Shown: piece after piece, positions 1 through 64,000 of the stretch
How the letters are laid out: each line of letters begins with the position of its first letter
Position numbering within the stretch: position 1 is the stretch's first letter
Assembly (NCBI RefSeq): GCF_963576615.1
Contig: NC_088715.1
Span: forward strand, 52,740,007-52,804,006
Origin: Watersipora subatra
Lineage: Eukaryota > Bryozoa > Gymnolaemata > Cheilostomatida > Watersiporidae
Direction of reading: 5' to 3'
DNA length: 64,000 nucleotides
Notes under the pieces: generated by a model
Told to the model about the DNA's origin: nothing
Database searches by the model: none
The model's input: only the letters and a program-made list of their open reading frames with translations
Position numbers and translations under genes: made by a program

Positions 1-636
1 TAGCTGATCCAACAAAGATCAACATATAAATAAATTAGTAAAACTTTACTAATCTATGCAAATATGTGCAAACCTTTTTATTGTCATTGGTAATTACCAA
101 CAAAATGATTTTTTTCATGTCATGCCAAAAAACGATAACAAAAATGCATAGACACAAATCAGGAATTATTGAGTGAGTTGAACAAATGTGTTTTAAAGTT
201 TTGTAATCTAATAGTATTAGGGAGGAGTAAAAATAGTGTATTAAGTTTTGAGTAACATCAATATCTGTATGCTGTGGAAGAGTCTAGATCCAACTTTTGA
301 ACATTCGCCGGTTTAGCTGAAAAGTTTTCGTGGCGGCTTTAGCTAAAATCTACCAGCCAACAGAATTGCGACTCCTGTAGCCTGGTTTTTGTTTCACAAT
401 AGCAAAAGCACATTCAAATTTTAAAAATCATATTTTGCTCTTTTGTCCTAAAATTGTGTTTTCTGGGCTTAATCAGTTTGTTGACATTCAGTTCTGAATT
501 TGTTTTTTAACAACACATCTGATTCACTGTTATCACTTACCAGGCCGATCGTTAAACAGGTTTTTTCTCAATAATAATACTAAAGCCTGATCTCTATAAA
601 AAACAATATAGTCAGATAAACTTATTCTACACTCAC

Positions 637-2229
637 CAGGTGTTGTAACAACTGTAGCGTTTGCTATAAGTTGACGACGTCGGCGACGGACACAGAAACC
701 AACCACAATGCAAAGAATGCAAAAGACTATCGACCCAGCAACATAGCCAACAATGTTTCCAATTGGGACATAGTAGGTATAGCTTGAGTAATCTGCAAAC
801 AGAAGCAAACATCAATCAGAATACAGAAAGGAGTTCGTTCTAAAATGTTGTAGCCGTTACATTGTTTGTAAGCACATGAGTTATCAGACCACATTTGACT
901 CATGAGAGTTGTTACATGTAGTTAAGTATTTGATTTTACCCTATGAAAAAATTATTACACGATTATTTCACCTACTATTAAGTCAATACAATAGTTTTCC
1001 ACCCAGTACTTCATATAACTCAATGTGATAATTGTCAGATTTGTACTTGAAAAGATCTCGATGTACATGTAAGCATTGAAATCCCAGTATTTCATAAATT
1101 TAACATTAGGCTTGTCGTTTCTGTATTTGGTGAAATTCAACGAATTAGCTGTCACACTAGTGTTTAAAACAACATATCTTAAAATTGATCTTATGGCTAT
1201 GGGTGTTAATTTTGTTTTCAATTGTTTAAACTCTTGAGTTAAAATTTTGTTGTAGCTTCATGCAGGGATGTTCCTTTCATAAATCAGAAAGTTTGACTAG
1301 AAACCAGTTTGGATCAACAATTTTCATTAAGTGACATTGGCATGCTGATGTCATTAAAAGCTTTAAACTCAACTAAGAATCTAAGATAAACACTCCACAG
1401 AGATTCGGCTTAAAGTGATGAGTAGTTTTGCCAATATTTTTCATGTGTATGTATGGTTTTTGTATCTACCTTATTTCAGTCAGTTGGGTGACAGCCAACA
1501 CCTTATCACTTAGATAAGTGGGTAAATGGTGAAGCAGATAAAGCATCACTGCAGTGGTTATGTTAACATTGCATCATCTTTTAAAGATGGCAATTATAAT
1601 TAGACTGAGATGGAATTGGAACGGATGTCCATACTTTTAACTCGTTGAAAAACCAAAGGCTACACAGGCTTATACTTTAATTTCAAAAAGTGCTTTAGCA
1701 ACCTTTAGACAAAACCTGATGTTTTAAAAATATGAGATTGTTGATATATACATTGCTTGTCAAAAAATATACACTTTTTAAAAATGGGCTAGATAAACAG
1801 TAGACTACGTAAGTCACCTAAAATCATATTTCCAAAATAACCTTTAACCTTAGGATGATTACAGATTGTATCGATGTTTGCCAATTTTGTTTAACTGTCT
1901 TGAATACTTCGACCATGCAAACATTCCCTGTTTAGTTCAGATAAAGAAATCAACTCAATCCAAGTAACAACAAACTAACCAAAGGGTAAAAACTGTCATT
2001 TATAAACTTACATTAACCTGAGCTCTACAATCAAATTTTTTATAATGTTGTAATAATTTCTGAATACAGCTATAATCACAATAATGAAATGGAACTTTTA
2101 CATACCATAATTTGTGGAATAAATCAAAAAGTCATAGTTTGTAGAATGATATGGATTATTGAGTTTGATCGTGATATAGCCATCTGTCGTGTAATGGTAG
2201 AAGATGCTTGATTCCGATGTGTATGTTGC
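637..2229 (-). CDS. Partial left copy of gene A (exons 2-4), CUB-like membrane protein
   Basis: Three exons match gene A at 39728-44273: 2229-2106, 1196-972 and 792-637. All have AG acceptors and GT donors, and the phases join (0 in; 1/1; 1/1). They encode the second half of a divergent CUB-like domain (ITIKL, then NYDF), a spacer domain of about 75 residues, and a membrane helix starting near VPIGNIVGY followed by RRRRR. Unlike the right copy, exon 3 here has no stop codon. The final tail exon would lie left of position 1. No equivalent of exon 1 (signal peptide) was found before similarity ends at 3340, where a hAT element and minisatellite follow. It may therefore be a 5'-truncated pseudogene, or it may use another first exon. 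Confidence 0.7.
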
Positions 2230-2540
2230 CTACAAGAGCATGAAAGCATGTGAATTAACTGACTACACATCTTGACTCGAACAACAGACTTTAATGGTTG
2301 AGGAGCTCGATTTGCTCCCAAGAGGCTGCCCCCTCTTCCTTTTCCACTTCCTTTTTTGCCGCTTGTCTCGCCATATTTTCCAACTCACCCTGAGCCATAT
2401 CTTGTATTCTAAATTTTCATATCACATACTAATCTTTTAATCAGGAACCAAGTAACTTTTGTTAAGTTTTAAATTTGAAACTAGACTACCTTACTTGACT
2501 AAAATGTTCTGAATTAGGCTAGGCTATGGTTAGAAACCAG

Positions 2541-3079
2541 CTATGGCCAAATGGCGGATCTAGATCTGAATGCGGATCTCTGTAATTTTTTTGTGGATCT
2601 TTCAAGTTGGCTGTCAAAAAATATTTTTGAAGTATTTTTTTAAAAATTTGGTTTAAAAAATGCTTTTGTATACTTTTCTTGGAATTTTTGTAAATTTATT
2701 GTTTTCAGCAATGAATTTTGTAAAAAACAATCAAAGAACACGGCTCACAAATACTCCTTTTCATGAATTTTAAGAGTCGCTGTAAGTGGCAGGAAACTGC
2801 GTTTTGATAGTATTGTGAAGTCAAAGCTCGCTCATAATTTTTCTCACTGACATCAGACATATTTATTACAACACAGTCATTCAGTGATTTTTAGTTAAAT
2901 TATGTATATGAACAATGTTTTTTAAAATTGTATTTGTCACTTTGTTGTGAGATGTACACAAATAATTGCGTGTTTATATATGGCAAAAAAGAAAAATGCA
3001 CATTTTCAGCTCGTTGTGGATCTTTAGTTCATTAGATTAGGCCGTAGCGGATCATGACCAAAATCATTTGGCCATCTCT
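2541..3079. mobile_element. hAT-like MITE, about 540 bp, absent from the paralogous copy
   Basis: The segment interrupts block A relative to 42490-42520, where the flanking sequence is continuous. Its ends are imperfect inverted repeats, CAGCTATGGCCAAATGGCGG at the left and the complement of CAGAGATGGCCAAATGATTT at the right. The interior is AT-rich with several GGATCT words and no coding potential. A clean 8-bp target duplication could not be read, so the family is a guess. Confidence 0.6.
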
Positions 3080-3559
3080 GAAGTAGGCCATTGTTACTAG
3101 TTATTAATTGTAGTGAGTTTGCTTTTAGGTTATCAATATTTCTATAACAGATTTTTAAACACTTTATTACTTCTAATGCATCTGTTATTTCTTGTTATCT
3201 TACAGTCTAGAGATCTTCAAGCCTTTTTTACAGCTACAGTTTGTTTAAATTACAGCTTTTCATGGTAAGTTAACCTTCTCTGCTTAAAATAGTTTCACTA
3301 AAATAAGCAAGAATTTACATGTCACAGATTATATGTTCAAGCCGGTAGGTATGCTAATCTAACAGCTTGTTTAGAAGCATTATTTTAGTAAATAAAAATC
3401 TTTGGTCATTCGCAATGCGATAATAAACTTTCAAGACCTAAAATGATAGCTCATTTTAGGGTTCATTATAAACTGTCAAAAAGTCTCTCATGTTGCTTGA
3501 AATAGTATGCACTGACTACTGAGAACAAGGACAGTTCATGAGAGAAGAACCTAACTTTA

Positions 3560-3803
3560 GGTAGTATGTGGTAGTTAAATATTGGTAGGGGGTAATAGTT
3601 GGCATGTGGTAAGTGGTGGGTAGTATTTGGTAAGTGGTAAGTTGTACATGGTAAGTGGTGGGTAGTAATTAATAAGTGGTAAGCGGTAGGTGGTAAATGG
3701 TGGGTAGTTATTGGTAAGTGGTAAATGGTAGGTAGTAGATGGTAAGTGGTAAGTAGTTGGTGGGTACCAGGTAGGTAGTAGATGGTAAGTGGTAAGTAGT
3801 ACC
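3560..3803. repeat. G/T-rich minisatellite (GGTAAGTGGT-type unit)
   Basis: A run of degenerate units of about 10-14 bases built from GGTAAGTGGT and GGTAGGTAGT. It abuts the broken 3' end of the hAT transposase frame, and long frames through it (repeated TTYHLP) are repeat artefacts. Confidence 0.9.
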
Positions 3804-3805
3804 AA

Positions 3806-5242
3806 CTAAAGTGACTTGTCAATTTTTTCAAAATCAGAAAACCGACGGCAGAATTCTCCGTGCAGCGCATCTAGTGACTCACTGTATTTCTTCACTTTTG
3901 CGCCGGCCTCTTTCAGCTTGGCTAGTGTGGGAAAATGTGTCAACGGCTTATTTAAAATTTTCCTGGAAAATAAAACCAGCTTGGATTTGAAGGCTTTCAC
4001 GTTTGTGTACATGTCCTGCACAAACTGATCTTTCCCCTGTAGTTTCATGTTGAGCTCATTCATGTGCGAAAATACGTCCGCAGCAAACGCAAAGTCACAC
4101 AGCCAGCTCTTGTTGCTCAGCTCAGGAAATTCGTCAGCCTTTCCCTGTAACTCTAAAAATGCACTAATCTTCTCTTTGAGCTCCCACACTCGTTGAAACA
4201 CTTTGCCCAAACTTAACCAGCGGACTCGGGAGTGATAAAGCAGGTCCTGGTAATTCACATCAGTTTCCTCCAGAAACGTAATGAACTGACGGTGCTGAAG
4301 TCCCCTTGCGCGAATAAAGTTGACAAGTTTCACGACAGGACTCACAACATGATTCAGCTGTAATACCGATTTACATAGAGATTCCTGCTGGATGATGCAG
4401 TGGAAAAAAATAACATCCTGGTCAGGATTTTCATCTTTGACTTTATTCTGGATTCTCCTCAGCAGGCCAACGTTTTTCCCCGTTAAATTCGGAGATCCAT
4501 CTGTGGCGACGTTGATAAGTTTACTCCAAGGGAGCTTCATATTTTTGATGACAGCAGACACCCGGTCATACAAGTCTTCTCCTCGTGTTTGTCCTTTCAG
4601 AGACTCCATTGTCAAAAACTCCTCAGTTATTTCAAAAGTGTCGTTAATCCCTCGGATAATAATGAGGAGCTGAGCAGTGTCTTTGACATCGTTGCTTTCA
4701 TCCAGTGCTAATGAATATAATGTGAATGACTCCGCCTTTTTATTTAAGTTGCTAGTGATATCTTCATCTATTAGTTCTACACGGCGAGTCACTGTCCTGC
4801 GCAATAAACTGATTTTTTCAAATTTGTCTTTGCTCTCTGGGCACAAGACACTTGCTGTCTCCACCATATATTCTTTTAAAAACTCGCCTTCAGACAGAGG
4901 CTTGTTGGCCTTTGCCAATTTGAATGAAACCATAAAACTGGCCTTGGTACTTGACTCCTGAATGGCAGTTTGGCGGTGAAAAAAGTTTTGTTGAGCCTGT
5001 AAGTTAGCCGCCAACTTCTGAGCAGTAGCTTCCCGTTCTTTCGTTGATAGCTTGCTAGTATAGTTAGCATGCTTTGTAGTAAAGTGACGGCTAATATTAT
5101 ATTCTTTAAAAACCGCCACAGTTTCCTGACATATCAGGCATACAGCAGATGATCAGTGTTCAGTGAAAAAATATTTAGTTGTCCACTCCTTATTGAACAC
5201 TCGACATTCTCTGTCGACTTTCCTTTTCTTAGGTCCGCTCAT
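3806..5242 (-). pseudogene. hAT-family transposase (GTF2IRD2-like), stop codon and 3' truncation
   Basis: A frame from ATG at 5242 begins MSGPKKRKV, continues through a BED-type zinc-finger start (VCLICQ, then HFTTKH) and into a long single-exon body. That body has the hAT-typical LALDESNDV, NVATDGSPNLTG and VRWLSLGKV segments. This is the intronless transposase family from which vertebrate GTF2IRD2 and related genes derive. An in-frame TGA at 5155-5153 interrupts it near codon 30, just before the zinc-knuckle cysteines. The frame stops after DFEKIDKSL at the minisatellite, so the C-terminal dimerisation region usual in hAT proteins is missing. The element is dead as read. Its right terminus is at 6225. 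Confidence 0.9.
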
Positions 5243-6225
5243 CTTTACAGAAGGACTGAGGGGTCAAAAAGCAAACGTGAAGTACCGTAATATGCAGAAC
5301 CTCAACAAAGTCAATGTATCTAGAGTGCGCCATTTAGTGGGAACACATTAGAATTGCAGGGAAAATAAAACATTAAACCATAACTGTCACAAACAACTTT
5401 TATCGTATTTACTAGGTAAATCAGACTCGCTGATTTCGATTTTGTACTCAAAATAAAGATTAGGCCACTAGCCTTCAAAGTCATTTAGGCTTTTTTAAAG
5501 CGTTTCAATATCCGTTTCGAAAACAACACAATCGGCATTACAAGCTCCGCCCATTAAGAATTACAAGTCCGATTTAGAATAATAGAGATGGGTGCCTTAA
5601 AACCCATTATTATCTAAATCCAGCCTGTAAAATAATTTCTTTTTTTTTATGAAAGGTGTACAAACTAATTAAAACAGCTTGTAGCTTGTTACATGATATT
5701 TAAATGGGCTGAACGCCAAGAAAAATGAGCTCAAAAAGCTCGGTTTTATCACAAGCTAGCGTTGTTACAGCGCTTTTTAAAATATGCAATGCTAAATAGC
5801 TTATCTACCTTTCAGAAAAGACTGAGATTATTTTTAAGGCTGAATTTAGATATTAATGGATTTCAAAACACCCATCTCTATTATTAAGTCGGTCTAAACA
5901 TCCCTACGTAACTTCTGTTCCTAAAAAGCTAGGTTACGTCACGTATTTATGGGCGGAGCTTGTTATGGCGATCGTGTTGTTTTCGAGACCGATATTAAAA
6001 CACTGTAAAAATCTTCATTACTCTAAAACTTACTGGACAAATCTTTATTTTGAGTACAAAATCGGAATCAGCATGTCTGATTTACCTAGTAAATACAATA
6101 AAAGTTGTTTGTGACAATTATGGTTTAACAAAGTTTATTTATTTAATTTCTTCAAGTTCGGTGGGCCGGATTGAAAGGTTTAACGGGCCGCATGTGGCCC
6201 CCGGGCCGTAGTTTGCTCATGCCTG
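5243..6225 (-). mobile_element. 5' end of the hAT element, with terminal sequence at 6225
   Basis: Upstream of the transposase, the minus strand ends with CAGGCATGAGCAAACTACGG followed by a GC-rich stretch (GGCCCGGGGGCC, GGCCCG). This start is typical of hAT elements of this family. The terminus coincides exactly with where block B similarity begins (CTCTAGAACC at 6226, matched near 49920). A foldback MITE at 5373-6127 sits in this leader. The opposite end of the element was not found. Confidence 0.75.
5373..6127. mobile_element. Palindromic foldback MITE with TTAA ends, copy 1
   Basis: The element starts TTAAACCATAACTGTCAC and ends with the near-complement GTGACAATTATGGTTTAA. Most of its roughly 755 bases form a large inverted repeat, with GCTCCGCCCAT near 5545 pairing with ATGGGCGGAGC near 5950. 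Both ends keep TTAA, the target site of piggyBac-type insertion. A second copy lies at 55872-56673. No coding capacity is seen. Confidence 0.85.
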
Positions 6226-6282
6226 CTCTAGAACCATTTAGTACTAAAAGATAGCTACTTGAATATTTTGCTATGATATACC

Positions 6283-6926
6283 ATACAGGATGAAATTATT
6301 CACAGAGTTAAATTTCACGACAATTGTCTTTTTAAGCATATTCGCGGTCTAAATTATTCGTGGATGAACACAATCGCGAATAAATTAATCCGTAAAAGCA
6401 GCTAGCAAGAGTAAAACTTTTATGTGTGTATACCACGTGTTTATGTTTCTATTTAGCTAAGAAATTAAATTTGAGACATAAATTTTATGTCGATCATGCT
6501 AAGCCATAAATTTAAACTGAATCCAGAGGTTTTCATGAATATTCATCAATTTGGAGGCCTTTGGTGAACCAACAACTTGTGGTAAGTAATAAGTTTTTTC
6601 AATGTAAAGAACTGCAAGAAAGATTTTTACGATGATGATGCTGCGCTGAATTCTGAATAACTTGTGACAACCTTGAATAGTTTTGTAAATAAGTGTAATG
6701 CATTGGCAATGGGCTTAACCCGAAGCCCTGACGATGGTTTTGAAAGAGTTTGGAACTCAGCTACATTTACTAGCTCTACCTAGCTACTAATTTTCAGTTT
6801 GAGGTAGTAGTTATTCTCCTTTGTGATAAAAATAAAACCAGATGTTCGCGGATTTTAATAATTCACAGAATTGATAGTACGCGAATTCACGAATTATCAA
6901 ATCTGTCAAGCAATTTCATTCTGTAG
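6283..6926. mobile_element. MITE of about 640 bp, absent from the paralogous copy
   Basis: Near 49970 the right copy reads straight through, while here about 640 bases intervene. The ends are inverted: TACAGGATGAAATTATTC at the left, and CAATTTCATTCTGTAGA at the right. Inner segments contain repeated TTCGCG/CGCGAA words. No frame of note is present. Superfamily unassigned. Confidence 0.6.
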
Positions 6927-7499
6927 AGTAGTTTGTTCTATCAAATGTTTGCATATATACATTATAAAAAACACAGTTTTTTTACTTTTAAAAAATTACT
7001 TTTAAAAAATTACTAAAATGAGTTTTAGTAACTAAACACCCGATTCGTAGCAAACAATTAGTACTGAATTATATGTAACTTATTATTATATATATATTAT
7101 AATTATATAGTATATCTATTAGTAATGAATTATTTGTAAATTAATTTTTTATTTTGCCTAAATCATTAGATTTTTATTAAAAGCCAACAAATAATCAACA
7201 TTAAAATTTTAAATAACAATAGAATATCGGTAGTTTTGCTGTGAAATCTTACGAATGAAAAATGAGGTTTAATTCACAAAGTATGCATATCAAGATAAAA
7301 TTCTGCCTAACCTTCTGGCTACACCAGCCAACCAATTGCTTCACAGAGGCTTAGTTTAGATATTGGCTGTGGCAATACACAAGTGCTACTAAATGATACT
7401 CAGCAATGACCTTGCTAGATTTTGTCTCAATGCAGGCAGATGAATGTTGCCTACCATTTAACTACAGACATGATAGGCTAATTACTTAAAGCACATCAA

Positions 7500-8565
7500 T
7501 TATATCAGTACTTTTATCAAATATTTCAGTACTTCAGAGCTTGGCTTTCGAATGGGCTTATATTCAATACATAGGATAAATAAGAATAGAACTATGAAAA
7601 ACAGGGTGTCAAAAGTTTGTCCTGCAAAAAAAAAACACTTGGTTGTGGTTCCTACAATGTGATCTCATAAATAGCATTTAGCCTTAGGTCATCGATCCCT
7701 TTTGCTGCCATTGACTCTGCGCTTTTCTGTGACAATCGGTGCTCGTAAACCCAGAGAGCGATTATAATAAACTAGGATTTTAGATAATCAACAATGCCCG
7801 GGGATCATGCTAAGGCTCGACCAATACAAACACATGTTCTGGGTTAATAGATTTTGGGTGATTGTTAGAGTTTGCTTTTTTCATCTTTAGTTGTAGTAGT
7901 ATTATTATTTGAAGAATTCGTATCGCTCTTCAAGTTGCTTTCTAAATATGATTATGCTTCAATAAACATACTGTCATCGATGAAGGTAATGAAATCAAAT
8001 CGATTAAATTGTGACCTGCAGTGGCATGGCCCTAGGACTATATGTAAAATGCACTCTAGCGAGATCACGTAATGCTTGAAAATAATTACCCTCAGTTGTA
8101 CCCCTCAACATCACAATAAAAAGAAAGGGTTAGTGCATAATATCATCAGGAAAACATAGTATGATGCTTGGAATCTGAGCTATTTCTCATAGAATTAATC
8201 TGTATATGGAGAGCTAATGACACTGATTCCTTTGTCATCTTCAATAGTTCTCTGGAGTTGTCCTACCTTCGCCTGCCACTAGCATCATTATTGTAGTTGA
8301 TAAATATAAGCGGTAAGCAATAAAAATAAATGGTAAGGGCACACAACACCGAATATGAAAATTGTGACGGCATAATTTGCGAGCCTATACAATTGAAAGT
8401 TTCTGTGGTCGAGGTCTGGGGAAATCTTATAAACACCAATCTGTGTCTGTCTCACCATGTCAAACAATGGCTCATTTAAAAGCCAAGATATTGGAGAACC
8501 TGAATAAGCTGTACTATAAACAATACTAATATAATTGATGGGATTTAACTGCTTACTAATAAGAA
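7500..8565. other. Insertion relative to block B right copy, nature unknown
   Basis: Between matched positions near 7490/50500 and 8570/50555 the left copy has roughly 1 kb with no counterpart. I see no convincing coding exon, terminal repeat or RNA gene. A 66-codon plus-strand frame at 7872-8072 looks random. Confidence 0.5.
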
Positions 8566-9060
8566 ATTTGTCATGCGAAGCCTAGGAAAGCCATGGCAAC
8601 ACAGTGATAGAATTTCTCATTAGGATGATATCAATATGAATAGACTAAAATTCCTTAGGTTTATGCTTTTGAAACATTGGATCATATTATAGTGTGATGC
8701 ACCTATAATTATATTGGTGATAAGGTTTTTTGTCAAAATAAATATTAGGCTATGTTAATCAAAAGTTTTCAAAAACCTCAGACAATTTAAATCAACACAG
8801 TAATAATATATTGTTTAGATTATTTAAGGTTATTGCTGATGCTGATTGCTGATAAATTGCTTTAAAAGAAAACTTCTCTTTACTGAGACATGTGTATAAT
8901 GTTTTCTTGGCATTAACTCTCATCCCCAAAATGATGCGTTGCCATACGCAAACGCTGTGACGAAACTCACTACGTGATGAGGTACGTAATGCGCTAAGTA
9001 ATGAGGTACGTAATGCGCTACGTAATGAGTTACTAGTGATCCTATGATCCCAAAGACTTA

Positions 9061-9180
9061 CTTTGCTTCCACGGCTCAATGCTTTTCAAGTGCATATCTA
9101 CTGCGAGATCTTCAGATTTTTGAGTCTCCTGGTAGCTGGTGAGTTGAAGTTGAAAGTCATGTGCAGTTGAACTTGACAGT
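9061..9180 (-). pseudogene. Broken copy of gene B exon 2
   Basis: The minus strand matches the 3' half of gene B exon 2 (51421-51622). It reads through DF-LQL, then YQE and a SIE-W segment, and keeps the GTAAGT donor at the same place. Similarity stops at about 9180 inside the exon, so the acceptor and the first part of the exon are missing. No membrane exon or signal-peptide exon accompanies it in the left duplicate. Confidence 0.75.
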
Positions 9181-9294
9181 CTGTTTATATCTGTTTCTCA
9201 AAGTTTAGATATGTATATGTGTCTGTGTATGTCCAGATATAGCTAATAAATTCTTGAAATTTGAAATTCTGGATTTTAAAGATGGATTGGAATT

Positions 9295-9360
9295 TACAAA
9301 GATTGCAACCGCCAATTTTAAATCGTTGCACTCTACCACTGAGCTATACAAGGCGTAGTG
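9295..9360 (-). repeat. tRNA-like sequence, degenerate SINE head or tRNA relic
   Basis: The minus strand has a good A-box, TAGCTCAGTGGTAGAG at 9346-9331, followed about 20 bases later by a weak B-box-like GGTTGCAATC at 9310-9301. The acceptor stem does not pair, so it is not a functional tRNA gene. Confidence 0.45.
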
Positions 9361-10019
9361 ATCAAAAGCGCCGTCATATACCATATAGCTTATGCCCATG
9401 CTAAATGACGTATTATATGAACCTCTCTAAATTCTATTAACTTTATGAAGCATGATGCTTTTATTTTTGGTTTTTTGTAAAGCTCAATTGTTATATTCGC
9501 GGTCAAGACCATTTTTTTACGAGGGCAATTGTTCACTGTTTGGTCAGACAAAGACAGTACGATATCTTATTTTTACATTGGTACTAGTATCGAGAAGTAT
9601 CAGTATCGTTGTATTCAAAGTTTTTATGGATAGCTTCTGGTTGAACAGTAACCTTTTTTATGCACACACTTTTATATAAAAATATTTTTATGTAGAAGTT
9701 TTTATTTATTTTTTTTTTATACACACACACACTTCTATGCACGAATTGTTCTTATTAATTCAACATATTCAGTATTTTTAGTTTGTTTTCTTAGTTCGTA
9801 TTAATTGTATCATTATCGAATCATCTTTTATTGTAGTCCTATTGAAACAGACTCAATCTGGCTATGATTTGCTAATTATTTCACGTTCACATTCAACCCC
9901 TTTTATAGTTGTTTTATTTTTTTTATTTATTGGACCTGCACAAAAAAAATTTCCTTTGAGATATGAAGTTTGAAAGCTATTATTGTTTAACAAAGTTTAA
10001 AAACTTTTACATTTGTTTT

Positions 10020-10120
10020 TATTTTCTCTTCACATTTATATCACATTTATAAATATTATATATATAAATATATATATATTTATAAATATATAATATATAT
10101 TTATATCTAATTTATATCAA
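10020..10120. repeat. AT-rich palindromic repeat
   Basis: Alternating TATATA/ATTTATAAATATAT words that can fold back on themselves. Just downstream, at 10224-10255, a small hairpin (ACCCGGGCAACACCTGG) followed by TACAGCTAGTA resembles Helitron-type 3' ends, but this was not confirmed. Confidence 0.5.
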
Positions 10121-10973
10121 GTACACAAAACACTTTTTTCCTGATATGTAGTTTGAAAGTTAGAATAGCCAATGTTGTTATATGTTAAATACAAATCAAT
10201 TTTCTGTTCAAATACTTTTTATTACCCGGGCAACACCTGGTGGTACAGCTAGTATTAATATAATCCCACGACCAAACGAGCGGATGCGAAGTTTGGGAGT
10301 TTTTATGATAAATGCATGTGCACACAACTTACGAAAATTATTCATCAACAATGATACGAACCCTTGTTTTGAAATCTCATCAACAAATTCAACCATCGTT
10401 TTGTAGAGTCGTTAAAGTATAATAACGATACAAAACACATTTAAACCTTCTTAAATATGTTACCAAGTCTTTGTAAACCGTCGGCGTTATCTTAAAACTT
10501 ACCCATCTGATCGGATTATACACAAATAGACAGATTAATTTGGATGAAAACTGCCACAAAACGCTTGAAAAGCTTGGTTTAATAAAAGTTACGACCGGCC
10601 TACGATACGCCAATAAAGCCGTGCGACAAATAGTAGAACTATCTAGCAGTGCGCATTTCACGAGAAACCCGTGCTCATTTCACCAATCTATGGCATTGTT
10701 TACATGTAATCGAATTTATTCGAAGGTTTCTGTAATGAACGTAGACCGTTTGAGGCATAGACTGAATTACAGGTATGAAATTGTGGTACACAGTTTATCA
10801 GCCTAGGTTTTTTGTCCAATCACCGAAGGTTTCATTATTTAAAACGTTAGCCGAAAGTATTTACAACTTATGTACAAGCTAGGGCCGAACCACAACGCCC
10901 CTTTATGACGAGAACCTTTTTTATTTTAGTTGCTGCAGTTTGCAGAGAACTTTCAGACGCGTGAACACTCATA

Positions 10974-11862
10974 CACTGTAAAAACTGTCAGACTTAGTGC
11001 GTGTGAAAAGTGAGTGATTCAGTGCAGTGACTGCTTGAATAATGCATAATATTAGGCATTGGATGAATATTTTTCTGCAGTCCGAAAAACAATGCACTTT
11101 GTTAAAATATCCCCTTCTTTAAAACGCACTGTGATGAACTAAATATTGAATTAAATTCTCAGGCAATGCAATGAAATCGCATTCAGTGTGTATTTTGCCA
11201 TTATACCTATCAGTATATTACAATGCGCTTAATGCTTAAACATTGCACTTTGTATATAAAGCTAATGCGTATGATGCGTTTGTGATCCGCTTAACAGCGC
11301 CGAGTGAATTAAATTAAGATAAACACAATGAGTGCATAGAGAGCATTGATAATTATGCATTAACTGTTTATAATTTTTATGCGGTGAGGGTGTAGGCTTC
11401 AGGCATTTATGCACTGCTTGTGTTAACTAAATAAAAACTTGATAAGCGATTAAAATTTTGAACAGTAATGCGTCAGCTGCATTAAACTTGCAACACAGCC
11501 ATTGCATTATTAGCAAAAATTTATGCACTGGTTGAATTGTTTACAAAAAAAACTCACTACATGCTTAATAGTTGACAAATAAATAAGATACAGTAAACAG
11601 TCAGCGCATTAAATTTCCACATTTATGCAATGGTTGTGTGATTTTGTACTTGAACTCAATAGGCGTGTATAGTTGAGAATATTAATGCATTGACTAGTTT
11701 AAGTATATATCAAGGTAGTCAGCGTCGTTTGTTTTGAAAGCCTATGAGCTGAATGTATTATTTACACTAAACCTCAACAGATTACCAGATGTTCAAATTC
11801 TGACCTGTCAATGTAATAGCTCATCTTAATTTACAATGCGATCAATTCATTAGGTCTGCACT
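10974..11862. repeat. Left subterminal repeat array of the CACTA element
   Basis: About twenty TGCA/GCAT words (AATGCACT, ATTGCACTTTG, AATGCGTCAG and similar) recur at irregular spacings of about 25-50 bases, with GCGTGTGAAAA near the very end. The same vocabulary appears at the right end. These are probable binding sites for an element-encoded protein, by analogy with plant En/Spm. Confidence 0.65.
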
Positions 11863-12639
11863 AGCTCAGGCCCTAATCACTTTATCTGAATTGGAGTTGT
11901 CCCAATTTGAAATGGTCACGTGACCATTTCGAGTGGGGACAATTCTATTGCGGAATCCTACCTTTTTTCAATTGCTGTTTGCTGGTAATATCTGATGAGC
12001 ATAGGTCTACATCTAAAGGATTACCAAACTTTGTTTTCATAATTACCGGTTTTCAACATGTCAAAGGAAGACCTTGACAAGCAGACACCAAGTGGTTAAA
12101 CTTTTAATATGGCCATCCTCTGATCTACAGGTCTGTGTTATTATAGTAAATGATTATATCTCGTGTGTATAATCTCAATGGCTTTAAGAGTTGGTCATTT
12201 TGCGAGATGGTCAAGGGCAGGCAACATTTCCAGCTGAATTACATCCAACATGGAGTAGTTTGAGACATGGAAAACAACACCAATATTTGAGGTGAACTCT
12301 GCATATGTGATTCCGTTTGCGACAAACCAAACCCTTGAAATTTTTTCCGCAAAAGAAAATTAACTATTTCCCAAAAAAAAAACCAAGGTATATTCAACTT
12401 TACAAAATAAGACTTGACAATTTCTACAGAAAAGTGATACGGTTGATAGGGATGTGGAGAGCGGTAGACATAATTGGAATATTCCAATTGAATTGGAAGT
12501 TAATAAAACGGGTTAGTAATTCCTCCAACTATTATTAGTTTTTTAAGGCGACAAAGTTTTTCATTTCCCTAACTCATAAAGCGAACCGATTGGTTGAATA
12601 ATAAAACCGATCATGTAATGTTTTGGGGGAGTTGCCCCC

Positions 12640-13430
12640 TCTCGCCTTTCGAGTTTAACTTCCTCCATCGGGAGTTGTTAACCCTTTGGCAGGTGAGCTC
12701 TGTTATCACCACCTACTAGTATTACTACCATTACCCTGTGTATACTTCTTCACTATGAAAATCAATTTGGTATTTTCACCATAGCTCCACCATTCTTGAA
12801 AAACTTTTATTTAATTCAAAGATGTGAGCTGTGAGCGAACTACTATAAATAAATGCCCCGACTCACACGCCCCTCACAAGTGTTTTATGTCTGCTACGTT
12901 AAACAGTTGGTAATTATAAATTGTCACTGCTATTATTATTTTAGAGCCGCAAATTTTCTGCAACCTAAATATAGTATGCAACTATTGATAATTGAACAAA
13001 AATATTGTTCTCCTGCTTTGGCGGAATTGTCCTCTCTCGCTTTTGATACTAGTTTAGCGACAGCATGTTTAATATCATTGGCCACTGCAAACAAAGTTGG
13101 CCAACTCCCAAGCAGCTTAGCTTGCCCATCACCATCTGTTAGTATATTATTATTACCATTAACACCCTGCGTATACCCAAACTATTCCCACTTCGCAGAG
13201 AATAGTGCATTTTACCCTAACTTCAACTTTCTCGCAAAAAATTATCTTCTTCTATTCAATAATGTGAATTGCAAGAAAATTACATACTCATAGTTTTCAA
13301 TAGACCGCAAAACAGTAAACCAGCTGGTAATAAGTGTTATAGCATTTTAGAGTTGGAAATTTCACACCACTAACATAGAGTGCAGCTATTGATAATTGGT
13401 GGAATTGTCCTCTCTCGCTATTGCTACTAA
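12640..13430. repeat. Diverged tandem duplication, unit about 380 bp
   Basis: GGAATTGTCCTCTCTCGC at 13021 recurs at 13403, with a weaker version (GTTGCCCCCTCTCGCC) at 12631. The order of inner landmarks (ATTACCATTA.CACCCTG.GTATAC, then CAACTATTGATAATTG) is repeated too. The plus-strand frame at 12853-13293 runs through this and has no recognisable domain. Confidence 0.65.
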
Positions 13431-13831
13431 TTTAGCTAGTGTGGATCGTTCATTTTAACTTAATTTCACAATTAAAATCTCATTTTTCATTTTATCGACA
13501 ATGGCTCGGAAAATATGCAATTGTGATAATCGACAAGTCGGCAGTGCAGTGCAGACCAGGACCATTGTGACTTCACCAGCCCATGTATCTTTTTTTCTTT
13601 GAAGCATCGTAAACCCGCTTCAATTCTTTTGAAACAATGTGAACAACAGGCATACTGCTCTGCATTAAGATGTCCTAAGATTTTTGAGCCTATCTACTAG
13701 TAGAACTAATGTGAAAGTGCAATTATCTCTCGATTAGTGGCGATCATTAGTGGACCTACGTATTCTGCAAAAAGGATGGCTTGCTCCAAAGGTTTGCCAT
13801 CTACAGAACTAAGTTTTATAGTTGTGCTCAC

Positions 13832-13921
13832 CTGAGAGTGAAATTTTTTTGGCGTATGAGGAGTTCTTCTTGTAGTCTATTTCTGACATCAACTTGACAC
13901 AACCGAGAACGCGTCTACTGT
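13832..13921 (-). CDS. Exon-like segment of an unrecognised gene in the transposon cargo
   Basis: Flanked by a pyrimidine-rich acceptor (TTTTCAG) and a GTGAGC donor. The 90-base open interval (phase 1 in, phase 1 out) reads SRRVLGCVKLMSEIDYKK and onward. Family not recognised. It could be part of the same gene as the segments at 14851-16952, but the phase did not chain cleanly with the nearest one. Confidence 0.4.
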
Positions 13922-14850
13922 CTGAAAATACAAATAATATGTTGATTTAATTGACTTATTTAGCCTATGCTACACTTTCACCACACAAGTCTTATTAACC
14001 ATCAAACTGCCGGATACATTCTATAAAGTGGGTTAATTCAAAGTGCAGAGTAGATGTAGATATTATATTATAAATACTGCCCTGCTACCGCTACCGACAT
14101 GCCAAGATAACTTCTGGTATATCTCTATTTCCTTGTTATGATTACCATGCTGATCCGAACACACGGGGTTGGGAATCCAAGCGGTGACCTGTCATATCAT
14201 GAACAAAATTTCCATAACTGGCGTCAATTGATATATTTACGGGCAACGAAAATGCGGCCTCCTTGCACAGAATTGGAGGTTCAATATTATCTACCCTTGT
14301 AAAAAGGGGTAAGATACAAGAATATCTAATAAAAATTAAGTTTTTTTTAAAGTTTTTAATCACAACTAGGATATTGCAATGGGAGTGGTCTGCCTAACCA
14401 AAGATATTGTTATTTTTAATTTTAAAATATGTCATGAAAATTCATACCGGTATGCCATTTATTGCATTTATCACTAGCAAAGTAAATGTATAAGAATTAC
14501 CAACAATAATGACCCATGCTCATGATTGGATTGAAGAACATTGACTGCTGTGGAAATGTTTTTTTTTAATTTAAAAATATATATTTGATGTGAGTAAAGA
14601 TAGCTCAGAGTTTTCATGCAACTCTCATTGAATCGTGAGCGTCATTGAGTACTATGATATTACAATAACGATTGATAAGCCTCAAAGTCAAATCCTAATA
14701 TAAAGCTAAAATAAAGCTATGTCTTCCCAAACCACAGTTAGAAGCTCAAGTCGTTTCAGTTACATAAAAATATCAATGTAGGCCTAAAGATAATAAATCT
14801 ATGTTCTTGAGTTAAAAAAAATAGGATTATCTAAGCGCTTACTGTCGGCA

Positions 14851-14918
14851 TCACAGGTTTTCTGTTGGTATCCTTGATCCTCCACTTAGCTTATCTGCCA
14901 CACATTTCCTGGCGAAAT
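14851..14918 (-). CDS. Exon-like segment ending in a stop codon, unrecognised
   Basis: The acceptor is TTTTTTCAG, and the open segment DFARKCVADKLSGG and onward ends at TGA 14853-14851. Its incoming phase matches the outgoing phase of the segment at 15913-16043, so it could be that gene's terminal exon. A GTAAGC donor lies a few bases beyond the stop, which leaves its role open. Confidence 0.35.
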
Positions 14919-15912
14919 CTGAAAAAATATCACGTCTCATACAATGTGGCTTTAACTAGTATACATATAGTACAGGGTTAATCTCATCGGAACTTCAAGT
15001 GAACACTGTGTTTTTTCATGTTCTTCAGAAAGATAGAAAATTTTTAGTCATTATTCGTTTGGAAACAGCAAATAATTCTAAACGGTTGTCGCAGAGCATC
15101 TTAGAGAGGGTTATTATATTTGTGCAGTTTGGCGTTGGATTGGATGTTGACAGCTTTTTGCCACTAAGGCTAAATTTATTGCATAGCTTTCTCAACAAAA
15201 TATTTAAATTATAAAAATCATAAAATTATAATAATAAAGCGGTGCTGTTCACAAACTAAGAGACGCAATGGTATATAGCTTTATCCTTAGTGAAATCAAC
15301 CTGCATAGAAATTTGTATAATACTGAAAGTATCAAGGAGTTGTCAGCACAACCACATTACTTTCTAGCTTGTAAGATCCAAATGGAGCCAAAACTGACGG
15401 TGGCAAGTCAGTCTGGTGAAAACACATTACATATTGCAGCCTTATATCTCTGATGTTGGCATGCGATATTTTTTCTGATACTGTCAGCACCGCAACATTC
15501 CCATATTCTCAATGGCAATCAGCTGTCGGCTTACCTACCCAAACTGCAACACTGTTGGTAATGCAAGTCATTTGGAATTAATTAGCCTGGACAAAAATAT
15601 CGAGTGGTAAATTTAGGAGGTACTCCTAACTGCTTGCTCCAAAAATAGCTAGGTAACTCTGTTTAGAGGGATATAATATGGTTTATAATATAAATAATTA
15701 ATAACAGAATTGCTATCCCATGAAGAATAACCGGTTAACTGCAACGGGCGTGTAGGCTAACACAAAAGGTTTGTCAAAGTTTTTTGGATCCATCATACCT
15801 CCTAGCCTACACTGTGTTGCTTATTCAATAGTACAGACACCTATAATCTTACTGGCCCTGACTATTGGTGTAAAACAAGCTAATACGTTTGTTAAGAAGG
15901 GACAAGTCATAC

Positions 15913-16043
15913 CGTTACAAATAGACCCTTTCGCTCTTCGGCTCCATTGACTCTTTAGGGTTCTTGTAAAACTCTGTAGGCTTACGATGTCATAGACAGG
16001 TGTTATTTGCCCATTGATCATAAATTTGCTCTCTGATGGTTCA
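15913..16043 (-). CDS. Exon-like segment, unrecognised cargo gene
   Basis: The TTTTTCAG acceptor and GTATGA donor bound 131 open bases (phase 2 in, phase 1 out) reading EPSESKFMINGQITPVYD, then LQSFTRTLKSQWSRR. It is coding-like in composition, with no recognised domain. The outgoing phase joins to 14918-14851. Confidence 0.45.
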
Positions 16044-16451
16044 CTGAAAAAGTTATAAAACCTGTATTTTTGATGTCTCAAGATTATTTAGCCTTTATTA
16101 CAGCCGCAGGGGAAAGCAGTTCAGATTAGATTTTTAAAATTACTTAATATTTGGATTTTGGAGTATTACTTTTTAGAAAAATGTTATTTGAATTTCGGTT
16201 ATATACAGCAGTTGCAGAGATTATTGAAGGCCATTAAATAAAAAGAAAAAATAAGGTGTTTTGGTATAATAAAATAAATTTTAGTGAGACACGATTAGCC
16301 AAAAGTGGAGGGTTTTAATGGTCGCCAAGTCTGATTTTTAATTTTCTCTTTGGAATGACGATGTTTAAAGAACACTCCTTCTGACATCAAACTGGCTTTT
16401 ACCGATGAAAATTTTAATGCTTCTTTGACAATCAACCACTTTCAAAGTGAG

Positions 16452-16952
16452 TTATTCGCGTCGTCGGGTATTCGAGAACTTCTGAGATATAACTTTATTT
16501 GACGCCAAGGTTGGCTTTATGAACGAAGCTTTCTTAATGGATTTTATATAATGAAATGGTTTGGTGCCGTTTTGCTGAATAACAGTGGTCTGAGGAGATT
16601 TCAACTCATAGATCCCACCAAGGCTTATATTAACCAACTCATAATCCTTTTATGGCCAAGCTAGGGTAACAATAGATATAATAACAGTTGAGGGAAATCA
16701 TAAACTCACAAATGGCTGGGAAACTGTGGGAAACGCACATTGAATGAATGACCTTACAGTGTCAGTAAAGATATTGTCAACAAAATAGGAATGAGCGCCA
16801 ACCATAGGTGCCAAGTAACCGTGATTTGAAAAAGTGAGGTTTTTAGCTTTTTTGGATTTAAACGACTGAGGTTCATACCCTACACCCTGTAAAACTTTGA
16901 ATGTGTGTCTAAGGACTTCTCTCATGCCCTCTTTCTGATAGTGTATGACACT
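16452..16952 (-). CDS. Two exon-like segments of an unrecognised cargo gene, ending in a stop
   Basis: Segment 16952-16710 (AACAG acceptor, GTGAGT donor, 81 codons, phase 0/0) reads SVIHYQKEGMREVLRHTFK, then YLAPMVGAHSYFVDNIF. Segment 16646-16452 (weaker acceptor) continues in phase as DYELVNISLGGIYELKSPQT and ends at TAA. Neither resembles a family I know. A diverged copy of this stretch lies at 17949-18500, where the frames are broken. The codon composition and clean splice sites favour real or recently real exons. Chance cannot be excluded. Confidence 0.4.
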
Positions 16953-17221
16953 CTGTTAATATTATTGAATAAAAAAATAGCTAATCGCGTGTGGAGAGGA
17001 AAATTTACCCAAAATATCAGAAATATCCTTCTCAAAAAGGGAGACATGGCAGCTATGGCGCCAACCAAAGTCCAAAACTGAGTAACCAAAGTTGGGATAG
17101 ATTATAATCATTAAAACTGCTCCCAACACTTTTCCCGTAATATAAAAAAGCTGCTATGTGGATTACCAATTGGCATAATTTAGAATTAGATGCATGATTA
17201 GGACTATTAATTAGTGGTTTA

Positions 17222-17388
17222 ATCCCGCCTCATAATGAGCCTCATATTCTCTTCGATGCAAGATTGTAGAGCAGCTTCCTTGATGAGTCTACGGAGATTC
17301 GTTGAGGAAACGAGCAAAGTGATGGGTGCGACAAATTTCATTTTTCGCTTTTCATTCCTCACCATCCACTTTGAGGAAAATTCTAAAG
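17222..17388 (-). CDS. Possible terminal exon, unrecognised
   Basis: After a TTACTTTAG acceptor, the minus strand reads FSSKWMVRNEKRKMKF, then TLLVSSTNLRRLIKEAAL, ending RRD and a TAA stop. It lies upstream of the other cargo exon-like segments on the same strand. It is basic and probably helical, with no family assigned. Confidence 0.3.
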
Positions 17389-18215
17389 TAATATTTTGTC
17401 GAAACAATTATTAATAGCAAAAAGCTGTTTACATAATGCCCCACTTGATTATTGGGAAATATTTTTGTATTTTTCACGGTAGCCTTCATAAAAGCACTGA
17501 GACTGGAGTAGGTCTATTAGACTTTGAGCTTTCGGAGAGCCATTTGTGGTTATCAGTAAAATGTGTCTACCAATTGGTAAATTGACTATAATTACATGCG
17601 TAATCAGACCTATTAAAAATAAAATTCAAGTAAAGCATAAATAGGCTACTTAGTTTTTGTGTAACCTGTGAAATTTAAACCTTTGCTCGAACTTCAAGGT
17701 GCTGGGTTAGCCTCTCAAACAAAACGGTGCAGCATTGGCATGCACAACTGATGTCACAACTTTCAAAGTTATTTTATTCAATTAAAAATCCTATTCATAA
17801 GTCTTCATTCAAAGGATTATTTTAATTGTCCTAAGCTAAGGTAGAGCTCTATACCTCCATCTCTTCTATTATACTAGCCATATTGAGTGGCAACAAAATT
17901 TAGAGTGAGTAATAGGATTATCATTATGGCTAACCTGGCACCACATTTAAAGTGAGTTATTTATGAGTTATTCGCGTTGTCGGGTATTCGAGAACTTCTG
18001 AGACATAACTTTATTTGAAGCCAAGGTTGGAGTTATTGACGAAGCTTTCTTAAAGGCGAGAGACATGGAAAGTATTTCGGCACGGTTTTGCTGAATAAAT
18101 GGTCCACAAAACACTTAGCCTGTATTAACCAACTAATAATTTGTTTATGGCCTAGCTAGGTTAACAATAGATATAATAATAACAGTTGAGAGAAATTATA
18201 AACTCTCCAATGGCT

Positions 18216-18337
18216 GTAGTTTAAGTGACATAAACTGTTGGCAGTTGGCTGTAGTGGCATTCCATTGGGTGGGTGGTTGATAATGGAATGCCACTACCAC
18301 CAAGTGCCAACAGTTTATGTCACTTAAAGTTAAACTA
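18216..18337. mobile_element. Hairpin MITE 1 with 8-bp target duplication
   Basis: A palindrome of 122 bases with the AAGTGACATAAACTGTTGGC arm and its complement. It is flanked by CAATGGCT (18208-18215) and CAATGACT (18338-18345), an 8-bp duplication with one mismatch. The empty site is visible in the duplicate near 16711. Confidence 0.85.
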
Positions 18338-18345
18338 CAATGACT

Positions 18346-18388
18346 TAGCCTGGGTAGGCTCTTCTGTTGAAGAGCCTACCCAGGCTAA
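18346..18388. mobile_element. Hairpin MITE 2, nested, 43 bp
   Basis: A short near-perfect hairpin with arms TAGCCTGGGTAGGCTCTTC and complement. It is flanked by perfect 8-bp copies of CAATGACT at 18338-18345 and 18389-18396. It inserted into the right flank of hairpin 1. Confidence 0.85.
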
Positions 18389-18499
18389 CAATGACTGGGA
18401 AACATATTGAATAGGATTTTGAGTTAGCTAAAAAGCCGCTAGTCTGTAAGGCATTGCTTTGCTGGAAAAGATATTTTCAACCAAATAGTAGTTGATGAA

Positions 18500-20499
18500 T
18501 GTCATCCAAAAACGACTTAAATTTAAATAATCAAGATTGGAATACATCAGTGATAAATATAATTATAACCAGTGTTAGAAACAGATTTACTTTTTTGGGG
18601 AAACACTGCGAGGCGGAGGGGTACACGTCCAACACTGTGGGAAAATCCACTTCGACACGCGTACAAAAAAGCTCAAATTACAATTTTTACAAGAATTTTT
18701 CAGCAAAATAATGAACTGTACATGTATATCAATAAAAATAGATAGAAAACATCACTGTATGATCCAGATCTCTTTGTCGTAAAATGTTTTGTGAAAGATC
18801 TAATAGCAACAAAAAGGAACAACACAAATAACTGATTACAAATCAGGGCCAGGGAATGCACCTATGCCGAGTTTATCTCCTTTGAAAATATCTCGGGGTA
18901 TTGATGTTGCTGTGTATTGCTGTGTATTGCCTCATGCCTAACCCTGCTGATTAAACTATTAACCACTCAGTCATAACCCTTTCTAAAGGTATATATAAAA
19001 GACCATAAAATTATGTTAAACCAAAACAGTTCAATCTTGGTCATAGAATTTCCTTCACTCACAGCAGCCGCTGCTGACATTTTCCATTGCGGACATTTTC
19101 TACATAGCTTTGACACAATCGCAATATAGCTAGACCATCGGCTATTTCTTAGATACCTTTTAGGCCATGGGTCATAATACAAAAAGTATCATTCAAATAT
19201 GGACAAGAAGTCGCCCATGAAAATAGGAATCTAAAGCAGGCTGTGCTGTGAATCAACCATCAGGTCGTAATCGACTACTCTATATGATGGGTTGTTATTA
19301 GCACAGCAGTACGGATGATGGAAAAGTCACACAGCTAGGGTGTTAGTAGGATAGGCTATAGTATGAAGCAAACTTGATTTGTTGACAGTGAATACAATAA
19401 GTTGCACAGAAGGGGTGGGTGGGGGGGGGGAGAAAAATAAAAATGACTCATTTCGAATCGCTTGGTTGTGAAGTGAGAGTGTGTGATTTCACAATGGGCC
19501 AGAATGTTCACTAAGTCGGCATAAATACTTGTGACATGGGTATCCCACAGAAAGGGGTCTTACCCATTATCTACGAAATGACCATGCAAATTTTAGCCAC
19601 ACCACAGCCCAATTTAAAGAACCTTTCTTAAAATCTTCAATCCTCTGCTAATATAAAACAACTGCGGCCCGCTACAGCAGAGTAAGTGTACCGAATTTGA
19701 TTCAGGATGTTTAGAAAAAAAGAGCGCCAAAAGTTTTGTGAACTCAATAGCAAGCTGAAAAGTAAAGGGCAAAATGTATTTTAGAGGGCATTAGGCAACA
19801 TTGGCTAAGACCTAAGGGAGAAATATGCCTTGCCCTTGCCTTGCCTACTAAACAAAGAGGGTTCCTTTGTTCTCCCACAATGGGAATTTTGGAACTTATT
19901 GTGTTCATTGTTAGAAATTCAAATACCCTGTCCTGTTATGAGGTGCACACACTACATTCAGCCTACTTGCACTGCCCAATCATGTACCCTAGATAGTTAC
20001 TTTTAAAGATGCCTCAAGATTGTTAAAACAGGGTCTGAAAATATGTAGTGTTTGAGCTGGTCTTTTGTTAGATCTTTTGTGGTCAGTATTTTTCGCTTCA
20101 ACATGTTTCCTCAAGCATGGTGAGAGCGTCTTTCTTTGACAATAAGTATCAGAATGGGGTAGGCATACAAGTTTTCCGTACGTTGAACTGAACCTTTCAA
20201 CATAGAAACATGAAAATCTCTGGGAAGTAAAGTGAATGACAAGGTCAATATAATATATTTCAAGCTGAACCAAAACCTAGACAATACTCTCATGCCCACT
20301 AGGTAAAATAAAAATATAAAGCTACGACATCTGGCTTTAAAACAGTAGGCCTCCCTACCAGAATCGACGGAAATTAATTACAAAAGATTTTTATAACACT
20401 AATCAAAATGTATAAAAACTTAAAAGCATTCAACAAGACAATTTACCACAGCTCAAAGTATTATCCGTCTCTACAGGAAAAGGGGCGCTCAAAACCGGA
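18500..20499. other. Stretch without a supported gene
   Basis: AT-rich sequence downstream of the transposase. It includes a poly-G run at 19419-19430 and minus-strand frames at 18967-19182 and 19989-20273 that show no domain and no phase-compatible splice sites. Confidence 0.5.
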
Positions 20500-23400
20500 T
20501 CATACGGTATCAACAAATTCAGGATCAGAAAAATACCTTGGCTGAATATAACAAGCGGGTTGAAATGGCGGCAGTTTATATACATATAATGGATGGTGGT
20601 GGGGTAGACTAGATACCAGCCGCCAAACAAAATTTCCGGTACATTGCAATTTGTGAGCGAAGAGCCGAGCTTCAAACCATTCTGCTTTATATTCTTCTAG
20701 TAGAAAGGCTGTAATATAGTCATTGTTAGCCACTATTTGCAGAATTACTCCATAGGTATCGCTAGCTAGACGAAAGGCGTCCCCAATGCTATATCTAAAA
20801 CCTACAAAGCAAGACAGTGTAGAATAATCTTTGTGTTTTGAAGATTTGTTTATAAATAAGTGATTGAATAACAATAACAGTTCAATAGAGCTTACTTACA
20901 GCGTATCCCATTACTTACCAGATATTGTGATGGTGTTGCAGCATTGTGTGCAATCTCCCAAACTCTCCTGGATGTGCTCAGGTGGTTCAGGACTGTCTTC
21001 AGCGGTGCCTATCAAGAAAAAATTATCTTACTCAAAGCCTGTTCGATAAGTTAGAGCAGAAATTAGCCATAGCATTTAACAACAGCTATCTGTCTCAGGT
21101 GACAAAAACCAAGTGGATGATTCCTCAGAACACGTTACTGTAAAGCAGCGATTTCAAAACTCGATGCATGAGAACTATCAGGAAAGCCTATGACTACTGC
21201 ACATGGTGACCGAAAAGCCAGTACTCCGATAGAGGAGTACTCTGATAACAAAATGACTCCAAAGTCTTCAGACAATACCTCAAAAGAGTACCCCAATTTC
21301 TAGAAATGTTCAGTAAACTAACATATTTCCATGCACGCACCAACTCCGTTACTCGAACACTATTGAGATATCAGCCACTGCAATACTTACGTGCGCCCTT
21401 GGTTTTGGCATTGTTGTGATGCAATACGCCATGCACATTGGCATCTGCCCAATCATGGCAAAACTCGAGTTGGTTTCTGTTACTTAGACTTAGCGGCACA
21501 TTCTTAAAGTTTCTCATGCGTAATGATTTGAAGAACGCATGTTTAGCCTCCATCCTTAAGCACCAGGTTCCTCTTGGAAGACCAAATCTGGTAAACAGTT
21601 ACATAAAGTTACATGAAGTTTAAAGTTTTTATGTGACAACTGATAATTACATAGTAAAATAATGCTTGAGATTGAGACATACTTTTAAAAAAAACATCAC
21701 TGTAAAGTGGGATGCTGAACCAACCGACATACCGCAGCCAGCGGACCGCTTGCCATTAAATTGGAATGACATGAATCATGCTATATATATTTATACTGGC
21801 CTGATAAAATTATAGAGTTTTTGCCTGAGAACTCACTTCACTATGTAGTAGGGGATGTGTACCAAGTAATGCATCTTGGGAGTAATGGTGTGAGCTCCAT
21901 ATACGGTCACCCAGGTTTCTAGGTATAATTTTATTAGCGTTGCGGCGGTTGTAATCTGGTCTTTGTTGAACGAATATGCCAACAGAACGGAGGTAATTTC
22001 AACCATCATCAACAGCAGTCTGTATTCTGGAATCTCTTCAATATTGTGGCCAGCCAGTATTAAAGGTAGAAGAAAGCCCAAACAGATAGTTTGAGTTGCT
22101 GAAAAAAAAGTTATAGATTAGATCTACAAAAGCATAAGTTGCGTGAAAAGGAAAAATATATCAAAATTTGAAAAACTATTTTACCTTATTTCTTACACGA
22201 AGCAACAAACATAATAGGACTTTAAAAAAATGCTAAAATATTGTAGTGGTTTAGATTGGGAAAGTCGCTCCACAAATCACCAGTTTAGAATTTAGATCAT
22301 TAGCATTCCTCATTGACTGTCGAAATCAAACAAAAACGTATTCAACTGCAGTAGGCTGAATACGAACCAGATTGACCAATTTTTCCGGTGTCTAGTCCAT
22401 TGAAGCAAGATCTTTCCAAGCTACTGGGTGCATTTTTCTTGTCGTCTCCTCTGTATGGAAAGTTTTTGATGTGTTCATTCAATGACGATATAGAAATTAT
22501 TCGGTTTTCCAGTAGCCTAGATACGAACCCCTTTATGGCATAAGGAAGAGTTCCTTCGCACACAATATGCATAATGTCAACAGGAATGCATTGGCAAACA
22601 TCAAATCCATCGATCTTATCTAATATGGATAGCGAGTTGATTCCGTATCGCTTTGAGTATTCTACACGCTGCCGAGCAGGCATCTCTGGACCGAGAAGGA
22701 GACAGTGGCGACGGTGACTCTCTATGTCTCTCAGTCTAAACTCCGTGTGGTTAAACTGTAGCATGTTTAAAAGCAATAGAAAGCAATACAAAGTTTCGCA
22801 TCACACTGACGAAAAGAACTAGAAATTCAGAAACTTAGCAACCACACACTAGTAGCGACGTGCGACAGCATTAACATAATCCCTGATTCAGCGCACGGAA
22901 TAGCTTCTATTCAAGATAAAAGTCTTATGATAAGTGCATAACTAAAAAAGTTAACACAACAAGCACACTTCTGCAATAAACTGTATACCATAACACACAA
23001 ACCTGTTGGATAATCTCTTGTGAGCTACCATAACACGTCCGACATTTCATGGCTGCCCCTCCCACTCCTTCTTTAAACCCTGCTACCATATTGGCTGCTG
23101 GAGTGTCGCCAATAAAAAAAAGCAAAGATCCTTTATAGATGTCCTTTCCGTCCCGATTCACAACTTCAATACCATCCTGAATAAAAGACATAGAATCTTT
23201 ACTGTTTTATCCTTTTCAAACAATGGAATAAAATACATTTTCGATCATAGACTTTTCATAAAGAAACTCTTTCACTAGCCAGAAAAGAGGTCAAATAACT
23301 TGAAGTTTAGATTCATTGCCAGGCTCTAGCTCCGGTTTTCAAAGCTAACCTATTACTATAAGAATATTATGATTACCTTCTTGAGTACATTAATTTCCTC

Positions 23401-26400
23401 GGCAAACTTTAGAAGGATAGCTTGGACTCCATATTCCTTAACGTCAGCAGAGTATGCCACAGCAAACAGGTGTATGAATTTCAATTGGGATCTGTGCTGA
23501 GGCGGGACATTCAGTAACGTCCAATAGAAAAGAGCTAACCATGAAAAACACAACAGTGTGAGATATGCTGTTTAAAAAAAAACAAATATTGTAAAACCAC
23601 GAAATTCTGTTCCTGAAAACATGCAGCAAAATTCCACTTTACCTATCTTGTGCTTTTTTCTTTTGGAGCCAATTGGATTCACCTAGAAAAATATGACGAT
23701 TATCAAAAGAATATGACCTCAAACCAACGCATGTGATAAGGATCAACAAAAATGAAAACTATTGAGTATTTGAAAAGCCATGTACGACGGTCAGTGATGG
23801 GACCTGAACATCTGCATGTTGACACAACCGAAACATAAATGGTAAATTTATTTATAGGCCTACGCAGAATTATGCCCAATTCTTCTGTGTTAGATGAGCA
23901 CTTAAATTTGAGAAGGCAGTAGTCGCCAATAAGTTTTGTGTAGCATAGTTGAAGGGCTTTATGATCCTTAAATCAACACACTTTTATTTGAGCTGACATA
24001 CCACTTCAATATCATCATAATAGGCTGCTACCATTATCTTTTGCCCGTCAGCAAAAAAGTCAGAATTCTGTGCATAATCAGCATCTATGCAGTCTTTGAT
24101 TGCCCCATCTGGAGAGAATATTGGAAACTGTACTACATTCCGGATTTCTGGACTATCTGACATTATCTGCAAACAGATGAATGAATACATGAGAACATAG
24201 ACTAAAGCTTTTTTGCATAATTTTGAAAGCAAAATGTTGGTTGTACTTTTAGCATTTAGTTAGGTTCCATGAGGTGATGATAGTTGGTCGACAATGTTGT
24301 GTTTCTAGTCAAAGATGACTCAATTTCCTCATGGAACCCTATTGTGTGATGTTTATATTTGTCTGATAAATTAGAGCAACTCTTCAGGGTGACAAGTGCT
24401 TTATTGTTCATTGCTATATTGTTGATGGGAACAGCTAAGGCGCTCTTTGTTTACATAATCATTAGCAAATTAGGTTTACAAATGGTCTGAAATAAAGATA
24501 TGTTCAGTACAATGGGAACATGGCCAAGCCAATTAGCAAAATAAGTCACTATAAATAAACTCACTAACTGTAGACCAACTATCAACCTAGGGAACCTAAC
24601 TTGTTACACTAACTTAGCTGTGTCACTGAAAAAAATTTAAAGAGCTAATCCTGAAAAAATTACTTGTCCATAGCCAGTTCACTAACGGTAATTAGCAGGA
24701 ATCAATTCTTATTGAAATCGCAGAACTATGACAAGCGCAGCACATTTGACAACCTTTTTCATATATTTTCTCTCAGAAGTTATCTTGCATGTTTGCAGTT
24801 ATTAAGCGCACAAGTATTTACCTGGAGAGTTGATAGTACGGATACATAGTAAAATGGTCTTCTAGCGGTGTTGTTGTAGCGAATTGGAGTCGATTCCTAC
24901 AAGCCACAACACGACATTTAGGTTAGGATACAATTAATTGGTTGGTGTACACTTTAAGGAAAATTCAAACGAAAGAGGCTTATTTCCAAACAGGCTTTTA
25001 TCATATCTTTATTTCTCTAAACACCCCAATGGTTCCAAGGCAAGTGATCTAATGTGAATATTGTCAATTGACTGCAATTCAGGGGCGTATTTGACAGGGC
25101 ACGAGTTACGAGTTTTCGTGAGTGAAAATTTCACTAGTGGGTCAAATAACCAAAACTCATTAGTGAGATCATGTATTATTGCATAACATAACAGTACCTC
25201 TTTGTATTGCCTTAACATGATTAAATCTAGTAAAGATCACAAAGGAGATTATGAGATAACATGTTGCTGTCATTGAGCCAATCGACATTAGTTAGTTTTG
25301 TTTAAATCTCTAGCGCCATCATAATACACTGACACATAGATATATAGTATATAGGTATTGGGAGCTAAAATAATATAAAATCGTCAAAAGTTAAAAGCGA
25401 GTACATATACAACTACAAATCTGTTTTGTATGGTTAAAAACTTGATATAAAATCTAGTTTTTGACCATACGAAATACATTTGTAGTTTTATACGTACTCG
25501 CTTTTAACTTTTGACTGTTTTATATTATATATTATGTTCGAATTTTGGTTATTTGTGGACTCAGTAGAATCTTGCAAAACGCTCTGAAATGCTGTAAATG
25601 TTCACCATTTTAGAAAAAAATTTTCCGGGTGTGACCCCCGGACCCCCCACTGGAAGGGCGCTCGGGCGCCCCTCCCGGACCCTCTCCGCCAGCGCGCTCC
25701 CTCAGCCGCTGCGCGGCCTCAATCATTCAGGATAACTAGTGGGTCAAATATATTTTTTAATATGCCCCAGGACTGCATTGACTTTTTATATTACATATTT
25801 GCTATGATGCTATCACTCCGTGACAGGGGCTATATTCAGCAATTTTCAACACACTAGTTTGAAAAGATTGATCAAGAATGAGCCCTTATTCTCACTATTT
25901 TGCCATAATTAATATATATTATGGCATAAATATCATGCTAATTTTTAAATTCACTGCATAGATAACCCTTTATTACTATGATTATGATTCACAGTCACAG
26001 CATTGTTCTTTTGTTTACATTACAATTATCACACTAGAGATTTCAACACGAAAACTCGTAACTCATGGATGCTAATATACGTCCATGGACTCTGTGACAC
26101 TAAAGCATTAACCCTCTCACCCCTGATGCCAACTATTTCGGGAGAAGTTGTTCACACTTGGGCCTGAAGCCAACACTTTCGGGACACTTTCTGAGTAACT
26201 TTATTGATACTCCTTTTGTGTTTATCGTTTTTTTATAGCTTTATTTCGAAAGATAACAGTCTGAGGATTGTTTTGATACCAGAAATGTGGTTGGATAAAA
26301 GCATTTTACTAGGCAAATCCTGTGATAGATTTCAAACTTCAACTCTGGAGGTCGCCATATTGAATGCGTTTGCCGAAAGACAACGGCTAAATCTTACAAT

Positions 26401-28242
26401 CTAACGTAATAATTAGTTCAGGTGAAGAATTTAGCAGTGACAGTGATCTACAACAACACTATGACCGTTTATTAGTAGCACAAAGTGGGTTTCAATTGCA
26501 CAACATCAAAATTACTAAATAGTTATAACTTTTAAATTTTTCGAATAAAAAAATTTTATTTGACAAATCTTTTCACAATTTTAGTTGATAAAAACGATAC
26601 ATTATATTAGTTTTGTACTCCAGTTGTTTGCATCTCGTGTTTATTATCATAACTGCAATAAATGTTGTCCTTATAGAATGTAAATATGATATATAGACCT
26701 TATATACCAATTGATTGAACAATGGAACGGAAACTACATTATGCCATAATATTGCGTATAGGCTCATAATTTCAGTTCTATTGGTTAGAACTCCAAATTT
26801 TTTTTTGCAACTTGATGATAACACCTTTTCTTGTTATCCTAATATGTTACTGAAGTGTTATCAACCAAAAAGCTGACTTGTAGTAGCAGCCAAACTTAGA
26901 CTTTTCGATTTCCAAAAAATGTATTGATTTGAATCTTATCAATAACATCCTATATAGATTAACCTAATGTGTATATGTTAGTATCAAAATGTAGCTAAGA
27001 ATGTTACCAACAAGTTACAAAAAACTATTTTCATTTATCTTGAACGCAGCTTTATTTATGCTCAATCTAACACACCTCACTTTATTAAATATTGAGTGTG
27101 AAAAATTAATTAGGCCAGGGGGGCACTCAACTGGAAAATAATTAGGGCTGAAAGGGTTAACTAAAATGAAACACTGAGTGATCGTAATCTTTTAAAAACT
27201 CCCAAGAGTTAACGCAAGAAGAATTATAGGCCTATATTATACTCTTTAGTTTAAAAATATTAAGGATTTGATCAGCATCTTTTCCGAATTTGCTTTGTAT
27301 TCTTAGATTATAGGCAGCAAACAGCTAGATAATTTTTTTGATTCAGTGTGTCAACTAAAATTTGACTTTTTTTAGTACAAACACATTAAGAACTCACAAT
27401 TAGGTTGAACTTCTCTTTAAAGTATCGCATTCTAGTGTGTTGAGTGGCTAGACGCGTGAATCCATGACAGGGGAATAAACCGCCAACATCTATTCCATGT
27501 TCTTTTTGCACTGTATCCGTTAACAATCGTTTCTGTTCATTCAACAGCTCAGTGACAGTGGAACCAATCTTTTCAATGTGTACATTGGGAATATTACTTG
27601 TTGCAAGACTTAGCATAAATTTGGCACAGTTCTTCTCCAGTGAAGGAGGTCTAACAGTTTGCTCATCTGAAACAATTAACAAGAATAAGATTGCGTTTTA
27701 TTGTTGACTGGCATGTCCATTTTGAGAAAAATATAATTTTAGGAAGAATGTGCCAATAGTGTCTGAATTTCCTGATAATGAGTTTATACTTACTGTTACG
27801 ATGATGAGGAGATTGCGGATCTGGGTCTAAAACTGGCTCTACAACTGGTTCTAAAGGCATTGATTCAATATGAGTTTCAGTGTCCTTGTGTTTCCTACGA
27901 ACGTGCCTTCTATAACTGAGATAGCTGTAAAACAAGCAACTACCATTCAGTGTATTTTAAATTGACAACCTATCAGGCAAATTGATTCCAATGGGGCTTT
28001 TACATTATGGTTAGCTCAATTTCAAAACAGAACCCTTATCATATGACATGACATTTATTAGCCAGATTTAAAAATACCAAATAGGACTTTAGGGCCAACT
28101 TCATATCATACCTTCCGTAACTCATGCCGCAGAAACATGTTATCCGAAACCTTGGATCATGTTTATGAACTCGGATGACATGGAGAGTGAAGACTTTATT
28201 TGAATTGTGAGAAAATCCACATATGGAACAGCTATAAAGCAT
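20500..28242 (-). CDS. CACTA/TNP2-type transposase with two N-terminal C2H2 zinc fingers, 12 exons, 779 aa
   Basis: Exons: 28242-28112, 27924-27794, 27666-27398, 24166-24002, 23682-23643, 23567-23377, 23176-23003, 22755-22368, 22098-21837, 21587-21391, 21008-20919, 20801-20500. All introns are GT-AG, phases join, and the total is 2340 nt with no stop before TGA. Residues 5-26 form a C2H2 finger (CSICGF, HVIRVH). A second finger near 35-57 is assembled across an intron (CFCGMSYG, then RRHVRRKH). The catalytic-type landmarks follow: DDIEV and NPIGSKRKKHK (D228/D229), IGDTPAAN with D333, GFKEGVGGA, KCRTC, VDIMHIVCEG (D427, E434), TPKMHYLVHIP, and EAKHAFFK with NFKNVPLSLSNRNQ. These match animal members of the CACTA TNP2 group. 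The likely role is to cut and paste the element by binding its ends. The start was chosen at ATG 28242 in an exon opening MLYSCSIC. An upstream exon is possible at 28445-28564. The divergent partner gene starts at 28903. Confidence 0.88.
21371..21587 (-). other. Conserved transposase exon 10 of 12 (signature region)
   Basis: This part of the transposase carries the most diagnostic C-terminal block, GTWCLRMEAKHAFFKSLRMR followed by NFKNVPLSLSNRNQLEFCH. It is listed separately as a good probe for related elements. Confidence 0.7.
24260..24344. mobile_element. Short hairpin MITE in transposase intron 3
   Basis: TAGGTTCCATGAGG at the left pairs with CCTCATGGAACCCTA at the right across about 55 bases. 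No target duplication longer than 2-3 bases was read. Confidence 0.5.
25060..25795. mobile_element. Insertion with inverted ends and a GC-rich core
   Basis: The left GACTGCAATTCAGGGGCGTA is mirrored by TATGCCCCAGGACTGCATTG on the right, and TAGTGGGTCAAATA appears on both sides. Inside is a hairpin of about 150 bases (AGTTAAAAGCGAGTAC near 25390 pairing near 25500). A GC-rich block also lies inside (25627-25730, with CCCCCGGACCCCCC and GGGCGCTCGGGCGCCC) and contrasts sharply with the AT-rich surroundings. Superfamily not identified. Confidence 0.6.
26112..27156. mobile_element. piggyBac-like non-autonomous element
   Basis: Bounded by TTAA at 26108-26111 and 27157-27160. The inverted ends are CCCTCTCACCCCTGATGCC and the complement of CCCTTTCAGCCCTAATTATT. 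TTAA target duplication with CCCT-type ends is characteristic of piggyBac. The interior of about 1 kb is AT-rich and lacks a transposase; a short SDSDLQQHYDRLL reading near 26430 might be a remnant. It lies in transposase intron 3. Confidence 0.8.
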
Positions 28243-28444
28243 TTCCTAAAATTGGAATATTAACAATTATTCAAAATACCAATGGCTCAATGAGAGCAAG
28301 TGTTACTAACATTTCAGAGGACACTTTGTTGAAATAACAAAATAATATCAAAATATCCCTATAGTCTGATCTGTTCAGAAAGAAAATTGGCATATTAGAA
28401 CACTTATTACAAAAATTCAACATATATCCTATACAATTTCTTGC

Positions 28445-28564
28445 CTAAGTCGGAATTCGGTACAAGATAGGGCAGTTTGAAGTGAAAGTCCACTGGGCCT
28501 CCACAAGATCCAGGATTCGGGTTCGCAGAAATATATTCAACAGCAGTATCGTCAACAACATGTC
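28445..28564 (-). CDS. Possible 5' exon of the transposase gene
   Basis: Open segment HVVDDTAVEYISANPNPG, then CGGPVDFHFKLPYLVPNSDL, after a TTTTAG acceptor. The most obvious exit is a GC donor (GGCAAG), but its phase would create a stop in the next exon. A weak GT at about 28414 would keep frame with ATG 28242. Coding-like composition supports a real exon; its connection is unresolved. Confidence 0.35.
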   Translation of the reverse strand, partial: DMLLTILLLNIFLRTRILDLVEAQWTFTSNCPILYRIPT

Positions 28565-28565
28565 C

Positions 28566-28902
28566 TAAAACAAGTTTTAAAATTGCAAAAGCAATCTACC
28601 ATTTTTTATGGACTAATCTAAAAACTCAGATAAAACTTATTATCAAGGGTTATCATAGGCAAGACAATAACAATGTGATTGGTTGCAATAGACCAATAGC
28701 AATGCAGTCATTGTTTAGGCTGAAAGCTTGTCCAATAAAATATAGTAGGCTTGGCTATGAAGAGAGAATACTATAATTTTGGTGTAGTTGGTTCATTTCA
28801 AGTCAGAATACTGTATCGTAACCGTTGAACCTACAGTACTTTGGCGTTTGAATCCGTTGGGCTAAGATTTTTAGCAATAGCCGTTACAAACTTTCTGCAA
28901 TA
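28566..28902. promoter_or_regulatory. Presumed bidirectional promoter between the two transposon genes
   Basis: The gap between the divergent genes is about 340 bases (or about 660 if the zinc-finger exon is first). ATTGG/CCAAT words occur near 28680-28740 (GATTGGTTG, GACCAATAG, CCAATAAAA). No TATA box is placed with confidence. Confidence 0.35.
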
Positions 28903-31900
28903 ATGGAACAATTCAAAACCCTTTTTGAAGAGATAGGCGATACAGCGGCATACGAAATATTACTTGGTGAGTATACGCTACATTTATAGTTTGACTTGAT
29001 CACTAAAATTCAACGAGATAATTTTTATTTTATATACTTTGGAAGTAGGCATCTACTAAAGTGCCCAATGTTGAACAAAGCGTAAAATATATTAAAATAG
29101 AATTCGTTTAAAACATTTTATTACTAGTAGTTTCATACCCAACGGGTAATCATCATCAGAATCAAAATCACAACTATCTAGGATTAGACAAATGAAAGGT
29201 GTAGGCCTAAGTTTCTGAATTGAAATCAAGACCTTGAAATCAACCTAAATTAAAAGGCTCTTCGCTTTATTAAGTCAAGTTTCAACTTTCTTTTAATTTA
29301 CAATCCCTTTTTATAGAAAACATGAAACAATAATATTTTTTACTTTTGTGAGAGAGGCCTAATCGCTACATAAAGTAGTATGTTTGAGAGCAGTCACCCG
29401 AACAGTAGAAGATCTAAAGCGTACCTATTTATATGCAATGAATGAATATTATTTATCATAATTAAATAGATAGCTATATGCATGCAGGGAGTTCTTGATG
29501 CAGGCCTATGCAACGCAACAGACATATTGATAGGAGCAAGGAGTTGTATGTATCCCACATACAACTCTTTAGTCTTTGATAGAAGTCATGAAGGAAATTT
29601 TGTTTGTAAGAACATTCAGAGGTTTTCAATTGAGAAAAGATTACTGCCGACACAATTCAAGCCTGGGTTATAGAGTAATTAAAATTTCTTGTTTAGGCCA
29701 TAGAGTAGTTAAAATTTCAAAGGTATAAAACACAATGCCTATGTAAGCCTACTAAACAGAGAATAGAAAGAAGGCCAAAGAAAGAAGTAATCTTTACAAT
29801 CACCACACTTCCAACATCATTCGTTTCAAATCTTGTGTTCTTACCCTTAAATACATTTGTGTAGCCAACTCCTTGGTGCAGCCAGCCAGCATTTGAATAA
29901 TTAATTTTTACACTATCTTGTTGACTACTAGTACTAGCCACAGCCACAGCCACCCACCCCACCATCCATTTGTGCCTGGGTGGCTGTGGTACTACTACTA
30001 GCCTAGAAAAGATTGAAATATAATTAAGACTTAGTAGCCTAGTAGTACTAGGCTGCTAAGTCGGAATTATATTTCAATATTTTCTTTCATTAACTTTTAC
30101 TCCAACTAAGGCAACTAAATTCTGACAGCTGTAATCACAAAAAAGTTGCACCTTCAGTTACTCATTAGTGTCACTTTATGGTTGTATGGTTGTATGGTTG
30201 TCAAGTTATACAAATAAATGAAATACTTGACTCACTGTATGAGCATAGATTTGTTACCAGATACGCTATTGGCTAAGAATATTCTAACGAGCTAATTGAA
30301 GCCACAATGAGTATTCAAAGGTTCTTCAACATTGGTGCCCAAATCAATGATTTAGAATTAAGTTGGAATGATTAGGTTGTCACTATTTTTTTGTAACTTT
30401 GAATTCAACTCTAACTCTGTGAGTCTGTGGGGGCTGCTGCTACTGCTCTCTCTAATTAAGGATATAAGTTAACTCACTAGGAATTATTTTCCTCCAACAA
30501 GACTGGTATGGTTTGATTTTTTTATGAATTCATTTTAGATAATGATATCCTTGATGAAGAAGTGATACCTGACTTGCAACCAGAGCAGCTTCAGCAGCTT
30601 GGTGTTGGGTGAGTTGTCTTTGTTTGGTCTGATAGACTACGCGATCATGGTATTCATGTCTATGTTATAACCTCCGCCAGTTGGTTGTTCAAATCACAGG
30701 CCGGCCAACGTGTTCGGTAGCGCTCGGGCGGTGGTGCTCGGGCGAGCACCACCGTCCGAGCGCTACCAAACACCTTGGCCGGCCTGTGGTTCAAATAGAA
30801 ATTAGGCCTACTTGCAACTCAGCTTCTTTTTGCCAAGGAGTTCTTATTGCCAAGGAGTACAAAAATACTGTCTAGGCGAAGAACAAAGATCAACTACATT
30901 ACCTCCCCAAATGGATTAGTTGATAGCTAGGGTTTGCAATTTGTTTTAGGCTTTAGCAATGTCAATCATTTTTGTTCGCCATTTTAACTTGTATGACAGG
31001 AAGAATTAAGAATTGGCTAAGAATTGCTTATGATTGCATTGCGTTACGTTTTTATGTGGATCCAAAAAGACATTCTGAAATGGCCAGTTTTGGATTTACA
31101 TTTACCTATGCTGTAAACTTTACTAGTAAGTATTACTATGGCATTATGTTAAGTATGTGAACTTTCCTTATAGCTCTCTGGGGAAATGTATGAAATACCT
31201 ACGAAGACTCAAAGAGCTTGTCAAAAGTGTTCAAAAGGTAAATTTTACGTTCTTCTTTTAGCAAAATTTAGCTTGATTATTGTTGAGTATAATAGTTTTA
31301 TGCATATCATTTATATCGGAGGCGCCTCTATTATTGGTCTTTGCATTTTCAGAATAACTTACCAAGTGCTGCCCCCTCTGTTGCGCTTACACTACCAACA
31401 CCTAATGAAACTGCTTCAACACTCGGCGCTGCGGTCGCATCACCACCTGCTTCCATGCCGGCCACACCTAGACCTGTGGTTACCACACCTAGACCTGTGG
31501 TTACCACACCTAGACCTGCGGTTTCAACACCTTCCTCTGCTGTTTCCGCTATTTCAGGATCACCTGCCGCCGAACCTATTGCTTCAGCCTCTGCCACTGC
31601 TGAGGCGACTGTTTCAACACCCTCTAGCTCTCCATTGTTTATGCGAGTGAGTAACAGCAATATACTGTAAATTATGTTGTTGTTGTTGCTGTTGTTAATA
31701 TTTATTGAGGTTAGCTAGAGAAAATAAATCCTGTCGACCTGTCTAAATTCGTTGGCTGTTCTTTGGCTGTCGATAATGTTGAATTGATTGCACAACTTAA
31801 ATTTGTAATGTAAATTTTTACGTACATTAGACCTGCTAAGTATGGTGCTGTTTGAATTGTTGAATCTTAGTAGGTTAGCCTTGATTGAAAGCGCTTGTAA

Positions 31901-34900
31901 TGGGCAACTCTTGGTAGTCACACTTTATCGTTCGAGCAGACACTATGCATTTTACACTGCAGTATTTTCTGTCTATGAGAAAAACTCCGCCTTAGGCAAT
32001 TAATTAAGTAATTTGCCTTAAAAGTTAATATACACTATGGCTTTTCCCTATAGTAAGTAAGAACTCAGTTTTATTGTTTTATAGGAGCTCAATGTACCTC
32101 AATTTACTGGACGAGAGACCAGGAAAATGGTTGTACAGGCGATTGGGGAAGCTAATTGGTCCCATAGTCACAGCAGACCCAACTACGATAGTGTGGTACT
32201 AAAAGTCCTGAGGCAATTTCCAGATAAGAGTGACATCTTCAAAGACGCTAGCTATACCGAAGATAAGGATTGCTACGTGAGTTTTTTTTATAATCGTGAA
32301 TAGGTCTACTTACTACCGGGCATGTAGCCTACTGTCCTGCAGATTCATTTAGCAATACTTGGCATTGGCGTGCAGCTTTCCACAATTTATTATACAGAAA
32401 CTTACATCATATCCGTTATCCATCAAGGGTTATTTCGTGTATGTAGAAATTTTCTAAGCATTTGACCCTCTCAGGGAGGGAGAGAGATACCTAATGCTTG
32501 TTAAATACCTGTCGGAGTTGTCTACTCTGTCATTTATTTTCATGCATTCACTATGAATGTTAATATGGGCTATTGAGTGATATTTTCATATTTATTATGA
32601 GAAGTGTAATAAGTGATCCAGAAAATGTAAGCCCTTCCGTTGATATTTATGCAACTGAAACTGAAATGATTGAGCTTCTAATTGTTGTTTGGGGAGGCAT
32701 AGCTTCATTTCAGCTTTATATTAGGAATGAAGGGTTAGCTTTATTTTTTTACTATCATAGTAAACGCTATGAGCCAGTGTAATCTAGCGTTGATTTGCAT
32801 AACCACCATTGCAAGAGTCCAAAGCTGGGTAAACTTTAAATTTGTTTCAAGATGATTGGAAAATGTTCTGTCTGATGGACTAGAACTGAGCAACTCTCTC
32901 TGGTTTTCATGCTAGCTAATCTATACACATATGATATTTTTATACTCCCTTTTTAGTTTTGTAATCATACTATTTTTTTGCGCATCTATAGTTTATCAGG
33001 ATCTACATTCTTTGCTTGTAGAAGGTTTTCAAAAGACAGTTATCTTGCAGCGTAAGAAACAAAAGAAGCTACTATGCGAAAAAACAAAAACTCGATCAAG
33101 AACCTGCTGCTTCGGTCACCGGGTTCGTATTTTACTTGTTAATTCTCCTCTTTATTGTTGACGTCATAAAAATAATTTAAAATTTACCGTTTGAGATGAA
33201 TAGTCAATCAGAATCGCAATTTATATTGACGTCTTAGGTTTTGATGATAAGCATTATAATATTGTATGTTTATGTATGTTATAAGCATTATAATATGTTT
33301 TTTATGTATGTTATGCTTTTGATCTTTGTTTGAAGTGAATCATTGTAATCTATTATCCGCACATCCCCCTCCCTTTGCAAGGACAAATAGACATCTCAAT
33401 GTTTCATAAGATTTCTACTCATATAACTCATAAAAATGCGACAAACACTTTGTCTTCTGTAGCCATAATTTTCATTTTTTAATTTCTTACAGGGATATAG
33501 TGGTGAGGGCAGAGGCACTAGTGGTTTCTCCGAGCAAGGAAAAGAGGAATTTGCGGGTTCAAAATCTTGACACAATTCCACAGGTAAGGTAGCATAGTTT
33601 ACTCAATAAGAGTATCAGGGGCTAGCGGTAGATAAAAATTTGTGATCCTCATTGTCTGCGTTGGAGTTACCCCCACTATAAAATAAGATCGAAGTAGCCG
33701 CTTATAGTGGGTGCAACTCCAACGCAGACAATGAGGATCACAAATTTGATCTAGGCTAGTGGTACTAATTTATAACCAACATCTTGTGTTGCTTTCAGTA
33801 GATCTCTTAGGTGTGTGCAGCTTGCTTTATTGTGTTTTTAAAATATATGAGGGAGTCTTGATTATGCAACAGCCTTTCGAGCGCCTTTTGTTTCATCCGC
33901 TAAATGTTTCAAGTAATTTTTGTTGTGGTATTACCATTCTTGTTATACATCATTGTTGCTAATGATCGGGCTCCACTTTGTCGCCGCCAAAATCGCTTCT
34001 AAATTAAAGATTTGCTTATATTTCTAATGGCAGCATTCACTGACAGTCGCGTTTCGAATAATATTATAATGAGGCATGGAGTGTCAGTGTCACGGCTTTT
34101 AGGGTTCCACTTCTTTGAAAAGGTGGACATTTTTCTAACAATCTATTATGTAACCAGTTATATACTCCCTGATGGCACGGCTAAACTTGATTATTGTTGA
34201 AATTTTTATGGTAACTTTTCACCCTTTATAGCAAGTTGAATAAAATTTGTAGTTTTCGTTGATGATGCCCTAACTTTAACCACAGTAAACTATAAGAACT
34301 CTATAATCAGTCTTCATATTGCAGAGTGCGGTAAAGGAGATGCTTCGTCCATCATTGTCTATTAGGAAAGAGGCTTTTAAGAACATGAAAGATGGTTGGA
34401 GTGGCATGGTTGTTGAGTGGCCAATTTATGGACAGGAGGCTTTTGTAAGTATTACTCTCCAAAATAACATGAACTTTCAAAATTTTGCCCATTCTCCCAG
34501 TATCCTATTTTGAGCCCAGGTCTCACGTAGTGTTTTAGTGGATTGATATTAAAAAGCTACAAGCGAAGTCTTTGCAATACAACCTGCACCGAATACCAAT
34601 TTGCATGAGCTGAAGATGGCTACCTACTTCCAAAGCACAATTTTAAATAAACTTGACTAGACTCGTCACTCTTTATAGTTTCTCAAAGAATAATGTCTTA
34701 GTCTTGGGATTAACTGAAACTTTAAATGTTATATATTATTGGAGACCGAGTTGAACTGAAATTCATTGCAAGGGGAAAATTCCAGTTAGTTTCTCTCTAT
34801 GGAGGGAATTTATAATATGTGCACAGTAATTTATAGTTTAAACGATGGATGACTTGCCGGATTATGGTCAATTTCGGCAGTTGCCTGTCCTATCTGGCCA

Positions 34901-37900
34901 CTGGATTAAACGATTGCCAAGTTTTTATTTAGCACTATTCTGGCGCAGCATTGAACGTAATCCTACCACTGAGCAGACTTACTGCCTATCTATTAGGAGT
35001 TTTCTTCTCCATAATCAGAGGATAACTTTATGGTCTTCTAAAAAATCTTCAGCACTCTACTCCCAAATATGTCTTTGGCATAGACTTTGAACTATGTTTT
35101 CACTGAAAATGTATGGCATACCTTCTCTAAGTCAGAATTCCTAGCCTGTTTTCTTAGTAATAAGCAATTTCTGAAAATTTATGAGCAAAAAGTTATGAAG
35201 TCTAGATTTGTTGGCTATTTTTTAAAAATAAATATGTTTGGGCCCAAAATCAAAGGAATAAATTTCAAGAAAGAGTAAGGTATTGTTTTACTATTATGTA
35301 TTCCACTCCAACTTGCCCATGTGCATAAACCATTATTGTTAGTATGTGTTTTCTATAAAATTGTAGTTTGGGCTTGTAACATATTCCTGCTGGTAGGACA
35401 GTGTTTAATCTAAGGTGGAATAGGGAGAGGGTTAGCCGGAAAACACGACAGCCTTGCCGTGTTTTCCGGCAAAGAGATAATCCTGCACCTCTAGCATTAT
35501 ACAGGCAAATTATGGCAAATCACAGTCAGGGATGTGATTCATAAGCTAAAAAGTTTATTTTAAGCTATTTTGTATTAGCTCCGAACGCTGGCTTACTGTA
35601 CGCTATTCATTGCCTTCACCATTTAAGTATACCTTAGGTGGTATTTTTATCTATCCACTTCAGTATATAAACACATTTATTTCATAATTTTATGATTGAA
35701 ATGCTGCCTCGGGCTTTTGCTCAAAGTACTTTGTCAACGACTTCCGTCAGCAAGCTAAAATGAATTTTGGAAATCACATGCCTGCTAGTTATCCATCGTT
35801 TAAACTACACATATAAGACAACTCACATTTCTAGCTTCGATTTCATTCATCTGACCCTATGCGTTTAGGTTTTTACATTGTAATTATTACTATCTAAGTA
35901 GGCTTCAGCATAATTGAATTTCTAAAAAAATTTCGGCGTTGTGGTCAGGTCAGATATGTGTTTCTGACTGGACATCTATCTGACCACAGCTTTTAAAAAT
36001 TCACCACCAAAGTTTTTTGATTATATAAATAATATTGTCAACTCGTATTAAGTTTGTTAAAGGTCTATATCGTTGAGGGCTTAGAATTACTTCATGTAAG
36101 AGCAGTAAAGTGGTTCATTGAGGGTCATAACTAGTTTTTATTTACGGGCAAGTCGACTGAATGTCGATATTTCTTGAATTCTATAGATTTGCTACAGGAA
36201 GAATATTGAAGATAAATGTTTGTACTTTATTTCTCGCTTGCTAAAATGTCTTCTTCTTTCAAATTAGCGTCGATATTTTGAAGTTGCTTATTTTTTTATT
36301 GCTTGTTAGCTTATACCTGAGCTTGAGCTCCTTCTGAATCGGGACTTGGATTTGGACGCGTTGGGAAAGCGAGCAGAGGATTTGTTCATGGCTGCATGTC
36401 CAAAAGAGACTAATCGTAAGTGTATTTATTATCTTCAAATTTACGTACTTTCTTTGCAGAACAATATGTTACTTTATGCGCTAGCAACGGCTCAATTATC
36501 AAAATAATATCAACCGCCAAAATGATATAAGTCGGAGTCGGGTGCCCATGATTTTAGTCAGTATTACTGGCTTTTTACCTCACGATAATAGTAATCTACG
36601 GAGTTTGTCTCACCCTATTTTCCATTCCAATGCTTTACATGTGCAGCAGCTTAAACAAGAACTAGTCTCTATTGTTGGAGGTCTTACCTGGTAGTGTGTA
36701 GTCAAAAAAAGTTTAAATATAACAAAAATACTTTGTTTGCAGCGAATGATTATGGATTTGAGAAACTGGTGATCGTGATTGGAAAGCGCCTTGGAGACAA
36801 AAAGATGCTGGCCGAAACACCCGAACACAAAGTGAGTGGATTTCTTAGTTCGGTAACTTATTAACGTCATACATTAGGCTGACTATTGGTTCGCAACTCC
36901 AACTTAGCGTGTTAGAGGTTATTAGGATGTTTATACAGGAATGTTGTTAACGTCATAAATTAGGCTGACTATTGGTTCGCAACTCCAACTCAGCGTGTTA
37001 GAGGTTATTAGGATGTTTCTATAGGAATGTTGTTAACGTCATACATTAGCCCGTCTATTGGTTCGCAACTCCAACTTAGCGTGTTAGAGGTTATTAGGAT
37101 GTTTCTATAGGAATGTTGTTAACGTCATACATTAGCCCGTCTATGGGTTCGCAACTCCAACTTAGCGTGTTAGAGGTTATTAGGATGTTTCTATAGGAAT
37201 GTTGTTAACGTCATACATTAGCCCGTCTATTGGTTCGCAACTCCAACTTAGCGTGTTAGAGGTTATTAGGATGTTTCTATAGGAATGTTGTTAACGTCAT
37301 ACATTAGCCCGTCTATGGGTTCGCAACTCCAACTCAGCGTGTTAGAGGTTATTAGGATGTTTCTATAGGAATGTTGTTGACGTCATACATTAGCCCGGCT
37401 ATGGGTTCGCAACTCCAACTCAGCGTGTTAGAGGTTATTAGGATGTTTCTATAGGCATGTTGTTGACGTCATAAATTGGCTGGACTGGTTTCGGCTCCAA
37501 TCTGACTTACTTTTTACTGTTTTAGGTAAGCCATTCTCTTCCCCACCTCAAATTTGGGAAACTCTGTGTGGATGGGGAAAAGTTAAGCGTTAGTGAGGAC
37601 CCTCTCGTCCTGCTAAAACTTCTGGCAGTATTTTACATTGGGGACATCGAGTTTGGCGACGCCAAGAAGTTTGGCCAGCTGCTGGAGTTTACCTTCTTGG
37701 GCTCCAGCACCGTGAGAAAGGGAAGCAAGTATTTGTCTGTCGACAAATTTATGGAAAAAATGAAGCGGGTGAGTACCTAATGACTCAGCTATGCTAGTTT
37801 TATATCTGTCGAAAAACTAAGTAGGATTCGAATGAATTTCTATGGTAGCAATTTATCATATAATTCATGAGAAGAGAACTCCAAAATGTAACTTTTGGCG

Positions 37901-38097
37901 CAAAAAACGATTTCAACCAGTTGTAAAATCATTGAAACTAAAATTTCCGAGAACACTCATATCCTAAACTCATTGGTCGAGCTTTTTGCCGTCTTCCTAG
38001 TCTTATTTTTAACGTTTATTTTTCATGTTGGAATTATCATAAATCATAGAAACATTTTTTTTCTCTTTTGCAGGAAAGCCGAGCCGACGATGAGTAG
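28903..38097 (+). CDS. SAM-domain protein encoded by the CACTA element, 12 exons, 485 aa
   Basis: Exons: 28903-28966, 30539-30608, 31174-31237, 31353-31646, 32085-32276, 33022-33122, 33493-33583, 34325-34444, 36310-36415, 36743-36831, 37526-37768, 38074-38097. All introns are GT-AG, phases join, and the total is 1458 nt ending in TAG. Residues 1-66 form a SAM domain (FKTLFEEIG, VIPDLQPEQLQQLGV, GSLGKCMKYLRRLKELVK). Residues 67-164 are a Pro/Thr/Ala/Ser-rich linker with three TPRPVVT-like units. The remaining 320 residues are a conserved-looking body: FTGRETRKMVVQAIGEANW, a basic RNKRSYYAKKQK patch, GWSGMVVEWPIYG, and a C-terminal block with LKLLAVFYIGDIEFGD. SAM domains mediate self-association. 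By analogy with the second protein of plant En/Spm, I infer an accessory, possibly end-binding, role. It diverges from the transposase and ends about 860 bp from the right terminus. Confidence 0.85.
30006..30084. mobile_element. Hairpin insertion in intron 1 of the SAM gene
   Basis: GAAAAGATTGAAATATAATT pairs with its complement across about 79 bases, around a CTTAGTAGCCTAGTAGTACT centre. A second inverted pair (CTAGTACTAGCCACAGCCAC near 29930 and GTGGCTGTGGTACTACTACT near 29980) lies just upstream. Confidence 0.6.
30695..30788. mobile_element. GC-rich hairpin MITE with perfect 8-bp target duplication
   Basis: A 94-bp near-perfect palindrome beginning CACAGGCCGGCC and ending GGCCGGCCTGTG. 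It is flanked on both sides by GTTCAAAT (30687-30694 and 30789-30796). The 8-bp duplication suggests hAT-type mobilisation. It sits in intron 2 of the SAM gene. Confidence 0.88.
33636..33747. mobile_element. Hairpin MITE in intron 7 of the SAM gene
   Basis: AAATTTGTGATCCTCATTGT and the following 25 bases are repeated in inverted orientation after a loop of about 20 bases. The arms are nearly perfect, which suggests a recent insertion. Confidence 0.75.
34836..35805. mobile_element. TA-flanked MITE, about 970 bp, in intron 8 of the SAM gene
   Basis: The ends are GTTTAAACGATGGATGAC and, inverted, GTTATCCATCGTTTAAAC, each next to TA, which suggests Tc1/mariner-type insertion. Internal plus-strand frames at 34845-35090 and 35087-35278 show no transposase motif. 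A small inner hairpin (GCCGGAAAACACG.CGTGTTTTCCGGC) lies at 35434-35471. Confidence 0.6.
36863..37490. repeat. 86-bp minisatellite, seven units plus a partial
   Basis: AACGTCATA (later GACGTCATA) recurs at 36863, 36949, 37035, 37121, 37207, 37293, 37379 and 37465, an exact 86-base period. Units are nearly identical. The array fills most of intron 10 of the SAM gene and ends about 35 bases before the next acceptor. Confidence 0.95.
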
Positions 38098-38356
38098 GCG
38101 AAGAAAAGCAAGTGCCGGCAAAGCCTGGAACGCTATAAGTCTAAAACATAACAACAAAATTCATAGAACACAATTCACACGAAATAGTAACCTTTCCAAT
38201 CCAGTATGCCAAAGTGACACCACTTTTAGAGCGAATTATTTACGTGATTTGGGGTTTGGGCTTACTCAATGGATTTTATGGAATCGTGCTCTCTTTTATA
38301 TTATTGTAGATAGTTTTTTTTAATTATTATTCTAAATCGATCTTGATCAAACAGAT

Positions 38357-38479
38357 GCTGTGTGTTTTTCGAGTTATTTAGTGCTTTTATTAAATGGTGT
38401 GTGTGTTTTTCGAGTTATTTAGTGCTTTTATTAAATGCTGTGTGTGTTTTTCGAGTTATTTAGTGCTTTTATTAAATGT
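38357..38479. repeat. Triple 41-bp tandem repeat in the SAM gene 3' UTR
   Basis: TTTTTCGAGTTATTTAGTGC recurs three times at a 41-base period, just before an AATAAA signal at 38484-38489. Confidence 0.85.
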
Positions 38480-38483
38480 TAAT

Positions 38484-38489
38484 AATAAA
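38484..38489 (+). terminator. Polyadenylation signal of the SAM gene
   Basis: Canonical AATAAA lies about 390 bases after the TAG stop and before the subterminal repeats begin. No competing signal was noted nearer the stop. Confidence 0.5.
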
Positions 38490-38539
38490 TTATATATACT
38501 CGCTGTTTAAAAATATCCTTGGCTGAAAAAAACGCAGAG

Positions 38540-38955
38540 CTGTTTGTAAAGTGATTAAACTTGTAAACACTTGCTGCGTTCAAATTTGACCCTAAAATAT
38601 AATGCGCCAAGCGTGTAAAACCAGGTTGCAATGCTAAATGCACTCAGCGTGTGAAAATCGTCTTCGTATAGAAAACTCAGTCAATGTTTAAAAACTGCAA
38701 TTTTTAAACGCTAAGTGCGTACATATTTTGGTTTTATGATTAATGCACAGTGTGAATAGAAATTGCCTTGAAAAATGACCATCAGCAGTGCGTTAATTTT
38801 TAGTTGCACATCGCATAAAACGATGAATAGAAGTGTGTTTTTATTGAATGAATAGCGCATGGACATTGCATAATTTTCGAGTGTGTAGTTTTTCAGGTGC
38901 ATTGAAAAATGACCATCTGAGGTGATTGAATACTGCATAGATTTTTTTTACAGTG
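38540..38955. repeat. Right subterminal repeat array of the CACTA element
   Basis: TGCA/GCAT words (AATGCACTCAG, TTAATGCACAG, GACATTGCATAA, GGTGCATTG) and AGCGTGTGAAAA recur, as at the left end. GAAAAATGACCATC appears twice (38770 and 38904). The array ends in TTTTTTTTACAGTG at 38955. Confidence 0.65.
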
Positions 38956-39727
38956 TACTTGCTTTCCGTTAAAGATCGCTATCAAAACCATTCTACATTA
39001 CACGCAACCAACTTTCAAACTGTGTATAGTACACAGTAGCTTGCCATTTTACTTCTACTTTTGCATTTCAGAGTTATAATAAACATATTTCCTTATCGTT
39101 GTTGGTAAAATACATACAATACAGTAGGTTAGGCCTACAGCTTAAATTAATATTTTTTTATCGTTGTAAAACAGGTTTGAGATAGTAGTAGATTAGGTGT
39201 GATTTTGTGTGTGATTAGGTGTGATCTATTATTGTATTAAACCAAGCTTTTCAAGCTATTTCTAGAACATTTCTATTTCAAACAAGTCTCATTTACACTA
39301 TACTCTGTCAATTCCTGCTGAGAACTACTTTTTCAACAACCAACAGTACCCTTTCTTTTTTCCATTATCACTTTGGTTGTGGGCTGTATGACAGTAGAAT
39401 TTTTAGTATAATAATGACAATTATTTTATTAATTTGATACAAAATTTGACAAAGTTTTAAAAATTGATGTTATATACATCTAGAAAAGTAGTGTAGATAT
39501 TATCATCAAAGTAAAGAAGCTGCGAGTATATCCCCCAACAAGTCAAATAGGAGTATAATTGTGTCAAGCCAAAAAAATAGTATGATAAGTCTCTCTATAG
39601 CCTATTGCTCTAAAGCAGACTGCAACTGGCCTATTCGCTGCATTGTATGTAAGTGCAGAAAAGAATCGAATTAGTTGGTAGAAAATATGCTAGTTGTTTT
39701 GAAATCTCTGAAACGTCTTTGCATACA
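38956..39727. other. Flank between transposon and gene A, no gene seen
   Basis: AT-rich sequence that should include the 3' UTR of gene A, which is transcribed leftwards. Nothing further recognised. Confidence 0.5.
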
Positions 39728-42700
39728 TTAAGGTTTTGAATATGGTGCTTGTCCAGTAGGGTATGGTGCTTGTCCAGTAGGGTATGGTGCTTGTCCAGTA
39801 GGGTAGTTGATGCTGTTTGAGGTAGTAACACTCGTGACTGTTGCTATTTAAAAAGTATTATCTTATGGTTAGCTGTCAGGCAAGATCTTAAAAAGCAAGT
39901 ATAAGAAAGTTTAGCTAATCCAACAAAGTTGTGTAAAACAAAAAATTGTGTAATCAGATAAACTTATTCTACACTCACCAGGTGTTGTAACAACGGTAGC
40001 ATTTGCAATAAGGCGACGACGTCGGCGCCGGACACAGCAACCAACCACAATGCAAATAGCACAAAAGATTATCGACCCAACAATGTAGCCAACAATATTT
40101 CCAATTGGGACGTAGTAGGTATAGCTTGAGTAATCTGCAAACAGAAGCAAATACAAATTTAAATGCAGAAAAAAGTCAACGCAAAAAATTTTATAGTTGC
40201 TGCATTGTTTGTAAGCACAGTAGTTGTCAGACCACATTTGACCTGATTTAGCGTATGAGAGTTTTAAGGTAAGTATTTAATGTTACCTTATGAAAAGATT
40301 CTTATGTGATCGTTTCACCTACCATTAAATCAATGTAATAGTGTTCTATCCAGTACTTCATATAACTCTATGTGAGAATTGTCGGATTTGTACTAGAAAA
40401 GATCTCGATGTACATATAAGTATTGCCACCCCAGTATTTCATAAATTTATCGATAAGGTTGTTCTTTCTGTATTTGGTGAAATTCAACAAATTAGCTGTC
40501 ACACTAGTGTTTGAAACAGCAAATCTTAAAACTGATTTTACAGCTATGGTATTAATTTTGTTTTCAATTGCTTAAACTCTTGAGTTAAAATTTTGTTGTA
40601 GTTTATGCATGTTCCTTTTAAAAATCAGAAAGTTTGACTAGAAACCAGTTTGACTCAAAAATTTTCATTAGGTGACATTGGCATGCTGATGCCATTAAAA
40701 ACTTTAAACTCAACTAAGAATCTAAGCTAAACATGCTAGAGAGACTCGGCTTAAAGTGAAGAGTAATCTTGCCAATATTTTGCATGTACGTATGGTTTTG
40801 TATCTACTTTATCTCAGTCTGTGTGGTGACAGCCAACACCTTATCACTCAGATAAGTAGGTAAAGGTGAAGCAGATAAAGCATTACTACAGTGGCTATGT
40901 CAACATTGCATCATCTTATAAAGATGGCATTTATAATTAGACTGAGATGGAATTGGACCTGATGTCCATACTTTTAACTCATTGAAAAGCAAAAGGCTAC
41001 ACAGACTTAAGGTACGACCACATATAACAAATATTTCATTAATTCTGACCGAAATCACAAAATAAATGAAAAACAGAAATATTCAGCCGAAATTCACAAA
41101 ATTGTCAGAGCTGTGCATGCACACAGAAATCGCCAACAAAATGCTTTTAATTGGATAAACAAATTATTAGCGAGCACGATTCTAGCAGCTTTTGCAATGT
41201 TTGTAGTTCAAGGCCATAACAAAAACAATAAAGGTGCCAGCGCAATTCGACATAGTACATATGATGCAACTGCCTGTGGATTCTTTATTGTTTGGACACC
41301 ATGGCTACAAATCTTCCTTTTTTAATAATAACAATTTTTTAGCAGCAAAAGCTCTGTTGTAAAAAGAATTGCCATCTTTAGCCCAATCAAGTCAGTTGCA
41401 TTGTTTTACTATGGCATGTCGTGTTAGTGTTTTTCTTGCGTGTCGCATTATGTGCTTTGGACTATATAAATTGCTAAAGCTAATAGAATCGTGCTCGCTA
41501 ATAACTTGTTTATCCAATTGAAAAATTTTTGCCGACACTTTTGTGTTTTTCGTTCATTTCGTGATTTCGGTCAATATCAACAGAATAAACTGTTACGTGT
41601 GGCCGTACCTTTATATTGTAATTTTAAAAAATGCTTTTGCAACTTTTAGAAAAAATCTGACATTTTTAAAATATGAGACTGTTGATATATATTTATCGCT
41701 TGTCAAAAAATATCCAATTTTCACAAAAGAGCTACATAAACGGAACACTACTTAAATTGCCAAAATTGTTTTCAAAATAAAGTTTTGCTTTCTGAAGATT
41801 AAAGATTATATTAACTTTTGTCAATTTTGTTTAACTGCCTCCAATACTTTGACTTTGTAAATATTCCCTGTTTAGTTCAAACAAAGAAGTCATTTGAAAC
41901 CATTCTAAATAACAAAAAAACTAACCAAAGGATAAAAACGGCTGTTTATTAAACTTACATTGAGCTGAGGTCTACAATTAATCGCTATAATATTATGATA
42001 ATTTCTGAATACAGCATTAATCACAATAATGAAATGGAACTTTTACAAACCATAATTTGTGGCATAAATTGAAAAGTCATAGTTTGTAGAATGATATGGA
42101 TTATAGAGTTTGATCGTGATATAGCCATCTGCCGTGTAGGTGTACAAGGTGCTTGAGCTTGATCCTGATGAGTATGTTGCCTACAAGAACATGAAAGCAT
42201 GTGAATCAACTGACTACATATCTTGATTCGATAACAACAACAGACTTTAATGGTTGAGGAGCTCGATTTGCTCCGAAGAGGCTGCCCATCATTCTTGACC
42301 TTCTCTTCTCCTTCCCTTTTTCTATTTTTCCACCTCTTTTTTGCCGCTTCTCTCACCATATTTTCCAACTCACCTTGAGCCATACCTTGTATTCTAATTT
42401 TTCATATCACATACTAATCCTTTGATCAGGAACCAAGTAAATGTTGCTAAGTGTTTACAGGTAAACTAGACTTGCTTGCTTGAATAAAATGTTCTGAATT
42501 TGGCTATGGAATAAGTAGACCATTGTTACTAGTTATTAATTGTAATACGGTTTGTAGTGAAAAAGATTTACTATTAGAAAACATTACAGGAAACAAGTAA
42601 AGAATTTGCTTCTAGGATCTCGATATATATAACGAATTTATAAACGCTTTGTTACTTCTACTGCGTCTGCTATTACTTGTTATCTTACAGTCCAAATATC

Positions 42701-44273
42701 TTTAAGCCTTTTATATACAGCTACAGTTTGTTTGATCTACAACTTTTCATGATAAGTTGACTTTCTCTGCTTAAAATAGTTTTACTAGAATAAGCAAGCA
42801 CCTACATGTCTTAGCTCTTATGGTTCAACCTCATTCGTCGAAGTTTTTTCACAAATATACATTACCTATTCAATAAAACCATGTCTATTGTCATTATAGG
42901 TCTATTTAATGATCATCGTAATGCTGTCACTTTGAGTACTCATATCTCAAAACCTATCGTAAAAATTTATTTAATTTTTTAACCTTAGTTTAGTTCGAAG
43001 GAGTGCATATCCTCATCTGATAAACATGACAAGCTTGTTGGTCACCTGTGATAGTTGCAAAATGCTGCAAAAAAAATTTGCGCTGTTTGGCAAGAAATAT
43101 GGGTAACATGATCAGATTATGATTAAACGATTAGACCAAGCCAAAACGAAACTGTAAAGTAGCGAGCATTTATATTTGATACGGGCTTTTCAGTAGAACC
43201 TGACGTCTTTGTCATAAACTAGTGCTATGAAATGTTTTATATTGAGCCTTTTATTAGCTTATCGTTTTACCTGATAATATCACAAGTTAAAACAATAACC
43301 ACAATGTTTGAGAACGTCATCGAAATAAAGAGATTTCAAGCTATGACGTTTTTGTGATGGCTGCGATTAAATGTTCGTTTTTTAGCTTTTAAGAGCTTGT
43401 AATCGCATTTCCACATATTTTGCACCTACAACACAGCAGAGTAAACCATAGTGAACTTTTTGATACTAAATAACTGTAATGTGAATTTTGTTGCAAGTAA
43501 ACCTTTAAAGTAAAATGGTCAAAATTGATCATGCTTTCAGAGCATTTTAACCGCGATCAGATTTTGCCAATTTTAACCTGAGAACATCCTGGCAGTCACA
43601 CTACCTAAAACAACAGACAAATCTCAAGTGATAAAAAAATATCTATACTTTCTGATAAGTTTTTTAAGCTTTGCATGAGAGGCCCTTTAACTTGCAACAA
43701 GCAATCTCTGCTTTTATTCTATATATAGTTTGTATATGTACATGTTTCTACTGATAAATACATGCACTTGCGACAGTGCTCGGATAACTTGAACGCTCTG
43801 ATAACTCAAACACTCTTGCTCGGTCCTGTTAAGTTTGATTTATCCGAGTTTCACTGTATATTAAAATACTATATTGTATTAAATATATTACATAACTATT
43901 TTACAAAGCTGTTTAAATTCAAGATAAAAAGCTAAATTGATAGCCAACTTACAAGCAAATTGGAGCTAGTTGTTGTAGTGCCGCGGTAGACTTTTAGGGT
44001 GACTCCACTACCGTAACCAATGAAGCTATTCATAACTTTGAACTTGATTCCATACGCCCCCGATGCGCTTATCGTGGTCGTGCATCCACTGGCTAAAGGA
44101 TAGTGTGCCGCACTCGACCATGCTTTAACATTTACACCCTGTGAGTAAGTCACAAGTTGCACGGTTGAAGAAAGACCGGAGCAATAGGTTGAATCATCCA
44201 TGTAGGTATTCCGGTCGTAACCAAAACTGCAGCTCAGACATGTTACCAGTAGAAAAGCGAAGAGGGTGTTCAT
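39728..44273 (-). CDS. Gene A: single-pass membrane protein with divergent CUB-like ectodomain
   Basis: Exons: 44273-43953, 42180-42051, 40543-40319, 40134-39979, 39843-39728. Phases join to 948 nt (315 codons plus TAA). Exon 1 has a signal peptide (MNTLFAFLLVTCLSCSFG) and, with exon 2, a CUB-like fold (GCTTTISASG, SGVTLKVYRG, YITIKLYNP, NYDFSIYATNY). Exon 3 is a spacer of about 75 residues, and exon 4 is a membrane helix (VPIGNIVGY to FCAICIVVGCCV) followed by RRRRRR. Exon 5 is a cytosolic tail with three PTGQAPY-like units, ending YSKP. One lesion: codon 209 in exon 3 is TAG (40370-40368), where the left copy has TTG. Exon 3 is phase 1/1, so skipping it restores the frame. A TATA-like TGTATAAAC at 44363-44355 lies about 85 bases before the ATG. 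Likely a cell-surface receptor; ligand unknown. Confidence 0.78.
39738..39805. repeat. Coding 21-bp tandem repeat in the gene A tail
   Basis: GGTGCTTGTCCAGTAGGGTA occurs three times at a 21-base period, a multiple of three, so the repeat adds whole seven-residue units without shifting the frame. Confidence 0.9.
39911..42830. repeat. Segmental duplication block A, right copy
   Basis: The right-hand partner of 1-3340. It carries gene A exons 2-4 and one extra insertion (41010-41610) that the left copy lacks. Confidence 0.9.
41010..41610. mobile_element. MITE with TTA target duplication (PIF/Harbinger-like), 601 bp
   Basis: The ends are AGGTACGACCACA and, inverted, AGGTACGGCCACACGTAACA, with similarity extending through CCGAAATCACAAAAT near 41050 and its complement near 41560. 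It is flanked by TTA at 41007-41009 and 41611-41613. The left duplicate near 1670 keeps the empty site with a single TTA. Confidence 0.82.
43773..43857. mobile_element. Short Tc1/mariner (pogo/Tigger-like) MITE, about 85 bp
   Basis: CAGTGCTCGGATAACTTGAA at the left and the inverse of CAGTGAAACTCGGATAAATC at the right. Such CAGT-CGGATAA ends are typical of pogo-related elements. It lies in gene A intron 1. Confidence 0.6.
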
Positions 44274-44279
44274 TTTTAA

Positions 44280-47200
44280 ATTTGAACTGTTTTACAAACA
44301 CTACTTGTAGAGTATGCCGCAGCCAAAAGAATAATATTTAGTTCCCTCGGGAGTGTTTATACAAAAGGGGTGTGTGTCGATGTCACATGACTTGACAGAT
44401 AGCCTATCATGAAAATGTGTCTGTCGGAAGCTGTGTAAGGTGTGGATGCAGGTACCTTAAGTAGATAAACTCAGTCGCTTCTCAGATATACACAGCTTCA
44501 AAGCTGATAAGGTAGATTTGCTGGTATCTTGTTCTTCTCACCCACATAATCATTATCTAACCTTGACTTTAAAATTTGAAAAGAGCTTGGTCAACTTGAC
44601 GAATCACACTGTGAAGAAAAATGCTAGACAGGCCTAGGACTGAGAGAAGCTGTTCTCATCAGTTAGCCCTGCCGAGGTCAGGAGGATGGCCTAGTTTGAC
44701 CGAGCTGAAAGGCACTCAGGCCAGCCCTGTTAGTCTAAGACCATTGAAGACTGGGCCAGCGCATGACCTAGCCAGAGCCACGACCAGCCAACAACCCGCA
44801 GGTAGAAGACAACCATCGAGCCGGCATATGAGAGACGGAACTATTGGCATGCTGGCAACTGAATAATTCCACTTTCCATCTGGAAAGTAACTAAAAATGT
44901 CTCCCTAGATGAACTAGAATTTTACTATAAAATATTCACCATAATTACTCTGGGATATTTGGCCAAATATTCGTTAAATCTTTTGTCTTCTGATATACAG
45001 CACAAAATATGTAGTTTATTTAATAGAAGTAAGCCCAATCCTTTTATAAAACTGTCTCTGACACCTTACTCATAGACCTTCATCACACCAATGCGTGATA
45101 AAACTATGTATACAAAAAGGAAATTCTGAATTTTATTTGTCTTTGGAAAAGACAACTCCCCAGTTTGCAAATCTATTATTGAGATGCCAACTACAAAAGG
45201 TGCATGTGCAGTTAACTACCAGGTTCTTGGTTCCACCAATCACTTGTTTTTAAGGCTATCATTCTAATTCAGCATCTCTATCCAGAAGTCTGCCGTTACT
45301 GGCATAAGTCTGCGGTTACCTAGCTAATCTCACACAAGAATGAGTTAGTGTGGTGAAAAATAAAACATACTCGCTTATGTTAAAAATTATTATTGAATAA
45401 TAATGTACAAATACATGTTTTACTCAGATCAATTAACAGAGATTACTTAAAAACAGTGTTAAATTACTTGAAACCTTCAGACAGAAGTTAACCATTCAAG
45501 TAAATGTCTCAGATCTTGTGAACAGCTGATATAGCATAAACGAAACATACAAGAACAAAGGTGTTGGCAAATATTCAAATTTATACAAGGCAGTAGACAA
45601 TTATAGACAGTGAGCCACTGTGATTTGCCTTTTGTTAAACGGTGAGTCTCAGGTCCTCAATTGTGACAATGAAAGAAGAGGGCGTGTGTTCCTCAGAGCA
45701 ATGGAACTGCAAGGAAAATAAAGGATAGAATTAGACATTAACCCGCCGCACTAAAATATATTTCTCAAGTAATCAACAAGTAGAATTGCAATGCAATAAA
45801 ATTGTTCAGGTTATGTGAGCACACAACACCTGTTCTGTATAAAATCGTTAACTTTATTAAGATTCTTCGTAGGGCTTTTCTCTTTAAAATAGAAAATCTA
45901 GCAATATCTTTTTAAAATAAACTAATTATTTTATCATTGTTTTGTTGGCAGCTGATTTGCTGTCTGTCTTATTGCTATTAATTATAAACTAGTCAAAAAG
46001 GATTTATTTTAAGTTGCTCATAATTTTTTTTTGTTCTGAAGGGATTGAACCATCATTGTCAAATTATACTGCTCCCATTTTTAATATGTAGTCAGAGGTT
46101 TAAGCAGAAAATATCCCATTATGAGCTTTTTTACTCGCTGTTTATTCCTAACTTAATAGATGTTAAAATATTTCCTCTTTTACCGGAGTATCTCTTATTT
46201 ATTAAAAAGTCAGCATTGTTTGTACTATCTGCTGTAGTTCTAACACTTTGATATCACAATGTTTTGATTTTTTGTTAGAGCCCTTAGAAAAGCTTTCAGC
46301 GACTGAATTTTATGATCTCAACACTTTGAAGTTTAACCTTGTATACACAAGCAAGTCTCCTGATTCTAGACCGTGTTAACACCTTTCAATCCACTGTGAA
46401 AGCTCTTAGGATAGCACAACTCCTTTTGAACTGAATAACATTTCAAGGCTCTAAGATGGTACAACTCAATAAAAAAACAGAAATCATGTATGGTGAATGG
46501 CTTTTTCCCAATCGTTCAAAGATGTAATGTTATAGGGCTATCAACAAGAACATAGAAAAGCTATCTAAAGAAACATAACGGTTCGTGTACGCCAAACCTT
46601 AGAGAGTGTATACTTTTATGATTAAGCAAAGAAATGGTCTTCGTGTAAAACTACTGTTTATGAGAAAAATAAACTTTCTAGTTTTGTCAATTTTTTACTT
46701 TTTATTACTAAGGATTTCCATCAGTGTGTCAATAAAAACTAAAGTGGCGGCAGTCAATTGTCGTTTCTCTGTCGTTTAGAAGCTACCTCGGTATTTTGGG
46801 AATATTTAAAAAACTAATAGCCTAATGAATTCAAAACCGTAGAGTAATACTGAAAATCTATCACCGCATGATCTACAAGCATAGATTCAGCATTGTATCA
46901 TCCAGAATTGAGAGTTGCCCTCTCCTATTTGTATCAATTACTTCAGACAAAAGACTAAATTTGGAAGAATCTACATAAATCAGTAATTTCACAATGCTCA
47001 AAAGCATTGTGAAACTACATAACCGAGTTTACTAAGGAATAGGACCAGTAGAAAAACATTTAATCAAACAAACTCAGGCCTAGGCCTAAATATGTTTAAA
47101 AAAACAGAAAGTCATGTATTTTGCAATTTAGCAAGATTGAGAAGTCATAGCAAAAAAATGATATTTTTTTAAATATCTCCATAGCTAGTTTGTCTAAGTC

Positions 47201-47538
47201 GACTTTTAAGTTGACAAAAAGCAAGCTTAGCTAGCATGACTCGTTTAGTAAATTGGGCACTTTTAGTTTTTTATCAGCAATAACTTTTAAATTTTTAAAT
47301 TTAAGCGAGTTTATCCAATTTTTTACTAGTTATCAAACTCTCGTAGCAAACTTTATTCAGATAAGGAACAGACTTAAGGTGTTTCATATTTGTGTTATCA
47401 GTGCGCCAAACTTGAAATAGCTTTGTCCCTAATTTCTTTCATATCCTTGACAATCTTTGGTTGTACCATTGTTTATAATAAAATACAGTTCAGGCCTAGT
47501 CTAACTTACTCAGAGTCGCTCTGTCAGAGATAGACTCT
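44280..47538. other. Intergenic stretch between gene A and gene B
   Basis: No gene supported. A GC-richer island at 44620-44860 carries an 81-codon plus-strand frame of repeat-like composition (Pro/Arg/Ser-rich) and is probably an old retroelement or SINE fragment. The rest is AT-rich. Confidence 0.5.
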
Positions 47539-50500
47539 CTATCTCCTTCCCCGCCGTCCGCCAGTCTTCACAACAACTACTGGCTTCCTCACTGGAGCAA
47601 TGACGGGTCTAGGGGCAACGACAAGAGGCCTAGGAGCAACCACAACTGCAGGAGATCGGTAGACTGGGTCATGGATGAGAGGTGCTGACTCTGGATAGTA
47701 GCGTCTCTTTCTGCATAGGCTTACGCAGCAGACAATTAACAGAAGCACCACTAGGATACACGCGAATACTATTCCGAAGATAGCCCATCCGCTCAAGCGA
47801 GAAGAAGTTTCTGCAAGTAGCAAATAAACATTGGCAGTTTCTGCAGGTAATAAATTAACAATGGCAATCGCTGCAGGTAATAAAAAATACATTGGCAGTC
47901 TCTACAGGTAGTAAAAAAACATTGACAGTTTCTGCAGTTAGTAAATAAACATTGGCAATCTCTGCAGGTGTAAAAAAATATTGGCAGTCTCTGCAGGTAA
48001 TAAAGAAACATTGTCAGTCTCTACAGTTAGTAAAAAAACATTGGTAGTCTGCAGGCAGTAACTAAACATAGAAAAACTGTCACTTGCAGCCTTTGTGAGC
48101 AGGAAGTGAAAACTTTTTGTTTTACTTAAAGATTGAAGAAAATTTATCAAACTGTGAAACTTTACAATGAATAGTAAAAAATTACAAAGAAGCATGTGTT
48201 CAAATGTTATAAACACCCTAAAAATCAAAATAGGCTATGTCATGAGTGCCAACATAAAGTTTTGCAAAATGAAATAATTTCTTGCAAAATAACATACAAC
48301 AAGGCTTGACCGGGAAACAAAGGCTTAAAAATTCAGACCTAAAGATTTGGTGTTTGCATGAAAGATAAGGTCAAGACTACAACAAAGTTTATAGGCTACA
48401 CAGAATGATGAAATGGCTTCCAATGTATTTTCTGATAACATTCCAAAACTTTACACAATAATAATTTTTCCCAAAAGTGCTTCTGTCCTAACAGCTAAAA
48501 ACGAGCATGCTTTGGTCTTGATTAGCTGTACGTTGCTAGTCAACATATTTGCGAGTTACTATAGGGAATCCCATGAAAAAATGGTTATTATATTGTAGAG
48601 ATGAGTCTGTTAAGCTGTGAGCTGTTACGTTTTTACAAGTTGACTTGTCTTCGCTTACGAAAATTTTTATTACTAACTTTCTTGTAGCCAATAATGTTGC
48701 CTTCCATTTGATCGTTCTGAAAATTTCTACTTTGCAGAAATGTACAAAATATGTGCGGTTTGTTCCTAAAATCATATTTTGAACAGAACAAATTTTTTTA
48801 AGGAAGTGCCTAAAAATGAATTTACACAAATTTTTTTGTAGATTTAATCAGTAAGTATTCATTATTTTTTATCACTGGCGGTTATTTTTTATGTTTGAAG
48901 GGATTTGATTGCTCCTGCATATCTAAAATAAAATCGATGAAACTTGATTGCGATTCAAATGCTCAGAAGAAAAATACATGCAGAATGATGTCACTAGTTG
49001 CTATCATTGTGATAGTTGATATCAACTATTGTGTTCAATTTGAAGCATTACGTGTCTCTATTCTGTTGGTTTGTTTGCAATTATAAACATCATACTACGG
49101 GTTCAATTGATTTGGTCGTTTTAATCACGATCAATTTAATCTTGAAACGTCTCGGTGCCCAACATATGGGTTTTAGATTTGTCTTTGCTTAGTACTTTTT
49201 ACCAAGCAGTTTCAGTATTAAAAGTGCTCAAATATTGATTCATTTAAATTTCTTTGGGTTTCTTGGCTGTTACAAACCACTTACTCTCATTAATTGTTTG
49301 ATGTTTTGTGAGTTTTCTACCCTTCAAATAATGACCGATGAGAAGGCAACTCCTGTCAATGAAAGGGAAAATACTGGCTTTTCCTAAACATTAGGATCTA
49401 ATGAGGAAAACATGGCAAATAAATAAAAACATTTTGATGAAAATCAAAGCTTTAAAGTGTCAAGGTCTTTATAAGCAGCGAATGAGAAGTGATCGATCAA
49501 ATGGTGTAGCCATGCACTATAATCTGCACTTCTCGCAACTCAGTCGTTTACATTGATAAAAGTTTTTCTCAAAAAAGTTTGCTAATGATGTTTTTCATAT
49601 TATTAGTTTTAGAGGCTATTTGATAGGAACAAGATCATCAGTGTCTACATTCAGACACATTTTAGGGAATTCCAACGGGTGACTATTTGTACAGAACATG
49701 TGCAAATCTACTATCTCAAAATTTCAAACTCTACAAATAATTTAGTTTTTTTCAAATCAATTTTACAGTTTTTTAATACAATGATATAATATAACTATTA
49801 AAGTAATAAAAAGTCTGTATTTTTTAGTGATAGAGCTGTGTAACATTAATAACTACTATTTCACCTTTACCGAGCCATAATTCGCAAAAAAGCAGCGGTC
49901 TTTGTAAATTGTCTTTGTCTCTCTAGAACCATTTAGTACTAAAAGATAATTACTTGAATATTTTGCTATGATATAGTTTTTTCCACAAAACATTTGCTTG
50001 TATACATTATGAAGAGCAAAGTTTTTTACTTTCAAAAAATCACCATGTGATACTAAAATGACTTTCAGCAACTAAACACTCGAATACATACAAAAGAATC
50101 TGTACTGAATTATTTGTAAATTGATTTTTTATTTTGCATAAATTATTAAATGTTTATCAAAGCCCAAAAAATAATCCATATTAAGAATCTGCATAGCAAC
50201 AGATTATGGGAGGTTTCCCCGAGACATGTTATGAATGAAAAATGAGGTTTAAATCACAAAATATGTATATCAAGATAAAATGCTGCCTATAAGTCTGCCT
50301 ATGTCTGCCAACAAAATTCATCACAAAAGCTTACCGTAGATATTTGCTGTGGCTATACATTAGAGCTACTGAATGATACACTGTGTTGACATATAGATTT
50401 ACCAACGAGAATTGGATTCAGTCATATGAATCTCATAATGACCTTGCTAGACTGTCTCAACGCAAGCAAAAGATTGTCGCCCTTCATTTAGGTACAAACA

Positions 50501-53500
50501 CAACAGATTAATTAACTCACCAGTCAAAACCGTTTTATGTGTTTTATGTGTTTTATGCAAAGCCTAATAAATCCCACCCATGGAGACATGGTGGTAGTAT
50601 TTCTCATTAGGATGGACATCAATATGAATAGACTAAAATTCCTTAGGTTTATGTTTTTGAAGAATTGGATGATATTATAATGCACCTATAATTATGTTTG
50701 CAATAAGGTTTTTTCTGAAAACAAATATCAGGCAATGTTAAACAAAAGTTTGCAAAAACCGCATACAACAGAAATCAGAAGAGTAATAATATTTTGTTCA
50801 GATTATTTAAAGATATTGCTGATGCAGAGCCGAAGGAGGTAACACTAAAAACTGTTTAAGAAAAAACTTCTCTTCACTGAGACGTGTATATTATGTTTTC
50901 TTGACATTAGCAATCATCACCAAAATCATGCTTTTCGTTACATAACAAAAATAAATACACAGAAATTGAGAATTGTCCAAAAAGTGTAACAAGTGTTTTT
51001 AAAAGTTGGTAATTTAAAAGTATTGCAGAGAAGTCGGGCAATTGAATTGAAGGCTGGAGTAGCAAAAAGTTCATAAACTGAAACGGTGGCGGATAAAGTT
51101 TTCTGAATCAAAACCATTTTGGTACAATGCAATAATACTGCCACTGTATCTTTATGAAGAAATGATCTTCATATTTGATATATACTAACAAAGCATCAAT
51201 GTTCTTTTTCATTACTAGAGAGAAACAGGTAAAAAACTATTCTATTCATTTTTTATGAAATTAAACAACATATTCTACAATATACCGGATCTATAATAAT
51301 AAACCCAATTTAAAGGCTATCCATGCAGCTTTTTGCCATACACAAATGCTGTGATGAGCCATACTATGCAATGGAGTACGTAAATGAGTTACTAGTGATT
51401 CTATGACCACAAAGACTTACTTTGCTCCCACGACTCAATACTTTGCAAGTGCAAATCTACATCAGGATCTTCAGGTTCTGGAGCCTCCTGGTAGTTGGCG
51501 AGTTGAAGATGAAAGTCATATGCGGTGGAATTTGAGGGGTTAAAAAGCTGTATAGTGATGGATGAGTAGTTCTTGTAGATCCAGGTGTTGATAGTCAGAG
51601 AAGTCTCGCAGGAAAGAGTCCCCTGTAATATGCCTGCATATCTTACCATATGTCCAATCATTATGTTTCCATCAAACGGTTAATCCGCGAATTTGCGTTC
51701 TCCTCAAGATGAAAATGGCAAAAAACCCACAAGTCAAGCGAGTTTTGGTAAATTTTACCAAATGTTTCATGCTTGCCAACGATGGAATGATGCACAAAAA
51801 ATGGCGAGCAAGCTAGTTCATTTTAAACATTGTTGACACTTCAGTTGTTCTTATGTCGGTTTCAGCAGTACCGAATGCGTCTCAATGACCTCAGGCATAT
51901 AAATCCTTTTCTTTATTAACAAAGCCCCTGCGTTAATCCATAGCATGCAAAGATTATCGCAATAACTCAATTTGCACAATTTCAAATCTGCACTATCCAC
52001 ACAAAAGAAACAGTGACCTATGACCTATGGCCTATTTATAAAATGAAACTGTTGAAAATTATTATGCTTGAAATGTGCCACATAATGTTGAAGGTGGAAG
52101 GAACAACCAGTGTCAGCTGCTCTAAACACAGATAGAATCATAACTTGGTTTCTAGATTATATGAAACCATTTTATGGGTCTCTCTAATGCCATAGTGCAT
52201 AAATTGGCTTGAGATCTCAGCATCCGCCTAATTTTCTGCATTTATTGAAAAATGGTTTGAGTGCACAGCTCTTTATCTAGCAGTATCTATTTTATACTGT
52301 TTATAAATTAATGTGATTTCTCTAACAAGCAAAGTTTTTTTGTTCTGTCAGTTTATGACTATTTTATATTTACTTTTAAACAAAAATTTGTTTAATACTA
52401 TAATATAAGAACCTGAGCTAATGAAAGTCGCCAGTGAACACATTCTCATTAAATCATTGTAATAACCAAACATTTATTGTTTACTAAAGCCTGGTCCCCA
52501 TATCGATTGCGAGACCCCGGCGGTATTCTTGGGCAGCAAAACGCTTGCGACGCTTGGCTCCGGCAGCTTCTGTTCACATAAAGCTGCATCGCTAATAATT
52601 GCATAAAAAATGTTCGCTCGCCATGCCGTTTCGATAATGGTAACCTTCACCTGTACAGTGCATTTCGGGAAGGTTTTGCTTCTGGCTCTTCACGAAATGT
52701 GAACAGCGCTACAGTTTTGCATTGACCGCCGGCAACTACCGGCGGTACTCGGCGAGTAGGTTCACGTTTTACCGCTGATAACCTACAGTAGCGTCACCAA
52801 TCCTTGCGGCGTAAATGGAAACCAGGCTTAAAGTTTAAAATGTCAATGTGTTTTGTAACCAAAAAAATGCTAAAAAGTTATATAGATTTTAGTAGGTGGT
52901 ACTCGTGACAAAATGTTAAAAAGTCTATAATGGAATGAGGTATGCCATAAACATTAGCTTACTCTTAGGTGTATCTATAAACTTAGAGTTGTCTCCTATA
53001 TGCAGATTACGGGATATAAACTGACACAGTAGTCGCTAGATTGAAGATCCACCAACAAATCTAATAAAACATTTTTAGTATACTGCAAAGGCGTTTGTTG
53101 TAAAGCAAGTGTTCCGCTATCATAGAGTGAAAGTGCTAAAATCTGTATAAAATTCTCAATCTGAGCCCTTTGCTGAGCGTCACCATACATCTAACCTACA
53201 ACTCAATTAGTTTTGCACTCAATGAAACCCAACACTACTGCATAGCTCCCTAAATCGTACTTCCTACAAGTAGCACCCTTAAATGCTGGCAGCTTTTGTT
53301 GAATTTCCAACACAACACCAGAATGCAGTTTTCTGTAACTAGTTTAAACATTTGAAGCAAATTCTGGGTTTTTGATCTCAAAAGCCTTTCTCAGCTTCCA
53401 TGCAGGTGGACAGGTTTTGTTTAATTAAACGCCAAAACAAGGTATATAATATTTCGATGGCAAGGTGCATGTAAATTTAGTTTTACAATTGGAAATTTCT

Positions 53501-56500
53501 TATTTTCAGCATTGCAACTTTTAACGACGACTAGAAATAAGCGCAGCATTGGCTGAGAGTTGTTTCATTTGCTATCAGATAGCTCATGGCATGCATCACT
53601 ATGTTTTCATGACAAGCATGATTCACAAATTTCAGTCAATGAGCAAGTTAACAGCATCATGGAAACGGGGATGAATCCGCAAGCTAAGCGAGCTTGGCGA
53701 TTCGCAAAACTTTATTAAATCCATCATGCCTGCAGATCATGGAAACGGCACTTGCAGATGATGCGCATTAAAATACCGCACCATCTATTCTATTTTAAAT
53801 CTTTTTAACACTTCCATCGTCCTTCCTTGATTGAGTTTCATGTGTTGCATCGCTAACTCGTGCGTCGCCAACTCGTGCGTCGCTAATTATTAACTTAAAG
53901 CGTACAACTCATCACCTTTTTTAACAAAGTGCCGGAGTCAATCCCCATCTGCAAATGTCCATAGAAAGACTTAATTCGCACAGTAATGCGACTTGCTCAC
54001 AGATCCAAATCTGCATGATACTCGTCATGGAAGCATAGTGCATATATATTTTCAACGCAAATTGCTCCAACCCTTTCACTCTAACAATCGAAGAAAGCAC
54101 TCATTGAAGGCAGTAATTGTTGTCCTTAATACGTGAGAAAGTGCATTCTTGAGTTTCAGTCAGATAGGTGTTACATAAGCCGTTTTTTTAGAAACCAGAG
54201 AGAGTTGTGTAACCGAATACTTTAAGCCACCTTGCAGAAGGTACAGAGTACATGTGAGTGAAGTTTGGATGGAATTGGTCAAAAATGTGAAACCGCATGA
54301 CGTTTACGCACACTATGGCAAAATTAGAATAATTAATACAGATGTAGCATATTGTAGAATACGCGATTTAGTTTCATGAGAGAAACAGATAAAATTGATT
54401 TTTATCTGCTTCTCCCTAAAAATGAGGAAAACCATTGATGCTTGGTTAGCATGTCAACTGTGAAAATGATTTCTTCATTAAGATACAGTGGCAGTATTAT
54501 TGCATTGCATTATACTGAAATGGTTTTGATTCAGACAATTTTATCCACCATTGTATGTTTCAGTTTATGAACTCCCTGCTACTACAACCTTTCATTCACT
54601 TCCCCGACTCCTCTGCAATACTTTTAGATTACCAACTTTTAAAAACGTTTGTTGAACGTTCTGGATAATTCTCAATTTCTGTCGTTTTTATTTTTGTCGT
54701 GTAACGAAAAGCATAAATTTTGTGATGATCGCTAATGCCAGGAAAACATTATACATACGTCCCAGTAAAGAAAAGTTTTCTTTTGAAACAATATATGGTT
54801 GCCTCGTGTGTCTGTGCATCAGCAATAAACTTAAATGATCTCAACAATATATTATTACCATGCTGATTTCTGTTGTCCACGGTTTTAAAAACTTTTGTTT
54901 AACATTGCCTAATACTTGTTTTGACAAAAAACCTTATCGCATATATAATTATAGGTACATTGTAATCCCATCCAATTCTTCAGGAGCATAAACCTAAGCA
55001 ATTCATGCTTAGGTTCATAGTTCATTCATATTGATGTCCATCCTAACGCGAGATACTATATTTCTACTGCAATAGCTTACAAGTCATCAATGTTTATATT
55101 ATCAAAACAGTTTTGTTTTTATCAAACTTATTCAAGTATTAAAGAACTAAATGAATCCAAATATTTTATTTGTATCCCACTGAAAATATGAAAGCAGAGT
55201 AATTTTTAATTTTTCCTATATAGTTTTGCTGTGTGGTGTGTTTATAGTTTTGCTTCTAGGGTTTTGCTGTACAGTGTGCTATGTTTGTTTACAGTGTATG
55301 TTTATACTTTGCATACTTTTTAAGTCTAAAATTTAACATTGCATTGCAGAAACGCCAGACCCTGAAAGGAAAATATATATTTAATACGGCAAGAATTTTA
55401 ACACGACTATACAATGTTATTAAAACTTCAAAATCGACAAGATACTAGTGATTGGCTATAATTTATTTACTAGCAGTTCTTGGCCAAATGAATTAGCAGC
55501 TCAAAACATAATTTTTCTTTTTTGTTAGTAAGATCAGAAGAATTGGCGAAATTCTCTCTATGCCATAGCTTATTAGTAAATCATGAATCATATTGAGAAA
55601 AGAGCTAAGAAAAGCCTCAACAGCAGCATGTGCAGAAAATGTTGCTTAGCTGATCATATCAAAACATTTCTACAAAGCATGTGATTATTTAGGTATTGTT
55701 GGGGGATAGGCTAATGAGCAGCAGCATGAACCCTCGTCGTCATCAACACCAATACTAGTGAGAGGATTAACTAAATACTTTGCTTTTATTCATTCAAGCA
55801 TGAATACAGGAGACTTGAAACGAAGTAGGTGAGGGAATGGGACACTGACGCTCCATAATTTATAAAAGTAGAAACTTAAACCATAACTGCCACGAACAAC
55901 TTTTATCGTATTTACTAGGTAAATCAGACATGCTGATTCTGATTTTGTAATCAAAATAAAGATTAGGCCACTAACTTTCAGAGTAATAAAGGATTTTTTA
56001 TAGCGTTTTAATATCGGTCTCGAAAACAACACGATCGGCATAACAAGCTCCGCCCATAAATACTTGACGTAACCTAGCTTTTTAGGAACAGAAGTTACGT
56101 AGAGATGTTTAGACCGATTTAGAATAATAGAGATAGGTGTTTTAAAATCTATTAATATCTGAATCCAGCTTTAAAAATAATATCAGTCTTTTCTGAAAGG
56201 TAGATAAGCTATTTAGCATTGCATATTTAAAAAGCGCGATAACAACGCTAGCTTGTGATAAAACCGCGCTTTTTGAGCTTATTTTTCTCGGCGTCCAGCC
56301 TATTTAAACGTCATGTAACAAGCTGCGAGCAATTTTAAATAGTTTATATCCCTTTCATAAAAAGCTGAAATTATTTTACAGGCTGGATTTAGATAATAAT
56401 GGGTTTTAAGACACCCATCTCTATTATTTTAAATCGGACTAAACATTCCGAACTTCCGTTTCTGAAAAAGCTAGGTTTCGTCACATATTTATGGGCGGAG

Positions 56501-58907
56501 CTTGTAATGCCGATTGTGTTGTTTTCGAAACGGATATTGAAACGCTTTAAAAAAGCCTAAATGACTTTGAAGTTTAGTGGACTAATCTTTATTTTGAGTA
56601 CAAAATCGGAATCAGCGTGTCTGATTTACTTAAAAAATTCAATAAAAGTTGTTCGTGACAGTAATGGTTTAACCCATATAAACAACCCGCTAGCAAGGAA
56701 GCAATCATGCGTGGCTAAGTTAAACTGTATCTGTTATTAATCATTGCAATACTGATGGTTGAAAACAACAAGGAAACCAATGGAACTACACCGATCAGCC
56801 TAAACGCAGCAAAGATTATGGTGCAAGTTTATCATATGGCTTACAACTAAAATGCTAATCTGTGCACTGAAAACAGAGAACTTTTGTTGCAATTCAAAAA
56901 ATAGGATGACTAAAACTCTGTAACACTCAAATGGAAAGATGGTTTAGGTTTCTAGGGTTGGTGACTAAGGGGCAGCCTTTTGGTAACCAAACTAAAACTT
57001 TTGGTGCCAGAAGTTGCCAAAGCAATCAAAGAGCAAAATCTTTAATGAAACACTTTTTTGCAAGATTTATGTAGTCTGACAAGGTGAAAATGAAACCCGA
57101 TTTTATTAGCAAAAGCAGTATTTACCTGTTTTCCTACATATTTTTGATTCAATTGTGATTCATAGCGTGGCATTAGAATAGGAAATAGTTATAATGATGG
57201 CAATTTCTCAATTTTGGTTTGGACTCCTATCTATTATTGGTTTATTGCTGCTATGGTTGTGATATATGTATTTTGTTAGTTTTGATTCAGATACTGTGGA
57301 GACACTTTCAAGGTATTAAGCAATTTATTAAAATTGTTTTGTTGTTATTTTTGATGTCTAGCAAAACTAAAAACAGCAAACAATCAAGCTGTACAACTTT
57401 TTCAACTTCAGCTTTTTTCATATTCAGTTTTATTCTACATTGACTTTTATTTGACTATATAGACCCAAAACGGTAGCAGTTTGGTATGAAAATGAACGCA
57501 GGCCAAAAAGCTGAGCGACAAAAGAAAAGTAAGCATTTGAAATGAACAGGCAAAGACAAAAGCAAATGAACAAAAAATTAAAAAAGTTGAAGTGCAAGGA
57601 AAGCTTATAAAAACCAGATATATATAGAACACAAATAGATTGCGCTATTATAGAGAGCACAAATAACAAGTACGGCACAAAAGATTATGTACAGAGAAGT
57701 TAGGCTAAAATAAGAGGAAGAGAGAAGTTGGAGGAAGTTATAAAGTGGTGAATAGTGAAGCTGTGCTGATTAAAATGGAGGGAAGATACAAACTAGACTA
57801 AGCATCAGTTATAAAACAGACCTACCTTCTGCAGCGGAGAGTATTCAGAGAGTCGGGTGGCGAGCAAGCAACATATTCTAATAGCTAGTAGGTTTAGCAA
57901 CTAGTCTGATTATGAATAAAAGAAAACTATAAGGAAGTGAGAGTTAAGTGATTGAGTAACACAACACAAGTTAGTTGAACAACTAAAATCACAACATATG
58001 CAACTGTGGAATACTCATCAGTAATTGGAGCTCGGATTACAGACTGTGGGGCCAGTATGTGTAGACAGTTACATAATCGCTAGTGAGGGAAGTTGATTGA
58101 CTGGTTAAACACTAAATGTAGGCCCAATATTTACTAGCAATCTTGACGTAAGGGATGCTGTTACAGGTTGAGCGCATGAGCGCTTATCATCAGCAAAAAT
58201 TAGAACACACTTGTAACATTTTTATGAGAAACAGGTGATGTTAGTTTTCATAAATTCAGCAGAGGAGAGGATCGGAATTCTTGTGTAGTTATACGCTTTA
58301 GTCTCTTGGAAAAAAAGCTAGATATATCCTGTTAGTCAACAGTTGGCATTGAAAGTAAAATTGAAGAATGTAACATGCCTAATCATTGGCTGATTAGATC
58401 AATCAGATAAAATGACCAGGGACATTTTGGATAAGTGTCATAGGTGATAGCTACAACTTTCTATTAAATATACTGCATAAATGACCTTATTAAATGCAAA
58501 CAGCCAATAATAACATTGAAGTTGGAAAGGTAAAGGTTGGAAGGAAAAGTTGGTAACACACTTACAATCACAGTGGCATTTGTATCACTTCCGCCGTAAA
58601 CCCTCAACATGATAGAACAGTCATCGATGCTCCAGCTGGTGACTTGGAGTTTGAGCGTGTAACTGGAGTAGGCATTGAAAGTTACCAATGAGCCAGCAGA
58701 AGTTGTAACTCTCTTTACAGATTTCCACGCAGAAAGTTGAGCAACCTCGGAAACGCTCTGCAATGAAATGACTGTTCCTCCGACAGCTAGCTCCTCCATG
58801 TAGTAGATGCTTGTGGCAGCAGCCACACCTTTCGCTGCACCTTGTACCACGAGGGCATCGCTTCCATGAAAAAATAGCCAACTCAACAAAAATAAAATGC
58901 TCCTCAT
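47539..58907 (-). CDS. Gene B: paralogous CUB-like single-pass membrane protein
   Basis: Exons: 58907-58566, 51622-51421, 47810-47539. Phases 0 and 1 join exactly as in gene A, giving 816 nt (271 codons plus stop). Exon 1 holds the signal peptide (MRSILFLLSWLFFHGSDA) and the first part of the CUB-like domain (YTLKLQVTSWSIDDCSIMLR, VYGGSDTNATV). Exon 2 completes it (ITIQLFNPSNSTAYDFHLQL, matching gene A ITIKLYNPYHSTNYDFSIY) and adds an acidic stalk (EAPEPEDPDVD). Exon 3 encodes a membrane helix (WAIFGIVFACILVVLLLIVCCV), a basic stop-transfer (CRKRRYY) and a tail with repeated VVAPRP/PVIAPV and a terminal RRGRR. There is no gene A-like exon 3. Introns of 6.9 and 3.6 kb are full of mobile elements. 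Probably a surface receptor or adhesion protein; ligand unknown. Confidence 0.82.
47817..48055. repeat. Minisatellite (about 30-33 bp) built on the gene B exon 3 acceptor
   Basis: Eight degenerate units. Read on the minus strand they are AATGTTTATTTACTACCTGCAG followed by AAACTGCC. The array abuts the true acceptor at 47811, whose surroundings (TTTGCTACTTGCAG, then AAACTTC) are themselves one unit. Confidence 0.9.
49920..51545. repeat. Segmental duplication block B, right copy
   Basis: The right-hand partner of 6226-9180. It lies in gene B intron 2 and runs into exon 2. Confidence 0.85.
50580..51235. repeat. Inverted duplication, arm 1
   Basis: Reverse-complement match to 54395-55065. Shared landmarks include GATACAGTGGCAGTATTATT, ATTTTAGTCTATTCATATTG-type text, and the CCTAAGGAATT segment. 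The same block also occurs in direct orientation at 8600-8930. Confidence 0.8.
51661..52060. repeat. Dispersed ATGTTTCCAT-type repeat
   Basis: Starts ATGTTTCCATCAAACGG and contains CAAGCGAGTTTTGG, like the segment at 53655-54045, where CATGGAAAC words bracket similar text (GCTAAGCGAGCTTGG, TTAACAAAG). The family looks like a dispersed non-autonomous element; the ends were not resolved. Confidence 0.45.
52488..52828. mobile_element. MITE with TAA target duplication (Harbinger-like), 341 bp
   Basis: The ends are AGCCTGGTCCCCAT and, inverted, AGCCTGGTTTCCAT. It is flanked by TAA at 52485-52487 and 52829-52831. The GC-rich interior (CGCCGGTAG, TACCGGCGG) contrasts with its surroundings. It lies in gene B intron 1. 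Confidence 0.75.
54395..55065. repeat. Inverted duplication, arm 2
   Basis: Reverse complement of 50580-51235, about 3.2 kb away across gene B exon 2. Together the arms could fold the intervening DNA into a loop and would promote inversion of the exon. Confidence 0.8.
55300..55760. repeat. Diverged local duplication, copy 1
   Basis: Collinear with 60300-60790: GATTGGCTATAATTT, TATTGAGAAAA, GTGCAGAAAA, CTGATCAT.TCAAAACATTT occur in the same order. No gene is seen in either copy. Confidence 0.7.
55872..56673. mobile_element. Palindromic foldback MITE with TTAA ends, copy 2
   Basis: The same family as 5373-6127: TTAAACCATAACTGCCAC at the left, GTGACAGTAATGGTTTAA at the right, and matching internal arms (GCTCCGCCCAT, ATGGGCGGAGC). 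It lies in gene B intron 1. Confidence 0.85.
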
Positions 58908-59703
58908 TGTCAGTTATGTGTCTACTAGCTGGTGTGTGTCACCTGGATGGTTAGCTAATCATTAGTGTCTGTTCATCTAGTAAGCAGTTTCATCACATGA
59001 CTGAACAAAGTTAGCCTCTGATTCATATCCTATTAATGAGCTGCACAGGGGCATGACTTCCTTAGCCTAATCGGCTTCAAAATAATAATTCATCATACCT
59101 CAAGCTAATCAGTCATAAGGCTGAATAGAGGAAGGACTAAATACGGGTTGTTTTGTTGTTTTGGCAATCAATATGTGGTACTAACAAGGAGTGTTGGACC
59201 AGTAGTTCTTTGTGCTACTATATTATGTGTTCTTGTACTTATAAACTAAGCTTTGACAAGCAAAATAGCTTTTGAGAACTACAAAATCTTTGCCAACAAC
59301 CTACACATTTGCTCCAGCTATGGCCCAAGCTTTTCCAAACAAATAGTCTCAAGAATTTTGCTTGCATAACTGCAATGATATGGCAATGCATTTGATCCAT
59401 TTGGCAGTTCAACTTTTGGAGTCCTTTCAAATGTATCATGCTGATTTCTTCCTATGGGCCTTTCAATATATGGCAGTTAATTTCTCACTCTTCTGTGATT
59501 GGCTCAATAATAGCTAATGAATATCTGTTCAATCTGAGACTCAAACTGGATGAACTAAAACATGAATATGTTTAATGACTCAATTGTGTTAATTTGTACA
59601 ATTTGAAGTAATACCTTTCTAAGCAATATATTAAATATTATCACAAAGTGTAAAATTCAAATGATCATTAAAAAAAATCAATGAATAGAATTTACAATCG
59701 CCA

Positions 59704-59790
59704 TGTTTCCATGATGCGAAGTGCTTCAGAGTTGCGCCCTCTCCGAATCATGGAAACATCGCAGTGCTGCACACCATGGAAACATAGTGA
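59704..59790. mobile_element. Short MITE with ATGTTTCCATG ends
   Basis: ATGTTTCCATGATGCGAAGTGC at the left is mirrored by GCACACCATGGAAACAT at the right, with an inner ATCATGGAAACAT. It belongs with the CATGGAAAC-type repeats at 51661 and 53655. Confidence 0.6.
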
Positions 59791-60299
59791 ATGTGTTATC
59801 TGCTTCTCATGAGCCTTTTAGCATGGTGACTAAAAGGTTGAGACCAGTTTGGGTATTTTAAAACTCTTTGAACTTTGCTTTTATTTTCCCACTCTGCATA
59901 TCCGCTCACAAAAGCAAATATGTTCAAAGCTTACCTGAGTTTTGATTACCAAGCACAACTTAAATTCTAAAGCATCACTCTGCTCATGATACATTATGTA
60001 ATCTAGTATGTTGAAGATAAAATATTGAAAAGGGCTCCTTAAGTGGTTCCGCAAGGCGTAATAAGCTTTAATAAAAACATGCAAAAACTAGCTTTCTGTT
60101 TTAACAATTCTTGCTGGGATTGATTAGAATTTCAGGACAGTCACAGCTCATATTCTGGCATGTTTTGGTTTTTAAACAATGCTAAATTCAGAAGTAGTTT
60201 TCATAATCAAAGACAATAAATGTAGCAAAAGTTCTGTCTTAAAGTCGGTGTGCTTTATTTGTTTCCACTGTTGCATTTTAGCAGCAACAGTAGTAGTTG

Positions 60300-60790
60300 T
60301 TACTATAAGTATGGCCAAGTATGTTGTAAGTTAACAAGTTCAACTTTCTACAAAAGAAAGGGCAGTAAAACTATAACTACTATGTTATAAATTTTAACAT
60401 AATGAAGTTGCAACTGTGTGACTTCGTTAAAACAGTAATATCGATATGGTACTACTTTTGATTGGCTATAATTTGTTAACTGGTAATTCTTGCTCAATTA
60501 ACTTAGAGCATTTTTGAAGCATAACTTAACTCTTTTAGGGTTTGTTCTTATTACTAAAATTAGAACTGGTGAAAAATTATTTCTGATAGCTCTTTTAAAA
60601 ATGAAAAACTGTATTGAGAAAAAACCCATGAAAAAGGCACTAAGTACTAACAGTGTGTGCAGAAAAAAATTGCTTCTCTGATCATCTCAAAACATTTATG
60701 TGACTATCCCAGTCTTGTTAGGAGTATCGACCAATGAGAAGCACTATAAACAAGTTTTCTTAATGACTTCAATACTGAATGCTCTCTTGG
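60300..60790. repeat. Diverged local duplication, copy 2
   Basis: Partner of 55300-55760. It lies upstream of gene B. Confidence 0.7.
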
Positions 60791-61700
60791 ACAGAAATAA
60801 ACAGTTTAACAACATAAATTAAAAATTTTAAGTCTAGCCAGAGCTAAAATAAAGATTTCAAATGATTTTTCATAGTACTATGCAAAATATGAAATATTAC
60901 CAGGATATTGTTTTAGTATGCTTTAAGTTGTCTTCACTATAAATAGGCAACTCTTTATTTAAACCTTCATTTGAATGTGAGATTTATACACATAAAATAA
61001 AAAATGAAAACATACATTAAACAGGTTTTATGAGTAACCTCGATGAAAAGATGGTAAAAGTCGTTGAGTTTCTGAGTCTCCTATTTCTTGCTGAGGAACT
61101 ACTGTGGTTTCTTCGGTCGGGTGAGCCAGTGGACTGCTTTGGGTTGGGTGGACACTGGGCAACCCTGTGAAAGTATTACTTGCAATGCAGTACGTAGCAT
61201 TGCCCCATACAGTTTTGTATTTTGGTTTGCATGTTGCATATCAGAAGTTTTGAGTTTATTCAACTGTAAAAAATATTAATATATTAAATGCAACAGCCTG
61301 GTATTGTCTTTGATAAATACTTTCTTCTACACCGCCCAAAAATCTGAGCTAAAAAGGATTTACTGGTTGGCTTATGAAATGAAAAATTTTAAAAAGTCTA
61401 CAGCTTATAGATTTATTTTTTCATGATTGGGTGAATTTTTTAAGGAGTTTGAGGTACCAGATTAGTATCTTTGTCCATAAGTAAAGCAGGATGTTTTGTT
61501 CATGCTTGAAAAGGTTTTTTAGGCCAAAATATGCATTAATAAACAAAATATCAGCAAACTCTAATACAAATTAAAAAGTAAATTTCTACAACACTTATCA
61601 TAACAAATATAGTTCTTGTAACTAATTATTTACAATAGAAGTTTTAATTCGCCTTAAACTAAAATATATCATTCAACTACATGGACTGTCTACCATTGGT
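60791..61700. other. Stretch without a supported gene
   Basis: AT-rich intergenic sequence. A 63-codon plus-strand frame at 61088-61279 has no domain or splice context. Confidence 0.5.
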
Positions 61701-61764
61701 CTAAGTATTCAGAGTGTCTAGAATGGAGCTTCCAGTTTGTCTTGTTAAACATGTACATTATATA

Positions 61765-61768
61765 TATA

Positions 61769-61852
<84 letters not shown>

Positions 61853-61930
61853 TGTATCTATATATTGTATCTATATACTGTATCTATATACTGTACATAT
61901 ATACAATGTATATTTCTATTTATATATAAA
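61765..61930. repeat. (TA)n microsatellite and derivatives
   Basis: A long pure TA run, followed by TGTATCTATATAC units. Tyr/Ile frames through it are artefacts. It directly adjoins the 3' side of the SINE at 61935-62193. Confidence 0.95.
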
Positions 61931-61934
61931 TATA

Positions 61935-62193
61935 GTTTGAGTCCAAGTAGAACCAGTAGCCCTTTTTTCACTGCCTTGTCCTGGTTCAGCTACAGGCAGC
62001 ACGGACCTTGTTTGACCGGGCGAAGACCGAGCTGGCATGGCTTTGGTTAATGCACTCATCATAGAGGTTGTAGAAGTTATACAAGCAAGGGTAGTGTCTA
62101 AGGACTGCCAGAAGGGTGCAGTTGTTGAGGTTTGAACCTAGGACCTAATGATCACTGTCCCGATACCTTACCAACTGCACTATCTGTCTTATA
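61935..62193 (-). mobile_element. tRNA-derived SINE
   Basis: On the minus strand the head has an A-box-like TAGTGCAGTTGGTAAGG at about 62183-62167 and a B-box GGTTCAAACC at about 62138-62129. A body of about 190 bases (GCTCGGTCTTCGCCCGGTCA and following) comes next, then a TA-rich tail. The order of tRNA head, unrelated body and simple-repeat tail is the SINE plan. Confidence 0.65.
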
Positions 62194-62199
62194 TAATAT

Positions 62200-62560
62200 T
62201 GTAAAGGAAACGCATCGCCTGCAGAGCCGATGCCAGCATGACAGCCAAATGACAGGCCGGGCCGGGCCAGGCATTCCCCTTTTGCCCGGAGGCTGGGCCG
62301 GCGATAAGGCAGGAGTAACGCGGGTCACGTAGCCACCAAACATACGGCGAGAAGCAAAACCGCAAGTGGGCGGAGCCAACAAGAATGAAGCAGATAAAAA
62401 AACAGACGCGATGGAGAGGCAGGCAGAGCAGTGCAGCCCCCTGCATACGAGAGACACTTTATCCTTATACTGTGTAATATTTATGTATGCATGACGCCTT
62501 TATATTAATACAACTATATTTATTATGTGAATATACATTGTATGCTCAGATAACAACTCG
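62200..62560. other. GC-rich segment, possible solo LTR
   Basis: A GC-rich stretch starting TGTAAAGG and containing GGCCGGGCCGGGCC, a CGGAGCC segment, then GATAAAAAAAC and AT-rich text with TTATTAATAC-like polyadenylation context. This is LTR-like in layout, but no matching second repeat or terminal duplication was found. Confidence 0.3.
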
Positions 62561-62614
62561 GTTTTCGTGATTACTCGGCTTGTGGGAAATAGTGAAAGGG
62601 GCACGGTAAAATCC

Positions 62615-62739
62615 ACCACAATATATATATATAGGACAGATGTCTTTATATATATATACATATATTATATATATGTATTTATATACATTTATATATATAT
62701 TTATATATATATACATATATTATATATATATTTATATAC

Positions 62740-62773
<34 letters not shown>

Positions 62774-62825
62774 GTATATAAATATATATATATAATATAT
62801 GTATATATATTACATAGTGGCTGTA
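62615..62825. repeat. Compound TA-rich microsatellite
   Basis: Palindromic TATATA/CATTTATATA units, partly repeated (TATATACATATATTATATAT twice). Confidence 0.95.
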
Positions 62826-63681
62826 TATTATATAGTAGTCGTGCATAGCATATACTGTATGAAATGGACACTTATAAAATAGAGACATAGCAACTTTCAG
62901 TTTTCTCTGAGAGTAGTTCATGAATTTAGTTAAAAGCAGCCAGCTCTACTCATCTTTTTAATACAACTTACATCTTTAGCATTATTCTTTAGACTTTAGC
63001 TTAAGTGTTATATTTGTATACTGTAATGTATTTTATTAAAACATTCCAAATTGTTCTTTTTAATACAGCATTTCATTATTTTTCACTTAATAAATTTTAT
63101 TGCTGTTCAATATATATGTTTAACGCTTGATTATTCACACAATTTGTAATCATTCTTTTTTTTTGTAAAGCTATTATCCTGTATGGCTTGTTATTATCCT
63201 GAATAGCTAGGCTATTATTCTGGATAGCTATATATGGTCTACTGATTAGCCTGCATAGCTGTTAAGATTTTGTGTTCAGTTGTGGTTTACTCCATCAAAT
63301 ATACACACATACACATACTGAACTTTCACTTGCTTTATATTTAATACATACTACAAGCAACTTAAAACTACTGTAGGTGTACAAATGAATTTGAGAAAAA
63401 AAGTAGGCCAAGAGATACATTTATTTACTTACTTGTTTCTAAATATCTTTGATCAATATTTTGTAAAGCTTCTTCTCCTTCTCGGTTTGAATTTTCTGCA
63501 AAACATAATTCCCAAAAGGGTACATACTTCTATGCAGGTCAATTTCATGTTAATATGCATTATTTATTTCAGTTTGTCTTTGTTGTTACAAAGCTCTTGT
63601 AATTAATAATAAAAGCAAAAAGAGGTCTTGCACGGTTGTAAGCAAATCTTTTTATTCAAACGAAAAGATTTAATTACTTAC

Positions 63682-63741
63682 CTGTTGGTAGATTTTCAGG
63701 TTGTCCGTTTGGCTCTACTGGCGCTTCATTTCTTTCGACAT
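63682..63741 (-). CDS. Single exon of a gene extending beyond the right edge
   Basis: A 60-base open segment with a TTATTTCAG acceptor and a perfect GTAAGT donor, phase 1 in and 1 out, reads VERNEAPVEPNGQPENLPT. The acidic, proline-rich text and the phase resemble the stalk region of gene B exon 2 (EAPEPEDPDVD), so a third family member is possible. Other exons were not found in the last kilobases. Confidence 0.5.
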
Positions 63742-64000
63742 CTGAAATAATTTGGGTTCAGTAAGAATTAACCAAGAGTTAACACCACCACTTTAAAAAT
63801 TACCACAATATTTTGTGTGAGAATGAGAAATTCCTTTTAGAAAACTAAACTTTGGCTCAAAATATTTGTACCAAAAATAATTTAATGTTATCAACTTGCA
63901 ATCTTTGTAAATAACAAATCATTTGCTAGCTAAAGTTTTAAGTAGTAAATGTATATAATGTATGTAATTAGTAGCTTCATATTTTTTAAATTCAAGAAAC

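Follow-up and report, generated by a model that had tools for sequence, protein, structure and literature searches.

The 64,000-bp stretch of Watersipora subatra DNA analysed here (the window) contains a transposon unit of 27,982 bp, the features of which are listed in Table 1. The unit is bounded by inverted ends and by a TA dinucleotide on each side, exactly where the first-pass annotation had placed them. The exact inverted prefix of the two ends is 11 bp, and the terminal pentamer is CACTG rather than CACTA, i.e., the termini read CACTG...CAGTG. Between these termini are found a long left arm, in which no single open reading frame (ORF) of at least 55 aa exceeded 14 in codon score, and two predicted genes arranged head-to-head. 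The stretch separating their predicted start codons is, from its position, probably a shared promoter region; a scan for bacterial-type promoters, which found 5 sites compared with 2.7 in shuffled sequences, is unsuited to a eukaryote and was set aside.

Table 1. Features of the transposon, in coordinates of the window; exons are splice predictions.
Feature	Position	Strand	Observations
Whole transposon	10974..38955	.	Inverted ends; 2-bp target duplication; left end at 34 and right end at 31 genomic places; empty sites
TA target duplication, left copy	10972..10973	.	
TA target duplication, right copy	38956..38957	.	
Left 11-bp terminal inverted repeat, CACTGTAAAAA	10974..10984	+	
Right 11-bp terminal inverted repeat	38945..38955	-	
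Left subterminal region, AATGC(A/G) repeats	10974..11873	.	AATGC/GCATT: 12 in the first 500-bp bin, 6 in the second, 0-4 further inside
8.6-kb left arm	11801..20399	.	57 candidates found, 18 scored, 17 of these complete
Gene 1, predicted transposase, 779 aa, 12 predicted exons	20500..28242	-	Open in C7:53.2 copy; D-D-C2C-H3H-E motifs; N-terminal C2H2-like fingers
Gene 1 exons	28242-28112, 27924-27794, 27666-27398, 24166-24002, 23682-23643, 23567-23377, 23176-23003, 22755-22368, 22098-21837, 21587-21391, 21008-20919, 20801-20500	-	Splice prediction
Head-to-head intergenic stretch, 660 bp	28243..28902	.	Separates the predicted start codons
Gene 2, probable SAM-domain protein, 485 aa, 12 predicted exons	28903..38097	+	Open in C6:44.58 copy; SAM matches (see text)
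Gene 2 exons	28903-28966, 30539-30608, 31174-31237, 31353-31646, 32085-32276, 33022-33122, 33493-33583, 34325-34444, 36310-36415, 36743-36831, 37526-37768, 38074-38097	+	Splice prediction
Right subterminal region, AATGC repeats, weaker array	38256..38955	.	5 in last bin

The subterminal arrays described in the first-pass annotation represent a real enrichment, stronger on the left. Counts of AATGC/GCATT, a motif picked post hoc after inspection of the termini, reach 24 over the terminal 1,600 bp, mostly at the left end, whereas the interior predicts 3.7; when the termini were resampled 1,000 times under a Markov model, the counts averaged 9.6 and never exceeded 23.

The claim that both reading frames are unbroken after splicing was borne out, as the 12-exon models of gene 1 (779 aa) and gene 2 (485 aa) were recovered and each frame is open in a second copy of the element. 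This recovery was made with the earlier exon numbers known, i.e., it was not blind, and an unconstrained splice model differed at several junctions. Some splice-site scores are weak (-1.1 for the acceptor at 30539; 0.2 and 0.8 for the donors at 34444 and 33122), and all 24 exons are predictions. A value of 476 aa for the open frame of most copies, against 152 aa for that of the window, was discarded: an ORF scan of one such copy did not recover it, and the search with the conserved transposase exon gave 152 aa for its 18 full matches.

The predicted product of gene 1 combines C2H2-like fingers at the N-terminus with the motif set D228/229, D333, C354-x2-C357, H573-x3-H577 and E597, where C354xxC357 and H573xxxH577 are the sole motifs of their kind between D333 and E597. 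The D and E residues of this set are the putative catalytic residues of a protein whose catalytic role is likewise a prediction. Pfam returned no transposase match for the 779-aa protein, Transposase_21/TNP2 included, and a single chance-level match (DUF4279, E 0.13) for ten single ORFs. The genome-wide search with PF02992 was without match, and the control for that search was likewise silent. Two matches of the 779-aa protein in the PDB (E 1.1 and 1.7) are taken as chance, and none of the 6 pattern matches of a 453-aa transposase piece in IMG/VR is a relative. Pfam therefore lends no support to the earlier designation "TNP2-type"; the protein does, however, show the motif signature of the EnSpm/CACTA-Mirage-Chapaev-Transib (CMCT) clade. 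A further exon proposed by the splice model, 25717-25636, was judged spurious.

Gene 2 had been described as a SAM-domain gene. When residues 1-66 were compared with the PDB using phmmer, 18 matches were obtained, of which the best eight were to chains of Caskin-1, Shank2, STE11 and SLA1 (E 9.3e-4 to 0.1), which we take to be SAM domains; the remaining matches, from E 0.13, were to unrelated proteins. The best single PDB domain had an E-value of 0.0094. Pfam SAM_2 matched the N-terminus below its cut-off (E 0.02; 15.5 bits compared with 20.5), and the whole 485-aa protein gave no SAM match in Pfam. The N-terminus is a probable SAM domain. During modeling, a predicted exon at 30785-30700 was dropped in favor of the extended exon 31174-31237, with which the frame is preserved and the SAM-like helix carries on.

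The 784-Mb genome was surveyed for further copies. The 11-mer end alone gave 1,391 matches compared with 1,755 for its reversed control, i.e., a background level at which short-motif searches are uninformative as a copy finder, and the evidence for a family therefore comes from longer end sequences. The left end (first 827 bp) was found at 34 places, 99-100% identical over the full length (34/34 candidates scored), and the right end (last 956 bp) at 31 places (31/31 scored), 27 of them complete at 100%; the other four have gaps or lower identity (C3:61.5, 96%; C47, 92%; C4:50.5, two pieces; C7:53.2, two pieces at 88 and 100%). Pairing by position yields 29 elements with both ends, leaving 2 right ends without a left end among the 34 and 5 left ends without a right end among the 31. 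Mean pairwise divergence is 0.057% for left ends (20/34) and 0.062% for right ends (29/31), and over 18.1 kb the window element differs from the C7:53.2 copy by 16 mismatches and four gaps. The element was mobile in the recent past, in line with the recent activity suggested in the first-pass annotation, and its open frames are not confined to the copy in the window. Internal deletions are common among the dispersed copies: four elements have one unusual internal junction set in common and two have the same 288-bp loss, in both cases at sites with differing flanks, and the defective copies have therefore themselves been dispersed. Some thirty near-identical copies, many of them shortened, imply a very recent spread, and the element may still be active.

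Both flanks could be read for 17 of the 29 elements, and 15 of these 17 pairs carry an identical 2-bp target duplication, which is TA in 12 cases and TG, AA and CA once each. The two exceptions are a pair with unequal flanks (TA/CA) and one that fits a 3-bp ATA instead. Uninterrupted empty paralogues were identified for 5 of the 17 sites, that of the window included; in all five alignments the sequence is continuous across the junction, in four entirely without a gap. The empty paralogue for C2:57.1 reads CA, and the element there has TA on both sides. Empty sites of the kind that the first-pass annotation had proposed to look for do exist, each with one copy of a 2-bp target, but TA is not obligatory: the target is 2 bp with a strong preference for TA. 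Mirage uses TA targets. The insertion point in the window falls in a dispersed repeat. The element does lie between matching host blocks, as had been noted, but the host duplication is only partial (598-3340 vs 39940-42828, and 6226-9176 vs 49921-51535), with blocks mostly 75-86% identical and one 55-bp block at 96%. Its homology ends short of the insertion, and the empty site for the window was not found within this duplication but elsewhere in the genome.

These data bear on two rival explanations. Because both genes are intron-rich and open and the 11-mer alone is at background level, they could be host genes, i.e., a domesticated transposase and a SAM gene, between chance CACTG motifs. Domestication, one of the conditions under which the first-pass annotation would have withdrawn its claim, is refuted by multiple near-identical insertions with target duplications and by the empty sites, and its probability is practically negligible. 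It is also very improbable that the copies multiplied chiefly by segmental duplication. Two right ends do lie close together at C6:44.56-44.58, and a single contig carries the copies at C8:21.65 and C8:21.94, each of 12,790 bp; however, the flanks that were read differ between copies and carry 2-bp duplications, and those of the two C8 copies differ too, on the right side.

The near-identity of the copies raises the question of where the family came from. The family could be old and vertically inherited, with a single surviving copy as the source of the expansion, a possibility of appreciable weight though less likely than not. Against it, neither the ends (34/34 left and 31/31 right candidates scored) nor one conserved exon of the transposase (20/20 candidates scored) yielded a diverged relic in a first-pass search, which can miss matches. 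A recent arrival by horizontal transfer may instead account for the family.

The element is, in all likelihood, a complete, probably autonomous EnSpm/CACTA (CMCT) cut-and-paste DNA transposon that has spread very recently in this genome. The gene-1 protein, with its zinc-finger N-terminus and DDE-type core, would recognize the 11-bp ends together with the subterminal AATGC repeats, cut the element out and integrate it into a 2-bp target, with TA preferred. By analogy with TNPA of plant CACTA elements, the gene-2 SAM protein may be an accessory factor that multimerizes on subterminal DNA and unites the ends. It is unlikely that gene 2 is instead a passenger, e.g., captured from the host, with gene 1 sufficing, or that another family mobilizes the entire element. 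The lack of a convincing ORF in the 8.6-kb left arm and the dispersal of internally deleted copies would agree with such an arrangement, but no other such transposase was found, the conserved exon being confined to family copies (20/20 candidates scored), and all 89 gene-2 matches among those listed sit in family copies by coordinates. As only 88 of 689 gene-2 candidates were scored, a distant host homologue is possible. We infer that gene 2 encodes an accessory protein of the element.

Within the CACTA clade the element is new, unusually large and very young. Published features of the CMCT clade are CA..TG ends, target duplications of 2-5 bp and a D-D-C(2)C-H(3)H-E pattern, with C(2)C and H(3-4)H between the second D and the last E (PMC12730594). 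The same types of termini, duplications and motifs are found here, and the putative placement in the clade rests on them. Plant CACTA elements may also be large and intron-rich (soybean Tgmt*, 20.5 kb; maize, up to eleven exons) and share with the Watersipora element CACT ends, subterminal repeats, deletion derivatives and a transposase accompanied by a DNA-binding or ORF2 function, putative here; in contrast, they have CACTA ends, a 3-bp target site and a tnp2 domain, whereas the Watersipora element has CACTG, mostly 2 bp, no Pfam TNP2 match and a SAM gene (PMC2613891; PMC4158355). SmTRC1 (4.5 kb, one ORF) and the TRC elements (in an Aedes TRC, 9.2 kb and ends beginning CCC), animal and fungal members placed in CACTA, resemble it in their 2-bp duplications, empty paralogous sites and splicing (transcripts there, predicted exons here) but not in its 28 kb, two genes and CACTG ends (PMC1636069). 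Enlarged En/Spm families of 16-20 kb with 4-5 ORFs are known from Chondrus crispus (cited in PMC6431247), compared with 28 kb and two predicted genes here. Spongebob, a TRC-type CACTA element reported to be horizontally transferred among invertebrates, has in common with the Watersipora element the 2-bp duplication, the superfamily and a proposed horizontal transfer; unlike the open, 28-kb, CACTG-ended element, it is 5.8 kb in Hydra, with CCC ends and a broken transposase (PMC4298943). The ESTA families described in the same paper, which are fungal, share the general CMCT features and TA targets, but carry a TET/JBP gene, and TA is not obligatory in Watersipora (PMC12730594). No CACTA element with a SAM gene was found in the literature searches made, which is a statement about those searches and not about all work in print. 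Two papers listed there that contain both EnSpm and SAM domain look unrelated by title.

Cut-and-paste transposons are usually less efficient with greater length. With its 28 kb, its two genes of 12 predicted exons each and its mean end divergence of about 0.06%, the element is a natural experiment on what makes movement possible at such a size. The system is well defined, consisting of two genes, and its ends, target and empty sites are all known. One tentative and, taken as a whole, somewhat unlikely scenario is that this CACTA-clade element arrived by very recent horizontal transfer and is still spreading, with a polymer of the gene-2 SAM protein synapsing ends that are 28 kb apart. If true, such synapsis could allow a cut-and-paste element to stay mobile at this size, and entry into a genome may here have been caught near its start.

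The inverted ends and the TA on both sides described in the first-pass annotation are seen at 10974 and 38955, and the inverted prefix of the element is exact over 11 bp. This terminal 11-mer is by itself uninformative (699 and 692 genome matches vs 772 and 983 for a reversed control). The proposed search for further copies with the same ends located the left end (first 827 bp) at 34 places (all 34 candidates scored), each aligned over 1-827 with 99-100% identity, and the right end (last 956 bp) at 31 places, 27 of them complete at 100% (31 of 31 scored). Pairing by position and strand yields 29 two-ended elements of 11,584-53,021 bp, in total 698,299 bp, and leaves five left and two right ends unpaired. 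Four copies, i.e., that of the window and those named by contig and Mb position as C9:44.9, C7:6.7 and C5:25.0, are 27,975-27,984 bp long with complete inner regions, the left arm (window 11801-20399) of C9:44.9, which lay outside the 18 left-arm candidates scored, being taken as complete from its length. The C4:50.5 copy is 27,800 bp long, with 173 bp missing near the right end. Of the 20 candidates scored for the transposase region (311 found), 9 have it complete. At L061-L063 (G000:C6:44560600-44590400) two family right ends lie on the same strand, 13.6 kb apart; one carries 6.6 kb of element only and is a rearranged or nested copy.

Features of the element and of the host DNA around it
Feature	Position	Strand	Description
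Transposon unit	10974-38955		27,982 bp; starts CACTGTAAAAA, inverse at other end, TA on both sides
Gene 1 (putative transposase)	28242-20500	minus	12 predicted exons, 779 aa
Gene 2 (probable SAM-domain gene)	28903-38097	plus	12 predicted exons, 485 aa
Direct repeat, left arm	16448-16540, 17964-18056		93 bp, 91% identical
Intronic self-matches	25370-25528, 30692-30791, 33636-33747		opposite strand, 81-90%
Tandem repeat	36861-37477		86 bp, 7.2 copies, 96% matches; intron before gene-2 exon 37526
Tandem repeat	38359-38478		41 bp, 2.9 copies; between gene 2 and right end
Host duplication	598-3340, 39940-42828		blocks 81-86% identical; additional blocks from 6226-9176 and 49921-51535
Flanking repeat pair	5362-6129, 55865-56673		~0.8 kb, internal palindromes; inverted match 87%, direct 74%
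Open frame	3809-5152	minus	448 aa, Spin-doc zinc finger (PF18658, E 5.4e-8, above cut-off)

A common block order is found in C7:22.9, C5:15.9, C4:62.7 and C6:51.2, i.e., 20400-26112, 27151-27389 and then a block from 26106 that extends to 27107 in two of these copies and to 26960 in the remaining pair; C8:18.9 has the same first junction. One 288-bp loss (31958-32245, with 17 other bases instead), which takes out part of a predicted gene-2 exon, is common to C7:53.2 and C47. The flanks of copies with shared internal junctions are dissimilar where read, and therefore defective copies were dispersed. Several shifted matches suggest that the 86-bp array is longer in C6:51.2, and the intronic self-matching stretches are possibly small nested elements.

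Flanks were compared for 17 of the 29 paired elements, those with both flanks in hand. Identical 2-bp flanks occur in 15 pairs (TA in 12; TG, AA and CA in one each), the exceptions being one TA/AT pair, which a 3-bp ATA fits, and one TA/CA pair. When both flanks of each of the 17 sites were joined around a single 2-bp copy (150 bp per site), the empty-site check advised earlier returned uninterrupted single-target paralogues elsewhere for at least five sites, that of the window included (40 of 4,458 candidates scored). Full-length empty matches among the candidates scored numbered 26 for the window site, 4 for C9:51.2, 1 for C9:44.9, 8 for C9:5.3 and 1 for C2:57.1, with identities, for one paralogue per site, of 144/150, 149/150, 149/150, 142/150 and 144/151, respectively. 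Only the C2:57.1 alignment has gaps (four gap letters, all more than 12 bp from the junction); its paralogue has CA, while the element there is flanked by TA, and that of C9:5.3 has a single base difference beside the target. From the empty sites and the flank comparison it follows that the window copy is inserted in a dispersed repeat and that insertion genuinely duplicates a 2-bp target, with TA preferred. The element also lies, as annotated, between the copies of a host duplication, blocks of which are found on either side. The 448-aa open frame has the look of a hAT-derived ZBED-type gene.

The claimed open frames of 779 and 485 residues were recovered in predicted exons, with these lengths known beforehand and splice scores from general, not trained, consensus values. 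At the two junctions that were varied, the chosen models are the best-scoring open options. An automatic model deviates at exons 25717-25636, 24108, 22906-22850, 22685 and 30785-30700, and at its loosest setting at the gene 1 end too. Gene 1 is open in C7:53.2 (two residues changed) and gene 2 in C6:44.58 (one residue changed).

The gene 1 protein has two C2H2-like fingers (zf-C2H2_4, E 2.5e-5, 25 bits vs a cut-off of 27), and no Pfam transposase domain was found in its 779 residues. Because the Pfam TNP2 test was negative and the element has neither the CACTA ends nor the 3-bp target of plant CACTA, we do not file it as TNP2-type, as its transposase had been annotated. In termini, target-site duplication and motifs it fits the CMCT clade (EnSpm/CACTA, Mirage, Chapaev, Transib and allies), of which Mirage and Chapaev were merged into EnSpm by Repbase (PMC4455052), and animal TRC elements likewise have a 2-bp duplication (PMC1636069, PMC4298943). 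Large CACTA elements measure 20.5 kb in soybean (PMC2613891) and 16-20 kb in Chondrus (PMC6431247); none larger is described in the excerpts compared, which are not a survey.

The subterminal arrays of the first-pass annotation are borne out by AATGC/GCATT, a motif picked after inspection, which occurs 24 times in the terminal 1,600 bp vs 3.7 expected (Markov resampling, 1,000 runs: mean 9.6, maximum 23). In plant CACTA, subterminal motifs are associated with a DNA-binding protein (PMC2613891), and the DDE transposase works at the TIRs, excision and transposition being aided by ORF2 (PMC4158355). Residues 1-66 of the gene 2 protein hit SAM chains of Caskin-1, Shank2 and STE11, with E 9.3e-4 for Caskin-1 (0.0094 for its best domain by itself); the best E for the entire 485-aa query is 0.039. 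The protein may resemble SAMD3-like proteins of fish and cnidarians. Multimerisation is common among SAM domains, and the gene 2 protein may act as the synapsis factor of the element.

Mean pairwise divergence is 0.057% (maximum 0.22%) among left ends (2.3 kb; 20 of 34, those fetched) and 0.062% (maximum 0.28%) among right ends (0.9 kb; 29 of 31), and the window and C7:53.2 copies differ by 16 mismatches and four gaps over 18.1 kb. A 128-aa transposase exon has 18 identical matches in the genome and a single partial one; diverged relatives were not found there up to an E of 1 (all 20 candidates scored), in a search whose first pass can miss matches, which bears on the absence of relics. Horizontal transfer of a CACTA element was reported previously (PMC4298943). 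The lack of visible relics suggests that the family arrived recently or that it expanded from a single survivor.
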